A stretch of 64,000 nucleotides of DNA from Paenibacillus ferrarius. Lineage in GTDB: Bacteria; Bacillota; Bacilli; Paenibacillales; NBRC-103111. Below, piece after piece: positions 1 through 64,000 of this stretch. The position numbers and the translations under genes were made by a program. Location of the stretch: assembly GCF_002027705.1 (NCBI RefSeq), contig NZ_MBTG01000066.1:1-64000 (forward strand). The letters are read 5' to 3'. The notes under the pieces are model-generated. The model did not search any database and had not been told where the DNA came from. It worked only from the letters and a program-made list of their open reading frames with translations. Numbering within the stretch: position 1 is the first letter of the stretch; every line of letters begins with the position of its first letter.

Positions 1-29
1 TTATTTAAAATTTTTGGTAAAATAGAGGT

Positions 30-1358
30 ATGGACCCGAACGTAATGAAGCGAATATTTTTTGATGAACATCGGCATTGGGATGCCTTTGTAGAAAAGCA
101 TAAAGAACATATGAGGCCAAATGTCATCAAAGAGGTACAAAAGTTCCGTGGCTGTGGTGATCCTAGAAATGGATTCAAAATTTTAGTCTGTGAAGGATGC
201 CATGACATAAGGAGAGTGCCGTACCGCTGTAAAGGCCGTTTTTGCACAACATGCTCCTGTGGCGAAACGGAAGAATGGAGCCGCGTGTTGATGGAAGATG
301 TCTTCCAAGTCAATCATCGACATGTGGTATTTACCATTGATGAAGGGTTATGGCGCGTCTTTTTGCAGCATCGGAAAATGTTGAAAGAATTCATGGACGA
401 GGCCGTGCGAATCATAAAAGAACATTTTGAAAAGAAACATAAGATTACACCTGGCATCATTGCGGGAATACATACCTTTGGCTCACGTCTGAACTTTAAT
501 CCACATGTCCATATGCTGGTGACGATGGGTGGAATGAAATCAAATGGAGAATGGAAAACGTATGATTACGTGCCGTTCGAAATGCTTAGAAAACAGTGGC
601 AAACTGTGGTGTTAAAGCTCATTCGAAGAAGCTTGAACGAAGAAGAGAAGAAACAAGTACAGTCCAGACTGCAGCAAGCCTACTCGGCCAATGGGGAAGG
701 TTTTTATGTGCATGCGCCGAAACAAAAAGGGAACGTAAAGAACCAGCTAGGCTACATAGGACGCTACATAAAGCGACCAGCTATTGCGTTAAAGCGAATC
801 CAGTCCTATGACGGGGAATACGTCGTGTTCAGCTACCACGATAAAAAAAGTGGGGAAGAGAAGACGGAAAAAGTAACGGTCGAAGAATTTATTGCAAGGG
901 TCATACGGCATATTCCGGATGAAAACTTTAAAACAATCCGGTATTATGGGGTCTATTCGCGCAGGCTGAAAAAGGTAAGTAAAATGCTGGTGACAAGTTG
1001 GCAAAAAGAAGCAAGGAAGTGGATCGTACGCGCTCAAAGACGTCTGAAGCGCAGAAATTGGAGAGAACGAATACAAAGAATAACGGGTAAAGACCCGCTG
1101 GTGTGTCCAAAGTGCGAATGTTACTATGAATACAAGGGGGAAGTCTGTCTAGAAGAAGGCAAACTAACGATTAAATATGCAGTCTGCGAGAGAGCGCGAG
1201 GCTGTTTAGAAAGGATGATTCGAGATCTCACCGGGAAGCAAAAAAACAAAAAGCAAAAAGAAGAAACCCCAGTTGTCCCTAAGCAACTACGTGCTGTCGA
1301 AACAGACAGTGAAGTATATATGTTTGACTTGTTCGGAAGTGGAAAGCATACCGCTTAA
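30..1358 (+). CDS. IS91-family transposase (HUH, Y2 type)
   Basis: This 442-residue protein is a rolling-circle transposase that nicks single-stranded DNA. An N-terminal zinc-binding region has cysteines at 42, 54, 57, 67, 72, 75 and 77. The metal-binding HUH motif NPHVHML has its histidines at 159 and 161. The catalytic tyrosine motif YIGRY gives Tyr242 and Tyr246, the paired arrangement of IS91 and IS801 enzymes. A second cysteine cluster (CPKC and further Cys) sits near residue 365. Start ATG follows a TAGAGGT ribosome site. The last 86 bases overlap a downstream ORF in another frame. Length and motifs look intact, so the enzyme may be active. Confidence 0.93.
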   Translation: MDPNVMKRIFFDEHRHWDAFVEKHKEHMRPNVIKEVQKFRGCGDPRNGFKILVCEGCHDIRRVPYRCKGRFCTTCSCGETEEWSRVLMEDVFQVNHRHVVFTIDEGLWRVFLQHRKMLKEFMDEAVRIIKEHFEKKHKITPGIIAGIHTFGSRLNFNPHVHMLVTMGGMKSNGEWKTYDYVPFEMLRKQWQTVVLKLIRRSLNEEEKKQVQSRLQQAYSANGEGFYVHAPKQKGNVKNQLGYIGRYIKRPAIALKRIQSYDGEYVVFSYHDKKSGEEKTEKVTVEEFIARVIRHIPDENFKTIRYYGVYSRRLKKVSKMLVTSWQKEARKWIVRAQRRLKRRNWRERIQRITGKDPLVCPKCECYYEYKGEVCLEEGKLTIKYAVCERARGCLERMIRDLTGKQKNKKQKEETPVVPKQLRAVETDSEVYMFDLFGSGKHTA

Positions 1359-1533
1359 TGTCGTGCAAGATTTTGATCGAATGGATCGAGGGGACCGGGC
1401 AGTACCGCCACAATTTACATGTGAAAGCTGTGGAGGAGCTATGTATCCAGAGTATTACAAAGGGATATATGGATACGAATACCGGGTCTCAGACCGGTTA
1501 GAGAACAAAGAAGTGGAAGGCAGCTCAAAGTAG
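1273..1533 (+). CDS. Small zinc-ribbon-like ORF overlapping the transposase
   Basis: An 86-residue ORF in a different frame from the transposase, with two CxxC pairs (CLTC near residue 17 and CESC near residue 50), as in a zinc ribbon. The annotated start is TTG without a convincing ribosome site, so the true start may be an internal GTG, or the product may arise by frameshift from the transposase 3' end. I do not recognise a named family. Its position inside the IS suggests an accessory protein of the element or a C-terminal extension. Function unknown. Confidence 0.5.
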   Translation: MSLSNYVLSKQTVKYICLTCSEVESIPLNVVQDFDRMDRGDRAVPPQFTCESCGGAMYPEYYKGIYGYEYRVSDRLENKEVEGSSK

Positions 1534-1540
1534 AATAGAA

Positions 1541-1660
1541 GAGGGATGGGTGTGAGGGTGGAAAGTTTACGTGCCGCCTTTGAAATCGTGTTTATACCGC
1601 GTAATAAATTCAAAAAACACGATTTCAACAGCGGTTGGAACCCCACATCCATCCCTCCCC
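1541..1660. repeat. Long imperfect inverted repeat at the IS91 3' side
   Basis: The left arm (1541-1593) and right arm (1615-1660) are complementary over two blocks. GAGGGATGG-TGTG at 1541 pairs with the reverse complement at about 1643-1657, and a perfect 14-base block TTGAAATCGTGTTT at 1580-1593 pairs with 1615-1628. The loop is about 21 bases. It lies just after the element's second ORF, where IS91-type elements carry a terminating hairpin; that role is inferred. Confidence 0.7.
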
Positions 1661-1692
1661 ATGAACAAAAGTATGGGTTTACACGTAAAAGG

Positions 1693-1722
1693 ACCGTCAG
1701 GATGTTTTCCCTGACGGTTTTT
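1693..1722 (+). terminator. Rho-independent terminator
   Basis: The stem CCGTCAGG (1694-1701) pairs with CCTGACGG (1710-1717) across a 7-base loop and is followed by a T run. It sits between the IS and the next gene. It falls inside the longest possible reading of that next gene and so argues for the internal start at 1813. Confidence 0.85.
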
Positions 1723-1812
1723 CTTATGTTAAACGGAATATTTTCGGGAAAAAATCCCATAATGGTTACTAGAAACCACGAAGCAGAAGGCTTCGCAATT
1801 GGGGGATGTAGG

Positions 1813-2934
1813 ATGCAAATGAACCTAGCGGACATGCTCAGCTATGCTGATATTCATGATTTAGGTCGAATTGCTCATACCTATGAATGCCAATGCAACG
1901 GTCATTCGAAGAATGAATTAATTCAATCGATTCTAAGCACAGCGCTGCGCAGAGAAATTTTCGAGAAGCATATTCAAAGCTTGAATCAAGAGGATATCCG
2001 ATTCTTGAATTCTCTTCTGTTCGATTCTCGCAATGCGTTCAGCATTGAAGAATTGATCGCTAGAGTTCAGCAATCGCGTTTCCAGAAAGACGAGTCGAGC
2101 GATTGGAATCCCCGGGATATGGTTATTAAATTTAAGAAGCTGGGTTGGCTTTTTAACGGGTATTCCCAACAGACGAAATTTTTGTTCCACGTACCGGAAG
2201 ATTTGAAACGCAAGTTTAGCGATGCGCTGACTAATCAATTCAAACAGTCGCTGCAAATATCGTCAGAGCCTACTGTTTATAGGGATGAGCAAATGCTTAT
2301 TGTGGACGACATCTTTCATTTCTTGACATTCCTCTCGGGACAACCAGACATACCGCTTACGACTGACGGCTCGATGTACAAACGACAACTGCAGCAGCTT
2401 CTTGACCGTTTATCGGTTCAGGAAGAAATGGTCACAAAAGGGACATGGCGGTTTGGCTATGGTCGTTTATTTAAAGAGTATCCGAACCGATTTTCATTCA
2501 TCTACGATTATTGCTACTATCGGAATTTGATTAGCGAGCATGGACTAACACTGCGCTTGACGGAAGAAGGGAAATCCCGCTTGACGGAGGGGAAGAAAGA
2601 AAACCTGACAGAAGTCTATAAATTTTGGCTGCGTCTCTACAAAAATCCAATCCCTAATCTCCCAAGCATGGCGGGCTGGATTGATCGTTTGGGGGGGCAA
2701 TGGGTTACGATGGCTTCCCTGTCGGATGTGCTCTGCAAATTGGTTAAGCCATTTTATTATGACAGCTCGACTTCGATTGTTGAACAGCGCATCCTCCAAA
2801 TGATGATGCATTTGGGATTAATCCGGATCGGGGACGATGAGGTGCATGGGACAGTTGTCCAGCTAACGAAGCTGGGGAGCAAAGTGATTCAAGGGACTTT
2901 CGTTAACGAAGAAGACAAGGTCGTTCTATTTTAA
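1813..2934 (+). CDS. Conserved hypothetical protein, winged-helix-like
   Basis: This 373-residue protein is of unknown function. ATG 1813 is chosen because GGGGGA lies 6 bases upstream. The open frame continues to 1546, but that stretch contains a terminator and IS-derived palindrome. The N-terminal part (MNLADMLSYADIHDLGRIA, helical) and repeated helix-rich segments look like DNA-binding or helicase-associated winged-helix folds, but I see no catalytic motif. It precedes the IDEAL-domain gene by about 200 bases. Cytosolic: no signal or membrane segment. The function should be treated as unassigned. Confidence 0.75.
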   Translation: MQMNLADMLSYADIHDLGRIAHTYECQCNGHSKNELIQSILSTALRREIFEKHIQSLNQEDIRFLNSLLFDSRNAFSIEELIARVQQSRFQKDESSDWNPRDMVIKFKKLGWLFNGYSQQTKFLFHVPEDLKRKFSDALTNQFKQSLQISSEPTVYRDEQMLIVDDIFHFLTFLSGQPDIPLTTDGSMYKRQLQQLLDRLSVQEEMVTKGTWRFGYGRLFKEYPNRFSFIYDYCYYRNLISEHGLTLRLTEEGKSRLTEGKKENLTEVYKFWLRLYKNPIPNLPSMAGWIDRLGGQWVTMASLSDVLCKLVKPFYYDSSTSIVEQRILQMMMHLGLIRIGDDEVHGTVVQLTKLGSKVIQGTFVNEEDKVVLF

Positions 2935-3141
2935 AAGGCATGTATTCGGAGAATTCCGATAAAGTAGGTAAAGACACATTCCTAGCGAATCGGGCGATTG
3001 AAGGAAGCGCTCCTGTGCGTTATGAATATGATGAAGTAGGAGCCACATACAGGGGTTGGCATACACCAGGTTACAATTCAACATGTTTTTGCGAAAAAGA
3101 AGCTCCTGACAAACCGCGGACAACATTTGGAGGTAGGTCTC

Positions 3142-3333
3142 ATGGGAAAAATGAATGTATCTAACAACGCGCTGCTGGCACTTTTCGCGGAAATGGTTTG
3201 GGATGATGCCATTCGCAAATATAAAGAAGAAAATCTCTATAAAGAGATTGATCGTGCACTGGCCAAGGGAGATCAAACGACATTCCTTGCTCTTACGTCA
3301 GAGCTGAAAACATTACAATCATCAGGTTCATGA
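3142..3333 (+). CDS. IDEAL-domain protein
   Basis: A 63-residue protein whose central and C-terminal part (EMVWDDAIRKYKEENLYKEI and ALAKGDQTTFLALTSELKTL) matches the short IDEAL domain found in Firmicutes. That domain is usually at the C-terminus of small or regulatory proteins and is named for its I-D-E-A-L-like signature. ATG 3142 is preferred over upstream codons because GGAGGT lies 8 bases before it. The molecular role of stand-alone IDEAL proteins is not established. A terminator follows at 3365. Confidence 0.82.
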   Translation: MGKMNVSNNALLALFAEMVWDDAIRKYKEENLYKEIDRALAKGDQTTFLALTSELKTLQSSGS

Positions 3334-3364
3334 GGTCATTGCAGCTGCAATAGCAAGAGATGAG

Positions 3365-3399
3365 AAAGGCAGGTGATGTTTAATCACTTGTCTTTTTTG
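3365..3399 (+). terminator. Rho-independent terminator
   Basis: AAAGGCAGGTGAT (3365-3377) pairs, with G-U pairs, to ATCACTTGTCTTT and runs into six T residues. It ends transcription after the IDEAL gene. Confidence 0.75.
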
Positions 3400-3488
3400 A
3401 TTTGAATAAATGTGAGAAAAAGAACCAAATCGTTATCCCTTACGTCCATTATATTTAAACAGATCATTTGAACATAAGGAGAAATAAC

Positions 3489-4514
3489 ATGGAATCCAAA
3501 AAAGGTTTTACTAAAAAACGGAAAATCATAATGGCAGGGATCATTGCAGTCGCCATGCTGGTGGGCTCATTATCCCTTTACGCTGCTTTTCTGACTCATA
3601 AAATTAATCAAACTATTGATCACATTGCGGCACCGGAAGCAACTGGAGCGCCCAACTTCCCCGGAAACAATATTAACTTGAGTCAAACCGTTAAAGCCGA
3701 GAGCAAGCCGTTAACGTTCTTATTGACAGCAACTGATGAAAGAGAAGGCAGCGAAGGATCGTTGAATACGGACGTCATGATGCTTTTTCGGGTAGATCCG
3801 CAGACCCATCAAGGTACTGTCGTTTCTATCCCAAGAGATCTAGAGGTTGAAGCTGCGAAATCAGGACTGGAAACTTCTCACAAAGCGAATTATTTCTACG
3901 CCTATTATTATAATAAAAACAAAAATACGGCGCTCAATGAAACGAAAAACCTGTTTAGTCGCGTATATCAAGTGCCCATTGATTATATGTCGGTCATTAA
4001 TTTTGACGGATTTCGCAAATTAATTGATCAATTGGGAGGTATGACAGTAGATGTAGACATGGATATGCGTTATCAGGATGATAGCGACGGTACAGATATT
4101 AATTTGAAAAAAGGACTTCAGCTATTGGACGGCAAGCAGGTACTCGACTATATCCGTTATCGCAAATCCAATATGGGTACAGCAGAGTCCTCCGATACGG
4201 TTAGAAATCAAAGAGAACAATTCGTGCTGAATGAGTTGCTTAATAAATTAACGTCCTTGAACGGAATTACTGCTTGGGGCGGCATTCTGGATATCATCGG
4301 AAGCTCCATCAAAACGGATATCCCTTCTGAGGAACTGCGGACGATGACTAAATCCTATCGCGAATTGAAACCGGCAACGGTTCAGTACATCCATTTGGAC
4401 GGTGAATGGGAGAGTCCTTATCTGGTTGTCAAGCAGCAGGATTTGGACGATGCATTCGCTGCGCTGCGCGGAGAAAACAGCCTTTCAATTGACAGTCAGG
4501 TGAGGACGGATTAA
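3489..4514 (+). CDS. LytR-CpsA-Psr (LCP) family cell-wall ligase
   Basis: This 341-residue protein has a short basic N-terminus, one membrane helix (about residues 13-35) and an extracytoplasmic LCP domain. Family signatures are visible: LNTDVMMLFRVDP, VVSIPRDLEVE and, near the C-terminal half, VLDYIRYRKSN followed by VRNQREQFV. LCP enzymes transfer undecaprenyl-linked glycopolymers such as teichoic acids to peptidoglycan at the outer membrane face. The start ATG 3489 has AAGGAG 7 bases upstream and was preferred over codon 3468. The gene stands alone between a terminator and ypiF, so its substrate cannot be read from context. Confidence 0.93.
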   Translation: MESKKGFTKKRKIIMAGIIAVAMLVGSLSLYAAFLTHKINQTIDHIAAPEATGAPNFPGNNINLSQTVKAESKPLTFLLTATDEREGSEGSLNTDVMMLFRVDPQTHQGTVVSIPRDLEVEAAKSGLETSHKANYFYAYYYNKNKNTALNETKNLFSRVYQVPIDYMSVINFDGFRKLIDQLGGMTVDVDMDMRYQDDSDGTDINLKKGLQLLDGKQVLDYIRYRKSNMGTAESSDTVRNQREQFVLNELLNKLTSLNGITAWGGILDIIGSSIKTDIPSEELRTMTKSYRELKPATVQYIHLDGEWESPYLVVKQQDLDDAFAALRGENSLSIDSQVRTD

Positions 4515-4584
4515 AGTACAAGAAGAGATTGCTGAGATTACATAGTAAGCCCTTTTTTGGCAAACGATAGGGAGGTAAGTTGTA

Positions 4585-5016
4585 TTGAAGTTTAATGATG
4601 TACCTGCACAAGAATGGCCTGATTTGAAACCTTATTTGGATACTTGCTTGCTCCCGGTCACCGGGTTGACAGGTTTTGAAGATCCTACGCAAGTGACGAT
4701 TACGTTAGAGAAGCTGCGCGATGCTTTGGAAACGATAGAGCTTCCTTACAAAGGCAGAGTGGTCACCTATCCGGCGCTTCATTATATAACCGGCACCCAG
4801 ATCAGAGATCAGCTGAATACCATCTCGCTTCATCTAAAAAGAATGGGGTTCCGTTATATCATCGTTCTAACCGTACATAAAGAAGCTGCTGAGTGGAAAG
4901 CCGACGAAACAGATTTATTCATTGCCGTAGATATGGATCAGTGGACAACAGAGTCGGAGCAGATCAAATCAAGTATTTCCAAGCAAGTTCAGCAATTGTG
5001 GCAGCGGAGTGACTAA
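4585..5016 (+). CDS. ypiF: DUF2487 family protein (YpiF-like)
   Basis: This 143-residue cytosolic protein starts at TTG with GGGAGGT 8 bases upstream. It lies directly before qcrA, where Bacillus subtilis has ypiF, and its sequence (MKFNDVPAQEWPDLKPYLDTC, then alternating helix and strand) fits the DUF2487 family. No catalytic motif is evident and no function is known for the family. Symbol given by synteny and family resemblance. Confidence 0.75.
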   Translation: MKFNDVPAQEWPDLKPYLDTCLLPVTGLTGFEDPTQVTITLEKLRDALETIELPYKGRVVTYPALHYITGTQIRDQLNTISLHLKRMGFRYIIVLTVHKEAAEWKADETDLFIAVDMDQWTTESEQIKSSISKQVQQLWQRSD

Positions 5017-5163
5017 CTTTATTCACAAAGCGTATTATTGGAAAAAAAATTGTGCAGGATAAGGGGAGTAACTGCTTACAATGCCTGTGAAAAAGTTGTG
5101 ACAATTTCGTTAAAATTTGTTCGAAGGCCAAGATTTCAATCGACTAAAAGGAGTTATGGATTC

Positions 5164-5192
5164 TTGACGACCTAGTAGTCCTAGGCTATTAT
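5164..5192 (+). promoter_or_regulatory. Sigma-A-type promoter of qcrABC with palindromic spacer
   Basis: TTGACG (5164-5169) and TATTAT (5187-5192) are separated by exactly 17 bases. The spacer contains CCTAG-N5-CTAGG (5171-5185), a possible operator. A GTCCGA/TTCGGAC hairpin lies further down in the leader at about 5250-5268. Confidence 0.65.
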
Positions 5193-5298
5193 TAGTAATG
5201 TCCTAGTTATGTAGTGTAATGTCGAACGACACGTGATAGAGGTAACTGACGTCCGAGAGGGTTCGGACATCGGCCAATGTAGGAGGGTAGACCTGAGA

Positions 5299-5844
5299 AT
5301 GAGTGATCACAACAATCACAAAGAAGAACAGCATGGGAAGAAGCCCGGGACCAAACGCGAAATGTCTCGTCGGCAATTTCTTTCTTACACCCTTGGTGGC
5401 GCTGGAGGATTCATGGGGGCCGGTATTATTATACCGATGATACGGTTTGCTGTAGATCCTGTCCTTCAAAAGCAAAGTGCTTCGGACTGGGTTAAAGTTG
5501 TCGAAGAAAGTAAAATTACAAATGTTCCACAAGCGTTTACGTTCCAAGTCCATCAAGTAGATGGCTGGTACGAAAGTGATGCTGAATTGGTTGCATGGAT
5601 CTCCAAAGACAGCGGCGGCAAGCTCTTTGCGTTGAATCCAACCTGTAAGCATCTTGGGTGTACAGTCAACTGGAACGACAACCCTGCCTACAAAGATCAG
5701 TATTTCTGTCCTTGTCATGGTGCTCACTATACGCAAGATGGCAAGAACCTTGCGGTAGCACCTAAGCCACTGGACGAATACACGACCAAAGTAGAGAATG
5801 GCTTCGTTTATGTGGGACAACTACATGCTAACACAAGAGTATAA
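5299..5844 (+). CDS. qcrA: Menaquinol:cytochrome c reductase Rieske iron-sulfur subunit
   Basis: This 181-residue protein carries the [2Fe-2S] cluster of the bc complex and passes electrons from menaquinol towards cytochrome c. A twin-arginine-like signal, SRRQFLSY near residue 24, precedes one membrane helix (31-50). Rieske box 1 (CKHLGC, 116-121) and box 2 (CPCHGA, 137-142) supply ligands Cys116, His118, Cys137 and His140, with Cys121 and Cys139 placed for the stabilising disulfide. ATG 5299 follows AGGAGGG; the longer reading to 5233 lacks a ribosome site. First gene of qcrABC. Confidence 0.96.
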   Translation: MSDHNNHKEEQHGKKPGTKREMSRRQFLSYTLGGAGGFMGAGIIIPMIRFAVDPVLQKQSASDWVKVVEESKITNVPQAFTFQVHQVDGWYESDAELVAWISKDSGGKLFALNPTCKHLGCTVNWNDNPAYKDQYFCPCHGAHYTQDGKNLAVAPKPLDEYTTKVENGFVYVGQLHANTRV

Positions 5845-5861
5845 GGAGGCGTCAGCATCAG

Positions 5862-6533
5862 ATGTTTAAAAACGTATACAACTGGATTGACGAACGTCTT
5901 GATATTACGCCAATGTGGAGGGATGTAGCAGACCACGAGGTTCCAGAGCACGTAAACCCTGCTCATCATTTTTCCGCTTTCGTATATTGCTTCGGCGGAT
6001 TGACGTTTTTCATCACAGTTATTCAAATTTTGTCAGGTATGTTCTTAACGATGTACTACACGCCTGATATTATCAACGCGTATGCAAGCGTTGACTATTT
6101 GCAACATAAAGTGGCTTTCGGTGTTATCGTCAGAGGTATGCACCACTGGGGAGCCAGCTTAGTAATCGTTATGATGTTCTTACATACCCTGCGCGTGTTC
6201 TTCACTGGTTCGTACAAAGCTCCTCGTGAAATGAACTGGGTTGTAGGCATGTTGATTTTCTTCGTTATGTTAGGTCTTGGTTTTACCGGATACCTGCTTC
6301 CTTGGGATAACAAAGCGTATTTCGCTACGCAAGTAGGTATGAAAATTGCAGCATCTGTTCCATTTGCGGGACCTTACATTGAAACATTGCTGCAAGGTGG
6401 AAGCATCGTTGGCGCACAAACATTGACTCGTTTCTTCGCCATCCACGTATTCTTCCTGCCGGGCGTTCTGCTAGCTTTGCTTGCTGGACATTTCTTCATG
6501 ATTCGCAAACAAGGTATTTCCGGACCGCTATAA
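5862..6533 (+). CDS. qcrB: Menaquinol:cytochrome c reductase cytochrome b subunit
   Basis: This 223-residue integral membrane protein is of the cytochrome b6 type, holding the haems and quinol sites in four helices. Conserved motifs include PEHVNPAHHFSAFVYCFGG at the N-terminus, HHWGASLVIVMMFLHTLRVF with haem-ligand histidines, and GFTGYLLPWD. The start has AAGGAGG upstream. It lies 17 bases after qcrA and 19 before qcrC, giving one transcription unit. Confidence 0.97.
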   Translation: MFKNVYNWIDERLDITPMWRDVADHEVPEHVNPAHHFSAFVYCFGGLTFFITVIQILSGMFLTMYYTPDIINAYASVDYLQHKVAFGVIVRGMHHWGASLVIVMMFLHTLRVFFTGSYKAPREMNWVVGMLIFFVMLGLGFTGYLLPWDNKAYFATQVGMKIAASVPFAGPYIETLLQGGSIVGAQTLTRFFAIHVFFLPGVLLALLAGHFFMIRKQGISGPL

Positions 6534-6552
6534 TTGAAAGGAGGGTCAATGC

Positions 6553-7443
6553 GTGGCGCATGGTCATAAGTCTGACGAAAAAATCGTTTATGTGGGAGAT
6601 TCCCGCGTAATTAAGAAATCACAAGAGCAACGACTGATTCCTAGAGATTATTCTGCTTATCCCGGGAAATCAGAAGCGTTTGTACCAAATTTCTTACTGA
6701 AAGAGTGGATGGTTGGTGTTGTCGTCTTGGTCGGTATGTTAGTACTGGTCATGTCCGATCCAGCTCCGCTCGGTTATCCTGCGGATCCTAAGAACACGGC
6801 GTTCATTCCAATGCCGGATTGGTACTTCTTGTTCATGTATCAATTGCTGAAATACCCATATACATCAGGAGATTATGTTGTTCTTGGTGCGGTTGTTGTA
6901 CCTGGTTTACTGTTCGGCGGCTTGCTGCTTGCACCTTTCTTGGATACAGGCAAAGAGCGTCGTTTCTACAGAAGACCAATTGCTTCATCCCTTATGATCT
7001 TGTCTTTAGTTGCATGTACATATTTGACGTACACGTCATGGGCTCATTATCAAGTGGAATTGAAAGAGAAAAATATCGTCCCTGAGCACATTAAGCGTGA
7101 AGAAGAAATGCACGCAAACAAAGGTGCTGCTGCAGGCGGCGGTGCTTCCAAAGAGACGAAAAAAGGCGCAGCTATTGTTGCCGCTGATGATCCAGGCGCA
7201 GAAATTTACAAGAAAGCTACTTGCTTATCTTGTCATGGCGCAGGACTTAAAGGAATGCCGGCTTCTGGTGTACCAGCCCTACTTGGTGTAGGTGACAAGC
7301 ATTCCCAAGATGAAATTCTTGGCATTATCAAAAATGGTAAGGGCAACATGGGTAAACAGTACCAAGCTAATATTGATAAAGGCTTAACAGATGCTGATAT
7401 CACGAAGCTGACAGAATGGTTAGCCAAACAAAAAGCCCAATAA
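6553..7443 (+). CDS. qcrC: Menaquinol:cytochrome c reductase subunit IV / cytochrome c fusion
   Basis: This 296-residue protein fuses a subunit-IV-like membrane part (PMPDWYFLFMYQLLKYP and three membrane helices, about residues 50-165) to a C-terminal class I cytochrome c domain. The single haem c site is CLSCH, and a methionine in MGKQYQ is a possible axial ligand. An Ala/Gly/Lys-rich linker joins the two parts. This b-c fusion is typical of Bacillus-type bc complexes. GTG start with AAAGGAGGG upstream. A strong terminator follows. Confidence 0.95.
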   Translation: MAHGHKSDEKIVYVGDSRVIKKSQEQRLIPRDYSAYPGKSEAFVPNFLLKEWMVGVVVLVGMLVLVMSDPAPLGYPADPKNTAFIPMPDWYFLFMYQLLKYPYTSGDYVVLGAVVVPGLLFGGLLLAPFLDTGKERRFYRRPIASSLMILSLVACTYLTYTSWAHYQVELKEKNIVPEHIKREEEMHANKGAAAGGGASKETKKGAAIVAADDPGAEIYKKATCLSCHGAGLKGMPASGVPALLGVGDKHSQDEILGIIKNGKGNMGKQYQANIDKGLTDADITKLTEWLAKQKAQ

Positions 7444-7449
7444 AAAGGG

Positions 7450-7481
7450 AAACCTGATCGCGTGAGCGGTCAGGTTTTTTT
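7450..7481 (+). terminator. Rho-independent terminator after qcrC
   Basis: AACCTGATCGC pairs with GCGGTCAGGTT around a short GTGA loop and runs into seven T residues. Confidence 0.9.
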
Positions 7482-7505
7482 AAATCAGGTTGAGGAGGAG
7501 CTTAC

Positions 7506-8168
7506 TTGCAGGAAGGGTTATCTATTGCCTATTTTTGGAGCAAGGATTTTCTGTTAAGCAAAAAAATGTTGTGGTTGTTTTTCATCACAAATCTTCTTGG
7601 AACCATCTACGGTTATGAGTGGTACTGGTTGCAAATGACCGATACCATTGTGGAGAAACCGCTGTGGTATGTGTTTTTCGTGCCAGACAGTCCAACGGCG
7701 AGTCTATTTTTCACTTTAACCATTGGCTACTTGCTGATGGATTACAGCTTAACGAGTAAGCCTAATAAACTATATCAAGCCATTCGCGGATTTATTGAAG
7801 CTTTTGCATTAATTACATCCTTTAAATATGGCATTTGGGCGGTTACGATGATATGGGCAGGGGCTTGGCATGGTGTAGCGGTTGGCTGGGATGGCTGGAT
7901 GCTGACAGCATCTCACTTGGCTATGGCAGTGGAAGCGCTATTATTTGTTAGATGGTACCGCTACAAGCTTACAGCGGTAGTCCTTGTGGCGGTGTGGACG
8001 TTCTGGAACGATTTCATGGACTATGAAAGAGGCGTTTTTCCAAGGCTGCCTGATGTGCTCGTAGACAATTACTATCGAATAATTGAAGGCTTTACGATTA
8101 GCTTAAGCGTGATAAGCATCATCATTGCTGTTCTATGTCTGGCGACACGTCAGAAAACAGCGCGATAA
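7506..8168 (+). CDS. ypjA: DUF1405 membrane protein (YpjA-like)
   Basis: This 220-residue protein has about six membrane helices and sits in the ypjA position right after qcrC, as in Bacillus subtilis. DUF1405 members are multipass proteins of unknown function. TTG start with GAGGAGGAG 6 bases upstream. Several conserved Trp and His residues (AGAWHGVAVGWDGWM) lie near the fourth helix. It is followed by ypjB after 66 bases. Confidence 0.85.
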   Translation: MQEGLSIAYFWSKDFLLSKKMLWLFFITNLLGTIYGYEWYWLQMTDTIVEKPLWYVFFVPDSPTASLFFTLTIGYLLMDYSLTSKPNKLYQAIRGFIEAFALITSFKYGIWAVTMIWAGAWHGVAVGWDGWMLTASHLAMAVEALLFVRWYRYKLTAVVLVAVWTFWNDFMDYERGVFPRLPDVLVDNYYRIIEGFTISLSVISIIIAVLCLATRQKTAR

Positions 8169-8234
8169 CTGTATATTGTCTGGTCTAAATTGGGACGAAC
8201 CTCCATATGATGATGGTGAAGGAGGGGATGTCCC

Positions 8235-9113
8235 ATGTTTATTTCCATCAGGACGAGAATGCTTGCAACAACACTTATGCTCACGATTGTTGCATCGATC
8301 AGCGCGGCTTGCGGGGTAAGTACAAATACGACTGGACAAGCTGCTAAGCCCATAGATACAGATCAAATTCAGCGAGTGGAGTTTTTGAATCAAATCGCTG
8401 ACGAGATGTACAAACAAACGATGGATGGACAAGTCGTGGAGGCACGGAATAAATTGCAGCAAATATCGGATCAAATTCCGAAAATTCATTTTGAAGGCAT
8501 TACTTCGGTGGAAGGCCTGAATGCTTTGACGGAAACGATAACGCAAGCGAAAAGAGTCTATAACGCGGCTCAATATTCTTCTGATGAAGGACAGGTTGCC
8601 GTTGCCAAGATACGACTTGCCACAGATGCTCTGACACATAAAAATCAACCCATGTGGTTGCAATATCATAAAGTGCTTCAAAACGATGCCCTGTTATTGA
8701 CGCAGGATATCCAGTCCAACAAACAAGCGGATGCATTGGCAGATTTCGGTAAAATGTCACAGCATATCGCAATTATTCATCCTGCTTTACTGATCAGCCG
8801 CGAGGCAAGCTCGGTACAGAAGCTTGATTCTTTGCTGGTTTTTCTGCACAAGAATATCAGTGAGAAGCCAATGGCTGCACGCCAAGTGGAGTCAGGCTTA
8901 ACGCATTTGAATCAAGTGTTGGATGAGTTGTTCCTGAAGAATAAGGATGCCATTGCCTTTGTACCTATTACAGACCCGAGACAGCCGATTATTTGGTCTT
9001 TAGGGATTGGTCTCATAATCGTCAGCGTTCTGTCTTATGTTGGTTGGAGGATGTATCAGTCAGGGAGAAGCTTGGTAACGGTCAAGTCAACGCGCGAGAG
9101 CGAAAATAGATGA
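8235..9113 (+). CDS. ypjB: Sporulation-associated protein YpjB
   Basis: This 292-residue protein has an N-terminal signal segment, a cysteine in a lipobox-like SAAC context near residue 25, a largely helical extracytoplasmic domain and a C-terminal membrane helix (IIWSLGIGLIIVSVLSYVGW). It matches the YpjB sporulation family in architecture and position. The family is linked to spore formation but its biochemical role is unknown. GAAGGAGGGG lies upstream of the ATG. Confidence 0.83.
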   Translation: MFISIRTRMLATTLMLTIVASISAACGVSTNTTGQAAKPIDTDQIQRVEFLNQIADEMYKQTMDGQVVEARNKLQQISDQIPKIHFEGITSVEGLNALTETITQAKRVYNAAQYSSDEGQVAVAKIRLATDALTHKNQPMWLQYHKVLQNDALLLTQDIQSNKQADALADFGKMSQHIAIIHPALLISREASSVQKLDSLLVFLHKNISEKPMAARQVESGLTHLNQVLDELFLKNKDAIAFVPITDPRQPIIWSLGIGLIIVSVLSYVGWRMYQSGRSLVTVKSTRESENR

Positions 9114-9158
9114 CAAAAAGTGGGTTGCGCAGACATGATGCGCAACCCACTTTTTGTC
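9112..9158. terminator. Bidirectional terminator between ypjB and yitT-like gene
   Basis: A perfect 18-base stem (ACAAAAAGTGGGTTGCGC and its complement) with a 9-base loop has A and T runs on both sides, so it can end transcripts from both converging genes. It overlaps the stop region of each. Confidence 0.92.
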
Positions 9159-10029
9159 ATTGTGTCTTGAAGCCTTCTCCAATGACATCGTGTACTTCAC
9201 CAATAATAATGAATGCTTGGGGATCTATGGAATGAATGAGTTCTTTAAGTCTTCGTGTTTCATGACGATAGACGACGCAGTAAACGACTTCTTTATTATT
9301 GCCAGAGTAAGCACCACGGGCAGGAAACAGGGTTACGCCCCGGTCTAGCTCCTGGGTGATGGATTTAGCCATAGGAACAGCCTGATCGCTGATAATTGTA
9401 AAGGCTTTAGCGGTATAGGCACCTTCCGATATGTAATCAATGATACGAGAACTGACGAAGACCGCAACGAGCGAATAAAGGACTTTCTCCTTCGGCAAAT
9501 AAAGAAAAGAAGAGCCGATGACGACAACATCGATGATAAGGATGACCTGTCCGACACTCCAGCCTCTTTTTTTCTGTCCGATACGGGCTAATATATCGGA
9601 TCCCCCCGTCGTACCGCCAAATCGGAATACGAGTCCAAGCCCTGTTCCTAAACTAATCCCCGCATACAAGGTAGCTAAGAAGTAGTCTTGACTGGTGTGG
9701 AAAGGGACTAGCCACTGAAGGCGAATAAGCACTTCCATCACCCATAGAAAGAAAGAGAGAGAGACAACGCCGAAAATCGTATACAGCATGGGACCTTTGC
9801 CAAAGACTCGCCACCCCAAATAGAATAAAGGAATATTAATGACTAAAGTCGAGATCGAAGGCGGAACGTTCAGTACGTATTTTAACAGCAATGAAATGCC
9901 CGTAACGCCCCCTTCCATCAACTCATTCGAGATGACGAAATAATGCAAGCCAAACGCGTAGATAGCTGTGCCGATCATAATGGCAAGGACATTCATAAAT
10001 TGATCAGCAAATCGTTCTTTGAAAATCAT
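9157..10029 (-). CDS. YitT family membrane protein (DUF161/DUF2179)
   Basis: This 290-residue protein has five or six membrane helices (residues 10-175) followed by a cytosolic DUF2179 domain (about 205-285: VTLFPARGAYSGNNKEVVYCVV). The FRFGGTTGGSDILA segment is typical of the family. It occupies the ypjC position but is turned against its neighbours, so the ypjABCD order of Bacillus is locally inverted. Transport or sensing roles have been suggested for the family; none is established. Ribosome site GGAGG lies before the ATG. Confidence 0.9.
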   Translation of the reverse strand: MIFKERFADQFMNVLAIMIGTAIYAFGLHYFVISNELMEGGVTGISLLLKYVLNVPPSISTLVINIPLFYLGWRVFGKGPMLYTIFGVVSLSFFLWVMEVLIRLQWLVPFHTSQDYFLATLYAGISLGTGLGLVFRFGGTTGGSDILARIGQKKRGWSVGQVILIIDVVVIGSSFLYLPKEKVLYSLVAVFVSSRIIDYISEGAYTAKAFTIISDQAVPMAKSITQELDRGVTLFPARGAYSGNNKEVVYCVVYRHETRRLKELIHSIDPQAFIIIGEVHDVIGEGFKTQ

Positions 10030-10069
10030 TTTTTTTCCTCCGGGTACGTGATGAGTTGGTCAAAAAAAT

Positions 10070-10098
10070 TTGTCAACTTTTCTTGTTTAGTTTAACAT
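10070..10098 (+). promoter_or_regulatory. Promoter of mazG
   Basis: TTGTCA (10070-10075) and TAACAT (10093-10098) are separated by 17 bases, with the mazG start 44 bases downstream. Confidence 0.5.
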
Positions 10099-10141
10099 AG
10101 TAATGATAGCTTTGGTGAACATGATGGAAAGAAGGGTGAAC

Positions 10142-10480
10142 ATGTCGGAACGTACACTTAAAGATATACAGCAAGAAGTTGATACTTATATTTCCCAGTT
10201 CAAGGAAGGATATTTCAGTCCTTTGGCGATGCTGGCGAGAATGTCTGAGGAAGTTGGGGAACTGGCACGAGAGGTCAACCATACCTATGGTGAAAAGCCC
10301 AAAAAAAGTACCGAAGCAGATAATTCCATAGAGCTGGAGCTGGGCGATATTTTGTTCATTACGATTTGTTTTGCTAACTCGCTAGGAATTGATTTGACCG
10401 AAGCTCATGATAAAATCATGCACAAATTCAACACGAGGGATGCAGGTCGTTGGACCAAAATTAACACCGAAACTACGTAA
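10142..10480 (+). CDS. mazG: MazG-type nucleotide pyrophosphohydrolase (YpjD)
   Basis: This 112-residue enzyme hydrolyses (d)NTPs to monophosphate and pyrophosphate, a house-cleaning activity. The metal-binding pattern is visible as EEVGELAREV, then ELELGDILF with the acidic residues expected to bind magnesium. ATG 10142 is chosen: GAAGGGTG lies just upstream, and the residues before it in the open frame are not family-like. It corresponds to ypjD upstream of dapB in Bacillus. Confidence 0.88.
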   Translation: MSERTLKDIQQEVDTYISQFKEGYFSPLAMLARMSEEVGELAREVNHTYGEKPKKSTEADNSIELELGDILFITICFANSLGIDLTEAHDKIMHKFNTRDAGRWTKINTETT

Positions 10481-10543
10481 GCTTCATAAACTGTACTATC
10501 CCTCGAAGACGGGAGACTGACTTTCGAAAAGGAGGATGGGCAG

Positions 10544-11047
10544 ATGAATGGAGAAGATCAAATACAGAAAGCGTACGAAGCCATACTTGGTCATGATTTC
10601 GAATTAGCCATTGAATGGTTTGAAAAAGCGATAGCTGCAGAACCGGACAATGCTGCCTATCACTATAAACTTTCGATTACCTTTGCAAGAAGCAATAAGC
10701 TGGTTCAGGCTATTGAGCATGCTAAGAAGGCGCTTGAGCTGGAAGCAGGCAATGAAGGATATCGCTATCATTTGCAAGTCCTGCATGCCAGAGAATTGGT
10801 CGATCATGCGCAAAAGGAGTTAAGCACCAAATCCGAGCATGCCGAACGAGCTATTTTTTTGCTGAAAGAAGCGATTGTTCTTGATCCTCTCGCGATAGAA
10901 GCGTATCTTATACTAGGCGAAGTATTTGCTCTTCGCAATGATTATGCGAGAGCGTATCAAACGATATTGGAAGCCATTCGCTTGGAGCCTAATCATGAGC
11001 TTGCGAAGCAGCAGGCTGCACGCTATAAACGGAAGTTGAAATCATAG
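10544..11047 (+). CDS. Tetratricopeptide repeat protein
   Basis: This 167-residue cytosolic protein consists of about four TPR units (for example DFELAIEWFEKAIAAEPDNA and NDYARAYQTILEAIRLEPNH). TPR proteins act as interaction scaffolds; the partner here is unknown. AAAAGGAGG precedes the start. It lies 33 bases before dapB, probably in the same transcript as mazG. Confidence 0.88.
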   Translation: MNGEDQIQKAYEAILGHDFELAIEWFEKAIAAEPDNAAYHYKLSITFARSNKLVQAIEHAKKALELEAGNEGYRYHLQVLHARELVDHAQKELSTKSEHAERAIFLLKEAIVLDPLAIEAYLILGEVFALRNDYARAYQTILEAIRLEPNHELAKQQAARYKRKLKS

Positions 11048-11080
11048 GTTGGAAACATACACAAAGGAGATATACGGCGC

Positions 11081-11884
11081 ATGGATCGTAAAATTCGAGT
11101 AGTAGTCATTGGAGCAAGTGGAAGAATGGGTCGAGAGGTCGTGAAGACTGTACTCACAGAGTCCGATATGGAGCTGGTTGCAGGTATTTCCCGCACCTCT
11201 GGCCCAATTGATTTGGGGAAGATGGTTGGCTTCGAGGAATGCGGCGTCAAGATGAGCAACGATGTAGAGCAGGCGCTTACTGAGACAAGACCGGATGTAA
11301 TCGTAGATTTTACAGGACCGCAAACTGCGGTTTCTCATACGAATCTAGCGATTCGTTTAGGTATCCGCCCTGTGATGGGGACAACCGGCTTCACGCCTCA
11401 AGCTATTGCTGAATTGGACAAGCTGTGTCAAGAAGCGGGCATCGGTGGCTTGATCGCTCCCAACTTCTCGATCGGCGCGATTCTGATGATGAAATTCGCA
11501 GCGCAAGCCTCTAAATACTTTCCGAATTTGGAAATCATCGAATACCATGGTGATCAGAAGCTTGATGCTCCTTCGGGTACGGCGGTGAAAACGGCTGAGC
11601 TGATCTCCGAGGTGAGAGAAGAACGTCGTCAAGGGAATCCGAATGAAGAAGAAACCATTGAAGGCTCACGCGGTGGGTATTACAATGGGTTTAGAATACA
11701 TAGTGTTCGACTGCCGGGCATTTTTGCCCAACAGGAAGTAATCATGGCCGAGCCTGGCCAAGCGCTGAAAATAAGGCACGACTCTTATGACCGAGCGGCC
11801 TATATGCCGGGGGTTGCGATCGCCATACGCAAGGTAATGACGTATAGCGGAATGATTTACGGTTTTGAGCATTTTATAGATTAA
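11081..11884 (+). CDS. dapB: 4-hydroxy-tetrahydrodipicolinate reductase
   Basis: This 267-residue enzyme reduces 4-hydroxy-tetrahydrodipicolinate in lysine and diaminopimelate synthesis. The nucleotide-binding loop [14 protein letters not shown] is near residue 8. GTTGFTP and the substrate motif [15 protein letters not shown] (near 155) carry the catalytic His and Lys. Length matches the family. First enzyme gene of the dapB-mgsA-bshB1-bshA-cca run, an order shared with Bacillus subtilis. Confidence 0.97.
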
Positions 11885-11910
11885 AGAGCCCTAGGGGAGT
11901 GGAATGTAGG

Positions 11911-12330
11911 ATGTTGAAGATTGCACTAATTGCCCATGATCGTAAGAAAGACGAAATGGTGAACTTTATAACCGCCTATGAGCATGTCTTTCAAGGACAT
12001 AAGCTCTATGGAACAGGAACAACAGGACAGCGCATTATGGACAACACGAAATTAGATGTTCACCGGTTTATGTCAGGTCCTCTTGGCGGGGATCAACAGA
12101 TTGGCGCATTAGTAGCTGAAAATGAGATGGACTTTATTATCTTCTTGCGAGATCCATTGATGGCTCAGCCGCATGAGCCTGATATTATTGCCCTCCTGCG
12201 TCTTTGCGACGTTCAAGGCATTCCTTGCGCGACGAATGTTGCGACAGCGGAGCTGCTCGTTAGAGCGCTTGATCGCGGGGATTTTGCATGGCGGGAACTC
12301 GTACATAAATATAAGCCAGGTATTGAATAA
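11911..12330 (+). CDS. mgsA: Methylglyoxal synthase
   Basis: This 139-residue enzyme converts dihydroxyacetone phosphate to methylglyoxal and phosphate. Family motifs are [13 protein letters not shown] at the N-terminus, the phosphate-binding GTGTTGQ, and [12 protein letters not shown] followed by FLRDPL. ATG 11911 is preferred to the GTG at 11899, giving the family-typical start [10 protein letters not shown]. Placement beside bacillithiol genes is notable, since bacillithiol helps detoxify methylglyoxal. One base separates it from bshB1. Confidence 0.95.
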
Positions 12331-12331
12331 C

Positions 12332-13024
12332 ATGAGCGATAAACTGGATATCCTTATTTTTGGCGCGCATGCTGATGATGCTGAGATTGGGATGGGTGGA
12401 ACGATTGCCAAACATACCGCTCAAGGCGTGAAGGTCGGCATTTGCGATTTAACTTATGCCGAGATGTCTTCGAATGGAACAGTGGAAACGAGAATGGAAG
12501 AAGCGAATGAGGCTGCAAGCCTGTTGGGGTTGACGGTCAGAACCAATCTGGGGTTACCGGATCGGGGACTGTCGGCCACACGCGGCCACATTGAGCGCAT
12601 TACGCAAGAAATTCGAACGTATCAACCAAGGATTGTGTTCGCGCCTTATTGGCAGGACCGTCATCCTGACCATATTGCTTGTTCTGAATTAATTCAAGAA
12701 GCAGTCTTCAATGCGAAGCTGCGAAAATATTTGCCGGATTCCGAGCCGGTGAATGTGGAACACTTGTATTTTTATTTTATAAATGATGTGTATGAAGCAG
12801 ATATAATGGTTAATGTGACGGAATGGCATGCCCAAAAATTAGCAGCGCTAAGTGCCTACCGTTCTCAGTTTATTACAGGGCAGGGAACTGTAGCAACGCC
12901 GCTAAATCAAGGGTATGTAGAGCGTGTAGAAGCTCGCGACCGCCTTATGGGGCAAAAACGCATGATTACGTATGCAGAAGGCTTTGTATCCAAGCTGCCC
13001 TATGTGGTAGATCGTTTCGATTGA
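12332..13024 (+). CDS. bshB1: Bacillithiol biosynthesis deacetylase
   Basis: This 230-residue LmbE/PIG-L-type zinc deacetylase removes the acetyl group from GlcNAc-malate in bacillithiol synthesis. The zinc motif HADDAEIGMGG is near residue 12 and HPDHIACS near 110. ATG 12332 lies 1 base after the mgsA stop and gives the family N-terminus MSDKLDILIFGAHADD; the open frame to 12173 is inside mgsA. Followed directly by bshA. Confidence 0.95.
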   Translation: MSDKLDILIFGAHADDAEIGMGGTIAKHTAQGVKVGICDLTYAEMSSNGTVETRMEEANEAASLLGLTVRTNLGLPDRGLSATRGHIERITQEIRTYQPRIVFAPYWQDRHPDHIACSELIQEAVFNAKLRKYLPDSEPVNVEHLYFYFINDVYEADIMVNVTEWHAQKLAALSAYRSQFITGQGTVATPLNQGYVERVEARDRLMGQKRMITYAEGFVSKLPYVVDRFD

Positions 13025-13041
13025 TCGAAAAGAGGTGTAGG

Positions 13042-14214
13042 ATGAACGACAAACTTAAAATTGGCATCACTTGTTATCCAACTTTGGGCGGATCAGGTGT
13101 GGTTGCTACTGAACTTGGCAAGCTGCTTGCCGAAAAAGGACACGAGGTTCACTTTATTACCCACAGCATGCCGTTTCGCTTGGGTAAATTTCATAAAAAT
13201 ATTTTCTATCACGAAGTCGAAGTCAGTCAATATTATGTTTTCCGTTATCCGCCTTACGACCTTTCTTTGGCTAGTAAATTGGCCCAGGTGGCCAAAATGG
13301 AAGAACTGGACCTATTGCATGTGCATTACGCGATCCCACATGCTGTGTGCGCGCTGTTAGCGAAGCAGATGGTGGGTACGAAGCTTAAAGTAGTTACGAC
13401 GCTTCACGGGACAGATATAACCGTTCTGGGGCAGGATCAATCGATTTCTGACTTAATTCGGTATGCGATTAATGAAAGTGATGCGGTTACCGCCGTATCG
13501 AAGGATTTAATTAAAGAAACTAGGGAATCACTGGATATAGATCGAGATATTGATTTAACGTATAACTTTGTTGATAAGCGCGTGTATTACCCCCGGGATA
13601 TTTCCAAGCTAAGAAGTGAGTTTGCACGGCCGGAAGAAAAAATATTAATTCATATTTCCAATTTCAGACCGGTTAAACGTGTGCAGGATGTTGTTGATAT
13701 TTTTGCAAAAGTCAGTCAACGAATTCCTTCGCGTCTATTGTTTGTCGGGGAAGGCCCTGATCTGTCCAAAATGATTGCGAAAGTCAAAGAAATGGGACTT
13801 ACGGATAAGGTAACCTTCTGCGGCAAGCAAGATGATGTCGCTCAGGTGATTTCATTGGCGGATGTGATGCTGCTGCCTTCGGAGAAAGAAAGCTTTGGGC
13901 TAGTTGCGCTAGAAGCAATGGCTTGCGGTGTGCCAACGATTGGGTCGAATGCCGGAGGTATTCCTGAGCTTATTACCCACGGCGAAACGGGTTATTTGGC
14001 AGAAGTGGGAGATACGGAGAAAATGGCTGAGCTTGCCGTTAACCTGCTAAGCAATCAAGCGTTATATGAGCAAGTTGTGCAGAACTGTTTGATGCGTGCC
14101 AGAAATACGTTCTGCAACGACATCACAACCATGCAATATGAGGAAATTTATTACCGCGTGCTGGGAAGAGAGCTTCCCGAATCACATCGGATTACAGCGT
14201 CATTCTGTCAATAA
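13042..14214 (+). CDS. bshA: N-acetyl-alpha-D-glucosaminyl L-malate synthase
   Basis: This 390-residue GT4 glycosyltransferase joins GlcNAc from UDP-GlcNAc to L-malate, the first step of bacillithiol synthesis. Visible motifs are YPTLGGSGVVATELG at the N-terminus, HVHYAIPHA, and the GT4 donor-site segment LPSEKESFGLVALEAMACGV. ATG 13042 follows GAGGTGTAGG; the longer frame lies within bshB1. Coupled to bshB1 with 17 bases between. Confidence 0.95.
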   Translation: MNDKLKIGITCYPTLGGSGVVATELGKLLAEKGHEVHFITHSMPFRLGKFHKNIFYHEVEVSQYYVFRYPPYDLSLASKLAQVAKMEELDLLHVHYAIPHAVCALLAKQMVGTKLKVVTTLHGTDITVLGQDQSISDLIRYAINESDAVTAVSKDLIKETRESLDIDRDIDLTYNFVDKRVYYPRDISKLRSEFARPEEKILIHISNFRPVKRVQDVVDIFAKVSQRIPSRLLFVGEGPDLSKMIAKVKEMGLTDKVTFCGKQDDVAQVISLADVMLLPSEKESFGLVALEAMACGVPTIGSNAGGIPELITHGETGYLAEVGDTEKMAELAVNLLSNQALYEQVVQNCLMRARNTFCNDITTMQYEEIYYRVLGRELPESHRITASFCQ

Positions 14215-14243
14215 GATAGGGAGAAGCGCTGGTCAGGAGTAAC

Positions 14244-15563
14244 ATGTCAGACAAGGTTAATAGTTATATACAGGATCGTGGCGCTTCGGCTGTCATCTGC
14301 AAGCTGGAGGAAGCCGGGTATGAGGCTTATTTGGTAGGCGGTTGTGTACGGGATGCCGTGCTGAATCGGCGGATCAAGGATATTGATATCGCAACTTCCG
14401 CGCTTCCGGAGCAGGTCATTGCTTGCTTCACGCGCACAGTGCCTACAGGCTTGCAGCATGGTACAGTTACCGTGGTATTGCCTGAGGGAACTTACGAAGT
14501 GACCACATTCCGCAAAGAATCCGAATACGAAGGTTTCCGAAGGCCGGCTTCCGTCGCATATATCTCCGATTTGATCGAGGATTTGAAGCGTCGTGATTTC
14601 ACGATGAACGCGATGGCGATGGACAAAAATGGCAAGATTCTGGATCCTTTTGATGGTCAGAAGGATCTGGAGGCCGGTGTGCTTCGCTGCGTAGGCTCGG
14701 CCGAAGAGCGATTTGGGGAAGATGCGCTGCGCATGCTTCGCTGTGTTCGGTTTGCTTCGACCTATAAGCTTCAGGTCGAAGCGGGAACTTGGCAGGCGCT
14801 GCTCAAGCAAGCCCCGCTTATGCGCCACATCGCGATGGAGCGTGTGCGCAGCGAGCTGGATCGCATGATCGAAGGCCCGGCGCCCGCCCGGGCCGTGCGC
14901 TTATTGCTGGCGAGCCGCCTCACGGCACACCTCAAAAAGCAGCTTCCGCTGCCTTTTGAGCGTTGGCTCGCTTGGGATGACGCGCTGGATGCCCTCAGCG
15001 CGCTGGAAGGGCAGCATGACCGCTGGTCGATGCTGCTGATGCTCCTGGAGGTGCCCTCGGACGTCGTCCGCACGGCGCTCCAGGAGCTGACCTTCTCCCG
15101 CGCCGACGGCGACGCGGTCGCAGCTGATCTCGCCCTGCGCGAATCGGTAGCCGCGCAGATGCATGACGTCGGCGCTCCGGACGCCGCCGGCCAGACAGAC
15201 CCGGCTCATCTGGAGCGGGTCTGGAAGCTTGGCGCGGTGCGCCGCGGCGAAGCGGCAGCCCGCGCACTGCTGCGGCAGCTTCGCGCGCTGCCGGATGCTT
15301 CGCAGCAGCGCGGCGAGCTCGCGCGCTTCCTCCAGAGCGTAGCGCCCGAGCTGGTGCGCAGCGGAGAAGCATGGCTGAGCGAGGTGCCCTGCTTCAGCCT
15401 GAAGCAGCTCGCCATATCCGGCAAGGATCTGGCGGAGGAGCTTGGCCTGCAGCCGGGCCCATGGATGGGCACCTTGCTGCAGCAGCTGCTTGAACGAACC
15501 GCGCTCGGAGAACTGGCGAACGAGAAAGACATCCTAATACAAGCCGCGCGTGCTGCACAGTAG
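14244..15563 (+). CDS. cca: CCA tRNA nucleotidyltransferase
   Basis: This 439-residue enzyme adds or repairs the 3' CCA of tRNAs. The catalytic head is clear: YLVGGCVRDAVLNRRIKDID with the two metal-binding acidic residues, followed by RRDFTMNAMAMD and the ERFGEDALRMLRCVRFAS motif. The C-terminal half is poorly conserved and very GC-rich (46 of 60 bases at 15241-15300, against 27 of 60 at 14581-14640), an abrupt change within one gene. The frame is intact. The stop codon lies in the loop of the terminator. Confidence 0.93.
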   Translation: MSDKVNSYIQDRGASAVICKLEEAGYEAYLVGGCVRDAVLNRRIKDIDIATSALPEQVIACFTRTVPTGLQHGTVTVVLPEGTYEVTTFRKESEYEGFRRPASVAYISDLIEDLKRRDFTMNAMAMDKNGKILDPFDGQKDLEAGVLRCVGSAEERFGEDALRMLRCVRFASTYKLQVEAGTWQALLKQAPLMRHIAMERVRSELDRMIEGPAPARAVRLLLASRLTAHLKKQLPLPFERWLAWDDALDALSALEGQHDRWSMLLMLLEVPSDVVRTALQELTFSRADGDAVAADLALRESVAAQMHDVGAPDAAGQTDPAHLERVWKLGAVRRGEAAARALLRQLRALPDASQQRGELARFLQSVAPELVRSGEAWLSEVPCFSLKQLAISGKDLAEELGLQPGPWMGTLLQQLLERTALGELANEKDILIQAARAAQ

Positions 15564-15583
15564 CAGTGCAGCGCGGTTTTTTT
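15544..15583 (+). terminator. Rho-independent terminator overlapping the end of cca
   Basis: CCGCGC...CTGCAC (15544-15558, with a 4-base bulge) pairs with GTGCAGCGCGG (15566-15576), followed by seven T residues. The cca stop TAG is in the loop. Confidence 0.88.
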
Positions 15584-15603
15584 AAATTCCTGATAGATCG
15601 CGA

Positions 15604-16581
15604 GTGAACGAGATGAACGAACGTATTTTGGAGTTGTTCCAGGAATCACCGGAAGCCTACGTATCCGGCGAGGAAATCAGCCGCAGGCTGAACGTTAGCC
15701 GTACGGCAATATGGAAGCATATTGAAGAGCTTCGCGCAGCTGGCTACGAATTTGAAGCAGCGCCTCGCAAGGGCTATCGGTTGGTAAGCAAGCCGGACCG
15801 CTGGCAGGTCAGCAAGCTGCTCAGTGGATTGAAGACCAAAGTGCTGGGTCAGAAAGTTCATGTGTATGGCGCAGTAGACTCCACTCAGACGATTGCTCAC
15901 GCTTTGGTTGCTTCAGGGGCTCCTGAAGGCACGATTGTGCTCGCTGAGGAACAGACAGCCGGGCGAGGGAGAATGGGCCGTGCGTGGCATTCTCCGCCGG
16001 GTAAAGGGATATGGATGAGCATGGTCTTGACGCCGCGCGTCCCTGTTTATTTCATGCCGCAGCTAACGCTCTTGAGCGCAGTTGCTTTATGCCGTTCTAT
16101 CCAAAAAGTATGCCAAGTCGAGATTGGCATCAAATGGCCTAATGATCTTTTGATCAAAGGTAAAAAGGTCAGCGGTATTTTACTTGAGAGCAGCGGTGAG
16201 GATGAGCGTCTCAAATATGTCATTGCCGGGATAGGCATCAGTGTAAATCTCAAAACAGAGGATTACCCTGAGGAGCTGCGAAACATTGCGACATCGCTTG
16301 CTATTGAATCCGGTCAAGAAATCTCGAGGGAGCATCTCGTACAAGCCTTTCTCCATGAGTTTGAAGATCTTTATGCGCTCTATATGGATAAAGGGTTTGC
16401 GCCCATTCGACTGCTCTGGGAGGCGCTGAGCGTGACTTTAAAGCGGCCGATTCGCACCTACGCGCCTTCAGGCCCTATTGAAGGGATAGCCGATTCGTTG
16501 GATGACTCCGGCGCTTTGACGGTCATTACCGCAAACGGAGAAAAAGTTAAAATTTATTCCGGCGATATTGAATTGAAATAA
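15604..16581 (+). CDS. birA: Biotin-protein ligase and biotin operon repressor
   Basis: This 325-residue bifunctional protein has an N-terminal winged helix (about 20-65: SRRLNVSRTAIWKHIEELRA) that would bind the biotin operator, and a ligase domain with the biotin-AMP loop GRGRMGRAWHSPPGKG near residue 120 and KWPNDLLIKGKKVSGIL near 178. It biotinylates acetyl-CoA carboxylase and similar proteins. The GTG at 15604 or ATG at 15613 could start it; neither has a strong ribosome site. Located before the pan genes, as in Bacillus. Confidence 0.95.
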   Translation: MNEMNERILELFQESPEAYVSGEEISRRLNVSRTAIWKHIEELRAAGYEFEAAPRKGYRLVSKPDRWQVSKLLSGLKTKVLGQKVHVYGAVDSTQTIAHALVASGAPEGTIVLAEEQTAGRGRMGRAWHSPPGKGIWMSMVLTPRVPVYFMPQLTLLSAVALCRSIQKVCQVEIGIKWPNDLLIKGKKVSGILLESSGEDERLKYVIAGIGISVNLKTEDYPEELRNIATSLAIESGQEISREHLVQAFLHEFEDLYALYMDKGFAPIRLLWEALSVTLKRPIRTYAPSGPIEGIADSLDDSGALTVITANGEKVKIYSGDIELK

Positions 16582-16608
16582 TTTAAGGTATCAAATGGAA
16601 GTCGAATT

Positions 16609-16617
16609 TGGTATAAT
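16609..16617 (+). promoter_or_regulatory. Extended -10 promoter of the panBCD leader
   Basis: TGGTATAAT gives a perfect -10 hexamer with an extended TG element. The -35 region is poor (TATCAA at 17 bases), as is common for extended -10 promoters. It places a leader of roughly 200 bases before panB. Confidence 0.65.
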
Positions 16618-16623
16618 AGAATG

Positions 16624-16802
16624 ACGAGGCGGTATCCTTAAAGGAACTGCACTTGCAGCTTGAAAGCCAATCTTATTGGACATTTGAATAACGTTACACG
16701 AGATGTTGGATTCTGCTCTGAGCCTTACGGGACCGAGACAGAAGGATCACCTTCGATTCTTTCTGCATGCGATCCTTTTAGCTCTTAGCTAAAAGGTTTT
16801 TT
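16624..16802 (+). ncRNA. Structured panB leader with alternative hairpins (candidate riboregulator)
   Basis: Between the promoter and panB are several stems. UUCUGCUC (16711-16718) pairs with GAG-A-CAGAA (16735-16743), leaving one bulged A. AAGGATC (16742-16748) can instead pair with GATCCTT (16771-16777), which shares bases with the terminator stem at 16774-16796. Stem, antiterminator and terminator are therefore mutually exclusive. The pan RNA motif is known upstream of panB in Firmicutes and has bulged adenosines; assignment to it is untested. Confidence 0.55.
16774..16802 (+). terminator. Attenuator-like terminator before panB
   Basis: CCTTTTAGCT (16774-16783) pairs perfectly with AGCTAAAAGG (16787-16796) around a 3-base loop, then a T run. 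It lies 22 bases before the panB start. It could end birA transcripts, attenuate pan transcription, or do both. Confidence 0.88.
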
Positions 16803-16823
16803 ATTTTATATGAGGAAGCTGGG

Positions 16824-17687
16824 ATGGAAATGGAACAACGCAAAGCGCTCACAACGACCAAGATGAGAAAAATGAAGCAAGACGGCGTGCCGATTACGAT
16901 GATTACGGCGTATGATTACCCTTCGGCAAGATTGGCGGAAGAGGCAGGAATTGATGTGATCCTCGTGGGAGATTCACTCGGGAATGTCGTAGACGGTTAC
17001 GATTCTACTTTGCCTGTCACTATGGATGATATGGTTTATCATACTCGCGCGGCCGTACGTGGGGCTTCACGGACATTCATCGTTGCGGATATGCCATTCT
17101 TAACGTATCACGGCAGCTTGGATGCAACGTTAAAAGGGGTCGCGCGCTTGATGCAAGAGGGCGGAGCGAAGGCAGTCAAGCTAGAAGGCGGCGCTGAAAT
17201 CGCCGCAACGGTCAAAGCCATTACAGAGGCAGGCGTTCCTGTCGTTGGTCATTTAGGCTTGACACCGCAGTCAGTCCATCAGCTTGGTGGGTTTCGTGTG
17301 CAGGGACGCAGCTCAGAGCAAGCAGAGAAACTGCTGAGCGATGCGAAAGCGATTGAGGCGGCTGGCGCTTTTGCGATCGTCTTGGAATTGGTAACCGATG
17401 AGTTGGCCGCTTGGATTTCCAAGCAATTGGCGATTCCGACGATTGGTATTGGTTCCGGCGTTCAGTGCGACGGACAAGTGCTTGTTTATCATGATTTATT
17501 ACAGTATGGTTCTGACAGTGCTCCCAGAAAGTTCGTCAAAGCTTACGCTAATATAGGGGAAACTATTCGAGCAGGTATTGGCGAATATGTGAAAGAAGTG
17601 AAATCACGAGCTTTCCCTAGCCCGGATCATTCCTTTCATATGGATAACGATGTGGTTCAATATTTATACGGCGACAAGGAGGAATGA
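16824..17687 (+). CDS. panB: 3-methyl-2-oxobutanoate hydroxymethyltransferase
   Basis: This 287-residue enzyme transfers a hydroxymethyl group from 5,10-methylene-tetrahydrofolate to 2-oxoisovalerate, giving ketopantoate for pantothenate and coenzyme A. Family signatures are ITAYDYPSARLAEEAGIDVILVGDSLGNV near residue 25, KLEGG near 113, GHLGLTPQ near 136 and IGIGSG near 205. First gene of panBCD, behind the structured leader. It ends 5 bases before the likely panC start. Confidence 0.97.
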   Translation: MEMEQRKALTTTKMRKMKQDGVPITMITAYDYPSARLAEEAGIDVILVGDSLGNVVDGYDSTLPVTMDDMVYHTRAAVRGASRTFIVADMPFLTYHGSLDATLKGVARLMQEGGAKAVKLEGGAEIAATVKAITEAGVPVVGHLGLTPQSVHQLGGFRVQGRSSEQAEKLLSDAKAIEAAGAFAIVLELVTDELAAWISKQLAIPTIGIGSGVQCDGQVLVYHDLLQYGSDSAPRKFVKAYANIGETIRAGIGEYVKEVKSRAFPSPDHSFHMDNDVVQYLYGDKEE

Positions 17688-17692
17688 TCGTC

Positions 17693-18574
17693 ATGGAAGC
17701 TACGCAAACCATGCAAGTAGTTCATTCAATTGCCGATTTACGTACTCGGATCAAGGAGTATCGACGCAAGCATGATCAATCCGTGGGCTTTGTGCCCACG
17801 ATGGGATATTTGCACGAAGGGCACGTCAGCTTGCTTCGCAAAGCTCGGACCCAAAGCGGTCTTGTGGTGCTAAGCATCTTTGTTAATCCGTTGCAGTTCG
17901 GGCCTGGCGAGGATTTCGAGCGTTATCCGCGGAATACCGAGAAGGACCTCCAGCTGGCGGAAGCCGCGGGTGCTGATCTCGTGTTTATGCCAACTGTAGA
18001 TGAAATGTACCCAACTCCTATTCGCACGACGGTTAGTGTGACAGGTTTGACCTCGAGGCTTTGCGGGGCTTCGCGCCCTGGGCATTTTGACGGCGTAGCC
18101 ACAGTTGTCAGCAAGCTGTTTCATATTGTGCAGCCTGATCAAGCTTTCTTTGGCCTTAAAGATGCGCAACAGATCGCTGTGATTGAACAAATGGTGCAGG
18201 ATCTTAATCTTGATATTGAAATCGTGCCTTGTCCGACACTGCGCGAAGCGGATGGTCTGGCTATGAGTTCACGCAATGTCTATCTCTCGGAACAGGAACG
18301 GAAACAAGCGTTAGTACTTTCGCAATCTTTGGAGAAAGTCAAGGAATTCATTCAATCTCATCCTTCATTCTCCTCAGAGGAGCTAGTGCAATTGGTCAGC
18401 AGCCATATTTCAACTGCGCCGCTAGCGACTATTGATTACGTAGAAGCACTAGGGTATCCGACACTGGAGCCGTTCGAAATTGGTCATCATCCCGCATCTA
18501 TTATCGTGGCTTTAGCTGTTAAATTTGGCAAGACGCGTTTAATTGATAATCTCATTATACAAGTTAGGAAGTGA
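17693..18574 (+). CDS. panC: Pantothenate synthetase
   Basis: This 293-residue enzyme joins pantoate and beta-alanine using ATP. The nucleotidyl-transferase signature [14 protein letters not shown] lies near residue 30, with FGLKDAQQ and [11 protein letters not shown] further on. An ATG at 17684 overlaps the panB stop, but AAGGAGG ends 1 base before it and is 10 bases from ATG 17693, so the latter is preferred. The end overlaps or abuts panD. Confidence 0.95.
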
Positions 18575-18579
18575 CGTCT

Positions 18580-18963
18580 ATGTTTCGCACAATGATGAAA
18601 GCAAAAATCCACCGTGCTACCGTTACGGAAGCGAACTTAAACTATATTGGAAGTATTACCATCGATGAGGATTTGATCGATTTGGTCGATATGCTACCGA
18701 ATGAGAAAGTACAGATTGTCAATAACAATAATGGCGCACGGCTAGAAACTTATATTATTCCTGGGCCGCGAGGCTCTGGGATCATCTGTTTGAATGGTGC
18801 TGCCGCTCGACTGGTGCAAACTGGCGACACGGTGATTATTGTTTCCTATGCCATGATGAGTGACGAGGAAGCGAAGAAGCATCACCCGACGATTGCGATC
18901 ATGGGGGCCAATAACAAGGTTGCCCAGCTGCTGAAAGAGGAAGAGCATTCCACGATCCTTTAA
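18580..18963 (+). CDS. panD: Aspartate 1-decarboxylase proenzyme
   Basis: This 127-residue pyruvoyl enzyme makes beta-alanine from aspartate. Autocleavage occurs at Gly24-Ser25, visible in NYIGSITID. With the start at ATG 18580 this numbering matches the family exactly, and TAGGAAG is well spaced; the GTG at 18571 is less likely. Further family motifs are [11 protein letters not shown] and [14 protein letters not shown]. Last gene of panBCD. Confidence 0.96.
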
Positions 18964-19042
18964 GATCATTTCCTCCATGCATGAAATCGGCGCTGTTTAC
19001 AAAGAATGAGGATAAGCTTTCGAAGCAAAGGTGGGATGCCAA

Positions 19043-19636
19043 ATGTTTAAGCATTTATTTTCCACAATGAACGAGGTTTTGGAAGAAATCCAAAAAGAAT
19101 ATCCGAATAGCGATGTGGAGAAAAAGGCGGAGCTTGACGAGCAATTACAGGTGTTGAAGACGATGAGCGATGAGTTCATCGAGGCGTGGCTGCTTTTTGA
19201 GGAGAAGCTGGGAAAGTTCTATGGGGCCGTTCCGATCAGCACCCAAACCCTTCATAAGGAATTGATGGATCTCGATGTCTCCGGGAAGCAAACGGATGAA
19301 TTCGTGCGCGGCCAAGGCTATTACAAGCTCTACATGTATGATCAAGCGATTAAGGAATTCGAGATTCTGATTGAAAGACAGCCTGATTTCCTGCTGGCAA
19401 GAGTGTATCTAGCTATGGGACATTTGCGGAAAGGAGAGTTTGGCGAAGCGTATCAACACTTCAAATTCCTTCTTCCCCTGACCGACAATTCCAAAATGAA
19501 AGCCATCTCCTACAATGCTATGGGGTGTATTCAAGTTCAGAATCAGAACATGGAGAAAGCCTTTGAGTATTTCCAAAAAGCGTATCATACCGATCCTTCT
19601 TGTATAGAGCCGTTGATCAATCTGGACGAGTCTTAA
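19043..19636 (+). CDS. Tetratricopeptide repeat protein
   Basis: This 197-residue cytosolic protein has a helical N-terminal region and TPR units in the second half (YDQAIKEFEILIERQPDFLL and MEKAFEYFQKAYHTDPSCIE). ATG 19043 is chosen because AAAGGTGGG lies about 8 bases upstream. It sits between panD and dinG. No function can be assigned. Confidence 0.82.
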   Translation: MFKHLFSTMNEVLEEIQKEYPNSDVEKKAELDEQLQVLKTMSDEFIEAWLLFEEKLGKFYGAVPISTQTLHKELMDLDVSGKQTDEFVRGQGYYKLYMYDQAIKEFEILIERQPDFLLARVYLAMGHLRKGEFGEAYQHFKFLLPLTDNSKMKAISYNAMGCIQVQNQNMEKAFEYFQKAYHTDPSCIEPLINLDES

Positions 19637-19726
19637 TTACAAAGCGGCTAACTGGGTATTCCCTTTTCCTCATGAGATTTGGTATGCTAGGAGAAGTGCA
19701 GGACGAAGGGATTGAAGATACACGTC

Positions 19727-22582
19727 ATGAAATTTGCAGTTTTGGATTTTGAAACAACAGGAAGTCAGCCGGCGGATGAGATTATCCAGGTTGGATTAGT
19801 CATTATAGATCAATTTCAAATTACAGACAGGTATACTTCTCTGGTCAAACCAGGGATCGGTATACCTTCTTCGATTACAACCCTTACGGGCATCACCGAT
19901 GAGATGGTGGCGGATGCCCCGAATATCGACCAAGTGATGTCGGATATGTTTCCGCTGTTGTTTGATTGTGTGCTAGTAGCGCATCACGCAGCCTTTGATG
20001 TTTCTTTTTTGCAAAAAGGGTTAACGAAAACCGGCTATCCGCCGTTCTCAGGTCGCGTACTGGATACCATCGATATGCTGCGTATGTTGTTCCCCTCGAT
20101 ATCAAGTCTTCAGCTTAGCATGGTGGCCGCTTTATTTGGCCTTGATCATGAAAGGCCTCATCAGGCAGACAGTGATGCCGAAGTAACGGCAGCCATCTGG
20201 ATTATGTGCTTGGAGCGCTTGATTGGCTTGCCGCTCCTTACGGTTCAGCGCTTGCAGCACATCTTCGAAAACGGCAACACGGATTTAGGCTGGTTTCTTG
20301 ATGAAATCTGTCTATACAAAGAGTCCATCACGAGTGTGGATATGGATACGAATCGGTATTTCCGGCAGTTTACCCTGAACGTTGCCGATTGGGGCGAAGA
20401 AGAAGAGATTCGCACGGAAGCGGATGAGGCCGGCTTGGGCGCTTCTTTCAAAGAGTTTCATCAAAGCTTGAAGACGGCTCTCCAGGAAAAATTCGAGATC
20501 TTTGAAGATCGGGAATCTCAGGAGCAAATGATCTGGGAGGTAGAGAAATCGCTGGAGCAAGACCAGCATTTGATGATCGAAGCCGGAACAGGGACGGGCA
20601 AATCGCTGGGCTATTTAATTCCGTCTATTTATTACGGCATTAAGTATGAGAAGAAAGTGGTTGTGTCTACACACACCATCAACTTGCAGGAACAGCTGCG
20701 CGACAGGGACATTCCGCTGCTTAAAGCGATTTTTCCGGTTCCGTTCAAAGCGGCGATACTCAAAGGCCGAAGCCATTACTTATGTTTGCGGAAATTCGAA
20801 ACAAAGCTGACGACACGGGATTATGAGAATGGCAAGGAAGATCCGATTACAGCTGCCCAGATGGTGGTCTGGCTCAGTGAAACCGAGCATGGAGATGAAG
20901 AAGAGCTGCATTTTGGCAATAAAGGGGCTCAGTTCTGGCATTCCGTTGCCAGCGATACCGACTCCTGTCTGAATCGAATGTGCCCATGGTACAAAAAGTG
21001 CTTCTATCATCGCGCCCGCAATGACGCCAATACGGCCGATGTTATCATAACGAACCATTCCCTCCTCTTTACGGATATGAAGGCTGAGAACCGCCTTCTA
21101 CCGGCTTACAAGCATCTTGTGATTGATGAGGCCCATCATTTTGAAGAAGTAGCGAGCAAGCATCTGGGCATTGAGCTGCATGCCTCCGCTTTCTATCATT
21201 CTCTCTTATGGCTGTATAAGGACAACAGAAGCGGTCAATTGCCAATGCTGCGGTTCCGCTTGCAGAAATCTGATGACCACCAAGAGCGCGTTGCCGCTTG
21301 GAGTCAAGCGATTGACAGTGTTTTTCCGAAAATCGTCAAAATCAAAGAAGATTGGGATCGTTTGAGCGAGTCGCTGTATGAGCTGTTGTCCTCCCAAAGC
21401 GATCCGTCTCAAACGGAAAACTCCCAATATGTCCTTCGCATGAAGTCGGAGAACCTGCCCGATAATTGGCGGGAATTGGTCATCATGGAAGATAATATTT
21501 ATCTGAATGCCAATGACATGCTGAGAACCTTGGATAAGCTGCTGAGCGAAGTGAAAGACATGCAGGACGTGTTCGGTGTTCAGGGGCTAGTGACCGATCT
21601 GAATGGAACGGTCAAAGAGCTGTACAATCACCGCGATGCTCTTCACTTTTTTATGAAGCTGGCTGACGAGGGGTATGTGTATTGGATGGAAGCGGGGACA
21701 TACGCCAAGGCGAAATCCCTGCAGCTTAACTCCGTGCCTATCGATGTTAGCAATTTGCTGCAACAGCATTTCTTTGAAACCAAAGAGAGTATAATTCTTA
21801 CTTCAGCGACGCTGTCCGTAAACAAGTCCTTTCAGTATTCAGCGGATCAACTGGGCTTAACGATTCCTGAAGATGAAGAGAACGGCAAGCTCAAAACGGT
21901 ACAGCTGCCTTCTCCTTTTAATTATCGCGAGCAAGCGCTTGTTGTGATTCCGCGTGATTTTCCGATGATTAAAGGGGCGGGTGATCCTGTATTTATCAAT
22001 GCCCTTATTCAATCGCTCAGCGATGTAGCGCGAGTTACGAAGGGGCGAATGCTGATTCTGTGCACCTCGAACCGGATGTTGAAGCAAATCCACGCGGGCA
22101 TGAAAGACGTTCTGAGGCCTTATGGCATTACAGTGCTTGGTCAAGGGATTGACAGCAGCAATCGCAGCAAGCTGACCCGTATGTTCCAAGATAACGCAAT
22201 GTGCGTTCTGCTGGGCACCAGTTCCTTCTGGGAAGGCGTCGACATTCCTGGGGATGCGCTGAGCTGCCTGGCTATCATTCGCTTGCCTTTCCAGCCGCCG
22301 AACAATCCTCTGGTCGAAGCCAAATGTGAGAATATCAAAAAACGCAATGAAAATCCCTTTATGAAATTTTCCGTGCCGCAGGCGGTCATACGTTTCAAGC
22401 AAGGGTTTGGCCGGCTTGTTAGGCGCGCTTCCGATAAGGGGATCGTCATTATTTATGATACGCGCGTCATTGACACTTATTATGGCAAGCACTTCCTCTA
22501 TTCCCTGCCCGGACCTAAGATAGAGCATATGACAACAGAACAAATGTTACCGCGGATTGAGCAGTGGATGGGGGAGGCGTAA
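19727..22582 (+). CDS. dinG: DinG-type ATP-dependent helicase with exonuclease domain
   Basis: This protein of about 951 residues has a DEDDh exonuclease domain (1-165, starting FAVLDFETTG) fused to an XPD/DinG superfamily 2 helicase. The helicase shows Walker A EAGTGTGKSLGY near residue 288 and DEAH in VIDEAHHFEE near 468. Cysteines in YLCLRKFE and in the spacing C-x4-C-x5-C (CLNRMCPWYKKC) match the iron-sulfur arrangement of E. coli DinG and XPD. ATG 19727 gives the family-like start; TTG 19712 is possible. Three bases separate it from rex. Confidence 0.93.
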   Translation: MKFAVLDFETTGSQPADEIIQVGLVIIDQFQITDRYTSLVKPGIGIPSSITTLTGITDEMVADAPNIDQVMSDMFPLLFDCVLVAHHAAFDVSFLQKGLTKTGYPPFSGRVLDTIDMLRMLFPSISSLQLSMVAALFGLDHERPHQADSDAEVTAAIWIMCLERLIGLPLLTVQRLQHIFENGNTDLGWFLDEICLYKESITSVDMDTNRYFRQFTLNVADWGEEEEIRTEADEAGLGASFKEFHQSLKTALQEKFEIFEDRESQEQMIWEVEKSLEQDQHLMIEAGTGTGKSLGYLIPSIYYGIKYEKKVVVSTHTINLQEQLRDRDIPLLKAIFPVPFKAAILKGRSHYLCLRKFETKLTTRDYENGKEDPITAAQMVVWLSETEHGDEEELHFGNKGAQFWHSVASDTDSCLNRMCPWYKKCFYHRARNDANTADVIITNHSLLFTDMKAENRLLPAYKHLVIDEAHHFEEVASKHLGIELHASAFYHSLLWLYKDNRSGQLPMLRFRLQKSDDHQERVAAWSQAIDSVFPKIVKIKEDWDRLSESLYELLSSQSDPSQTENSQYVLRMKSENLPDNWRELVIMEDNIYLNANDMLRTLDKLLSEVKDMQDVFGVQGLVTDLNGTVKELYNHRDALHFFMKLADEGYVYWMEAGTYAKAKSLQLNSVPIDVSNLLQQHFFETKESIILTSATLSVNKSFQYSADQLGLTIPEDEENGKLKTVQLPSPFNYREQALVVIPRDFPMIKGAGDPVFINALIQSLSDVARVTKGRMLILCTSNRMLKQIHAGMKDVLRPYGITVLGQGIDSSNRSKLTRMFQDNAMCVLLGTSSFWEGVDIPGDALSCLAIIRLPFQPPNNPLVEAKCENIKKRNENPFMKFSVPQAVIRFKQGFGRLVRRASDKGIVIIYDTRVIDTYYGKHFLYSLPGPKIEHMTTEQMLPRIEQWMGEA

Positions 22583-22585
22583 GGG

Positions 22586-23206
22586 ATGAAAACACAGAAA
22601 ATTTCGGAGGCTGTCGTACGCAGGCTGCCCATATATTTGCGCTATCTGAATGAGCTTTCGATGAAAAATGTATCGACGGTCTCTTCGCAGGATTTGGGTC
22701 AAAAGCTGGATCTGAATCCTGCTCAGATTCGCAAGGATTTGGCTTATTTCGGGGAATTCGGGAAAAAAGGCATTGGCTACGATATTTCTTATTTGATCGA
22801 GAAAATCAGGCAAATTCTTAAGCTCGATCGGCATATTCAAGTTGCGCTTGTCGGAGCGGGCAATTTGGGCCGTGCATTATGCAATTATAATACGTATTTG
22901 CGTAATGATATGAAAATTGTCGCATTGTTTGATGCGATGCCTGAAAAAGCAGGCGAGATGATCAATAATCTGATTGTCCAGCCGATGTCGGAAATGAAGA
23001 CCGTGTTGTCGCAGTTGGGCGTGCGCATCGGCATCATCACGGTGCCCGCTAACGAGGCCCAAAATGTGGCCAATCAATTCGTCGACTGCGGTATCGAAGC
23101 GATCCTCAATTTTGCTCCGGTTATCATCAAAGTTCCCCCGGAAGTGCGTGTGCATTATGCGGATTTCACAACGGAGCTGCAGAGCTTGGCTTATTATTTG
23201 GATTGA
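22586..23206 (+). CDS. rex: Redox-sensing transcriptional repressor Rex
   Basis: This 206-residue repressor has an N-terminal winged helix (about 1-80, RKDLAYFGEFGKKGIGYD) and a Rossmann domain (VALVGAGNLGRALCNY near residue 87) that senses the NADH/NAD+ ratio. It represses respiratory and fermentative genes when NADH is low. GGGGGAGGCGTAAGGG lies before the ATG. The rex end is 12 bases from a pentanucleotide repeat. Possible targets in this window are qcrABC and hbd-ackA, but no clear full Rex operator was found. Confidence 0.95.
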   Translation: MKTQKISEAVVRRLPIYLRYLNELSMKNVSTVSSQDLGQKLDLNPAQIRKDLAYFGEFGKKGIGYDISYLIEKIRQILKLDRHIQVALVGAGNLGRALCNYNTYLRNDMKIVALFDAMPEKAGEMINNLIVQPMSEMKTVLSQLGVRIGIITVPANEAQNVANQFVDCGIEAILNFAPVIIKVPPEVRVHYADFTTELQSLAYYLD

Positions 23207-23218
23207 TTGAGATGGGCT

Positions 23219-23315
<97 letters not shown>

Positions 23316-23362
23316 TCAAGCCCCGTTTCATGTTGTTTGAAGGTAACGGATCAGCCGAAGAT

Positions 23363-23402
23363 AACAGTACTAAGCGTCGAAAGAGCTTAGTACTGTTTTT
23401 TT
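23363..23402 (+). terminator. Rho-independent terminator downstream of rex
   Basis: AACAGTACTAAGC (23363-23375) pairs perfectly with GCTTAGTACTGTT (23385-23397) around a 9-base loop, then T residues. Confidence 0.93.
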
Positions 23403-23470
23403 GCTTTGTGGCTGCAAGGAAACAAACAGTTTGATTGTGAGGTTTGGCCGAGAGAGTGGCTACAAGGGGG

Positions 23471-23613
23471 CATGAGAGAGGGCATGCAATGCAATGCAAT
23501 GCTATGCCATTCCATGAGATGTCATGAGATGTCATGAGAGGTCATGACATATGATGCCATGCAATGCCATGAGATTACCATGCCATACCATCCCATGCCA
23601 CGAGATGCCATGC
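23471..23613. repeat. Degenerate pentanucleotide array (CATGN/GATGN type)
   Basis: About 28 units built on a 5-base period with a constant ATG core and varying flanks (GCAATGCAATGC, CATGAGATGT and similar). Many units create CATG palindromes. No ribosome site or family resemblance supports the ORFs that cross it. Confidence 0.85.
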
Positions 23614-23649
23614 GATCCTCATTTTTTGGTTTCATTTTGGTGCACCTAT

Positions 23650-23845
23650 CCGAAAAGCCTGCAAATGTGCAGGCATTTTCCCCAGATTTGCTTAAAAAGT
23701 GGAAATTCCTGCAATTGTGCAGGCATTTTCAGCGTATCCAGCCTTTCCTCCAGAGAAAAGCCACAAAAACCTGCACAAATGCAGGAATTTCATGATGGAA
23801 GCTAGTTCAAGCGTAAAAAAGATGCACAATTGCAGGCTTTGTTGT
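23650..23845. repeat. Palindrome array, cluster A
   Basis: Four 16-base cores of form CCTGC-N6-GCAGG or a close variant start at 23658, 23708, 23770 and 23821 (the last begins GATGC), spaced 50, 62 and 51 bases. AAAA or AAATT flanks the left side and ATTT or CTTT the right. It is one of three clusters in the window. It lies between the convergent rex and pit genes. Confidence 0.85.
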
Positions 23846-23875
23846 AAAAAGCCGCCGTAGCTGGAGAATTTCAAC

Positions 23876-23918
23876 AAAAAAAAGCTGCCCTCAAGTAGTT
23901 TAACTACTCGAGGACAGC
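23876..23918 (-). terminator. Rho-independent terminator of pit
   Basis: On the minus strand GCTGTCCTCGAGTAGTT pairs with ACTACTTGAGGGCAGC and is followed by eight T residues. The sequence closely resembles the terminator at 29883-29929. Confidence 0.92.
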
Positions 23919-23931
23919 CCCCATTAAAGGA

Positions 23932-24933
23932 TTAGAAAATAAGTCTGAATAACACGAAATAGATCGAGAACGCTAATGCGATACTAATCGGAATGGTGAT
24001 GATCCAAGTTATCAGCATACGGCCAACGGTACCCCATTGTACATCATGGAATCGCAGCACACTGCCTGTCCCAATAATGGCGGACGAAATCACATGTGTA
24101 GTCGAAAGTGGTTTACCGATAAACGTTGAGAACTGAATAACAATGGAAGAGGTTAGGTCTGAGGCAAAGCCGTTTATCGGCTCGATTTTAACAATTTTAC
24201 CTGAGACTGTTTTGATAATGCGCCAGCCTCCGATGGATGTACCAAGTCCCATCGCAAGTGCCGCGGCGATTTTCACCCAGAGGGGAACGTTAAGATCGGT
24301 TTGCACGCCGGCTGCGACGAGACCGAACACGATGATGCCCATTGCTTTCTGTGCATCGTTTCCGCCGTGCGAGTAGGAGAGCAGACCAGCGGATATAATC
24401 TGCAGGGTGCGGAACATGCGATTCAGCTTGGATCGCGATGTATTTCCTGACCAGATGACGATGTACTTGATCAACACCATGATCAGATAACCTAGCCCAA
24501 AAGCAATGATTGGCGATAGCAGCAAGATGATGATAATTTGAGTGAAGCCATCCCAATTCACAGCATGGACGCCTGCACCAGCAATGACAGCCCCAGCCAA
24601 GGCACCAAGTAGAGTATGGGAAGAGGAAGATGGGATGGAAAGATACCAAGTAAGTAAATTCCAAATAATAGCGGCAAGCAGAGCGGCAATAACGATTTCT
24701 ACACCGTTCTCAATCTTGGCTGGATTGGCGATGCTGCCCCCAACTGTTTTGGCAACTTTAGAAGAAACCATGGCTCCAACAAAGTTAAGTGTGGCTGCCA
24801 TGATGATAGCAACTCGCGGACTCAATGCACGTGTTGAAATGGAAGTTGCTATCGCATTCGCTGTGTCGTGAAATCCATTGATGAAATCGAATAGCAGAGC
24901 AAGTACAACGATAATGATTAAATAGGTTAACAT
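23932..24933 (-). CDS. pit: Low-affinity inorganic phosphate transporter, PiT family
   Basis: This 333-residue membrane protein has about ten helices and takes up metal-phosphate by proton symport. Both PiT signature regions are present: FDFINGFHDTANAIATSIST at the N-terminus and SYSHGGNDAQKAMGI near residue 192, plus GWRIIKTVSGKI and KPLSTTHVISSAIIG in the C-terminal half. It lies 61 bases downstream of the DUF47 gene on the same strand, a common pairing. AGGAGG precedes the ATG. Confidence 0.95.
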   Translation of the reverse strand: MLTYLIIIVVLALLFDFINGFHDTANAIATSISTRALSPRVAIIMAATLNFVGAMVSSKVAKTVGGSIANPAKIENGVEIVIAALLAAIIWNLLTWYLSIPSSSSHTLLGALAGAVIAGAGVHAVNWDGFTQIIIILLLSPIIAFGLGYLIMVLIKYIVIWSGNTSRSKLNRMFRTLQIISAGLLSYSHGGNDAQKAMGIIVFGLVAAGVQTDLNVPLWVKIAAALAMGLGTSIGGWRIIKTVSGKIVKIEPINGFASDLTSSIVIQFSTFIGKPLSTTHVISSAIIGTGSVLRFHDVQWGTVGRMLITWIITIPISIALAFSIYFVLFRLIF

Positions 24934-24994
24934 GAGTTCCTCCTAAGCGTTTTCCGGCAGGAAAACTTTCTTCGCACCACAGCAGCGAAAACTC

Positions 24995-25621
24995 CTATGA
25001 ATAACGAAGTACGACACTATCAAGGATATTGGCAACATCTTCGCAGGCATCCGTCGTTTCTTCCAGACGCTCATAGATTTCTTTGAGTTTGAAATCTTCG
25101 TAGGGATCTTTGCGGGTTATGAAAATTTGGCGAATGCCTTCACGCATTAAGCGGTCTCCGTCATTTTCAAGCGAATTGATGGCAACGGTATGCTCAGGAA
25201 TTTGCATATACTTTTTCTTGGCGAGCAGTTTGAAAGCATCCAGCATATGTTGGCAAGAATCCACGATGACAGCTGAAAATTCTTTCATATAAGAATCTGT
25301 GTGAGAAACAGATAAATAGTCGAAACGGGCAATGGTTGCTTCAATTCCGTCTGTGACGTCGTCAACTTTGGAAGCGAGAATCATAATGTCTTCGCGGTCA
25401 ATCGGGGTAATGAAAACCTTGTTGAGACCTTTGAAAATTTCATGCGTAATGGAATCACCAGCATGTTCTAGATCATGGATGGGTTTAACATATTCGATCG
25501 GAGGCTTTTCACCCATCATGGCTGTGCGAAATAATTGGGCGGTTTGAAGTGCGTTTTCTGCCGCACGGATAAGCAGCTGCAAGAAATCGACTTCGTTCTT
25601 TTTTGTGAATAACGTTGTCAT
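24995..25621 (-). CDS. DUF47 family protein, PhoU-like
   Basis: This 208-residue all-helical cytosolic protein of the DUF47/PhoU-related family is generally encoded next to PiT transporters and thought to modulate them. Visible segments are EVDFLQLLIRAAENALQTAQ, HDLEHAGDSITHEIFKGLNK and DVTDGIEATIARFDY; the repeated Glu and Asp residues resemble PhoU metal sites. First gene of the minus-strand pair DUF47-pit. GGAGGATC lies before the ATG. Confidence 0.92.
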   Translation of the reverse strand: MTTLFTKKNEVDFLQLLIRAAENALQTAQLFRTAMMGEKPPIEYVKPIHDLEHAGDSITHEIFKGLNKVFITPIDREDIMILASKVDDVTDGIEATIARFDYLSVSHTDSYMKEFSAVIVDSCQHMLDAFKLLAKKKYMQIPEHTVAINSLENDGDRLMREGIRQIFITRKDPYEDFKLKEIYERLEETTDACEDVANILDSVVLRYS

Positions 25622-25801
25622 AAGATCCTCCTAATATTTACTATATATACAAGATAAACGCATTCGCTCATCATTGAATAACCTCAAAAGAGGGATTTTT
25701 CGTCGATTTATGAGGATAAACAGACCCCTATGTAGAAAAAAACTCACAATGCTAAAAGTATCATAACAATCGTACTTTAAGCAACGAAAATTCCGTGACA
25801 A

Positions 25802-25829
25802 TTTACAATTTCTTTACACGGGGTTGCAT
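25802..25829 (+). promoter_or_regulatory. Candidate Pho box between DUF47-pit and mtaD
   Basis: TTTACA at 25802, TTTACA at 25813 and TTGCAT at 25824 repeat with an exact 11-base period, the arrangement bound by PhoP in Bacillus. The site sits in the divergent intergenic region of a phosphate transporter operon. The repeats read on the plus strand, so which gene is controlled is unclear. Confidence 0.4.
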
Positions 25830-25910
25830 TCTTGATTTTACAAGCCTGAAGATGTAAAGTTTAGAGTGGAGTGTTTGTCTATAGAATGAGCATAGAGAGG
25901 GTTTTTTAGT

Positions 25911-27206
25911 ATGAAAAAAACATTAATTACGAATGGTATTTTTATTTCTAATAATGAAGCGAAATCATCCATCAAAGGCTGTATGGTTATCGAAGGAAGT
26001 CAAATTACATACATCGGAGAGCAAGTTCCGGAGCCTAGAGAAAACTATGATGAAGTTATCGACGGAACTAATAAGCTGTACATGCCAGGCTTAGTTAATA
26101 CGCATGGTCATGCCGCGATGTCGCTTTTGCGTGGATATGGTGATGATCTTGCGCTGCAAATTTGGCTAGAAGAGAAAATGTGGCCAATGGAAGCCAAATT
26201 CACGTCACAGGATGTGAAATGGGGGACATTATTGTCCATTCTGGAAATGATCAAAGGCGGTACTACGACCGTAGTTGATATGTATGATCATATGAATGAA
26301 GTAGCAAAAGCTGTGGAAGAGTCCGGCATGCGCGGCGTGCTTACACGGGGTGTGATTGGACTTTGTCCTCCAGAGGTCCAAACTTCCAAATTAATCGATG
26401 CGACCGAGTTTGCCAAAACTTGGCATGGCGCAGCAAATGGCCGGATCACAACGATGATGTCGCCTCATGCGCCATATACGTGCCCTCCGGATTATATCGA
26501 ACGTATCGTTCAAGTTGCGCATGATTTGAACTTGCCGATTCACACGCATATGTCCGAGACAAGTCGAGAAGTGCAAGCGAATGTTGATCAATACGGACTT
26601 CGTCCAGTAGCTCATCTAGAGAAGCTGGGTGTATTCAGCCGACCAGCACTTATCGCTCATGGCGTTCATCTCACGGATGAAGAAATTAGCATTCTCAAAC
26701 AATACGACGTTCGTGTATCGCATAATCCAGGCAGCAATCTTAAACTGGCTAGTGGAGTGGCGCGTGTTCCTGAGCTGCTTCGTGCTGGAGTGAAAGTTTC
26801 CTTGGGAACAGACGGAGCGGCTTCCAATAACAATTTGGACATGTTCGAAGAAATGAGATTAGCGGCGTTGATTCACAAAGGAGTTTCTGGTGATCCACTT
26901 GCTGTTCCTGCTGCTGAAGCGCTGTTGATGGGCACTCGCATGGGGGCGGAATCCATATGGCTTGATCAAGTGGGTACGCTGCAGCCTGGCATGAAAGCAG
27001 ATTTTATTGCCTTGGATATCGATCAGCCGCACTTCTTGCCGAAGACGGATTTCGTTTCTCATGTCGTCTACTCGGCCTGTGCGAAAGATGTTGTAGACGT
27101 ATGCGTGGATGGCAATTGGATTGTGCGCAAGGGCGAATGCACTACGCTGGATGAAGAGAAAATTAAGCGTGAATTTGAACAATGCTTTGACCGATTGATT
27201 GGATAA
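25911..27206 (+). CDS. mtaD: 5-methylthioadenosine/S-adenosylhomocysteine deaminase
   Basis: This 431-residue amidohydrolase deaminates MTA or SAH to the inosine forms. The metal-site motif NTHGHAAMSLLRG lies near residue 63, with IHTHMSE near 205, AHGVHL near 240 and the acidic residue in SLGTDGAASNN near 298. The fold is a metal-dependent TIM barrel. Other amidohydrolases such as guanine deaminases are related, but the motif set favours MtaD. Its substrate links it to the methionine-salvage genes at 35-45 kb. Divergent from DUF47-pit. Confidence 0.85.
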   Translation: MKKTLITNGIFISNNEAKSSIKGCMVIEGSQITYIGEQVPEPRENYDEVIDGTNKLYMPGLVNTHGHAAMSLLRGYGDDLALQIWLEEKMWPMEAKFTSQDVKWGTLLSILEMIKGGTTTVVDMYDHMNEVAKAVEESGMRGVLTRGVIGLCPPEVQTSKLIDATEFAKTWHGAANGRITTMMSPHAPYTCPPDYIERIVQVAHDLNLPIHTHMSETSREVQANVDQYGLRPVAHLEKLGVFSRPALIAHGVHLTDEEISILKQYDVRVSHNPGSNLKLASGVARVPELLRAGVKVSLGTDGAASNNNLDMFEEMRLAALIHKGVSGDPLAVPAAEALLMGTRMGAESIWLDQVGTLQPGMKADFIALDIDQPHFLPKTDFVSHVVYSACAKDVVDVCVDGNWIVRKGECTTLDEEKIKREFEQCFDRLIG

Positions 27207-27248
27207 GCAGATAACCGGTAAGTTCGTCTGGGGAGGTGAGCGGTGTTT

Positions 27249-27737
27249 ATGAATCTGAAGCGATCCATCACATTAGGTGTATTTATTATCTTGACACTTG
27301 GTGTCGTGCTCAGCCGCTTTTACTTGAATGTACAGAGTGAATACTGGGACGGAAAAAGCAAAGCAGTAGAAACGGCTTATGAGAAAAGTATCATGACCAA
27401 AGCAACCAAGGTAGATTTTTTCTATGGAGATGAGCCGTTCCAAATTGTGTATGGTGAAGATAAGATTGGCCAAAACCTGATCGTTTGGGTGTCAGATAAA
27501 GAAGTCCATTCGGAAATGTCGGATGAAGGTTTTACAGAAGATCAAGTGCGAGATGTCATATTGAAAAAGGGCCAAGACTTTGAGGTCCAACGTGTGATAC
27601 CAGGCAAGCTTGGTCAAGATTATGTGTGGGAAGTGTTCTACAAAAGACAGGAAGACGGCGGCACGCGCCATTTCTATGATTATTATAAATTCAAAGACGG
27701 ACAATATTTGGATACGTATCGACTCAGCCTTCAGTAG
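27249..27737 (+). CDS. ypmB: DUF5590 protein (YpmB-like)
   Basis: This 162-residue protein has one N-terminal membrane helix (about 8-25) and an extracytoplasmic domain of the YpmB type. Family function is unknown. GGGAGGTG is 10 bases upstream of ATG 27249; a GTG 6 bases earlier is possible. In Bacillus, ypmB lies between dinG and asnS, matching the order here. The stop codon is inside the terminator loop. Confidence 0.78.
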   Translation: MNLKRSITLGVFIILTLGVVLSRFYLNVQSEYWDGKSKAVETAYEKSIMTKATKVDFFYGDEPFQIVYGEDKIGQNLIVWVSDKEVHSEMSDEGFTEDQVRDVILKKGQDFEVQRVIPGKLGQDYVWEVFYKRQEDGGTRHFYDYYKFKDGQYLDTYRLSLQ

Positions 27738-27750
27738 GCTGAGTTTTTTT
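27722..27750 (+). terminator. Rho-independent terminator after ypmB
   Basis: ACTCAGCCT (27722-27730) pairs with AGGCTGAGT (27736-27744), then seven T residues. The ypmB stop overlaps the loop. Confidence 0.9.
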
Positions 27751-27851
27751 GTTTCCACTCATTTCATAGAGCAATCGTGTATATGCCGTGATATACTTCT
27801 CGTATAGAAACGGACGAAACAAAATAACCGTAGAAAGGGGGACGTTGACTG

Positions 27852-28382
27852 ATGAAGCTGCGTCTCTTACCTGTCGTGTTGAGTGTTATTATCTCTGCCG
27901 GTGTTTTGTTCGGCGGTTGGTTTGCCTATACAAGCTTTGCAATGGAAAATCCGTTAAGCGACATTATAAGCAAGGTTCCCGGTGTAACAAGCTCTACCAT
28001 GAAATTGAACAATGACCGTGTTGATATAGAAGTTGCTTTAAGCCAAGATGCCAGTTTAAGAACGGTCGTTGATCGCATTCACAAAGATGGAGCCTCGATA
28101 ATTGGCAAACGTACAGTTAATATTGATGTCAAAAACAACCCGTCAGACAAGCTCGAGCTGTGGTGGTCCAAAGCCTTGTTCGAGGTTGCTCAAGCCATGG
28201 AAACCAAGCATTATGCGGACATTCCAACCACCTTGCAGAAATATGCTGCAGAAGTTCCGACGATGAAAGTGGAAACTGAAATGGATCAGTCGAATGTGTA
28301 CATTCGTTTGACAGATGGTGATGCTACGAAATTTATCATGCTGCCTAGATCGTCACAGATAGGAGTGTGGCCGAATGAGTAA
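27852..28382 (+). CDS. Membrane-anchored partner protein of the FtsH-like protease
   Basis: This 176-residue protein has one N-terminal membrane helix (about residues 5-30) and a soluble domain expected outside the membrane. I recognise no named domain. The last 8 bases overlap the start of the FtsH-like gene, so the two are translationally coupled. The soluble part (about 140 residues) is of mixed alpha and beta character with no catalytic motif. Because the protease lacks its usual external domain, this protein could supply one in trans; that is inference. GAAAGGGGG precedes the start. Confidence 0.85.
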   Translation: MKLRLLPVVLSVIISAGVLFGGWFAYTSFAMENPLSDIISKVPGVTSSTMKLNNDRVDIEVALSQDASLRTVVDRIHKDGASIIGKRTVNIDVKNNPSDKLELWWSKALFEVAQAMETKHYADIPTTLQKYAAEVPTMKVETEMDQSNVYIRLTDGDATKFIMLPRSSQIGVWPNE

Positions 28383-29877
28383 AATATATAAGGAAATCGG
28401 TATCGGATTTATCCCTGTTTTACTTATCTTTCTTGTTTTTTTGGGTGTAAATGTGATTCCGGTATTGTTTGTCGCGGTTCTCGGTGTTTCTTTATTTTAT
28501 ATGATTAGAGGCCGCGGAGGCGTTGGCGTCGCAACTGGCGGTGAACGCAAAAATAAAAACCGCACACCTTCCTATTTAACCTTTGATGAGATCGGCGGAC
28601 AAGACCGAGCAAAGAAGGAGTTAACGGAAGCTCTTGATTTTCTGATCAAACATGAAGAAATGAAGAAGCTGGGCATTCGACCGCTCAAAGGGCTTTTGCT
28701 TACAGGCCCTCCTGGGACTGGGAAAACATTAATGGCTAAAGCAGCCGCGCATTATACGAATTCTGTTTATTTGGCGGCTTCAGGAAGTGAGTTTGTAGAA
28801 ATGTATGTCGGTGTCGGTGCCAGCCGTGTGCGTGATTTATTTAAGGAAGCCAGAACACGTGCGGCCAAAGAAGGTAAAGACAATGCCATCATTTTTATTG
28901 ATGAGATTGATGTAATTGGCGGTAAGCGTGATGGCGGTCAGCAGCGAGAATATGATCAGACCTTGAATCAGCTGTTAACAGAAATGGATGGCATTCATAC
29001 GAACGACGCTCCGCGTATTCTGATCATTGCGGCAACGAATCGTAAAGAAATGCTAGATAGTGCTTTATTGCGCCCTGGTCGATTTGACCGTCATATTGAA
29101 GTAGATTTGCCTGATAAAAAGGGCCGTCTCTCTATTTTGGATATTCACGTGAAAAATAAACCTTTAGCCAAGAGTGTTTCGCTGGATACAATTGCAGATC
29201 AAACCTTTGGCTTCTCCGGAGCTCAGCTGGAAGGCGTTCTGAATGAAGCAGCGATTTATGCTATGCGTGAGGAAAAACCGGCTATTGAGCAGCATCACCT
29301 TGCTTCGGCGATTGATAAGGTGATGATGGGCGAGAGAACAGATAAAGAAGCCGCATTAGAGGAAAAAGAGCGTGTCGCCTATCATGAACTAGGCCATGCG
29401 ATCATTGCCGAAATGGTTCGTCCTGGTTCGGTTTCTCAGGTTACGGTGAGTCCACGCGGAAAAGCACTTGGTTATGTGCGTCATAATCCTCCGAAGGACC
29501 ATTACTTGTACACGAAAGATTATATTGAACATCAGATCATGATTGCTCTTGGTGGTGCCGCGGCCGAAGAAATCTTCTACGGCGGACGCAGTACGGGCTC
29601 CCGAAATGACTTCGAGCAGGCTCTTTCCATGGTGCGCAATATGATGGATTCCGGCTTAACATCGCTTGGTATTATCGACCGTGAGATGGTGACGAAGGAT
29701 CAGCTGATGAAAGAAAATACGGCGATTCTGGATGCGCTGATGATACGCACGAAGGAATTGCTAGAGCAGCAGCGCAGCGTATTCGAGCATTCTTTTGCGA
29801 TATTGATGAAAGAAGAAGTCCTCTCAGGTGATACGTTCCGTACCCTGTTTGATGCTTCTGTTTCACAAAGTGCATAG
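28375..29877 (+). CDS. FtsH-like AAA+ zinc metalloprotease lacking the external domain
   Basis: This 500-residue protein has two membrane helices almost back to back (about 8-24 and 27-44), Walker A GPPGTGKT (111-118), pore segment FVEMYVGVGASRVR, Walker B IIFIDEID (172-179), an SRH with arginine fingers (ALLRPGRFDR), zinc motif HELGH (337-341) and a likely third ligand Asp412. FtsH degrades membrane and short-lived proteins. Canonical FtsH is longer (about 610-650 residues) with an external domain of about 70 residues between the helices, missing here. Probably a second FtsH paralogue, not the housekeeping one. Confidence 0.92.
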   Translation: MSKIYKEIGIGFIPVLLIFLVFLGVNVIPVLFVAVLGVSLFYMIRGRGGVGVATGGERKNKNRTPSYLTFDEIGGQDRAKKELTEALDFLIKHEEMKKLGIRPLKGLLLTGPPGTGKTLMAKAAAHYTNSVYLAASGSEFVEMYVGVGASRVRDLFKEARTRAAKEGKDNAIIFIDEIDVIGGKRDGGQQREYDQTLNQLLTEMDGIHTNDAPRILIIAATNRKEMLDSALLRPGRFDRHIEVDLPDKKGRLSILDIHVKNKPLAKSVSLDTIADQTFGFSGAQLEGVLNEAAIYAMREEKPAIEQHHLASAIDKVMMGERTDKEAALEEKERVAYHELGHAIIAEMVRPGSVSQVTVSPRGKALGYVRHNPPKDHYLYTKDYIEHQIMIALGGAAAEEIFYGGRSTGSRNDFEQALSMVRNMMDSGLTSLGIIDREMVTKDQLMKENTAILDALMIRTKELLEQQRSVFEHSFAILMKEEVLSGDTFRTLFDASVSQSA

Positions 29878-29882
29878 TGCAG

Positions 29883-29929
29883 GAGCTGTCCTCTAAGTAG
29901 ATCAACTACTTGGGGGCGGCTCTTTTTTT
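29883..29929 (+). terminator. Rho-independent terminator after the FtsH-like gene
   Basis: GAGCTGTCCTCTAAGTAG pairs with CTACTTGGGGGCGGCTC, followed by seven T residues. It is closely related in sequence to the pit terminator at 23876-23918. Confidence 0.92.
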
Positions 29930-30253
29930 AAAAGTACATATGCCTCGACAGCCCAGACCTCCTCTACTAGCCTGAATCATTAAATTCCTGCGATTATGCA
30001 TGTTTTTAAGAATTTTTCTGACCTCTCTTTTCACAGAAAGCGGCGTTCAATTTGGCATAAGAATAGGCATTTTCTATGATCTAGCATATGTATCTGAAAT
30101 GTGTCTAAGGTGAGAAAGTCTCAGGAACGTTTTGTGTATACTAATGAAATTAAGCATCAAAAATTGTATGATATGAGTGGGTTTTCATGATTCGCAGGAA
30201 CCCATAGACATAGATTTCAGTTCGATCACGGGGCAAGAGAAGGAGAAATAGGT
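29930..30253. other. Intergenic region with one palindrome core
   Basis: No gene is seen. One isolated core of the palindrome family, CCTGCGATTATGCATG, is at 29987-30002. TATACT at about 30137 may be the -10 element of hbd, but no good -35 matches it. Confidence 0.5.
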
Positions 30254-31126
30254 ATGAACTTTAAAACAATTGGCGTCGTTGGTGGCGGCACAATGGGGCA
30301 AGGGATTTCGGAAATGCTTGCCGCTCGTGGCCTGGAAGTCAGAATTGCCGAGAAAACAACTGAGAAACTGGACCGTGCGTTAGAGCAAATTACGGTCAGC
30401 TTAGATAAGCAAATAGAGCGCTGGGCGATGACAGAATCGGAGAAGAAGCTGATTTTGGCTAAAATAAAAAAGGCAGATTCGCTTGAGGATATGGCCGAAT
30501 GCGATATGGTTATAGAAACGATTACCGAAGACTTGAATGCTAAAAAGCATGTCTTTTTTCAGTTAAACCAAATATGCAACCCTGCCATTATTTTGGCGAC
30601 CAATACATCGACTTTAAGCGTTACCGAGATTGCAGCCATTACAACGAATCCACAGCGGGTTATTGGGTTGCATTTTCTGCATCCAGTAGCCAAAATCGAC
30701 CTTGTCGAAATTATTCGGGCGATGAAAACATCGGATGAAACATTTGAACGCACAAGACGTTTCGTAGATGAGCTAATTTTGAAAAAAAGTATTAAGGTGA
30801 ATGAATCACCTGGATTTATCACAACAAGATTGATCTGTACGTTAATCAATGAGGCGCTGCACACGTTATCAGAGGGTGTTGCTTCGGCTGAAGATATCGA
30901 CACGGCCATGCGGATCGGCTATGACTTCAAATATGGTCCACTGGAAATGTGCGACCGATTCGGGCTGGATTCCGTTCAGGCTGCTCTGGAAGGCATGTTC
31001 CGCGATTACGGAGACATTAAGTACCGTCCATCCTTCCTATTGAAGCAAATGGTGCGAGCAGGCCATCTAGGGGCTAAAACAGGGGAAGGCTTTTTCCGCT
31101 ATGATAAGGATGGTGATCGTCTATGA
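30254..31126 (+). CDS. 3-hydroxyacyl-CoA (3-hydroxybutyryl-CoA) dehydrogenase
   Basis: This 290-residue NAD(P)-dependent dehydrogenase acts on 3-hydroxybutyryl-CoA or related acyl-CoAs. The Rossmann loop GVVGGGTMGQGISEM is at residues 7-21. NTSTLSVTEIA near 117 and the catalytic region HFLHPVAKIDLVEII near 138 match the hbd/mmgB family. AGAAGGAGAA precedes the ATG. It overlaps ackA by 4 bases, so the two are coupled. No thiolase or crotonase gene is nearby, so the pathway (butanoate, PHB or fatty acid use) is open. Confidence 0.9.
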   Translation: MNFKTIGVVGGGTMGQGISEMLAARGLEVRIAEKTTEKLDRALEQITVSLDKQIERWAMTESEKKLILAKIKKADSLEDMAECDMVIETITEDLNAKKHVFFQLNQICNPAIILATNTSTLSVTEIAAITTNPQRVIGLHFLHPVAKIDLVEIIRAMKTSDETFERTRRFVDELILKKSIKVNESPGFITTRLICTLINEALHTLSEGVASAEDIDTAMRIGYDFKYGPLEMCDRFGLDSVQAALEGMFRDYGDIKYRPSFLLKQMVRAGHLGAKTGEGFFRYDKDGDRL

Positions 31127-32331
31127 ACATTCTCGTTATCAATGCGGGCAGCTCTTCACTCAAATATCAGCTTTTTCAAATGAAAGATGAATCTGTTCTG
31201 GCAAAAGGCAAAATTGAACGCATCGGGATGGAAACCGCGATTTTAACCCATGAGCCCGCTGGCAAAGCCGAGGTGCGCGAAGTCAGCGAAATCCTTGAGC
31301 ACACGACAGCTATCCGCAAGGTTTTGGCGCTGCTCGTTCACCCAGAGCATGGTGTTCTTGCCTCCACGGCTGAAATTGACGCCGTGGGTCACCGGGTTGT
31401 TCATGGCGGTGAATCGTTCAAGAACTCCGTCCTCGTCACGGACGAAGTGAAGCAAGAGATCAAGCGGCTCTTCGATCTGGCGCCGCTGCACAATCCGGCG
31501 CACATGCTTGGCATTATTGCGGTGGAGGCGAACATGCCTGACGTGCCGCAGGCCGTCGTGTTTGACACCGCCTTCCACCAGACCATGCCGGCGCCGGCCT
31601 ATCTCTACCCGATACCGATGGTGCTATATCGGAAGCATAAGGTGCGCCGTTATGGTTTTCACGGCACCTCGCACAAGTACGTCAGCGAGCGTGCCGCAGC
31701 CTTTCTAGGGCGTCCGTTGGAGCAGCTGAAGCTTGTTACCTGCCACATCGGTAACGGAGCTTCCTGCGCCGCTATCTGGGGCGGCCAATCGGTTGATACG
31801 AGCATGGGGATGACCCCGCTCGAAGGTCTGATGATGGGCACGCGCAGCGGCGATCTCGATCCGGCCATCGTCCCCTATGCGATGGGCAAGGAGGATTTGA
31901 CGCTAGGTGAGATCAGCTCCATGCTGAACAAACACAGCGGTCTGCAGGCGATCTCGGGGGGCTCAAGCGACATGCGGGAGATCGTAGAAGCGATGGAAGC
32001 AGGCGATAAAAACGCTGCTCTCGCTTTTGACATGTACGAGTATCGGCTGCGCAAATATATCGGTGCTTACGCCGCGGCGATGAACGGCATCGATGCCATT
32101 GTATTTACCGCAGGCGTAGGAGAAAATTCCGAGCTGCTGCGCAAAGCTGTTTGCGAACATCTTACCTTCCTAGGCGTGGAGTTCGATGAAGAAGCCAACC
32201 GTCAGGGAAGAGGGCTGGAACGTCGCATCACGACATCCAGCTCAAGGGTACAAGTGCTCGTTATTCCTACGAATGAAGAATTGGTCATTGCTGAAGATAC
32301 ATATCGACTTGTCCAGGCAGCGGTCGACTGA
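31123..32331 (+). CDS. ackA: Acetate kinase
   Basis: This 402-residue enzyme interconverts acetyl phosphate and acetate with ATP gain. Motifs are NAGSSSLKYQLF at the N-terminus (acetokinase signature 1), RRYGFHGTSHKYV near 175 and HIGNGAS near 207, with the catalytic region GGESFKNSV. Length fits AckA better than butyrate kinase (about 360). The segment around 31440-31900 is GC-rich (38 of 60 bases at 31801-31860). Start overlaps the hbd stop as ATGA. Confidence 0.95.
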   Translation: MNILVINAGSSSLKYQLFQMKDESVLAKGKIERIGMETAILTHEPAGKAEVREVSEILEHTTAIRKVLALLVHPEHGVLASTAEIDAVGHRVVHGGESFKNSVLVTDEVKQEIKRLFDLAPLHNPAHMLGIIAVEANMPDVPQAVVFDTAFHQTMPAPAYLYPIPMVLYRKHKVRRYGFHGTSHKYVSERAAAFLGRPLEQLKLVTCHIGNGASCAAIWGGQSVDTSMGMTPLEGLMMGTRSGDLDPAIVPYAMGKEDLTLGEISSMLNKHSGLQAISGGSSDMREIVEAMEAGDKNAALAFDMYEYRLRKYIGAYAAAMNGIDAIVFTAGVGENSELLRKAVCEHLTFLGVEFDEEANRQGRGLERRITTSSSRVQVLVIPTNEELVIAEDTYRLVQAAVD

Positions 32332-32397
32332 TTGTTTGGAGAAAATAGTGTACAATAGATAAGGATTCTGAAACACATAAGGAGGTTCGATCGGAAG

Positions 32398-33687
32398 ATG
32401 AAATGTACGATAGGTGAAGTCAAACATCATGTCGGCGAGTCTGTTACGATTGGCTGTTGGTTGAACAAGAAGCGTTCCAGCGGTAAAATTCAGTTTTTAC
32501 AACTTCGAGACGGTTCCGGCTATATACAAGGCATTGTGGTAAAAAGTGACGTTAGCGAAGAGGTATGGGAAGCGGCATCCAAACTGACCCAAGAGAGTTC
32601 GCTGTACATAACAGGTACGGTAAAAGAAGATACACGCAGCAAAGGCGGCTATGAGCTTGACGTGCTGGGGGTAGACATCATTCAGGTGACCGAAGAATAT
32701 CCGATCTCACCAAAAGAGCACGGTGTAGACTTCTTAATGGATAATCGTCATCTCTGGATTCGCAGTCCGCGACAACGGGCAGTACTTGTGATTCGCGCGC
32801 AAATTATCCAAGCTATTCAGCAATTTTTCAATGAACGTGGCTTTCATCTGGTTGATCCGCCGATTCTGACGCCATCTTCCTGTGAGGGAACGACTAATTT
32901 GTTCCATACGAAGTATTTTGATGAGGACGCTTTCCTTACACAGAGCGGGCAGCTTTATATGGAGGCAGCAGCGATGGCATTAGGCCGCGTGTATTCCTTT
33001 GGCCCGACATTTCGAGCTGAGAAATCGAAGACGCGCCGTCATTTGATTGAATTCTGGATGATTGAGCCGGAAATGGCATTCGTTGATCACGCTGAAAACT
33101 TGGAGATTCAGGAGCAATTTGTATCTCACATAGTTCAAACCGTGCTTCGCAATTGTACACAAGAGCTGGAAACTTTGGAGCGTGATACGTCCAAACTTGA
33201 GAAAATTCAAGGCAGTTTCCCAAGATTAACTTACGACCAAGCGGTCGATTTCCTGCAAAAAAATGGTCATGAATTCGAATGGGGCGAAGACTTCGGGGCT
33301 CCGCATGAGACGGCGATTGCTGCTCAATATGAGACGCCTGTTTTCATAACCCATTGGCCGACAGAAATTAAGGCGTTCTACATGAAGCCTGATCCGAGCC
33401 GACCTGAGGTTGTACTTTGTGCCGATATGATTGCTCCGGAGGGGTATGGCGAAATTATTGGAGGCAGCCAGCGCATTGACGATCCGGAATTAATGGAGCA
33501 GCGCTTCCAAGAGCATGAGTTGTCCAAAGAAGCTTATCAATGGTACCTTGACCTGCGGAAATATGGCACAGTGCCGCATTCCGGTTTCGGACTTGGACTT
33601 GAACGCACCGTCGCTTGGATCTGTGGACTTGATCATGTCCGCGAAACGATTCCATTCCCGCGTCTTTTATACCGTCTATACCCGTAA
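32398..33687 (+). CDS. asnS: Asparaginyl-tRNA synthetase
   Basis: This 429-residue class IIb synthetase has an N-terminal OB-fold anticodon domain (about 1-105) and a catalytic core with motif 2 [20 protein letters not shown] and motif 3 [13 protein letters not shown]. It charges tRNA-Asn. AGGAGG lies upstream of the ATG, and dnaD follows after 44 bases, the conserved asnS-dnaD order of Bacillaceae and Paenibacillaceae. Confidence 0.97.
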
Positions 33688-33731
33688 ACAGATTTATCAA
33701 CCATGGGTAGAAAGGGGAGCCGAATCGCACA

Positions 33732-34412
33732 TTGAGTAAACAGACAATTACACAGCAGCAGATAGAAGCAGCTCTTCTGGCCAGTTTCCAGGAGGGAAGC
33801 GTGGGGATTCCGCTTCTGCTTTTGAAACATTATCGGGCACTGGACGTCAGTGAAATCGAAGTGATGACACTGATTCATCTGATCTCCTTTTTGGAAAAAG
33901 AAAAAAAAGAGTTCCCAACAACAGATGAGATTCAGGCGCGAATGTCAGCTTCCCCTGATCAAGTAATCTCCAGCTTGCAGAAGCTGATTCATGAACAGTT
34001 TATTATGATTGACGAGGATATGGAAGCATCCACAGGCATTCGGAGTGAACGCTACAATCTGACCCCGCTATATCGTAAACTGGCTAAACGGGTAGCTGAG
34101 GAGCAGTTAGCCGAAGCGGCAAATGCGCGGCAGCCTGTTATCGTTGACGAGAATGCCAGAAACATTTTCACAACTTTTGAGCGGGAATTTGCACGTCCCT
34201 TAACACCGATGGAGCTTGAAACCATTACCGGCTGGTTGGATAAGGATATGTACAAAGAGGATCTGATTCTGACGGCGCTCAAGGAAGCCGTGTTTGCGGG
34301 CAAAGTCCATTTCCGCTATATTGATCGCATTTTGATGGAATGGAACCGCAATCGAGTGGCTACCGTGGATCAAGCGAAGGAATATTCTCAGCGTTTTCGG
34401 CAATCTAGATAA
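33732..34412 (+). CDS. dnaD: DnaD-type primosome component
   Basis: This 226-residue protein has an N-terminal winged-helix oligomerisation domain (about 1-105) and a C-terminal DnaD/DnaB2 DNA-binding domain (about 140-205: FEREFARPLTPMELETITGW). In Bacillus DnaD helps load the replicative helicase at oriC and at restarts. TTG start behind AAAGGGGAG. A strong terminator follows. In Bacillus nth comes next; here about 26 kb of other genes intervene. Confidence 0.93.
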   Translation: MSKQTITQQQIEAALLASFQEGSVGIPLLLLKHYRALDVSEIEVMTLIHLISFLEKEKKEFPTTDEIQARMSASPDQVISSLQKLIHEQFIMIDEDMEASTGIRSERYNLTPLYRKLAKRVAEEQLAEAANARQPVIVDENARNIFTTFEREFARPLTPMELETITGWLDKDMYKEDLILTALKEAVFAGKVHFRYIDRILMEWNRNRVATVDQAKEYSQRFRQSR

Positions 34413-34423
34413 AAGTTGGAACA

Positions 34424-34465
34424 AACCTCCATCCCCCTCGTTAGCCGTGGGGTTGGAGGTTTTTT
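34424..34465 (+). terminator. Rho-independent terminator after dnaD
   Basis: AACCTCCATCCCC (34424-34436) pairs, with one mismatch, to GGGGTTGGAGGTT (34449-34461), then a T run. Confidence 0.9.
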
Positions 34466-34514
34466 AACATGCTTACAAGTAGGGGTTGTTTGGCTTGGTG
34501 TAAATCCGAGTGAG

Positions 34515-34738
34515 ATAGGGCTGTTTTTCAGCCTTATCGGCGGAAGTCAGCGCCAACCCGCATCTTTAAGGCCGAAAAACAGCCTTACCGGTGGTGTTTT
34601 AGCCGGCAATCCTCCATAAGTGATAGCGGAGTGGTTGAAGTTCAGCGTAAATTAAGGCAGGATGTACGAGGTAGGTGACCGACATAAGCTCCACTACAAC
34701 CATAAGGCTGAGGGATACTTCCGATCCCCAGTCTTATC
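34515..34738. repeat. Three hairpins with an ATAAGGCTG/CAGCCTTAT core
   Basis: GATAGGGCTG-TTTTT-CAGCCTTATC (34515-34539), TAAGGC...GCCTTA (34567-34587) and ATAAGGCTGAGGGAT...ATCCCCAGTCTTAT (34702-34737) share the same arm sequence. The region from 34466 to 34890 holds no supported gene; short ORFs crossing it lack ribosome sites and family resemblance. Confidence 0.6.
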
Positions 34739-34889
34739 GTCGTTTCTGGGAGATATCTCAAACCACCACTCGCTCTATCCAGCATTCACAGCATCCAGAG
34801 TGAAACCGCTCTCTCAACATCTGCTCAACAAACATCATGAGACACTCATCAACTCAAAAGCCTGCGGAAGCGCTTTTTTTCTATCAAAT

Positions 34890-34932
34890 AAAAAAAGAAC
34901 GAGAATGCGCTGCAATGCCCGCATGCTCGTTC
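34890..34932 (-). terminator. Rho-independent terminator of the pro-mtn operon
   Basis: On the minus strand GAACGAGCATGCGG pairs, with one mismatch, to the arm at 34897-34909, and seven T residues follow. It lies 28 bases beyond the mtnB stop. Confidence 0.9.
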
Positions 34933-34959
34933 CCTATGTATCAGTTACCCGATGTTGAC

Positions 34960-35601
34960 TTATACCCCTTTGTGCAGCAAATGGGAGCGGTAGACGTATT
35001 CGAAGAGGAATTCGAACGCTTCCAGATGGCGTTTGGCTTCAAAAGCATTGGCGCCCCACGCATAGATGCCATGTTTGCGCAGCACGATGCCAGGAATGCG
35101 TGGAACAATCGCACCTTCGACTAGCTCGGCAATACGCGGGATTTCAGCGTAATTCGGCAAAATTGGAATTTCGACCTGCGCTTCCTCATCCCAGATATTA
35201 AAAGCTTTAATCAGTTCAACACCATCAACAGGAATGCTTTTGCGTTCCCAATAAAGCTCAGAAATCAAGTTGTTGAAGATGGTATGTACGTGGAAAATAG
35301 CGCCTGCGCCGGTTAAACGGTAGATTTCACTATGAATTAACGTTTCTGCCGAAGGCTTGAGGCTTGTAGCTTCAGTAGGCTGACCTTTTTCATTCACAAG
35401 CAAGAAATCTTCCGGTGTTTGTACGGATTTATCTCTTCCGCTTGAGGTGATGGCAAAAGTAAAAGCATCTGGCTCAAAGCCTCCCACACGAACGGACAAA
35501 TTGCCGCTTGTTGCCGGAAACCAGCCTCTAGCTGCCAAATTAGCTTTAATCTCGCGTAAATCAGCAAATGCTCGTTGTTTCTCTTCTAGTAGAATGCTCA
35601 T
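34960..35601 (-). CDS. mtnB: Methylthioribulose-1-phosphate dehydratase
   Basis: This 213-residue zinc enzyme of the class II aldolase fold dehydrates methylthioribulose-1-phosphate in methionine salvage. ATSGNLSVRVGG near the N-terminus, SAETLIHSEIYR and HVHTIFNN near residue 98 supply the active-site residues and zinc histidines; a further His is in LRKHGIYAWG. It overlaps mtnX by 4 bases and is the last gene of the operon. Confidence 0.95.
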   Translation of the reverse strand: MSILLEEKQRAFADLREIKANLAARGWFPATSGNLSVRVGGFEPDAFTFAITSSGRDKSVQTPEDFLLVNEKGQPTEATSLKPSAETLIHSEIYRLTGAGAIFHVHTIFNNLISELYWERKSIPVDGVELIKAFNIWDEEAQVEIPILPNYAEIPRIAELVEGAIVPRIPGIVLRKHGIYAWGANAFEAKRHLEAFEFLFEYVYRSHLLHKGV

Positions 35602-36260
35602 ATGACAGGTTCAGCCTCCAGTTGCTTCATAATATCGAAGAAGGTATCAAATGCGTAATAGGGATAGTTAAGCTGTTCGCACATGTCGATCAGATGTGCG
35701 CGTGCGAAGATGGTATCGACCAGCTTCGCGCCCTCGAAATCGGTAATGCTGTCTCCGATGATGATCCGCTCATATTTCTCAGCGGGATAAGAACGAATAA
35801 TGCTTGTTTTGCACATGCCGCAATCGGTTGTGCAATGTTCGTCACAGCGGTTTGGCCATAAAATTTCAATGGTACTGCCTTCGAAAGAGCTGGCATTGCA
35901 ATAAATATGATCAACGCTAATCGGAAATGGCTTAAGCAGCGGATAGATAAAGAAATCAATGCCGCCGCTCGTAATCAGCAGCTTAATCCCGTTGACTTGG
36001 CAATAATCAACGAACTCTTTGAAGCCATCTCGGATCACAGCGTTAGAGATAGCATAGTCGATAATTTCTTCTCTGCGTGAAGTAGGGAGAAGGGCGAACA
36101 TAGCGCCTACGCCTTGCTTGATTGAGATTTTCTTACTCAAAATTTGCTCTACAATGGCATCCCAGCCTGGTGGGTTAAAATGCTTCATGATCGCAACGAT
36201 GTTATCGTTAACGGTAATGGTACCGTCAAAGTCACAGAAGATAATGCGTTCCTTGCTCAT
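35598..36260 (-). CDS. mtnX: 2-hydroxy-3-keto-5-methylthiopentenyl-1-phosphate phosphatase
   Basis: This 220-residue HAD-superfamily phosphatase acts after MtnW in the Bacillus-type methionine salvage route. The nucleophile motif IFCDFDGTITVND is at residue 6. LLITSGGIDFFIYP and IIGDSITDFEGAK match HAD motifs II and IV. ATG 36260 overlaps the mtnW stop by 4 bases and is preferred over the TTG 15 bases upstream. Confidence 0.95.
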   Translation of the reverse strand: MSKERIIFCDFDGTITVNDNIVAIMKHFNPPGWDAIVEQILSKKISIKQGVGAMFALLPTSRREEIIDYAISNAVIRDGFKEFVDYCQVNGIKLLITSGGIDFFIYPLLKPFPISVDHIYCNASSFEGSTIEILWPNRCDEHCTTDCGMCKTSIIRSYPAEKYERIIIGDSITDFEGAKLVDTIFARAHLIDMCEQLNYPYYAFDTFFDIMKQLEAEPVI

Positions 36261-37525
36261 TCCGGAGTCCCCCAAGTATCAATAGCTGATTGCAATTCTG
36301 GATGTGTTTGGGCATAATCGCGAAGGCTGATGCCTTGTAATGTTGCGTCAATCGCTTGTCGGAAAGCATGTCCGCCTCCGATCGTACCCATGCGATGACC
36401 ATGGATGCCGCCGCCTGCGTTGACGATGACGTCTGTGCCGAAATCTCGCAGGATATGAGGCACGAGTCCTGGATGAATGCCGGCAGAAGGTACAGGGAAA
36501 CTGGCTGCAAGCTTCAAAATGGCATCAGATGAAGCATTGTAAGCATAGTCTTGATGTAAATTCTTCGTCAGCAATACGTGCTTAATCGCTAAATTTTCTT
36601 CTCTTGGCATAACGACCGAGCCGTAAGGTGAAGGGAAAAGGACCAAATCAGCTCCGGCCAAACGCATAAGCTTCCCAAGCAGTACGGACGGAGAGATGCC
36701 ATAATGCGGAGAAGGATAAGTCGCTCCCGCCAAGGCTGGGTGCGCCATGATCGGAATCGTAATCTCCGGATCGGAGCTTAGCTCGTGCAAGACATCGAAG
36801 CCGTAAGCCAAAACATTAAACAGAAGGGCATTAGCGCCTGCTGCGATCGCTTTTTTGGCTTGCGCGGCAAGCTTGGAGGTGGAGCCAGTCAGGTTAACGG
36901 CATAAAGCAGCTTTTGGCCGGTTAACTGGGTGGCCTGCTCAGCGGCTTCCAAACAAATCTCAATCCGCTTCTCCAGCGGAGTTAAAGGATTTTCGAATAA
37001 AATCTCATCGTCTTTGATCAAATCAACCCCGCCGGCCGCTTGCAAATAAAATTGCTCACGCAGCGCAGGAAGCTCATAGCCCACAACAGACTTGAAAATG
37101 CTCATCAACAAAGGTCGATCATGCACACCAAGCAAGTCTCTGACTCCTTGCATGCCGAATTTCGGACCCGAGAAGCCGGATAGAAAGTCGGAGGAGAAAG
37201 ATAAGTCGATCAGCCTGATTTTGCCATCCATCGAGAGCTTTCCGAATACGGTAACTAACAGAGCCGGAATATCGCGGCTGAAATTAACATCGGGATAGGC
37301 AATGGTGATATCCGCATAACGGCTCGAGGCCGCTTCGCCTGACGCGGGTTCATGGACCTCGACCGAAATGACTTTGCCTAAATGCTTCTCCATTTGCGCT
37401 TTTTGCGCTTCAGGGAGCTCCGTCCAGCTCCCGACGGTGAGACCAACGGCAATACTTGTTGCTTTTTTATGAAAATCGGCTTTCTCATCGAAACTCCGAT
37501 ACGTTGCTAAACAATAGGCACTCAT
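36257..37525 (-). CDS. mtnW: 2,3-diketo-5-methylthiopentyl-1-phosphate enolase (RuBisCO-like)
   Basis: This 422-residue RuBisCO-like protein tautomerises the diketo intermediate of methionine salvage and does not fix CO2. The metal and carbamate-lysine motif VDLIKDDE lies near residue 170, GGGIHGHRMGTIGGG near 385 and the N-terminal half keeps the RuBisCO fold. ATG 37525 is preferred to GTG 37537 because AGGTG is then 9 bases upstream. It lies 42 bases downstream of proC. Confidence 0.94.
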   Translation of the reverse strand: MSAYCLATYRSFDEKADFHKKATSIAVGLTVGSWTELPEAQKAQMEKHLGKVISVEVHEPASGEAASSRYADITIAYPDVNFSRDIPALLVTVFGKLSMDGKIRLIDLSFSSDFLSGFSGPKFGMQGVRDLLGVHDRPLLMSIFKSVVGYELPALREQFYLQAAGGVDLIKDDEILFENPLTPLEKRIEICLEAAEQATQLTGQKLLYAVNLTGSTSKLAAQAKKAIAAGANALLFNVLAYGFDVLHELSSDPEITIPIMAHPALAGATYPSPHYGISPSVLLGKLMRLAGADLVLFPSPYGSVVMPREENLAIKHVLLTKNLHQDYAYNASSDAILKLAASFPVPSAGIHPGLVPHILRDFGTDVIVNAGGGIHGHRMGTIGGGHAFRQAIDATLQGISLRDYAQTHPELQSAIDTWGTPE

Positions 37526-37567
37526 CGAAACATTCACCTGCTTAAGTTAGTATGAATCCTAATTCGA

Positions 37568-38437
37568 TTAGGATGATTTGGCAATCGGGCTTGGCGCAGC
37601 AATCTGCTCGCCCATTTCTTTGGCCCGCTCAGCGGAGCGGAAAACAGCTTGCGCAACGGCTTCACTAAACTGAAACCGATCGAGAGCTTCAATCGAAGCT
37701 TGCGTTGCGCCGTTAGGCGAAGTCACTTTGCGTCTCAGCTCAGCAGGATTCTCCTGTGTATGCTCAACCATATGCGCGGCGCCAAGTACAGTTTGCAGCG
37801 TCAGTTGGCGCGCATCCTCTTCCGTAAGCCCGCCTTCGATAGCAGCTTTGATCATAGCTTCCATGAAATAGTAGACATAAGCAGGACCGCTGCCCGATAC
37901 GCCGGTTACGATTTCCATTTTCTCTTCTTCGACAATCGTCACGATGCCAACAGCTTCGAACATCTGGGTAGCCAGCTGCTTGAATGTATCATTGACCTTA
38001 GCGGAGAAGCTCATTCCTGTAGCGCCTAAACCAATGGTGCTGGAGGTATTCGGCATCGTGCGAACGATTGGCATGGCCGTTTGCAATAATGCTTCTGTTT
38101 TGGCGATCGACAGCCCTGCAATCACAGAAACAAGAAGCTGCTTTTCATTCAGCAGCGGCTGCAGTTCTGCGAAAGAGGTTACGACATCTTTGGGCTTCAT
38201 GCACAACACGACAACGTCAGCTTCACGCAGAAAAGTTTCTTTTGTTTGGTTGTCGGACGTGGCTTGCAGCCCGTATTCTGAGCGTAGGAACGCCAGACGG
38301 TTTTGATCCGAACGGTTCATGACATATAAATTTTGCGGTTCGGCTACCTTGGTTTCGATGAGCCCGCGGATGATAGCTTCTGCCATCGAGCCCGCGCCGA
38401 CAAAGGCGATTTTGGCCTGTGATAAAGTTGTAGACAT
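37568..38437 (-). CDS. proC: Pyrroline-5-carboxylate reductase
   Basis: This 289-residue enzyme performs the last step of proline synthesis with NAD(P)H. The nucleotide loop IAFVGAGSMAEAIIRGL is near residue 10. The C-terminal signature GSGPAYVYYFMEAM and LTLQTVLGAAHMVE is present, as is the SPNGAT motif. AAGGAGG lies 9 bases before the ATG. It sits 27 bases after proA. Confidence 0.96.
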   Translation of the reverse strand: MSTTLSQAKIAFVGAGSMAEAIIRGLIETKVAEPQNLYVMNRSDQNRLAFLRSEYGLQATSDNQTKETFLREADVVVLCMKPKDVVTSFAELQPLLNEKQLLVSVIAGLSIAKTEALLQTAMPIVRTMPNTSSTIGLGATGMSFSAKVNDTFKQLATQMFEAVGIVTIVEEEKMEIVTGVSGSGPAYVYYFMEAMIKAAIEGGLTEEDARQLTLQTVLGAAHMVEHTQENPAELRRKVTSPNGATQASIEALDRFQFSEAVAQAVFRSAERAKEMGEQIAAPSPIAKSS

Positions 38438-38464
38438 TGTGCAAACCTCCTTAATGGTGAATTC

Positions 38465-39712
38465 TTATTCTCGTATTTGACCGTTTCCGTAGACGCGGAA
38501 TTTGGTTGATGTTAAAGCAGGCAGCCCCATAGGTCCACGAGCGTGCAGCTTTTGAGTGGAGATACCGATTTCGGCTCCGAAGCCAAATTCAAATCCATCC
38601 GTAAAACGGGTCGATGCATTATGATAAACCGCAGCAGCATCCACTTCCTGCAGGAATCTTTCAGCATTAGCGGCATCTTCCGTTACAATACACTCCGAGT
38701 GCATCGTGCCATATTCACGAATATGGGAGAGTGCTTCGTCGAGATTTTTGACGACTTTAATGGAGAGGATGTAATCCCCGTATTCCGTCTTCCAATCCTC
38801 AGTTACAGCTTCATGCATGCTAGGCACCAGCGCTCGAGCGCGCTCGTCACCGCGAAGCTCAACATGAGCACCTGTGAACGCTTCGGCAATTGCACTCAGA
38901 TGCTTTTCGGCAATCGCCTCATGTACGAGCAATGTTTCCATCGAATTGCAAACAGAAGGACGCTGAGCTTTGGCATTGATGCCAATGCGTACCGCCATAT
39001 CCAGCTGTGCACTTTCATCTATAAAAGTATGACACACACCTGCGCCTGTTTCAATGACAGGAACAGAGGCGTTATTGACAACATTTTGAATAAGTGAGCT
39101 GCCGCCCCTTGGGATCAGAACATCAATCAAGCCGTTCAACTTCAGCATTTCATCCACCGAGCTGCGATCAGCGCTGAGAATTAATTGCAGGGCATCCGCT
39201 GGAATCGCCGAACGGTGAAGTGCTTCATGCAGAACCTGGACGATGCGCTCATTGGAAAATAAGGCGGAAGAGCCTCCACGCAGCACAACCGCATTGCCAG
39301 TTTTTAGACATAACCCAGCGGCATCCACGGTTACATTGGGTCTGGCTTCATAAATAATGCCGACAACACCTAGGGGAACACGGATTTTGCGAATACGCAG
39401 GCCGTTTGGACGATCAAAGGCTTCCAGCGTATCTCCAACCGGATCCGGCAGTTCAGCAATTTGGCGAAGTCCTTCGGCAATTGCGGCAATCCGCGATTCA
39501 TTTAAAGCTAAACGGTCGAGAAGCGAAGCGCTTGTGCCTTGCTCTTTGCCTCTTTGCAAATCCTTCGCATTGGCTTCAATAATGGAATGCTGTTCAGTGA
39601 CAAGAGCATCCGCCATAAGGAGCAGTGCCGCGTTTTTTTGTTCGGTTGTCAAATTGCCCATCGTTTGAGCCGCTTGTTTGGCTAATTTTGATTTTTGAAT
39701 GACTTCACTCAT
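38465..39712 (-). CDS. proA: Glutamate-5-semialdehyde dehydrogenase
   Basis: This 415-residue enzyme reduces glutamyl-5-phosphate to the semialdehyde. The catalytic cysteine is in AQRPSVCNSMETLLVH near residue 255; IPRGGSSLI and the VYHNASTRFTDGFEFGFGAE region are also typical. GGAGG lies upstream inside the end of proS, and the genes overlap by 8 bases. Confidence 0.96.
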   Translation of the reverse strand: MSEVIQKSKLAKQAAQTMGNLTTEQKNAALLLMADALVTEQHSIIEANAKDLQRGKEQGTSASLLDRLALNESRIAAIAEGLRQIAELPDPVGDTLEAFDRPNGLRIRKIRVPLGVVGIIYEARPNVTVDAAGLCLKTGNAVVLRGGSSALFSNERIVQVLHEALHRSAIPADALQLILSADRSSVDEMLKLNGLIDVLIPRGGSSLIQNVVNNASVPVIETGAGVCHTFIDESAQLDMAVRIGINAKAQRPSVCNSMETLLVHEAIAEKHLSAIAEAFTGAHVELRGDERARALVPSMHEAVTEDWKTEYGDYILSIKVVKNLDEALSHIREYGTMHSECIVTEDAANAERFLQEVDAAAVYHNASTRFTDGFEFGFGAEIGISTQKLHARGPMGLPALTSTKFRVYGNGQIRE

Positions 39713-41441
39713 GATTCGATATACCTCCTGATTGAAAAAAGGATTGGCAATGGCTAAGCAGTTGATTGGCCATTAATTCATATTGTTTTCCGCTGCGGCG
39801 TTCTTTGCATTCTATCATTTGTTCGTTTGCTTTCTTACCTACAGTTATTCGCAATGGGAAACCTAGCAGGTCAGAATCATTGAATTTCACACCTGGACGC
39901 TCATCGCGATCATCCCACAGAACGGAGTAACCGGCATTTTGCAGGCTTGTATAAATATCTTGAGAAAGCTTCATCTGCATCTCGTCATGGACATGTACGG
40001 TAAGGAGATGAATCGAAAATGGCGCAAGAGTTTCTGGCCAAAGGATACCTTGCTCATCGTAGTGTTGTTCAATAACGGCAGCAAGCACACGGGAAACGCC
40101 AATGCCATAACAGCCCATAATGATGGGTTCAGTAACGCCATTTTCATTGCTGAATGTCGCGCCAAGCGAACGGCTGTATTTGGTGCCGAGTTTGAAGACG
40201 TGCCCAAGCTCGATTCCTTTGGCAAAGGAAAGCTCGTTGCCGCAATGGGAACATAACTCCCCTTCTGCGACATTGTGAACATCTTGAAAGGTTAACCCCG
40301 GAAGATCGCGATGAAGATCAACATGGAGCAAGTGATAATCGGGTTCGTTGGCGCCAACGATAGCATTCTTCATCCCATAGATCGACACATCTGCAATGAT
40401 TTTAACATTTTGCAGTCCGATGGGACCGATAAATCCGGGAGTTGATCCTAGCTTTAGGATGCCATCTTCGGATAGTAGAGTGACATTCTCTGCACCAATC
40501 GCTTGCTTCAGTTTGACTTCATTCAGTTCATAATCTCCTCGGAGGAGCACGATGACGGGCGTTCCATCAGCTTCCAGGGCAATCGACTTGATGATCTGAG
40601 CGGGCGATTGCTTGAAAAATTGGCCTAATTGCTTAATTGTGCTTACGCCAGGCGTATGAGTTTTTACAAGCTCAGATACTGCCGAGTCATTATTAGTGTC
40701 TAGGCTCTCTGCTAGTTGGGGTATACGACCAACGGCTTTTTCCAGATTGGCGGCATATTGGCAAGACGGGCAATGGACAATGGTATCTTCGCCGATATCG
40801 GCAAGTGCCATGAATTCATGGGTGTCGGTACCGCCGATGGCGCCGGAATCTGCTTCAACAGCTCGGAACTTCAAGCCGCATCGTGTGAAAATTCGGACAT
40901 AAGCGTTATACATGCTGGTATAGCTGTCATCAAGTCCGCTATCCGTGCGATCGAACGAGTAAGCGTCTTTCATTAGAAATTCTCGTCCGCGCAGAAGTCC
41001 AAAACGGGGTCTGCGTTCATCCCGATATTTGGTCTGAATCTGATATAGGGTAACCGGCAGCTTTTTGTAGGAATGAATCTCATCCTTCACTAGAGAAGTA
41101 ATGACTTCCTCATGGGTAGCGCCAAGGGCAAATTCCCGACCATGTCGATCTTCCAAACGCATGAGCTCTGGGCCATAAACGTCCCATCGGCCGGAAGCTT
41201 TCCACAATTCGGCAGGGTGGAGGGCAGGCATAAGCATTTCTTGAGCGCCTGCTGCATCCATTTCTTCACGGACAATCGCTTGTATATGCTGAAGAGCTTT
41301 CAGCCCTAAAGGTAAATAGGAGTAAATTCCGCTTGAGAGCTGACGGATCAAGCCCGCTCTCAGCATGAGGCGATGGCTTGCAGCTTCGGCGTCTCCCGGA
41401 ACATCGCGTTGGGTCGGGATCAGCATTCGTTGTTGTCTCAT
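39705..41441 (-). CDS. proS: Prolyl-tRNA synthetase
   Basis: This 578-residue bacterial-type enzyme has an editing (INS) domain in the middle and a C-terminal anticodon domain. Class II motifs are seen in TKYRDERRPRFGLLRGREFLMKD (motif 2) and the C-terminal part of the core, GCYGIGVSRVLAAVIEQ (motif 3). It charges tRNA-Pro. It is embedded between proB and proA, so synthetase and proline synthesis share a transcript behind a T-box. Confidence 0.96.
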   Translation of the reverse strand: MRQQRMLIPTQRDVPGDAEAASHRLMLRAGLIRQLSSGIYSYLPLGLKALQHIQAIVREEMDAAGAQEMLMPALHPAELWKASGRWDVYGPELMRLEDRHGREFALGATHEEVITSLVKDEIHSYKKLPVTLYQIQTKYRDERRPRFGLLRGREFLMKDAYSFDRTDSGLDDSYTSMYNAYVRIFTRCGLKFRAVEADSGAIGGTDTHEFMALADIGEDTIVHCPSCQYAANLEKAVGRIPQLAESLDTNNDSAVSELVKTHTPGVSTIKQLGQFFKQSPAQIIKSIALEADGTPVIVLLRGDYELNEVKLKQAIGAENVTLLSEDGILKLGSTPGFIGPIGLQNVKIIADVSIYGMKNAIVGANEPDYHLLHVDLHRDLPGLTFQDVHNVAEGELCSHCGNELSFAKGIELGHVFKLGTKYSRSLGATFSNENGVTEPIIMGCYGIGVSRVLAAVIEQHYDEQGILWPETLAPFSIHLLTVHVHDEMQMKLSQDIYTSLQNAGYSVLWDDRDERPGVKFNDSDLLGFPLRITVGKKANEQMIECKERRSGKQYELMANQLLSHCQSFFQSGGISNHE

Positions 41442-41466
41442 GTGTCAGCTCGCCTCTCTTTCTTAA

Positions 41467-42567
41467 CTAGGTCAAAGGGACCCATTCATCCCGATGAATC
41501 ACTTCAATACGGGAGACTTCGACCCGCTTCTGAACTTCATCGGTGCTTAAGCCTGCGGCGGCTTGCACCTGCCAAGCGGCGTAATTGACGACGCCGCGGC
41601 CAAGCAGCGCGCCTTCCTTGTTCAAAACCTCGACGACATCGCCAGGGTGGAAATCGCCGGTAGCGCCGATGATGCCAGCGGGGAGCAAGCTCTTGCCGCC
41701 GCTGATCAAAGCTGTCATCGCGCCTTGGTCGACAAGGATTTGTCCTTGGGGCAGCGAATGGAAGCCAACCCACTGCTTCTTCACCGGCAGATTGTTGAGC
41801 GCCGTGTCGAAGTAAGTGCCCTTGCCCGTGCCGTTCACGGCATAGGCCAAATCGCTGGGCTCGAGCACGCGCCCGATGAATACCGGCACGCCCCCGCGCA
41901 TTGCGATGCGGGCGGCTTCGACTTTGGAGCGCATGCCGCCGGTGCCGACCGCGCTCCCAGAGCCTCCAGCGAAGCTGAACAGCTCATCGCTGATGGCGTC
42001 TACGCGTTCGATGCGCTGCGCGTTCGCGTTTTTCCTTGGATCGTCCGTGTAGAGGCCGTCCATATCGGTAATGATGATCAATTTGCTAGCTTTGACCAAA
42101 TTGCCGACCAAGGCAGACAACGTATCGTTGTCGCCGAATTTCAGTTCATCGACCGAGACGGTGTCGTTCTCGTTAATGATCGGAACGACGCCGCGCTGCA
42201 GCAGCTCGTCGATCGTCATCAGCGCGTTCTGGACGCGCTTGCGGTTGGAGAAGTCGTACCGGGTCAGCAGAATTTGCGCCACGCTTACCGCGTGGGACGC
42301 AAAGGCTTCATGGTACGCTTGCATCAGAAGCGCTTGCCCGACGGCGGCAGCGGCCTGTTTCTCGTGCAGCACCTTAGGCCGTGTGCGGTAGCCGAGAGAG
42401 GTGAAGCCTGCGGCAACCGCGCCGGACGTGACGAGCAGCACTTGATTGCCGTCTTTCTGCAATTGTGCAAGCTCAGTGGCGAAGAAACGGATTTTGTCAG
42501 GGTTCAAACCGCCTGTATCTGAAGTTAGTGAGCTGCTGCCGATTTTGACAACAATGCGCTGAGTCAT
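41467..42567 (-). CDS. proB: Glutamate 5-kinase
   Basis: This 366-residue kinase phosphorylates glutamate at the start of proline synthesis. The amino-acid-kinase domain starts VVKIGSSSLTS; SGAVAAGF and INENDTVSVDELKFGDND follow, and a C-terminal PUA domain is present (about 280-360). ATG 42567 follows AAAGGATGGG; the longer frame lies in the T-box terminator. Much of the gene is GC-rich (39 of 60 bases at 41821-41880). Confidence 0.95.
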   Translation of the reverse strand: MTQRIVVKIGSSSLTSDTGGLNPDKIRFFATELAQLQKDGNQVLLVTSGAVAAGFTSLGYRTRPKVLHEKQAAAAVGQALLMQAYHEAFASHAVSVAQILLTRYDFSNRKRVQNALMTIDELLQRGVVPIINENDTVSVDELKFGDNDTLSALVGNLVKASKLIIITDMDGLYTDDPRKNANAQRIERVDAISDELFSFAGGSGSAVGTGGMRSKVEAARIAMRGGVPVFIGRVLEPSDLAYAVNGTGKGTYFDTALNNLPVKKQWVGFHSLPQGQILVDQGAMTALISGGKSLLPAGIIGATGDFHPGDVVEVLNKEGALLGRGVVNYAAWQVQAAAGLSTDEVQKRVEVSRIEVIHRDEWVPLT

Positions 42568-42602
42568 AACGATCCCATCCTTTATTTCTATATATGTATA
42601 TA

Positions 42603-42886
42603 CAAAAAAGACTCCCGTCCTTAACACATAAGGACGAAAGTCTGTTGCTTCCGCGGTACCACCTTAGATTGGCGCATGCCTCAAGGCAGCACCCACTCTA
42701 GATTCCCTAATAACAGCAGGGGGCTGTTCAACTCATCGTTGACTGTTCAGGGGCGGGTTCAGAATCGGTTCACGGCAGGCTCTCTCAGACTATGGAGCTT
42801 ACTCTCTGGCTACGTGCTTTACGTTCCTACTATTCCCATCATTACGTTGCGATATAGAAGTTTTTGAGGACTTCCTTTTTTGGTTC
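42603..42886 (-). promoter_or_regulatory. T-box leader of the pro-mtn operon (proline-type)
   Basis: On the minus strand the T-box core AAGGTGGTACCGCGG (42647-42665) precedes a terminator hairpin (CTTTCGTCCTTA...TAAGGACGGGAG, then T residues, 42603-42645). Stem I features AGTA and GTGAACC are upstream. Proline codons (CCC or CCT) lie in the expected specifier region GAACCCGCCCCTGAAC near 42741-42756. The gene content supports proline specificity; which triplet is read is not certain. Confidence 0.9.
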
Positions 42887-42891
42887 TATCT

Positions 42892-42921
42892 AGAATAGCA
42901 CGCTGATCGAATGTTTGTAAA
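42892..42921 (-). promoter_or_regulatory. Promoter of the pro-mtn operon
   Basis: On the minus strand TTTACA (42921-42916) and TATTCT (42897-42892) are separated by 18 bases, just before the T-box leader. Confidence 0.6.
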
Positions 42922-42967
42922 GAAGCAAGCACCTAATTCACCAACGCATTGAGCCTGTTCGTGGCGA

Positions 42968-44170
42968 CTACTCAAACAAATGCAGGCTGCCGATTCGCTG
43001 GACAGCTTCTTGCAATCTCTCTTCCGAAGATAGGAGTCCGAGTCGCACATATCCTTCTCCATGTGTCCCGAAGCCGATGCCCGGTGCGACCACAACTTTG
43101 GCTCCTTCGAGCAGCAGATCAGCCAAGCTTTGTGAGGTATGGCCTTTGGGGACCGGCAGCCACGAGAAGAACGAACCTTGTGAAGGACGAGCATGCCAGC
43201 CAATGCCAGCCAGTGAGGAATAGAGGGCATTGCGGCGGCTCTCATACACGTCGCGCAGCTCGGTTACACAGTCCTGCGGCCCTGTTAATGCTGTTGCGGC
43301 AGCAACTTGAATACCGCCAAAGAGAGAGCAGTAATAATGATCCTGCATCAGGTTAATAAGACGGATTACTTCTTTATTGCCGAGGGCGAACCCTACGCGC
43401 CAACCGGCCATGTTGTATGTTTTGGAAAGCGTATAGAACTCGATACCGACTTCTTTGGCACCTGGAGTTTGCAGGAAGCTCACGGGCTTCTGACCATCGA
43501 AACCGATAGCTCCGTAAGCGAAATCACTTGCCACCACGACACCATTGCGCTCTGCGAAAGCAACGGTTTCTTCATAGAAGGAGGCAGGGGCTGTGGCGCC
43601 TGTCGGATTGTTCGGATAATTAATGAACATAAGCTTGGCTCTGTTCAAATCGGACTCCTTAAGCTGGGAGTAATCAGGCAGGAAGTTATTTTCTTCCCGC
43701 AGAGGCATGAACGCCATTTCTGCGCCTGCCAGCGCTACGCCTGACCAGTAGTCTGGATAACCTGGATCGGGAACTAGGCATACATCGCCGGGATTCAGCA
43801 AGCACTGAGCGATCTCAATGAGTCCAGTTTTGCCGCCGAACAGAATCGCGACTTCTGTCTCGGGATCAAGATCGACGTTGTGATCTTCCTTGTAACGCTG
43901 GGCAACCGCTTGCTTCAAGAAAGGGAAGCCGCTGAAAGGCGGATATTTGTGATACAGCGGATTGGCTGCTGCTTCTTGGATGGATGCCACGATATGCGGA
44001 GGCGTGGGACGATCCGGATTTCCTTGGCCCAAATTGATAACGTCGTGGCCTTGTGCGATCTGTGCGTTGGCTTTGCCAACGAGCGTTGCGAAAAATTGCG
44101 TCGGTAAACCTTTCATCCGTTCAGCAGGCTGTATGGAAAAGGCGCTTGATTTCGTAGATAAATTCGTCAC
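42968..44170 (-). CDS. mtnE: Methionine-salvage aminotransferase (MtnE)
   Basis: This 400-residue fold-type I PLP aminotransferase converts 2-oxo-4-methylthiobutanoate to methionine. The N-terminal HDVINLGQGNPDRPTPPHIV, VLFGGKTGLIE-like AILFGGKTGLIEIAQ, VPDPGYPDYWSG and the PLP lysine in YTLSKTYNMAGWRVGFA strongly resemble Bacillus subtilis MtnE. It lies about 50 bases before the pro-mtn promoter on the same strand and is divergent from the DUF1572 and mtnU genes. Confidence 0.92.
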   Translation of the reverse strand: MTNLSTKSSAFSIQPAERMKGLPTQFFATLVGKANAQIAQGHDVINLGQGNPDRPTPPHIVASIQEAAANPLYHKYPPFSGFPFLKQAVAQRYKEDHNVDLDPETEVAILFGGKTGLIEIAQCLLNPGDVCLVPDPGYPDYWSGVALAGAEMAFMPLREENNFLPDYSQLKESDLNRAKLMFINYPNNPTGATAPASFYEETVAFAERNGVVVASDFAYGAIGFDGQKPVSFLQTPGAKEVGIEFYTLSKTYNMAGWRVGFALGNKEVIRLINLMQDHYYCSLFGGIQVAAATALTGPQDCVTELRDVYESRRNALYSSLAGIGWHARPSQGSFFSWLPVPKGHTSQSLADLLLEGAKVVVAPGIGFGTHGEGYVRLGLLSSEERLQEAVQRIGSLHLFE

Positions 44171-44322
44171 GGTTTAATTCACACTCCGAAGGTCGGGATT
44201 TTGATTAATATCCTTAATGTAACATGATTAAACTTTTTTTCATAGTGATGAAAATAATCGATTTTACTTCCGGCTTTCCTTGTCTTATGGTTATCCCATA
44301 GGATGAGAAAGGTGATGAGACG

Positions 44323-44847
44323 ATGTCGGAACAATCCCAAGTCGCAGAAGCTTTTTTGCAGGAATCAATACGTGCGTTTGTCAATATGAAAAAGCTGGCG
44401 GATAAAGCCTTGGCTCAAACCGCGGAAGCGCATTTTTATTTAACCTTAGATGAAGAGTCGAATTCCTTGGAAGTGCTGATCAAGCATATGCATGGGAATA
44501 TGAGATCTCGCTGGACGGATTTCTTAACCACAGATGGTGAGAAAGAAACAAGGGAACGCGATGGCGAATTCGAAGGCAAACAGCTTGCGCGTGAAGCGCT
44601 GATTTCCCTTTGGGAGGAAGGCTGGGCCATTCTTTTTCAGACGTTGGAATCCCTCACAGCTGAGGATGTTCTCAAAATTGTCCTTATTCGTGGGGAGGGA
44701 CATACGGTACTGCAGGCCATTCAGCGGCAAGTTTCGCATTATGGCTATCATGTTGGGCAAATCGTATTTCTGAGCAAGCATTGGGCAAGTGCGCATTGGC
44801 AGACTCTGAGTATTGCCAGAGGACAGTCCAAATCGTTTAAACCATAG
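44323..44847 (+). CDS. DUF1572 protein of the DinB superfamily
   Basis: This 174-residue helical-bundle protein is DinB-like. Candidate metal histidines are in IKHMHGNMRSRW near residue 50 and RQVSHYGYHVGQIV near 145, the usual triad layout. Some DinB-fold proteins are bacillithiol-dependent S-transferases; whether this one is cannot be told from sequence alone. GAGAAAGGTGATGAG precedes the start. Confidence 0.85.
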   Translation: MSEQSQVAEAFLQESIRAFVNMKKLADKALAQTAEAHFYLTLDEESNSLEVLIKHMHGNMRSRWTDFLTTDGEKETRERDGEFEGKQLAREALISLWEEGWAILFQTLESLTAEDVLKIVLIRGEGHTVLQAIQRQVSHYGYHVGQIVFLSKHWASAHWQTLSIARGQSKSFKP

Positions 44848-44929
44848 CGCTAATGATTGAGTTGAACACTAATTTCGACTACTATGAGGAGATAGCACTA
44901 TTTTTGCCCATGAAAGGAGTTTCGAGCGC

Positions 44930-45730
44930 ATGTCCGAATCACAGTTGTTGCATATTGCTCTAATTCAAATGGATATTACCATCGGTGAGCCCGATACTAA
45001 CTTTTTGCACCTGGAAAAACTTTTGGAGCAAGCGATTCAGGCTGAGCAGAAGCCGGACGTTATTGTGTTTCCCGAAATGTGGAATACAGGCTACGCCTTG
45101 ACCGAGATTCAGCAGCTAGCTGACTCAAACGGGGAACGGACGAAGGCCTTTCTCAGTAAGTTTGCCCAAAAGCATCAAGTCAATCTGATCGGCGGTTCCA
45201 TCGCGGATAAAAGAGAAGATCGTGTCTTGAACACGATTTATGCGTTTGACCGGGAAGGCACGGAAATCGCGGAGTATTCCAAAATTCACTTATTCCGTCT
45301 GATGGACGAGGAAAAGTTTCTGCATAGCGGGGATCAGCTTGGCCGTTTCGAGCTTGAAGGCGTTCCGGCAGGTGCCATGATCTGTTATGATATCCGGTTT
45401 CCTGAGCTTGCTCGCAAATTAGCGCTTGATGGCGCTAGAATTTTGTTCGTTCCTGCGGAATGGCCGCATCCTCGCTTGCATCACTGGCGTACGCTGCTTA
45501 TGGCTAGAGCAATTGAAAATCAAATGTATGTTGTTTCTTGTAATCGTGTAGGGACGAGTGGAACGACGAATTTCTTCGGACATTCGATGGTCATTGATCC
45601 TTGGGGCGAGGTTTTGGTGGAAGGTGACGAGCAGGAAGCGATTTTGCGTGCGACGATTGATCTGACAGAGGTCGTGCGTGTGCGTGCCAAGATACCTGTT
45701 TTTGAAGACCGTCGTCCGCATTTATACTAA
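44930..45730 (+). CDS. mtnU: Omega-amidase of methionine salvage (MtnU-like nitrilase)
   Basis: This 266-residue carbon-nitrogen hydrolase has the Glu-Lys-Cys triad in FPEMWNTGYAL, YSKIHLFRLMDE and MICYDIRFPE. The sequence follows Bacillus subtilis MtnU (YkrU) closely in these regions and in its C-terminus (IPVFEDRRPHLY). It would hydrolyse 2-oxoglutaramate formed when a glutamine-using transaminase such as MtnE acts. AAAGGAG precedes the ATG. Confidence 0.9.
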   Translation: MSESQLLHIALIQMDITIGEPDTNFLHLEKLLEQAIQAEQKPDVIVFPEMWNTGYALTEIQQLADSNGERTKAFLSKFAQKHQVNLIGGSIADKREDRVLNTIYAFDREGTEIAEYSKIHLFRLMDEEKFLHSGDQLGRFELEGVPAGAMICYDIRFPELARKLALDGARILFVPAEWPHPRLHHWRTLLMARAIENQMYVVSCNRVGTSGTTNFFGHSMVIDPWGEVLVEGDEQEAILRATIDLTEVVRVRAKIPVFEDRRPHLY

Positions 45731-45755
45731 AAATAAAAAGTTTAGCGGATACCGT

Positions 45756-45784
45756 TTGATTTTTTGACGGTTTTTCTGTAAACT
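45756..45784 (+). promoter_or_regulatory. Promoter of the glyS T-box
   Basis: TTGATT (45756-45761) and TAAACT (45779-45784) are separated by 17 bases. Confidence 0.5.
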
Positions 45785-45789
45785 AAAGC

Positions 45790-46027
45790 CAATTGAATGA
45801 TCAATTGTGGCTGTGAAGGATGAATAGTACTTGAACAACTTCTTGTTCAGCGAGCTGGGGACGGTGAGAGCCCAGACAGAAGCTCAAGGAAAAAGGCTAT
45901 CCGGAGCCAATACGATAAAGGGGATGCACGCTTTGAACAGGTGTATCAACTAGGGTGGAACCGCGGGTGCTTCAGGCTCTCGTCCCTAGGCATTCTTTGA
46001 TGCCTTTGGATGTTGAGCCTTTTTTGC
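45790..46027 (+). promoter_or_regulatory. T-box leader of glyS
   Basis: Stem I features are present: AGTA at about 45827, and GAGCTGGGGACGGTGAGAGC near 45852. The T-box core AGGGTGGAACCGCGGG is at 45951-45966. The terminator arm GGCTC...GAGCC runs into T residues at 46019-46025. A GGC glycine triplet at 45895-45897 lies in the plausible specifier region. It would raise glyS expression when tRNA-Gly is uncharged. Confidence 0.92.
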
Positions 46028-46100
46028 GTCTGCTCAGCACCAGAGGGGTCAGTAGAGGTCATTGACCCATTTTACGAGAAGATGAAGGAGCGATTGAGCA

Positions 46101-47483
46101 ATGAGTGTCACAATGGATCAAGTCGTAGCATTAGCGAAACACAGAGGTTTTGTATTTCCAGGCTCGGAAATTTATGGGGGTTTGGCGAATACGTGGGATT
46201 ACGGTCCACTGGGTGTTGAACTCAAAAACAACATCAAACGCGCATGGTGGAAAAAATTCGTGCAAGAATCCCCGTACAACGTCGGTCTTGATGCAGCGAT
46301 TCTGATGAACCCGCAAGCATGGGTGGCATCCGGTCACGTAGGCAACTTCAACGATCCGATGATCGATTGCAAAAGCTGCAAAGCCCGTCATCGTGCAGAT
46401 AAATTGATCGAGAACAAGCTGGCGGAAAAAGATATCGAAATCATCGTGGACGGCATGACCTTTGACGATATGATGAAGCTGATCGTGGATAACGAGATCG
46501 TTTGTCCAGATTGCGGAAGCAAGGATTTCACGGATATTCGTCAATTCAACCTGATGTTCAAAACGTTCCAAGGCGTAACAGAAGCCAGTTCCAATGTGGT
46601 GTACCTGCGTCCGGAGACGGCACAAGGGATTTTCGTCAACTTCAAAAACGTACAGCGCACGATGCGCAAAAAACTGCCATTCGGTATCGGCCAAATCGGC
46701 AAAAGCTTCCGTAATGAAATCACGCCAGGCAACTTTACGTTCCGTACGCGTGAATTCGAGCAAATGGAGCTTGAGTTCTTCTGTAAGCCAGGAGAAGACA
46801 TGAAATGGTTCGAGTACTGGAGAAGCTTCTGTCACAACTGGTTGTTGTCGCTGGGCGCTAAGCCAGACAATCTTCGTCTGCGTGATCACAACGAAGATGA
46901 GCTTTCCCACTACAGCAATGCTACTACAGATATCGAATACAAATTTCCATTCGGCTGGGGCGAGCTGTGGGGTATCGCTGATCGTACCGATTTCGATTTG
47001 AAACAGCACATGGAGCATTCCGGTGAAGATTTCAATTACATCGAACAAGATACGAATGAGCGTTATGTTCCTTATTGTATCGAGCCTTCACTAGGTGCTG
47101 ACCGGGTTACATTAGCACTGTTGATTGATGCTTTCGAAGAGCAGAAGCTCGAAGGTGACGACAGCCGTACGGTTCTTCATTTCCACCCGGCGCTTGCACC
47201 GGTTAAAGCAGCTATTTTCCCGCTATCCAAGAAATTGAATGAAGGCGCACAAGCCGTATTTGCCGATCTTGCGAAGCATTTCATGGTGGATTACGATGAT
47301 ACAGGATCCATTGGCAAAAGATATCGTCGTCACGATGAAATCGGTACGCCATTCTGCATCACATACGATTTCGAGTCCGAAACCGATGGTCAAGTAACGG
47401 TTCGTGACCGTGATACGATGGAACAAACTCGGATGCCGATCTCCGAATTGAAAGCCTTCATCGAGAACTCACTTCAATTTTAA
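46101..47483 (+). CDS. glyS: Glycyl-tRNA synthetase (alpha2 type)
   Basis: This 460-residue class II synthetase is the single-chain dimeric type, unlike the two-gene alpha2beta2 form. N-terminal [39 protein letters not shown] and [22 protein letters not shown] (motif 2) and the C-terminal anticodon domain are clear. GAAGGAG precedes the ATG. Controlled by the T-box upstream, terminated at 47489-47534. Confidence 0.97.
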
Positions 47484-47488
47484 TAGCC

Positions 47489-47534
47489 AAACCCCCTGTA
47501 AGCACGCATTGCTGCGTGAATGCAGGGGGTTTTT
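47489..47534 (+). terminator. Rho-independent terminator after glyS
   Basis: AAACCCCCTG and CAGGGGGTTT enclose an inner CACGC/GCGTG stem, then T residues. Confidence 0.9.
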
Positions 47535-47539
47535 CATAG

Positions 47540-48031
47540 TTAGATGACATAGTCAAGGATTTCGCTATAGGGGAGGTATCGTTCTACTTGTCGAAGGGGC
47601 GGACTATAGACATGGATCGAAATGGCCGCTTCTGAGCTAGGATTGCTCAGCTGATGAATTTGCTCGGAGGGAGCTGTGAAGTATTCTTTTGCGTTAATGG
47701 CATCCTCAGTGTCGGCCACAGGGTACCCTTCACAATCCAAATGAAATTTGGTGTTGATTAAGGAGCCTTGTGTTAAATAGGCAACTCCGATGGATTGACC
47801 GTGATTGTGGATAGCAGTAGCTTCAAATGCTGGAATATGGATAACGATCACTTCTAAGTTTGTAGCGCTATAAATGACATTTCGGCCATAAGCCAGATGC
47901 TCTGGTTCTGTTTTATATTTCGGGACCTCATGGAGCAAGCTTTCGATGGATGTCATCGCTGCTTGAAGTTGTTCAAGCGATGGCTCCTGCAATTTACAGA
48001 ATGACTGTTCAATTGCTTTCAATAATGTCAT
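47540..48031 (-). CDS. Cysteine dioxygenase family protein
   Basis: This 163-residue cupin resembles cysteine dioxygenase, which oxidises cysteine to cysteine sulfinate with non-haem iron. Iron-binding histidines are visible in AIHNHGQSIG near residue 80 and QIHQLSN near 130. YGRNVIYSATNLEVIVIHIP matches the family strand. ATG 48031 follows AGGAGG; upstream in-frame codons are not needed. Substrate (cysteine or another thiol) is not certain. It converges on glyS. Confidence 0.85.
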   Translation of the reverse strand: MTLLKAIEQSFCKLQEPSLEQLQAAMTSIESLLHEVPKYKTEPEHLAYGRNVIYSATNLEVIVIHIPAFEATAIHNHGQSIGVAYLTQGSLINTKFHLDCEGYPVADTEDAINAKEYFTAPSEQIHQLSNPSSEAAISIHVYSPPLRQVERYLPYSEILDYVI

Positions 48032-48177
48032 GGTTTTCCGCCTCCTAGGCATTGTTTCTTTATCACGAAAAATTAGTCAAGCGATAAGAAATATTTATAT
48101 ATCATATGCGCGCAACGTTCAAAGTGTTAGGGAGTTTGTTGATGCAACAAAAAAGGCGATTGGAACATAGCAGTCTT

Positions 48178-48465
48178 TCACAACTGCCGAATCCAACCGC
48201 CTAATTTAAATTGCAAATGGTTCATGGGGGAGACTGTACGCGGAAAGGAGGCATACGTCTTCCATCTATATCCGTACGATTCCGCCAAGGCTCCAACCTC
48301 GAGAAGCTGCCCGCTTTTCTGAGAAACGTAGGGATCATAAGCTAATGCGACGACAGCCCGTCCCATATATTCAACGGATTCTGTCGGATGCAAAGCTTCA
48401 ACAAGCAAGGGCGATACCACGGCCGCTGCCGCGACTAGCGCCAGTAACTACAGCGATTTTCCCAT
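48178..48465 (-). pseudogene. Remnant of a short-chain dehydrogenase/reductase
   Basis: On the minus strand ATG 48465 starts MGKIAVVTGASRGSGRGIAL, the cofactor-binding N-terminus of an SDR. The frame stops after 22 codons. In the next frame from 48420 come about 80 codons (LVEALHPTESVEYMGRAVVA then DPYVSQKSGQLLEVGALAE), the SDR C-terminus. The central 150 or so residues with the Ser-Tyr-Lys active site are missing, so this is an internally deleted and frameshifted gene. Confidence 0.85.
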
Positions 48466-48524
48466 GCAAGCTTTTCTTGGGATTCATGCAAATGCTTAAC
48501 GTTGACAATAGTTGTCATGGTATT

Positions 48525-49493
48525 TCAAGTTATGTTGGGGCCGTATGCATGCTGCATGGCATGAATCTGCTCGCGAATCCATTGCACCATTTCTAGCGGC
48601 TCCTCGACAACCGCTTCTTTGCCCAGACTCAAATAATATTTGGAAAAATAATGTAAGTTGCTGGGATGGAACTCGGTGATGAGCAAACCGCTGCCGTCTT
48701 CCTTGTGTTCGAGGTTCTCATCCAGCCCGTTGCTGCGTTCATAAGCTCTTACGCCATCGGGAGTCAGCCTGACTTTCAGCTTCAAATAGGAAGCCTCTGT
48801 CGTCATGTCTTGTCCTGCTTTGAGCCAGTCGCCTAGCGTATAGTGCTGGAAGCTTTGGCGTGGATGGTCGGCTTCAGCGTTCTCAAGGGCTAGGATGCGA
48901 TCCGCGCGAAATAGGAGAATGGCTTCCTTCCGAAAGCAAAAGGAGGGGAAGTACCAGAAGCCATTCGAGGAATAAATGCCGACAGGCTGCACAACTCGCT
49001 CGGTAACCCCTTCTTTGGAGGAATAAGTAAGGTGCAGAGGCTGCTCTGCGATCGCTGCTTCCAATAATTGCTCCAGGAAGGGGGAGCTTTGCGTTCGAGT
49101 TGGAGTCCAGAAGGAGACACGATCCTTCATAGCATCTATACGCGCCTTCGTATCTGACGGGAGATAGTGATAGAATTTATTCAAGGCTGTTGTTGATTCT
49201 GCTGCAAAAGGGAGCGCTCCATAAAACTGGAGCGACTGAAAAGCGAAGAACATGGCAGCGGCTTCTTGTTCCGAGAAGAGGATCGGCGGGAGCATCCTCT
49301 TTTTCAATAAACGGTAGCCCCCATGCGGGCCAAATTCCGTATAAAGCGGCATGCCAAGTTCGCTCAGCTCTTGCAAATAACGGTGCATGGTCCGCTCCGA
49401 TACTTGGAATTCGTCAGCCATTTCCTTGGTGGTAAATTGCATGCGTTCGTTTACGGCCATCATGAGTTGAATCAATCGCTGTGTTTTGTTCAT
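48525..49493 (-). CDS. HTH and WYL domain transcriptional regulator (YafY type)
   Basis: This 322-residue regulator has an N-terminal winged helix (about 1-60: TKEMADEFQVSERTMHRYLQEL) and a WYL effector-binding domain (about 140-310, with GFWYFPSFCF at the usual WYL position). Its neighbour on the same strand is the decayed SDR gene, which may have been its target. The effector is unknown. Confidence 0.92.
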   Translation of the reverse strand: MNKTQRLIQLMMAVNERMQFTTKEMADEFQVSERTMHRYLQELSELGMPLYTEFGPHGGYRLLKKRMLPPILFSEQEAAAMFFAFQSLQFYGALPFAAESTTALNKFYHYLPSDTKARIDAMKDRVSFWTPTRTQSSPFLEQLLEAAIAEQPLHLTYSSKEGVTERVVQPVGIYSSNGFWYFPSFCFRKEAILLFRADRILALENAEADHPRQSFQHYTLGDWLKAGQDMTTEASYLKLKVRLTPDGVRAYERSNGLDENLEHKEDGSGLLITEFHPSNLHYFSKYYLSLGKEAVVEEPLEMVQWIREQIHAMQHAYGPNIT

Positions 49494-49514
49494 TGCTTTG
49501 ATTTCCTCCGAATG

Positions 49515-50408
49515 TTAGACAATTGTGCCCATCACTTCTTTCATGGTAGACACGAAAGCTTCCGCTGCTTTAGAAATGTATCTGCCTTTGCGATACGCAA
49601 TTACCAGGGTCCGCGTTGGTCTGTCTTCAAGAGTTAGATGGACAGGGAACAGCTCGCTGAAGCTTCGCTTCGAGATTAAGTAAGGCACGAAAGCAATGCC
49701 CATACCGGCTGCTACAAGCGATTGCACGGTTTCCATGTTGCTGGATTCGAAAACGATATTTGGCGTTATGCCGGCTTCTTGGCATAATTCCAGCGTCAGC
49801 TTGCGAAAGCCCTGCCCTTTTTTCAAAGCGATAAAGGCTTCCTTCTCGAGCTGTTTGATGCGTATCGGCTCATTGCTAGCGGCTAAAGGGTGCTTCGGTG
49901 GTACGGCAAGGACGATTTCTTCCTCCAGCAAGGTTTCGTAGACGAGCGATTCCTCGCGCAGGGGTAGAGAGAGCAGGGAAATATCTGTTTGACCGTTCAT
50001 AGTTAAAGTTTCTAAGTTTGCCGAGGTTTCCTCTACGAGCGAGATCTCGATATCCGGATAAGCAGCTTGAAAGGCAGGTACAACCAAAGGCAGTATCGTC
50101 GACCCCGTAATTGGCATGCTGCCGACAACGAGGCGGCCTTTTTTCATTTGCGAAATATCTTCCATTTCCTTCTTGAGCTGTTCAACCATATCGAGAATTT
50201 TTTGTGATTTCTCTACAAAAAGGGCTCCAGCGTGCGTGAGTTCAACCGAATTCGTACTGCGCTGAAAGAGAAGGACGCCTATTTCTTTCTCAAGCTTGGA
50301 TAATTGCTGGCTAAGCGAAGGCTGGGCGATGTGAAGCTTTTCCGCGGCGCGCGAGAAATTTCGCTCAATCGCAATTTGAATCGCATATTGAAGTTGACGT
50401 AATTCCAT
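49515..50408 (-). CDS. LysR family transcriptional regulator
   Basis: This 297-residue regulator has the LysR winged helix (1-60: MELRQLQYAIQIAIERNFSRA, PSLSQQLSKLEKEIGVLLF) and a type 2 periplasmic-binding-like effector domain (about 90-295). Effector and targets are unknown. It lies 21 bases upstream of the WYL regulator on the same strand, so both may be cotranscribed. Confidence 0.95.
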   Translation of the reverse strand: MELRQLQYAIQIAIERNFSRAAEKLHIAQPSLSQQLSKLEKEIGVLLFQRSTNSVELTHAGALFVEKSQKILDMVEQLKKEMEDISQMKKGRLVVGSMPITGSTILPLVVPAFQAAYPDIEISLVEETSANLETLTMNGQTDISLLSLPLREESLVYETLLEEEIVLAVPPKHPLAASNEPIRIKQLEKEAFIALKKGQGFRKLTLELCQEAGITPNIVFESSNMETVQSLVAAGMGIAFVPYLISKRSFSELFPVHLTLEDRPTRTLVIAYRKGRYISKAAEAFVSTMKEVMGTIV

Positions 50409-50583
50409 GGATAGATCATCTCCTGAAAAGTAATCATATAAGCTGTATTTGATTGGTTCTACCTATAATGCTTATCCTTACTATATCAGATAATGACCAT
50501 TTCCACGCAAAAAGCAGTCTGCGGATAAGTTCCACAAACTGCTTTAGGCTGGTTATTTGTAAATTGAAGGCATCCTATTGTTA

Positions 50584-50730
50584 TCAATTGCTTCTTCTTC
50601 CTGTTACCAAATTAAATATTAATGATATCAAGGCCAAGACAAGAAGCAGATGAATCAAACTCCCGCCAATTCCAAACCCCATTCCCAAAGCCCACATCAC
50701 AAGTATAATAACGAAAATTGTCCAAAGCAT
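50584..50730 (-). CDS. Small membrane protein, lmo0937 family
   Basis: This 48-residue protein, MLWTIFVIILVMWALGMGFG followed by a second hydrophobic helix and the basic tail GRRSN, matches the short two-helix lmo0937-type family of Firmicutes. The start at 50730 follows AAAAGGATG; longer in-frame starts add a non-conserved polar stretch. Function unknown. Confidence 0.85.
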   Translation of the reverse strand: MLWTIFVIILVMWALGMGFGIGGSLIHLLLVLALISLIFNLVTGRRSN

Positions 50731-50959
50731 AGAAACACACATCCTTTTCATACTGGTATAATTGCTTATACTAGACTCTAACCACCTATTTCGATTTTCA
50801 AACACTCATAGACGGAGAGATAGCTTTGTGAGAGGGAGCGGAAGACAGTTGGCAGCAGGGTTATACCTGTCATTTTGTTTAGACACACTTTATCGCCGCG
50901 CGTTGGCTTGAGTCGCTTGAGTATGCCCATGCTGGCAGAGTGCCTTAGGCTCGTCCGTT

Positions 50960-51165
50960 TGTTTCGCATAATTCCTGCGTATATGCATCCTTTTTGGCTT
51001 GGGAACGGGGGAAATAGGGAAAAGCCTGCGATTATGCATCCTTTTGAGAGCTTTTTTCGATTTCAGGTTGGAAAAGCTTGAAAAGCCTGCATAATCGCAG
51101 GCTTTTTGGTGTTTTCACCCGATTTGATCGAAAAAGCCTGCACTTTGGCAGGCTTTCATAATCGG
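50960..51165. repeat. Palindrome array, cluster B
   Basis: Four 16-base cores start at 50974, 51025, 51086 and 51137, spaced 51, 61 and 51 bases. The first two end GCATC (CCTGC-N6-GCATC), the last two are full palindromes. The left border GTCCGTTTGTTTCGCATAA and right border CTTTCATAATCG also bound cluster C, so B and C are related copies of one element. Confidence 0.9.
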
Positions 51166-51260
51166 TGAGTCACGCATAATACCTATAGCTGGTATAATCG
51201 CTAACCTTGGTTTTGAGCGCCTGGTTATTATTGCTAAAGATAACAAATGATTAGTTAAAT

Positions 51261-51732
51261 GTTGGAGTGAGTAGAGTGGCTGGAGCTACTGGAGTGACTG
51301 GGGGATTGGAGTAGCTGGAGTGCTGGAATTACTGGAGTTATTGGAGTGGCTGGAGTGACTGGAGTGGTTGAAGTGGTTGAAGTGGTTGAAGTGGTTGAAG
51401 TGGTTGAAGTGTCTGGAGTGATTGGAGTAACTGGAGTAACTGGAGTAACTGGAGTGTCTGGAGTGACTGGAGTGACTAGAGTGGTTGAAGTGATTGGAGT
51501 AGCTGGAGTGTCTGGAGTAACTGGAGTGATTGGAGTAGCGGAGTGTCTGGAGTAACTAGAGTGACTGGAGTGGCTAGAGTATCTGGAGTAGCTAGAGTGA
51601 CTAGAGTGGTTAAAGTGTCTGGAGTAACTGGAGGGACTGGGGTGGTTGAAGTGTCTGGAGTAGCTGGAGTGGCTTGAGTATCTGGAGTGATTAGGGTGAT
51701 TGGAGTAGGAGTGGTTGAGCCGCTGAAGTCGC
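51261..51732. repeat. 9-bp degenerate tandem repeat (TGGAGTNNC)
   Basis: About fifty copies of a 9-base unit with TGGAGT or TTGAAGT core, including five near-identical TGGTTGAAG units at 51364-51410. Open frames in it encode low-complexity V-x-x or T-P-x strings without a ribosome site, so I do not call a gene. It lies exactly between palindrome clusters B and C. Confidence 0.95.
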
Positions 51733-51769
51733 TTAAGGCTCTGCCCAAGTTGTGAGTTTTACTTCACGT

Positions 51770-51980
51770 CCGTTTATTTCGCATAATTCCTGCGAATATG
51801 CATCCTTTCGAGGTCTTTTTTCGATTCTAGGATTGAAATCCTTAAAAAGCCTGCACTATCGCAGGCTTTCTGGTGTTTTCACCCGATTTAATCGAAAAAG
51901 CCTGCACTATCGCAGGCTTTCTGGTGTTTTCACCCGATTTAATCGAAAAAGCCTGCACTTTTGCAGGCTTTCATAATCGC
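51770..51980. repeat. Palindrome array, cluster C
   Basis: Four 16-base cores start at 51789, 51850, 51901 and 51952, spaced 61, 51 and 51 bases. The last three share a 51-base tandem unit whose spacer reads TGGTGTTTTCACCCGATTTA, also present in cluster B. Borders match cluster B. Confidence 0.92.
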
Positions 51981-52173
51981 TGGGTAGCGGAATTCGCCTA
52001 TAAGGTGTCGTGCTCGTTAACGATGGCGTTGGCTCAGCGCCATTCAATCCCACCGCCAGCTTTTCCCGTAAATAGTAGTCCTAGAGGCTCCTTATTCTAT
52101 TGAAATGCGAGCATTCTTCAGCTTTACATCAAATGAGGCTGTCTCGCTAGTTTTTTTACTAGATTAGCAATTA

Positions 52174-52219
52174 AACAAAAGCCTTAGCTAGGAAAAAAGC
52201 TAAGGCAGCCTTTTGTTAA
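52174..52219. terminator. Long hairpin, possible bidirectional terminator
   Basis: AACAAAAG-CCTTAGCT pairs with AGCTAAGG-(CAGC)-CTTTTGTT around an 8-base loop. It lies 11 bases beyond the stop of the small minus-strand gene. The T tract on the minus side is modest. Confidence 0.6.
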
Positions 52220-52229
52220 AACAACATTA

Positions 52230-52337
52230 TTACCATGCAAAAGCCATTGTAATGATAACTAAAAGAATAAAGAGAACTAAAACTTCAGCTACATTATTAC
52301 GACGGTGCCCTTCTGTTACTGCTACTCCCATATTCAT
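52230..52337 (-). CDS. YjcZ-like small sporulation peptide
   Basis: A 35-residue ORF: a polar N-terminus (MNMGVAVTEGHRRNN) followed by the hydrophobic segment EVLVLFILLVIITMAFAW. AAAGGAG sits 5 bases before the ATG. The LVLFILLVII core resembles the YjcZ/SscA-like small sporulation family, though the usual Gly-Tyr-rich N-terminus is absent. Predicted single membrane helix. Confidence 0.75.
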   Translation of the reverse strand: MNMGVAVTEGHRRNNVAEVLVLFILLVIITMAFAW

Positions 52338-52658
52338 ATCACTCCTTTGAAAGGATTAACTTACACAATATATTATGTCAGTAATTATCCTTTGTTTGGA
52401 CGTATGTTTAAGTTAAATGCCTTATATTCATATAAAGAAGTTGCTGCTGTGGGGCAATAGTTTGCATTTACGAGAATTAGCCATTGATAATTCCTTATTT
52501 ATAAGTCTTCAGTGGAGAATACCCTAATATTACTATAGTCTATTCCTATCAAGCTTATAGTTATTATATCTTGGAGCAATGACGAGTTCCGTGTTAAACT
52601 ACGTTATGAGGGTAAGACAAGAACAAAAAGAGCGGATAATGACAAGAGGTGACTGGAT
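52338..52658. other. Intergenic region upstream of leuC
   Basis: No gene is seen. The sequence is AT-rich. A possible promoter lies at 52571-52600 and no T-box core (GGTGGNACCGCG) is present. Confidence 0.5.
52571..52600 (+). promoter_or_regulatory. Candidate promoter of leuCD
   Basis: TTGGAG (52571-52576) and TAAACT (52595-52600) with an 18-base spacer, 58 bases before the leuC start. Confidence 0.4.
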
Positions 52659-54080
52659 ATGAGTAAAAAGACAATGTTTGAGAAAATCTGGGATAATCAC
52701 GTAATTAACCAGGAAGAAGGCAAGCCTAGCGTTATCTATATTGACTTGCAGCTAGTGCACGAAGTAACTTCTCCACAGGCGTTCGAAGGACTTCGCTTAT
52801 CGGGTCGTAAAGTTCGCAGACCTGATCTGACTTTTGCAACAATGGATCATAACGTACCAACGAAGGATCGCTTCAACATCACAGATCCAATTTCCAAACA
52901 ACAAATTGATACGCTTTCCCAAAACTGCCGTGATTTCGGCGTTACGTTGTTCGACCTAGACAGCATCGACCAGGGTGTCGTGCACGTTATGGGTCCAGAA
53001 CTTGGCCTTACACACCCAGGTAAAACGATCGTTTGCGGCGATAGTCATACTTCGACTCACGGTGCGTTTGGTGCGCTTGCTTTCGGTATCGGAACAAGTG
53101 AAGTTGAACACGTGCTTGCTACGCAAACGCTGCAACAATCCAGAGCGAAATCTTTGGAAGTGCGTATTACAGGTAGCTTGAAACCAGGCGTTACAGCCAA
53201 AGATTTGATCTTAGGCGTCATTGCCAAATACGGCACTGATTTTGCAACTGGTTATGTTATTGAATACACAGGCGAAGCAATCCGTGGTCTTTCCATGGAA
53301 GAGCGTATGACCGTTTGTAACATGTCCATTGAAGGTGGAGCAAGAGCAGGTTTGATTGCTCCTGACGCAACGACTTTCAACTATCTGCGTGGTCGTGAGT
53401 ATGTACCGCAAGGTGCTGATTTCGATGCAGCGGTAGCAGAATGGGCTACGCTTGTTACTGACGAAGGCGCTGAATATGATTGGGTATTGGAATTTGACGC
53501 GGATACGTTGATCCCGCAAGTAACCTGGGGAACTAGCCCAGGCATGGGTACTGGCGTTAACGCACTTGTTCCGGATCCACAAAGCTTCGAAACCGAGAAT
53601 GAACGCAAAGCTGCTGAAAAAGCGCTTGAATATATGGATTTAACACCAGGCACACCGATGACGGACCTGAAAGTTGATTATGTTTTCATCGGCTCCTGTA
53701 CGAACGGTCGTATTGAAGATCTTCGTGCCGCTGCCAAAATTGCTCAAGGCTACACTGTTGATCCTAGCGTGACCGCGATCGTCGTTCCAGGCTCAGGCCG
53801 TGTGAAAATTCAAGCTGAAAAAGAAGGCTTGGACAAAATATTCTCAAACGCAGGCTTCGAGTGGCGCGATGCAGGATGCAGCATGTGTCTGGCGATGAAC
53901 CCAGACGTACTGCAACCAGGTCAACGTTGTGCATCCACATCCAACCGTAACTTCGAAGGTCGTCAAGGCCGCGGCGGACGCACGCATCTGGTTTCACCAG
54001 CTATGGCTGTTGCTGCAGCGATCAAAGGTCATTTCTACGATGTTCGTGATTGGGAAATCAAAGAATACCAACAAGCTTAA
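52659..54080 (+). CDS. leuC: 3-isopropylmalate dehydratase large subunit
   Basis: This 473-residue aconitase-family subunit isomerises isopropylmalate in leucine synthesis. Cluster cysteines are in [12 protein letters not shown] near residue 347 and [12 protein letters not shown] near 408-411. [20 protein letters not shown] near 128 is the substrate-site signature. AAGAGGTGA precedes the ATG. leuCD stands alone here rather than within an ilv-leu operon. Confidence 0.97.
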
Positions 54081-54107
54081 TTTTGGTTGATTAAGGAGAA
54101 TGAAAAC

Positions 54108-54713
54108 ATGGAAGCTTTGAAACAACATACAGGTCTAGTTGGTCCCGTGGACCGTGTAAACGTAGATACAGATGCTATTATCCCTAAGCAATTTCTTAAA
54201 AGAATCGAGCGTTCCGGCTTCGGGCAATTCCTTTTCTTCGAATGGAGATGGGATGAAGCGGGGAATGTTATTGAGAGTTTCCCTTTGAACCAAGAACGTT
54301 TCCAAGGAGCATCGGTCTTGCTCTCCAGAGCCAACTTCGGTTGCGGATCTTCCCGTGAGCACGCGCCTTGGGCGATTCAAGATTTTGGATTCCGCGTTAT
54401 TATCGCACCTTCCTACGCGGATATTTTCTACAACAACTGTTTTAAAAACAGCATTTTGCCAATCAAGCTATCGGAAGAGCAAGTGGATGATCTATTTGCC
54501 CGTACAGCGAAATATGATGGCTACAAGCTGAGTGTCGATCTTGAAAACAACAAGCTGACAGATGAGCATGGCTTGGAAATTACGTTCAACATTGACGAGC
54601 ACCGTCGTCAATTCTTGCTGCAAGGCTTGGATGACATCGGTCTGACGCTGCAGCATGAAGACAAAATCACTGCCTATGAGCAAGCTCACCAAAAACGTTT
54701 AGCTTACAAATAA
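54108..54713 (+). CDS. leuD: 3-isopropylmalate dehydratase small subunit
   Basis: This 201-residue swivel-domain partner of LeuC shows [40 protein letters not shown] and [23 protein letters not shown] 54108 follows AAGGAG by 9 bases; the TTG at 54087 lies before that site and is unlikely. It begins 27 bases after leuC. Two terminators follow. Confidence 0.96.
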
Positions 54714-54725
54714 GCTTTAACTGAT

Positions 54726-54764
54726 AGCGTAATTCATGGGAATTTCCATGGATTGCGCTTTTTT
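54726..54764 (+). terminator. Rho-independent terminator after leuD
   Basis: AGCGTAATTCATGG pairs, with G-U and one mismatch, to CCATGGATTGCGCT, then T residues. Confidence 0.8.
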
Positions 54765-54789
54765 GCAGGTTCGAAACCTGCTATGAGAC

Positions 54790-54828
54790 AACAACCCGTT
54801 GGCCGATCAGCCAATGGGTTGTTTTTTT
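54790..54828 (+). terminator. Second Rho-independent terminator after leuD
   Basis: AACAACCCGTTGGC pairs with GCCAATGGGTTGTT around a 6-base loop, then seven T residues. A separate small hairpin GCAGGTT/AACCTGC lies between the two terminators. Confidence 0.9.
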
Positions 54829-54923
54829 CGTTCTATTTTGCAACTTTTGGTAGTTTGCTACGTCTAATAGATTACCAGATTGTCGAACGAACGGAGGTTT
54901 TGCTGTCGGGAGAGTGCCTAATT

Positions 54924-54932
54924 TGATATAAT
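54924..54932 (+). promoter_or_regulatory. Extended -10 promoter of the amidase gene
   Basis: TGATATAAT, a perfect -10 with an extended TG element and a poor -35, lies 86 bases before the start codon. Confidence 0.55.
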
Positions 54933-55017
54933 TGACATGCTGCTGCTAGATTTAAAAGATAGATTTCCAAATGACAAAGCTAATATCCACAATTCCGACA
55001 TTACATAGAGGTGAATG

Positions 55018-56514
55018 ATGAAATTTCCTGCATTTTGTTTATTCTTGTTTGTTTGCATGCTGCTCCTGCCAACTTATGCGCTTGGCGCAGAATCCCCCGC
55101 TGCTATTAAACTTTTTATGAATGAGAAAAGATTGACTTCTACGGAAGTAGAACCCCGCATCGTTAGTGGAAATACCATTGTGCCTGTGCGAATTATTGTT
55201 CAAGAAATCGGAGCCAAAGTAACGTGGGACCCAGCTGCCCGCAAAGTGACGATTGTCAAGGATGATGTTAATATCCAACTGGTCATTGATAACAAGACTG
55301 CCGTTATCAACGGCAAAAAAGAAACGATGGAAGTAGCGCCGATCATTGAAAATGGAAATACCATGCTGCCTCTTAGTTTCATTGGTTCCAGAATGGGTAT
55401 TGAATTTAAGTGGGACGCGTTAACGTCTTCCGTCCATATGTTCAAAAAAGATGATACCGACTCCAAACCAGTAACGGCTCCTGTTGACAAAGGGGATGGG
55501 AATCAGCCGGGGACTTCGAAACCGACAGCGCCGCCAACAGTGGCGCCAACGAAACCAACTTCACCCCCAACTGTGCCTACAACTTCACCCCCAACTGCAC
55601 CTCCAACTGGGGATGAGAACGGGATAAAGCCACCTGATCCCAATGTTCATTTGTTGAACTTGATTCAGCTTACGGAAAAGGATTTGATTGTGAACGCCAA
55701 GGACGGAGCGCTAACGCCAACCGTGTTAAAATTATCCAATCCCAATAGAATTGTATTCGATTTCCCGAATACGAAATTGGATGAATCCCTCCAGAAGCTG
55801 CTTGTTAATAATTCCGGTGAATTACCGTCCAAGCACCCGCTAGTTCAGAAAGTGCGTTTTTCCAATTTCGCGGATAACCCTGCTACCGTAAGGATTATTC
55901 TTGATTTGAAAGCACCAGCGGACTATAAGTCACAAACTTCAAAACTTCCTAATCAATGGACAGCTACGATAGCTGAACACCAATTAACGGTCGTTATTGA
56001 TGCTGGACACGGTGATCAAGATCCGGGAGCTCTGTCCATTACCGGAAAGCACGAGAAGGAATTTACACTTGCAACAGCGAAGAAGGTAGAGAAGCTGCTT
56101 GCTCAAGATAAGCGGGTTGTTGTGATGATGACGAGATCCGATGATACGTTCATACCTCTGGATAACCGAGTTTCTTTTGCCAATGACAACATGGTAGATC
56201 TATTCCTCTCCATTCATGGGAATAGTGCCAAATCAACCGTAACAGGAACGGAAACGTATTATAACAGACCGGAAAGCATAGATTTTGCCAATGTCGTGCA
56301 TGAGAAAGTGGTGGCAGCGACGGGATTCCCTGATCGCAAGGTACGCCAAGCGGATTTTCGCGTAATTACCAAAACAACAATGCCAGCTGTCCTGGTAGAA
56401 GTGGGATATTTGTCTAATAAAAGTGATGAATCTGCCATGTACAAAGAAGCTTTTCAAGACAAAGTAGCCGCTTCCCTCGTAGCTGCAATCAAAGAATATT
56501 TGAACCTCAAATAA
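55018..56514 (+). CDS. N-acetylmuramoyl-L-alanine amidase with stalk and AMIN domains
   Basis: This 498-residue secreted protein has a signal peptide (about 1-25, ending ALGA), a copper-amine-oxidase N-like stalk domain (30-145), a Pro/Thr-rich linker (about 155-205), an AMIN domain (about 210-310) and an Amidase_3 catalytic domain (from VVIDAGHGDQDPGA near 328, with zinc ligands His and Glu there and in SIHGNSA, and catalytic Glu in VLVEVGYLSN). It cleaves the peptide side chain from peptidoglycan. ATG 55015 and 55018 are both possible; AGAGGTGA is close to each. Confidence 0.94.
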   Translation: MKFPAFCLFLFVCMLLLPTYALGAESPAAIKLFMNEKRLTSTEVEPRIVSGNTIVPVRIIVQEIGAKVTWDPAARKVTIVKDDVNIQLVIDNKTAVINGKKETMEVAPIIENGNTMLPLSFIGSRMGIEFKWDALTSSVHMFKKDDTDSKPVTAPVDKGDGNQPGTSKPTAPPTVAPTKPTSPPTVPTTSPPTAPPTGDENGIKPPDPNVHLLNLIQLTEKDLIVNAKDGALTPTVLKLSNPNRIVFDFPNTKLDESLQKLLVNNSGELPSKHPLVQKVRFSNFADNPATVRIILDLKAPADYKSQTSKLPNQWTATIAEHQLTVVIDAGHGDQDPGALSITGKHEKEFTLATAKKVEKLLAQDKRVVVMMTRSDDTFIPLDNRVSFANDNMVDLFLSIHGNSAKSTVTGTETYYNRPESIDFANVVHEKVVAATGFPDRKVRQADFRVITKTTMPAVLVEVGYLSNKSDESAMYKEAFQDKVAASLVAAIKEYLNLK

Positions 56515-56581
56515 GAGACGAGAGCTTATATGCAGCTTTCGAAGTTAGTTTTGCTATGCAAAACGCTAAGGAGTGAGTGAG

Positions 56582-57166
56582 ATGACCAAAACAAGACGCC
56601 TGTTCCATGGGGTTCTGCTTGTAAGTGCCATCACGTTATCGTTAACTGCCTGTGGTCAGAAGCCGCAAATGATAGGTGGAGCTACACCTCCAACTACGGA
56701 TGCGCCTCTAGCAACACCGGTGGCACCAAGTCCTACACCAATCCCGTCCCCAACACCTGATCCGTTGAAACAGAAGACGGTGAAAGCTTTTTACAGTGAT
56801 CAGGACGAGATGAAGCTTGTTGAAAAAGAAGTCACAATCAGCTACAAGCTGGATTCCGATGTCTATGAAGCCGCTTTGAAGGCGCTCAAAAAGAGTGATG
56901 ATCCGAAAGCCGTTTCGTTATTTGACGATTTGACATTCACGAGCATAGCTTTTGACAAAGCTAAGGGTGAACTTAAAATCGATCTCAAATTCGGACCTAA
57001 GACACAACTAGGCGCCCCGGGCGAGGAGTTGTTTTTGCAAGCTTTGAAGAAAACCGTTTTTCAATTTCCGGAAGTGAAAACCTTGTATGTCCTGAAAGAC
57101 GGCAAACAAGTCGATAGTTTAATGGGTCATATAGAGCTTCCGTATCCGATTAAACGACCTAACTAA
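56582..57166 (+). CDS. GerMN-domain lipoprotein
   Basis: This 194-residue lipoprotein has a signal peptide with lipobox LTAC (Cys near residue 24), a Pro/Thr-rich linker (about 40-65) and one GerMN domain (about 70-190). GerMN domains occur in the spore germination protein GerM and in cell-wall lipoproteins. AAGGAG precedes ATG 56582. It follows the amidase gene by about 70 bases, and a link to wall turnover or sporulation is plausible. Confidence 0.88.
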   Translation: MTKTRRLFHGVLLVSAITLSLTACGQKPQMIGGATPPTTDAPLATPVAPSPTPIPSPTPDPLKQKTVKAFYSDQDEMKLVEKEVTISYKLDSDVYEAALKALKKSDDPKAVSLFDDLTFTSIAFDKAKGELKIDLKFGPKTQLGAPGEELFLQALKKTVFQFPEVKTLYVLKDGKQVDSLMGHIELPYPIKRPN

Positions 57167-57195
57167 ATGGAGTAGCAGAGGAGTCAATATCAACG

Positions 57196-59922
57196 ATGAA
57201 AAATAAGAAATTGGCAAGTGCAATTGTAAGTTCATTAATCGTAACAAGTCTTGCGGGAACGCCGGCATTGGCTGCAAATACGACGCCAAACTCAACATCC
57301 CCAGCTAATAATGTGAAAACTTCTTTTCCAGATGTGAGTTCAGACTATTGGGGCATTCGTCATATTTCCAAACTAGCTTTAGAGGGCGTTATTGATGGAT
57401 TTGAGGACGGAGCCTACCGCGCTGAAAATTCGGTTACGCAGCAGGATGTACTGATTATGGCAACGCGCATGATGGGCCTTCAAGGTGATGTCGATGCCAT
57501 GACGAATTCAACGATTTTCCCTGACTTCATGTTAGTGGATAATTATGCACGCAATTATGTCGCTATCGCTCTTCAGAAAGGCTTAATCACCAATGAAGAA
57601 GAGAAACAAAGAAGCCTGGATGAGAAGTCCAAAGAAAAGTGGGGCGAACGGAAAGCAACCCGAGAATGGGTAGCTGAAGTCGTGGTCCGTGCAATTGGCA
57701 AAGGTGCGTTAGCTCAAAGCATGTCAACGACGCCAACTACGTTTAAAGATAATAATTCCATTAGCAGCACAACGTTAGGGTATGTGAATGCGGCGGTTTC
57801 GCTGAAAATCGTAGATGGCTTTGAGGATGGCAGCTTTCAGCCTAAAGGTGTTGTCACGCGCGCACAAATGGCAGCGTTTCTGAGCCGTTCTCAGAAGAAT
57901 TTGGCTACACTGCCATCGCGTGTCGTCAAAGGCTATTTAACCTCGCTAACAAGCGGCAGTATTGGTCTTATGGATAAAGACGGCAATACAAGCACATACA
58001 AACTGTCGTCAAACGCTGTATTCTACGGCAACAAGAATGACACGGCAATTGAAGCGAATACGAATACGTTTCAGGAAACATATGAAGTGTCTATCGTTCA
58101 AGTAAATGGAACAGCTTACTATGTGGAAATTCTCAGCGATGAGCTTCAACTGGATATCAAAGAAGGCAAGCTGCTCAAGCTGAATTTGGGGACGATGAAA
58201 GCTACGCTCGATGACTACGAAAGTTATGATCTGGCTACAGACGTTAGCATAACCGATACAAAAGGTCGTGGAATGAGCCTTGGAGAGATTGTCCCGGGCA
58301 GTACACTTCAACTGCGTAAAAGCAAGATTGTAAAAACGGATAAATATACATCTGTTGTTGTAAAGCAGGTTCCCGTTAACAAGACAGCAACAGGTACCAT
58401 CCAGAACATTAACAAAGATACGATGCAAGTTACCCTTCTGGAATTAACTTCCGGTGAAGCTGAAACGTATACTTTCTCCAGCAGTTTGATTGCAACGTTG
58501 GCAGATAACAGTTTAGTCGATATTAATTCCTTGCATGTTGGGGACACGATTGATTACACTGTCAAAAACAGTGAGGCTGTTAAGATTGTTGTTAAAAAAC
58601 AGGCAGACGTTGGTGTCAGCATAGAGGGAACGCTTAAAGGGCTAAGTGATGATAAAACTTATCTGACAATTACTAAGACATCAGGCTCCGCGCTTGCCGC
58701 CTATTTACTTGCAGATAATGTCCAAGTTCAAATCAATGGTTTAACGTCGCCTAGTATCTATGACATTGCTCCTGGCGATCAGTTGAAGCTTGATGTACTG
58801 AATAATAAGGTTACCTTAATAACGGTGACGAATCGTTCGATTGATAATTTGTACTTTGCCAAAATTGACAACTATAATGCAACGTCGAAATTACTAACCG
58901 TTATTGATAACATGGGTATTCCGCACGCTTATAAATTAACGGATACGGTTTCTATTTCTTACGCGGGGCAAACACTTCCCTTCTCAAATTTCAACAGTAC
59001 ATTTACTGCTGGGAAATATGTTGATTTATTAGTTTCTAAGAGCAACGTAACACAAATTAAAATGTCCCAACAGCTGGATGGTGCGCTGACACAATTAAAT
59101 CTGCAAACCAACGATGTTACGTTGAAAACAGACAGTGGTCAAAGCTTGACGTTCAAGCTTACTTACGCGCCGCAAGTCGAACTGGCTAATAAGCAGAACA
59201 GCAAATTGTCTGATTTAAAAGTAGGCGATAATGTAAGCTTAATGCTCAGCTTTGATCAAAATATTGTCACGAAAATTGTGACAAGCAAGATGGGACTTTA
59301 TAAAACAGCGATTGTAAACATCAACAGCAAACAACTTACGGTGACCGATGAGGCGAATAACTCGTATACGATTTCCTTAGAGGGTGTTCCAATTGTCAAA
59401 GCAGACCAAACTTCAGGAGCGATTTCCGATTTCGCCATTGATGATTACGTGAGATTAACGTTCAAAGGGCTTGCTGTTTTGAAAGCAGAAATCAATAGCC
59501 CAATTCGCGGTAAAGTAACAGGTGTCAATGCAGCTAGCATGAGTTTAACGGTTCAGGATTTCGCAGGCAGAAATCAAGTCGTTAGCGTGGGCAGCAACTA
59601 TGGCGTCAAGATGAACGGTGGTTTGGATCTTAGCTTCGCTTCCATCAAAGTTGGCGATCGCGTTCAGGTGATGAAGGATGCGAGTGACAAGGTGATTATT
59701 CAAGTTGCTGCTGCCTTAAAGCGTGAAGTGGACAATTTTAATAGCATCGTAAATCAATTTAATTTCAAATCAACAAGCGCCGGAGACAAAACGTCCTATA
59801 ATCTTTTCCCAAGAGCGTATTACCATAAAGGGACAGATGTTGTGGTTCCAACTGCTTTTGTAAGTGGAGATCAAGTCATGATTTATGTCCTGGATAATAA
59901 AATTGTCGAGATTGAAAAATAA
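57196..59922 (+). CDS. S-layer homology domain surface protein
   Basis: This 908-residue secreted protein has a signal peptide ending near ALAA (residue 27). Three SLH domains follow (about 44-97, 110-150 and 180-238; the clearest are FPDVSSDYWGIRHISKLALE and VDGFEDGSFQPKGVVTRAQM), which bind pyruvylated wall polymer. The remainder is at least seven beta-rich repeats of about 60-65 residues with a pattern like GxIxxINxxxxxVTLxxxxG followed by a TYxLSxx strand. No catalytic motif. It may be a surface scaffold. A terminator follows. Confidence 0.92.
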   Translation: MKNKKLASAIVSSLIVTSLAGTPALAANTTPNSTSPANNVKTSFPDVSSDYWGIRHISKLALEGVIDGFEDGAYRAENSVTQQDVLIMATRMMGLQGDVDAMTNSTIFPDFMLVDNYARNYVAIALQKGLITNEEEKQRSLDEKSKEKWGERKATREWVAEVVVRAIGKGALAQSMSTTPTTFKDNNSISSTTLGYVNAAVSLKIVDGFEDGSFQPKGVVTRAQMAAFLSRSQKNLATLPSRVVKGYLTSLTSGSIGLMDKDGNTSTYKLSSNAVFYGNKNDTAIEANTNTFQETYEVSIVQVNGTAYYVEILSDELQLDIKEGKLLKLNLGTMKATLDDYESYDLATDVSITDTKGRGMSLGEIVPGSTLQLRKSKIVKTDKYTSVVVKQVPVNKTATGTIQNINKDTMQVTLLELTSGEAETYTFSSSLIATLADNSLVDINSLHVGDTIDYTVKNSEAVKIVVKKQADVGVSIEGTLKGLSDDKTYLTITKTSGSALAAYLLADNVQVQINGLTSPSIYDIAPGDQLKLDVLNNKVTLITVTNRSIDNLYFAKIDNYNATSKLLTVIDNMGIPHAYKLTDTVSISYAGQTLPFSNFNSTFTAGKYVDLLVSKSNVTQIKMSQQLDGALTQLNLQTNDVTLKTDSGQSLTFKLTYAPQVELANKQNSKLSDLKVGDNVSLMLSFDQNIVTKIVTSKMGLYKTAIVNINSKQLTVTDEANNSYTISLEGVPIVKADQTSGAISDFAIDDYVRLTFKGLAVLKAEINSPIRGKVTGVNAASMSLTVQDFAGRNQVVSVGSNYGVKMNGGLDLSFASIKVGDRVQVMKDASDKVIIQVAAALKREVDNFNSIVNQFNFKSTSAGDKTSYNLFPRAYYHKGTDVVVPTAFVSGDQVMIYVLDNKIVEIEK

Positions 59923-59945
59923 GCTTTGAACAAATTTGATTGCTT

Positions 59946-59992
59946 ATCCGTCTGTAAATTAGAAGCAAAACTTCTATGACAGGCGGATTTTT
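59946..59992 (+). terminator. Rho-independent terminator after the SLH gene
   Basis: ATCCGTCTGT with TAGAAG pairs with CTTCTA and ACAGGCGGAT, then T residues. Confidence 0.88.
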
Positions 59993-60117
59993 ATTCATTT
60001 TAAAAATAAATATGGCATTTTTTTAGAAAATGTTCGCATTTTGACGCTTTCAAGCATTGATTCTACCCGCACAATTCGATAAACTGGAGAATATTACGTC
60101 CCTAAGGAAGTAAAGAC

Positions 60118-60789
60118 ATGACGCAGAAGATTGTAAGGCATATTTTGGATACCATCGCTGATCTCTTTCCGGATGCACATTGTGAGCTGCGCCACAGCAA
60201 CCCTTTCGAACTTACGATAGCGGTACTGCTATCAGCGCAATGTACCGATGAAACCGTGAATAAGGTGACATTGGATTTATTTCAGAAATATAAGACGCCT
60301 GAGGATTATCTGGCTGTTCCGCTTGAGGAGCTTGAGCAAGATATTCGACGGATTGGACTATTTCGAAATAAGGCAAGTAATATTCAAAAATTGTGTCGAC
60401 TGTTACTGGACAAGTTTGATGGCGAAATTCCAGAAAAACACGAGCAATTGGTCGAGCTTCCTGGCGTAGGCCGCAAAACCGCTAATGTCGTCGTATCGAA
60501 TGCTTTTGGTGTCCCTGCTATTGCGGTTGACACACATGTTGAGCGAGTCTCGAAAAGGCTGGGATTGGTTGGCTGGGACGACTCGGTACTAGAGGTTGAG
60601 AAGAAGCTGATGAAGAAGGTTCCGCGAGAGGAATGGACACTAACCCATCATCGTCTAATCTTTTTTGGTCGTTATCACTGTAAAGCACAGAACCCGATGT
60701 GCACGGTATGCCCTTTATTGGATGTATGCCGTGAGGGCAAGAAGCGTATGAAATCAGGCCCAATTAGGAAAACTATTACAAACAAATGA
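60118..60789 (+). CDS. nth: Endonuclease III
   Basis: This 223-residue DNA glycosylase and AP lyase removes oxidised pyrimidines. The helix-hairpin-helix LPGVGRKTANVV contains the catalytic Lys, and Asp is in VDTHVERVSKRLG. The C-terminal cysteines C-x6-C-x2-C-x5-C (CKAQNPMCTVCPLLDVC) bind [4Fe-4S]. AAGGAAG precedes the ATG. Confidence 0.97.
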   Translation: MTQKIVRHILDTIADLFPDAHCELRHSNPFELTIAVLLSAQCTDETVNKVTLDLFQKYKTPEDYLAVPLEELEQDIRRIGLFRNKASNIQKLCRLLLDKFDGEIPEKHEQLVELPGVGRKTANVVVSNAFGVPAIAVDTHVERVSKRLGLVGWDDSVLEVEKKLMKKVPREEWTLTHHRLIFFGRYHCKAQNPMCTVCPLLDVCREGKKRMKSGPIRKTITNK

Positions 60790-60815
60790 TATGCAGACAA
60801 AGGATGGGATTTAAA

Positions 60816-61091
60816 ATGAAATGCATCGCCGTATACACCAATAGTTTTGAACTGTTCTCTGATATTTTTGAACAAGTGATTAATACACCATTAGCCGATA
60901 ATGAGGAAAAAGTCATTGAAGGTGTAACAGTCAGTGAATCAGGTGAGGTTCCTCAGAATTACATAGACAAAATGAAAACAAAAACTGAAGTTGTTGTCAT
61001 GAAAGTAAGGGATTCAGACATTACAATTTTGCAACACCGCGATGTTTTTGAAATTTTCTTACCGGAAAAAGAAAAAGCCGTCATGTCCTAA
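60816..61091 (+). CDS. Hypothetical protein downstream of nth
   Basis: This 91-residue cytosolic protein begins MKCIAVYTNSFELFSDIFEQ. ATG 60816 is preferred because AAAGGATGGG lies 7 bases upstream; the frame extends back to overlap nth. I recognise no domain. The alternating strands and the acidic middle look like a small alpha/beta fold. A terminator follows. Confidence 0.75.
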   Translation: MKCIAVYTNSFELFSDIFEQVINTPLADNEEKVIEGVTVSESGEVPQNYIDKMKTKTEVVVMKVRDSDITILQHRDVFEIFLPEKEKAVMS

Positions 61092-61097
61092 ACAACG

Positions 61098-61122
61098 AAA
61101 TCTCCCTTTGGGAGATTTTTTT
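61098..61122 (+). terminator. Rho-independent terminator
   Basis: AAATCTCCC pairs with GGGAGATTT around TTTG, then T residues. Confidence 0.9.
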
Positions 61123-61178
61123 CTGTGTCGTGAAGGACACGTTTAGCTAGAACGGTGAATAAGGAGCGGAATGGACGA

Positions 61179-64000
61179 ATGACGCAAGCGATAGATACAA
61201 GTATCTCGGTGATGCCGGATGCGATCAGGAACATGCAGGTTACAATGCAAACAGCAGGTGATCTTGACAATGCGAATAAATTAGGGCAATTGCTTGACAA
61301 AATTCAGTCTGGACGCATGAATATTGCCTTCTGTGGGCATTTCTCAGCTGGGAAATCCACTTTGATTAATCAACTGTGCGGGCACGCTTTGCTGCCTTCC
61401 AGTCCTATTCCAACAAGTGCGAATATCGTAAGCATACGCAATGGGGCACCGGGCGCTCATGTTAGTCATCGCTTGCGAAATGAGGATGCAGGGGTACACG
61501 CGAAGCAAACGACAATTGCTCTGGAAGAGCTGGATGCTTATTGTGTCAATGGGACGGATATTGAAACGGTAGAGATCACCTATCCGATTGCTTTTTTGGG
61601 CGAGCATACGGCGCTGCTGGATACCCCTGGAATTGATTCAACGGATGATGCCCATCACCAATCCACAGAGTCGGCCTTGCATTTGGCTGATGTGGTGTTC
61701 TATGTGATGGACTACAACCATGTGCAGTCGGAAGTTAATCTCGCGTTCACGAAAAGGATGAAAGAATGGGGCAAGCCTCTCTACCTGATTGTCAATATGA
61801 TTGACAAACACAAGGAATGGGAGCTGCCTTTTGCACAGTATCAAGAAGGGACGAAGCAAGCCTTTTTGAGCTGGGGCATCGAGCCGGACGGCCTACTGTT
61901 CGTTACGATGAAGGAGCCGAGCCATCCGCATAATGAGTATGCGAAATTGCAATGGCTGCTTAGCCGTTTGATTGAGCGCGGTGATGAGCTGCGCAGCTAC
62001 AGCATCGACGCTTCCGCGCGTTATTTGGCAGCGGAGCACGGCAAGTGGCTGGCTGAACAGCATGAGCCGCTCAAGGCGGAGCTTATGGAGCAAATCAGCC
62101 AAGAAGGCGACGTGCAGGAGATTCAGGCGCAAAGTGCTGCGAAGCAGGCGGAGCTTGCGGCTTTGAAGGGGCTGCCGGAAGCTTTGACGGCAAGCTTGCG
62201 CAAGGAAGTTGGCGTGATCATCGAGAACGCCAATATTACACCGGCTTTGACCCGGGATCAGGCGCACTCGTATCTGGAGAGCCGCAAGCCAGGGTTCAAA
62301 GTTGGTTTCTTCTCGCGAGCCGCACAAACGGCTGCAGAGACGGAGAAACGGTTAGCTTCGTTTCAAGCAGATCTAGCTGAGCAAGTAGAAGCGCAGATCG
62401 ACTGGCATCTGCGTGATGCTTTGAAAAAGGCTGCGCAGAGCAATGGGCAGTTCGATACGGCGCTTATTGCGCAGATTGAAGCCATTCAAGTTCCTGTGAC
62501 AACGGCATGGTTGGCGTCACAAGTGAATGCCGGCGCTACTTTCGGCGGTGAATATACGCTGAATTATATGAAACAGGTGTCATCGGACATTAAGCAGCAA
62601 TATCGCAAAATGGCTTTTGCGGTCATTGATCTGCTGGCGGATGCTGTCCGCGAGCATTCTGCGCAAGCGATCGCTGCGCTTGCCGCAGAGCTTGACTCGC
62701 TTGGCGTTCGCCTAAGCGCGAGCAGGGAACTGCAGCGCCTCGAAGATGCCGAGGCGGCAGGTACCGCCCAGCTGCTGGCTATGGCCAGCTGGCGGAAACC
62801 CGCTGCGCCGGCGCTGCCGGACGCGCAGCTGTACACAGCCATGGAGGAGACGGCAGCCGCCCCGCTTAGCGGGGGGCTGGTCGGTGACTCCGTCACCTGC
62901 TCGCCTATGCATCCAAGTCTGGCCGCAACCTCCATGGATAAGATACTGCAGGCCGCCGCGACAGCGTCAGCGGCCGCAGGCGCCACGGCTGCCCCTGTGG
63001 AGGCAGCCGCTGCTCCAGCGCCTACCGCGTTCACCTCAGGTGAACACGGCAGGCGCATGGAGCGCAAGGCCGCCGACTTGCAGGCGGCCTCGAGCCTCAT
63101 CGACGCTTTGCCGTCGATGAAGTCGATCGCGCGCTCCATGCGCGATAAATCGGAACGTCTGCGGCAGCGGACGTTCACGATCGCCTTGTTCGGCGCTTTC
63201 AGTGCCGGCAAATCCTCTTTCGCGAATAGCTTGATTGGCGAAAGAGTGCTGCCGGTCTCGCCGAACCCGACGACGGCGGCGATCAATAAGATCATGCCGC
63301 CGCAAGAAGGATGGCCGCATGGTACGGCCAAGGTGAAGATGAAGAAAGCTGACGCGATTCAGGAGGATGTCCTGTATTCCTTGGAAATTCTAGGCGTGCC
63401 GGCCTCAGATATGGCGTCTGCGCTGAAACGCATTAGCGCACTTTCGCCATCGGATGTAACCGCCAAAGGAAAACCGCATTATTCTTTCTTGAAAGCTGTA
63501 GAGAAAGGCTGGTCACTGGCAGCGGATCAGTTGGGTTCCGAGCTCAAAATCACAAAAGAAGAATTCCCCAGCTATGTGGCTGATGAATCCAAATCTTGTT
63601 TTGTAGAATTTATAGAACTGTATTATTCAAATCCTTTGACGGACCAAGGCATTATTTTCGTCGATACGCCTGGAGCCGATTCGATTAATGCCCGTCATAC
63701 GGGAGTAGCCTTTAATTATATTAAGAATGCCGATGCTATTCTGTTCGTGACATATTATAATCATGCGTTCTCGCAAGCGGATCGTGAATTCCTTCTGCAG
63801 CTTGGCCGCGTCAAGGATAGCTTTGAAATGGATAAAATGTTTTTCATCGTCAATGCCGCTGATCTTGCAGCTAGCCGTGAAGAGTTGGATGGGGTCATTA
63901 AACATGTGGAAACGAACTTGCTTCAGCATGGAATCCGAAATCCAAGAATTTATCCGATCTCCAGTTATTTGGCTTCCGAAGGGAAAATAAATGGCGATGA
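61179..64000 (+). CDS. dynA: Tandem dynamin-like GTPase (DynA type), 3' end outside window
   Basis: At least 940 residues run off the window with no stop. Two dynamin modules are visible. The first has P-loop GHFSAGKST (53-61) and LLDTPGIDS (near 147); the second has GAFSAGKSS (near 670) and VDTPGADS (near 828). Bacillus subtilis DynA likewise carries two GTPase modules and drives membrane fusion and stress or phage defence. An Ala/Pro-rich linker (about 575-615) separates them. AAGGAG is 12 bases before ATG 61179; an upstream ATG at 61171 stops at once. The segment 62650-63110 is GC-rich. Confidence 0.9.
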   Translation, partial: MTQAIDTSISVMPDAIRNMQVTMQTAGDLDNANKLGQLLDKIQSGRMNIAFCGHFSAGKSTLINQLCGHALLPSSPIPTSANIVSIRNGAPGAHVSHRLRNEDAGVHAKQTTIALEELDAYCVNGTDIETVEITYPIAFLGEHTALLDTPGIDSTDDAHHQSTESALHLADVVFYVMDYNHVQSEVNLAFTKRMKEWGKPLYLIVNMIDKHKEWELPFAQYQEGTKQAFLSWGIEPDGLLFVTMKEPSHPHNEYAKLQWLLSRLIERGDELRSYSIDASARYLAAEHGKWLAEQHEPLKAELMEQISQEGDVQEIQAQSAAKQAELAALKGLPEALTASLRKEVGVIIENANITPALTRDQAHSYLESRKPGFKVGFFSRAAQTAAETEKRLASFQADLAEQVEAQIDWHLRDALKKAAQSNGQFDTALIAQIEAIQVPVTTAWLASQVNAGATFGGEYTLNYMKQVSSDIKQQYRKMAFAVIDLLADAVREHSAQAIAALAAELDSLGVRLSASRELQRLEDAEAAGTAQLLAMASWRKPAAPALPDAQLYTAMEETAAAPLSGGLVGDSVTCSPMHPSLAATSMDKILQAAATASAAAGATAAPVEAAAAPAPTAFTSGEHGRRMERKAADLQAASSLIDALPSMKSIARSMRDKSERLRQRTFTIALFGAFSAGKSSFANSLIGERVLPVSPNPTTAAINKIMPPQEGWPHGTAKVKMKKADAIQEDVLYSLEILGVPASDMASALKRISALSPSDVTAKGKPHYSFLKAVEKGWSLAADQLGSELKITKEEFPSYVADESKSCFVEFIELYYSNPLTDQGIIFVDTPGADSINARHTGVAFNYIKNADAILFVTYYNHAFSQADREFLLQLGRVKDSFEMDKMFFIVNAADLAASREELDGVIKHVETNLLQHGIRNPRIYPISSYLASEGKINGD

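Follow-up and report, generated by a model that had tools for sequence, protein, structure and literature searches.

The window analysed here, 64,000 nucleotides of Paenibacillus ferrarius DNA, contains palindromic sites of 16 bp which recur in clusters at almost constant distances. This raises two possibilities: the sites may serve as an array for a DNA-binding protein, or they may make up a non-coding element that has spread by copying. From the sequence, these had been proposed as alternatives; the evidence fits both together, with the binding protein being putative.

Palindromic sites of the window

A site scan located all 13 sites of the sequence-only reading at the coordinates and with the spacings it had given. 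The sites start at 23658, 23708, 23770 and 23821 in cluster A (spacings 50, 62 and 51), at 50974, 51025, 51086 and 51137 in cluster B (51, 61 and 51), and at 51789, 51850, 51901 and 51952 in cluster C (61, 51 and 51). With up to two mismatches the 16-mer occurs 44 times in the window. None of 100 shuffles reached this number, their mean being 23.1 (sd 5.7); clustering is a stronger signal than the count. The features are as follows, G003 being the genome of the nearest relative:

23654..23840, minus strand: element A, full four-site element (profile score 144.9 bits; G003 has an element at the same place)
23821..23836, minus strand: P1 of A, inner arm GCATC on the minus strand
23770..23785, minus strand: P2 of A
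23708..23723, minus strand: P3 of A
23658..23673, minus strand: P4 of A
29987..30002, plus strand: remnant with one site, aligned to P2 of an element that G003 retains in full
50970..51156, plus strand: element B, full four-site element (140.8 bits; ortholog in G003)
50974..50989, plus strand: P1 of B
51025..51040, plus strand: P2 of B
51086..51101, plus strand: P3 of B
51137..51152, plus strand: P4 of B
51263..51706, no strand assigned: 9-bp minisatellite TGGAGTGAC, about 50 copies, between elements B and C
51768..51971, plus strand: element C, rearranged (two partial profile matches, 103.6 and 52.6 bits; regular ortholog in G003)
51789..51804, plus strand: putative fused P1/P2 site of C
51850..51865, plus strand: P3 of C
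51901..51916, plus strand: putative duplicate of P3 of C
51952..51967, plus strand: P4 of C

The minisatellite lies between elements B and C, an association which does not imply that it belongs to the element.

Cluster A had been set apart from the other two by its spacer sequences; its spacings stand, but direction and dyad identify it as the same element on the opposite strand. The supposed half-variants ending in GCATC exist, but in P. ferrarius P1 usually has this as its inner arm, and P2 often does as well. The spacings 61, 51 and 51 of cluster C are correct but, as judged from the ortholog in G003, belong to a rearranged regular element and not to a second layout. By eye, the cluster probably results from two events, the loss of 51 bp, which fused P1 and P2, and the exact duplication of the 51 bp that make up the P3 unit; a 51-bp tandem repeat (2.5 copies, 97% matches) is found in element C. 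The lone site at 29987, taken for a single copy, corresponds in alignment to P2 of the full-length element at the same place in G003 and is the remnant of such an element, P. ferrarius having decayed copies.

Spacing, distribution and gene context

The element spans about 187 bp and comprises four sites arranged as P1-51-P2-61-P3-51-P4 from start to start, mostly within 1 bp. Each site has the core TGC-N6-GCA, which in P. ferrarius is extended to AAA-CCTGC-N6-GCAGG-TTT. The order of the sites is dyad-symmetric, with P1 and P2 pointing one way and P3 and P4 the opposite way, and the opposite strand of full elements also matches the profile, at lower score. A profile search gave 153 matches with coverage above 170. 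The consensus set comprises 138 elements whose coverage reached at least 178 and in which each of the four sites was present, with at most one mismatch in TGC/GCA and within 6 bp of its expected place. Two false chains (C3:132505 and C2:252057) were dropped, and alignment A1 holds 29 of 30 elements, the one left out being divided by a tile edge.

The exact 16-mer is found 447 times in the 9.2-Mb genome, versus 8 times for the reversed pattern. Spacing was tabulated in 864 kb, made up of the window plus 40 tiles (20 kb each) picked as contig runs or for presence of the 16-mer, spacing never being a criterion. Distances between sites pile up at 50/51 bp (51 pairs), 61 bp (28 pairs) and the sums 111/112 bp (50 pairs) and 162/163 bp (21 pairs), while any other distance up to 250 bp accounts for 0 to 4 pairs. 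In the order-wide search, three TGC-N6-GCA sites at the element spacings matched in 70 of 392 genomes of the order, belonging to 20 genera, with no control matches; among 397 other genomes drawn phylum-wide there was no match. Spacing shifted by half a turn matched in none of 14 carriers, all of which match at the correct spacing. The proposed preference for 51 or 61 bp is thus found in the tiles, order-wide and in the half-turn test. Only the tiles with the window and the half-turn control are free of spacing bias: the pattern that fetched loci L144-L223 (80 loci of 88 stretches) imposed the P2-P3-P4 spacing and left P1-P2 free, and the full-length profile that found loci L108-L135 allowed gaps and favoured the same spacing.

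That spacing would be more conserved than sequence is borne out, the geometry being fixed across copies with unrelated spacers. The further proposal, that all sites keep the same face of the DNA, agrees with the arithmetic at 10.2 bp per turn, where 51 and 61 bp are whole turns, but not at 10.5 bp, where they amount to 4.86 and 5.81 turns. The phase is clean at 10.2 bp per turn only.

Distribution within the order is patchy, down to none found in close relatives, which argues against an essential role. A search of plasmids and phages with one element as query gave no match. Elements lie preferentially at convergent gene ends and seldom at promoters: of 88, 36 are in convergent, 47 in tandem and 5 in divergent gaps, compared to 32, 216 and 52 of 300 control gaps. 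In tandem gaps 25 elements run with and 22 against the direction of the genes, so that they are not oriented with them. The low share of divergent gaps and this lack of orientation speak against a promoter operator of a regulon.

Orthologous loci and alternative readings

Twelve ortholog pairs of P. ferrarius and G003, compared in windows of at least 60% identity with sites defined on either genome and two remnants left out, differ at 7/414 in the arms, 26/252 in the loops and 155/1397 in the spacers; without the identity filter the values are 17/430, 30/256 and 193/1461. Defining sites on G003 only gave 7/401, 28/257 and 113/1020, and another version of the comparison 10/310, 25/186 and 92/717. 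In the strictest set, four loci with both flanks alignable, the contrast between arms (4/150) and spacers (29/485) is weaker, with 9/90 in loops and 138/2810 in flanks. Arm conservation in these figures carries the caveat that site calling favours near-consensus sites, and it could partly reflect exchange between copies.

Not all copies are shared. Among 18 element rows of P. ferrarius in three compared regions, two lack an equivalent where one would be expected in G003, one more unpaired row corresponds to the latter half of cluster C, and one lies outside the syntenic stretches; two of the 14 paired rows are remnants. Element A was not found at its place in four further relatives (G006, G021, G012 and G027), three of which have a gap of only 44–46 bp there. 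Similarly, about 340–400 bp of a locus in genome G005 are missing from G013, G015, G020 and G010, with flanks 88–95% identical. Such empty loci, together with the hundreds of dispersed copies and the patchy distribution, indicate gain or loss of copies. Copies arise and vanish, and single units too are gained and lost, with recombination or between-site slippage as the probable cause.

At the ends of Mu, Tn7 and Tn552, transposase-binding sites serve to bring the ends together. In a non-autonomous transposon of this kind, the four sites would bind a transposase, two per end. The dyad order with two sites each way, the high and patchy copy number and the empty places of element A and of the G005 locus are in line with this reading, which we nevertheless consider unlikely. 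The outer arms are inverted, but constant termini were not seen, since flanks common to copies end at different places in different copies. A clear target duplication was not found either, the G005 locus having, by eye, imperfect C-rich repeats. No element was seen to be interrupted by a gene between P2 and P3, and by our own count only 2 of the 130 site clusters that contain a 50/51-bp step lack a 60–62-bp step, part of this DNA having been fetched via 60–62-bp spacing. Moreover, selection on the arms at orthologous loci would be unexpected for dead insertions.

The intergenic, 3'-end-biased position, the failure to find the element in many relatives and the decayed copies of P. ferrarius would also suit a neutral or selfish REP- or BOX-like repeat with no present host function. 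We regard this as improbable, however, as the geometry is kept though spacers are unrelated, and the arms are constrained after species divergence.

Perfect sites fold into A-stem-loop-T hairpins, which, like the convergent position of 36 elements, would befit either a structured RNA or bidirectional transcription terminators in an array. Some pairs indeed exceed shuffles, both within sites (z 4.8 for P1 pair 7 and P3 pair 4; 3.6 for P4 pair 4) and over long range (4.7 and 3.0 for P2-P3; 3.1 for P1-P4). Most pairs, however, stay at the shuffled level: the 88 non-redundant elements display little base-pair covariation inside sites, two P1 positions are unpaired in about half of them, and many pairs are broken without compensation. 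RNAalifold found both-sided change in 3 of 23 pairs, with a covariation term of only -0.57 of -19.82. Rfam gave no match for the window's elements at the gathering score, nor up to E 0.5 in five other element-bearing loci, so that a known Rfam RNA is not supported. Since the fixed 51/61 spacing is also left unexplained, the RNA or terminator reading is very improbable.

Relation to known repeats and putative function

Dispersed palindromes of bacteria are usually described by sequence or hairpins. Among them, RIB and RIP BIMEs, bound by IHF or gyrase, are likewise dispersed and have been proposed to work via a DNA-binding protein; they differ from the present element in sequence, host group and geometry. 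A CRISPR array consists of identical direct repeats separated by unrelated spacers and does not fit the non-identical sites in inverted order and quartets.

According to PMC3733652, REP/BIME sequences are high-copy palindromic repeats, often inverted dimers and patchy between species, with GTAG- and CGTC-tagged groups, the latter seemingly also lacking a dedicated transposase. The element resembles them in copy number, palindromes and patchiness but is a fixed quartet at 51-61-51 bp, and the consensus of the 138 elements has no GTAG or CGTC tag, the site edges being A-rich and T-rich. The pneumococcal BOX, RUP and SPRITE sequences are likewise small interspersed repeats that have proliferated in some species only; PMC3049150 discusses them via secondary structure, whereas the present element keeps spacing and arms, not pairing. 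MITEs, among them Correia elements that contain an IHF site, are short non-autonomous repeats that can carry a nucleoid-protein site (PMC10969869). They share with the element a short dispersed repeat with a putative nucleoid-protein site, which here numbers four instead of one; neither constant ends nor a clear target duplication was seen in the element. Among the titles and abstract openings listed from the open-access literature searched, none describes this repeat.

Six genes beside the window's elements match, in Pfam, a CoA-binding DNA-binding regulator (presumably Rex-like), a PHO4 transporter, an AAA/M41 peptidase, a 3-hydroxyacyl-CoA dehydrogenase, a LysR regulator and the aconitase family, none of them a mobile-element gene. 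Neither this neighbourhood nor a Pfam search for Y1_Tnp (PF01797) revealed a binding-protein partner. PF01797 matches in 36 of 104 family genomes, 11 of 35 with and 25 of 69 without an element match, and has no match in the high-copy carriers P. ferrarius and G003; this lack of association disfavours a RAYT as partner.

Protein binding is favoured by the fixed spacing despite unrelated spacers, by arm conservation at orthologous places and by the scarcity of hairpin covariation. The element may best be read, with a probability of about 58%, as a phased array for a putative dimeric DNA-binding protein, present in dispersed copies. Each site would bind a dimer of one putative protein, and the fixed spacing suggests that this protein might grip all four sites simultaneously. 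A compact loop or wrap could be built from four dimers on one face. As a guess, the element most likely serves nucleoid architecture or insulation where genes end. More tentatively, it may be an order-specific chromosome-organising site, at which four dimers of a dedicated putative protein and 16 turns of DNA would form a nucleosome-like or looped particle. A high-copy genome would have such particles at some hundreds of its gene ends, and selection would preserve the sites even though they spread and disappear as mobile DNA does.

As geometry is the conserved property here, a direct prediction follows: one protein, four sites, one face. If such a protein were found, it would reveal a new system, nucleoid or insulator, or else the recombinase that serves an unusual non-autonomous element, and it would supply a marker for unannotated non-coding DNA across a large bacterial group.

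Four-site architecture and its spacing

The element is a non-coding repeat of ~187 bp, in which four 16-bp sites of the form CCTGC-N6-GCAGG (P1 to P4) start 51, 61 and 51 bp apart; one arm may read GCATC/GATGC instead. In the copies of the P. ferrarius genome, GCATC usually stands on the centre-facing side of P1, and often on that of P2. The middle of the site approximates CRATTRTG in P1/P2; in P3/P4 it approximates CAYAATYG or CAYTTTYG, and two sites therefore point each way. As expected from this dyad, the opposite strand of full copies is also matched by the element profile, at a lower score. The GCATC arm is placed elsewhere in the element in G380, a genome that belongs to a different family within the order; the arm rule is thus lineage-specific, but the spacing is not.

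Element copies in the window and adjoining tandem arrays
23220-23315, GATAA array, about 20 copies, adjoins elements
23513-23547, 10-bp CATGAGATGT array, 3.5 copies, adjoins elements
23654-23840, minus strand, element A, full copy (site search and profile)
29987, lone site, remnant of an element (remnant row at 29966)
50970-51156, plus strand, element B, full copy (site search and profile)
51263-51706, 9-bp TGGAGTGAC array, about 50 copies, adjoins elements
51768-51971, element C, rearranged copy (unit fusion plus duplication)

Perfect 16-mers number 447 in this genome, against 8 for the reversed pattern. The preference for 51 or 61 bp proposed in the sequence-only reading is borne out: in 864 kb (window plus 20-kb pieces of the same genome) inter-site distances cluster at 50/51 and 61 bp and at sums of these, and a pattern with both spacings displaced by half a turn had no match in 14 genomes, all of which are matched by the correct spacing. 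Across 2.34 Mb of fetched DNA, part of it fetched by the spacing itself, the step between adjacent sites is 49-52 bp in 279 cases and 59-62 bp in 164, and no other step of 140 bp or less is seen more than 4 times. In addition, 28 loci from other species and genera, found with the full-length profile and carrying TGCR-N4-YGCA-like cores, show core distances of 49-52 bp (34 pairs), 60-62 bp (16), 110-114 bp (33) and 160-165 bp (17); within 200 bp there are otherwise just three pairs, one each at 8, 69 and 116 bp. Arithmetically, 51, 61 and 163 bp equal 5.0, 5.98 and 15.98 turns at 10.2 bp per turn, and 4.86, 5.81 and 15.5 turns at 10.5 bp.

Of 392 genomes from the order, 70 (including P. ferrarius), spread over 20 of 49 genera, contain the spacing pattern; carriers occur in family f4 (G106) and many in family f10, and control patterns gave zero matches in these 392 genomes. 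In a draw of 398 genomes from the phylum, P. ferrarius alone matched. Profile relatives were found in 35 of 104 genomes and 10 of 22 genera of the family, in a scan that scored about 24 candidates per genome, so that per-genome counts saturate. Among the matches listed are Paenibacillus alba, P. oenotherae, P. whitsoniae, P. sambharensis, P. tarimensis and Cohnella zeiphila, as well as single matches in Thermomonospora and Paraburkholderia, which may be due to chance. Within the genus, perfect 16-mers range from 10 to 447 (30 genomes); the element family is thus patchy.

Constraint on the arms

In 12 ortholog pairs between P. ferrarius and G003, the nearest relative compared, changes affect 7 of 414 arm positions, 26 of 252 loop positions and 155 of 1397 spacer positions (Fisher p 3e-11 for arms versus spacers, 1e-6 versus loops). 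Without alignment filter the counts are 17/430, 30/256 and 193/1461, and the smallest set (4 loci) gives the weakest contrast with 4/150, 9/90 and 29/485; arms changed least in all versions. Because they changed less than loops and spacers, this sequence comparison points to the arms having been recognised in both species since the split.

Hairpin formation is not the conserved property. In 88 non-redundant elements the first arm pair is mismatched in 20% of P1 and 10% of P2, and two outer pairs of P1 in about half, with no compensation for either. A few pairs do exceed shuffles, within sites and also between P1 and P4 and between P2 and P3; the RNAalifold covariation contribution is only -0.57. 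Reading of both sites by the same protein variant would likewise produce the P1-P4 and P2-P3 correlations.

The features described here (fixed spacing, spacers free to vary in sequence, constrained arms, dyad order) are those required by a multi-site nucleoprotein complex, and we infer that the element is the putative site of such a complex. The candidate binding protein's identity, stoichiometry and role at gene ends are likewise conjectural. The strongest rival, a non-autonomous element bound by a transposase, is less probable, since no constant ends were seen and the arms are under selection.

Genomic context

Neighbourhoods were scored for 143 elements using mechanically called, unchecked ORFs of at least 130 codons, which 18 elements overlap by more than 60 bp. 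The 88 elements between two ORFs occupy 36 convergent, 47 tandem and 5 divergent gaps, compared with 32, 216 and 52 among 300 element-free control gaps of at least 200 bp. In tandem gaps, 28 of 47 copies lie closer to the upstream 3' end. Short tandem repeats occur in 14 of 76 gaps with an element versus 18 of 251 controls, the element gaps also being longer (median 640 versus 480 bp).

By eye, two similar terminator-like hairpins are seen at about 23883-23921 and 29883-29924 of the window, both with an AAGTAG...CTACTT-like core and a GGACAGC-like outer stem. Similar hairpins adjoin elements in C5 and C1, other contig stretches of this genome, and another lies in the G012 gap described below. 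A hairpin consensus scan allowing up to 3 mismatches found no match within the window, so the window hairpins do not fit that simple motif. At the Rfam gathering score, the whole window yielded nothing besides a pan motif RNA (RF01749; 16626-16745, plus strand, 42.1 bits).

Gain, loss and rearrangement of copies

For 18 P. ferrarius element rows, taken from parts of the window and of C3 and C2, the syntenic places in G003 were compared. Counterparts at the same place and strand exist for 14, two of which are remnants in P. ferrarius; two rows (C3:199098 and 45703 of the joined C2 stretch) have no element at the matching G003 place; of the other two, one belongs to cluster C as its second half and one falls where no G003 synteny was available. 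Decay is seen in P. ferrarius: besides the remnant at window 29966 there is another at C3:85050, P1 is lost at C3:36855 and C3:55275, and element C reads as a unit fusion plus a duplication. A 61-bp unit is duplicated near-exactly at C2:113906, and 60-bp units repeat at C4:46866. In the latter stretch (C4 40001-60000), five or six 60-bp P1-type units at about 6866-7350 of the stretch precede a normal element; this run is a local expansion of one unit. In P. oenotherae DT7-4, whole elements stand in tandem at one locus (period about 233 bp, 70 bp between the last site of one and the first of the next), and at another the 51-bp P3-P4 unit is repeated several-fold.

The gap holding element A measures about 730 bp; the same gap spans 44-46 bp in the genomes G006, G021 and G027, and holds a different 329 bp in G012. 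In a set of close relatives with flanks 88-95% identical at one locus, the element locus of G005 is empty in G013, G015, G020 and G010. Matches to the G005-locus query, flanks included, number 20 (G005), 26 (G015), 11 (G010), 5 (G020) and 3 (G013), none of the 3 in G013 lying on the element. Remnants, rearranged copies and empty loci in relatives indicate that element copies come and go, and these five genomes, with their very different copy numbers, are a good set in which to catch fresh insertions.
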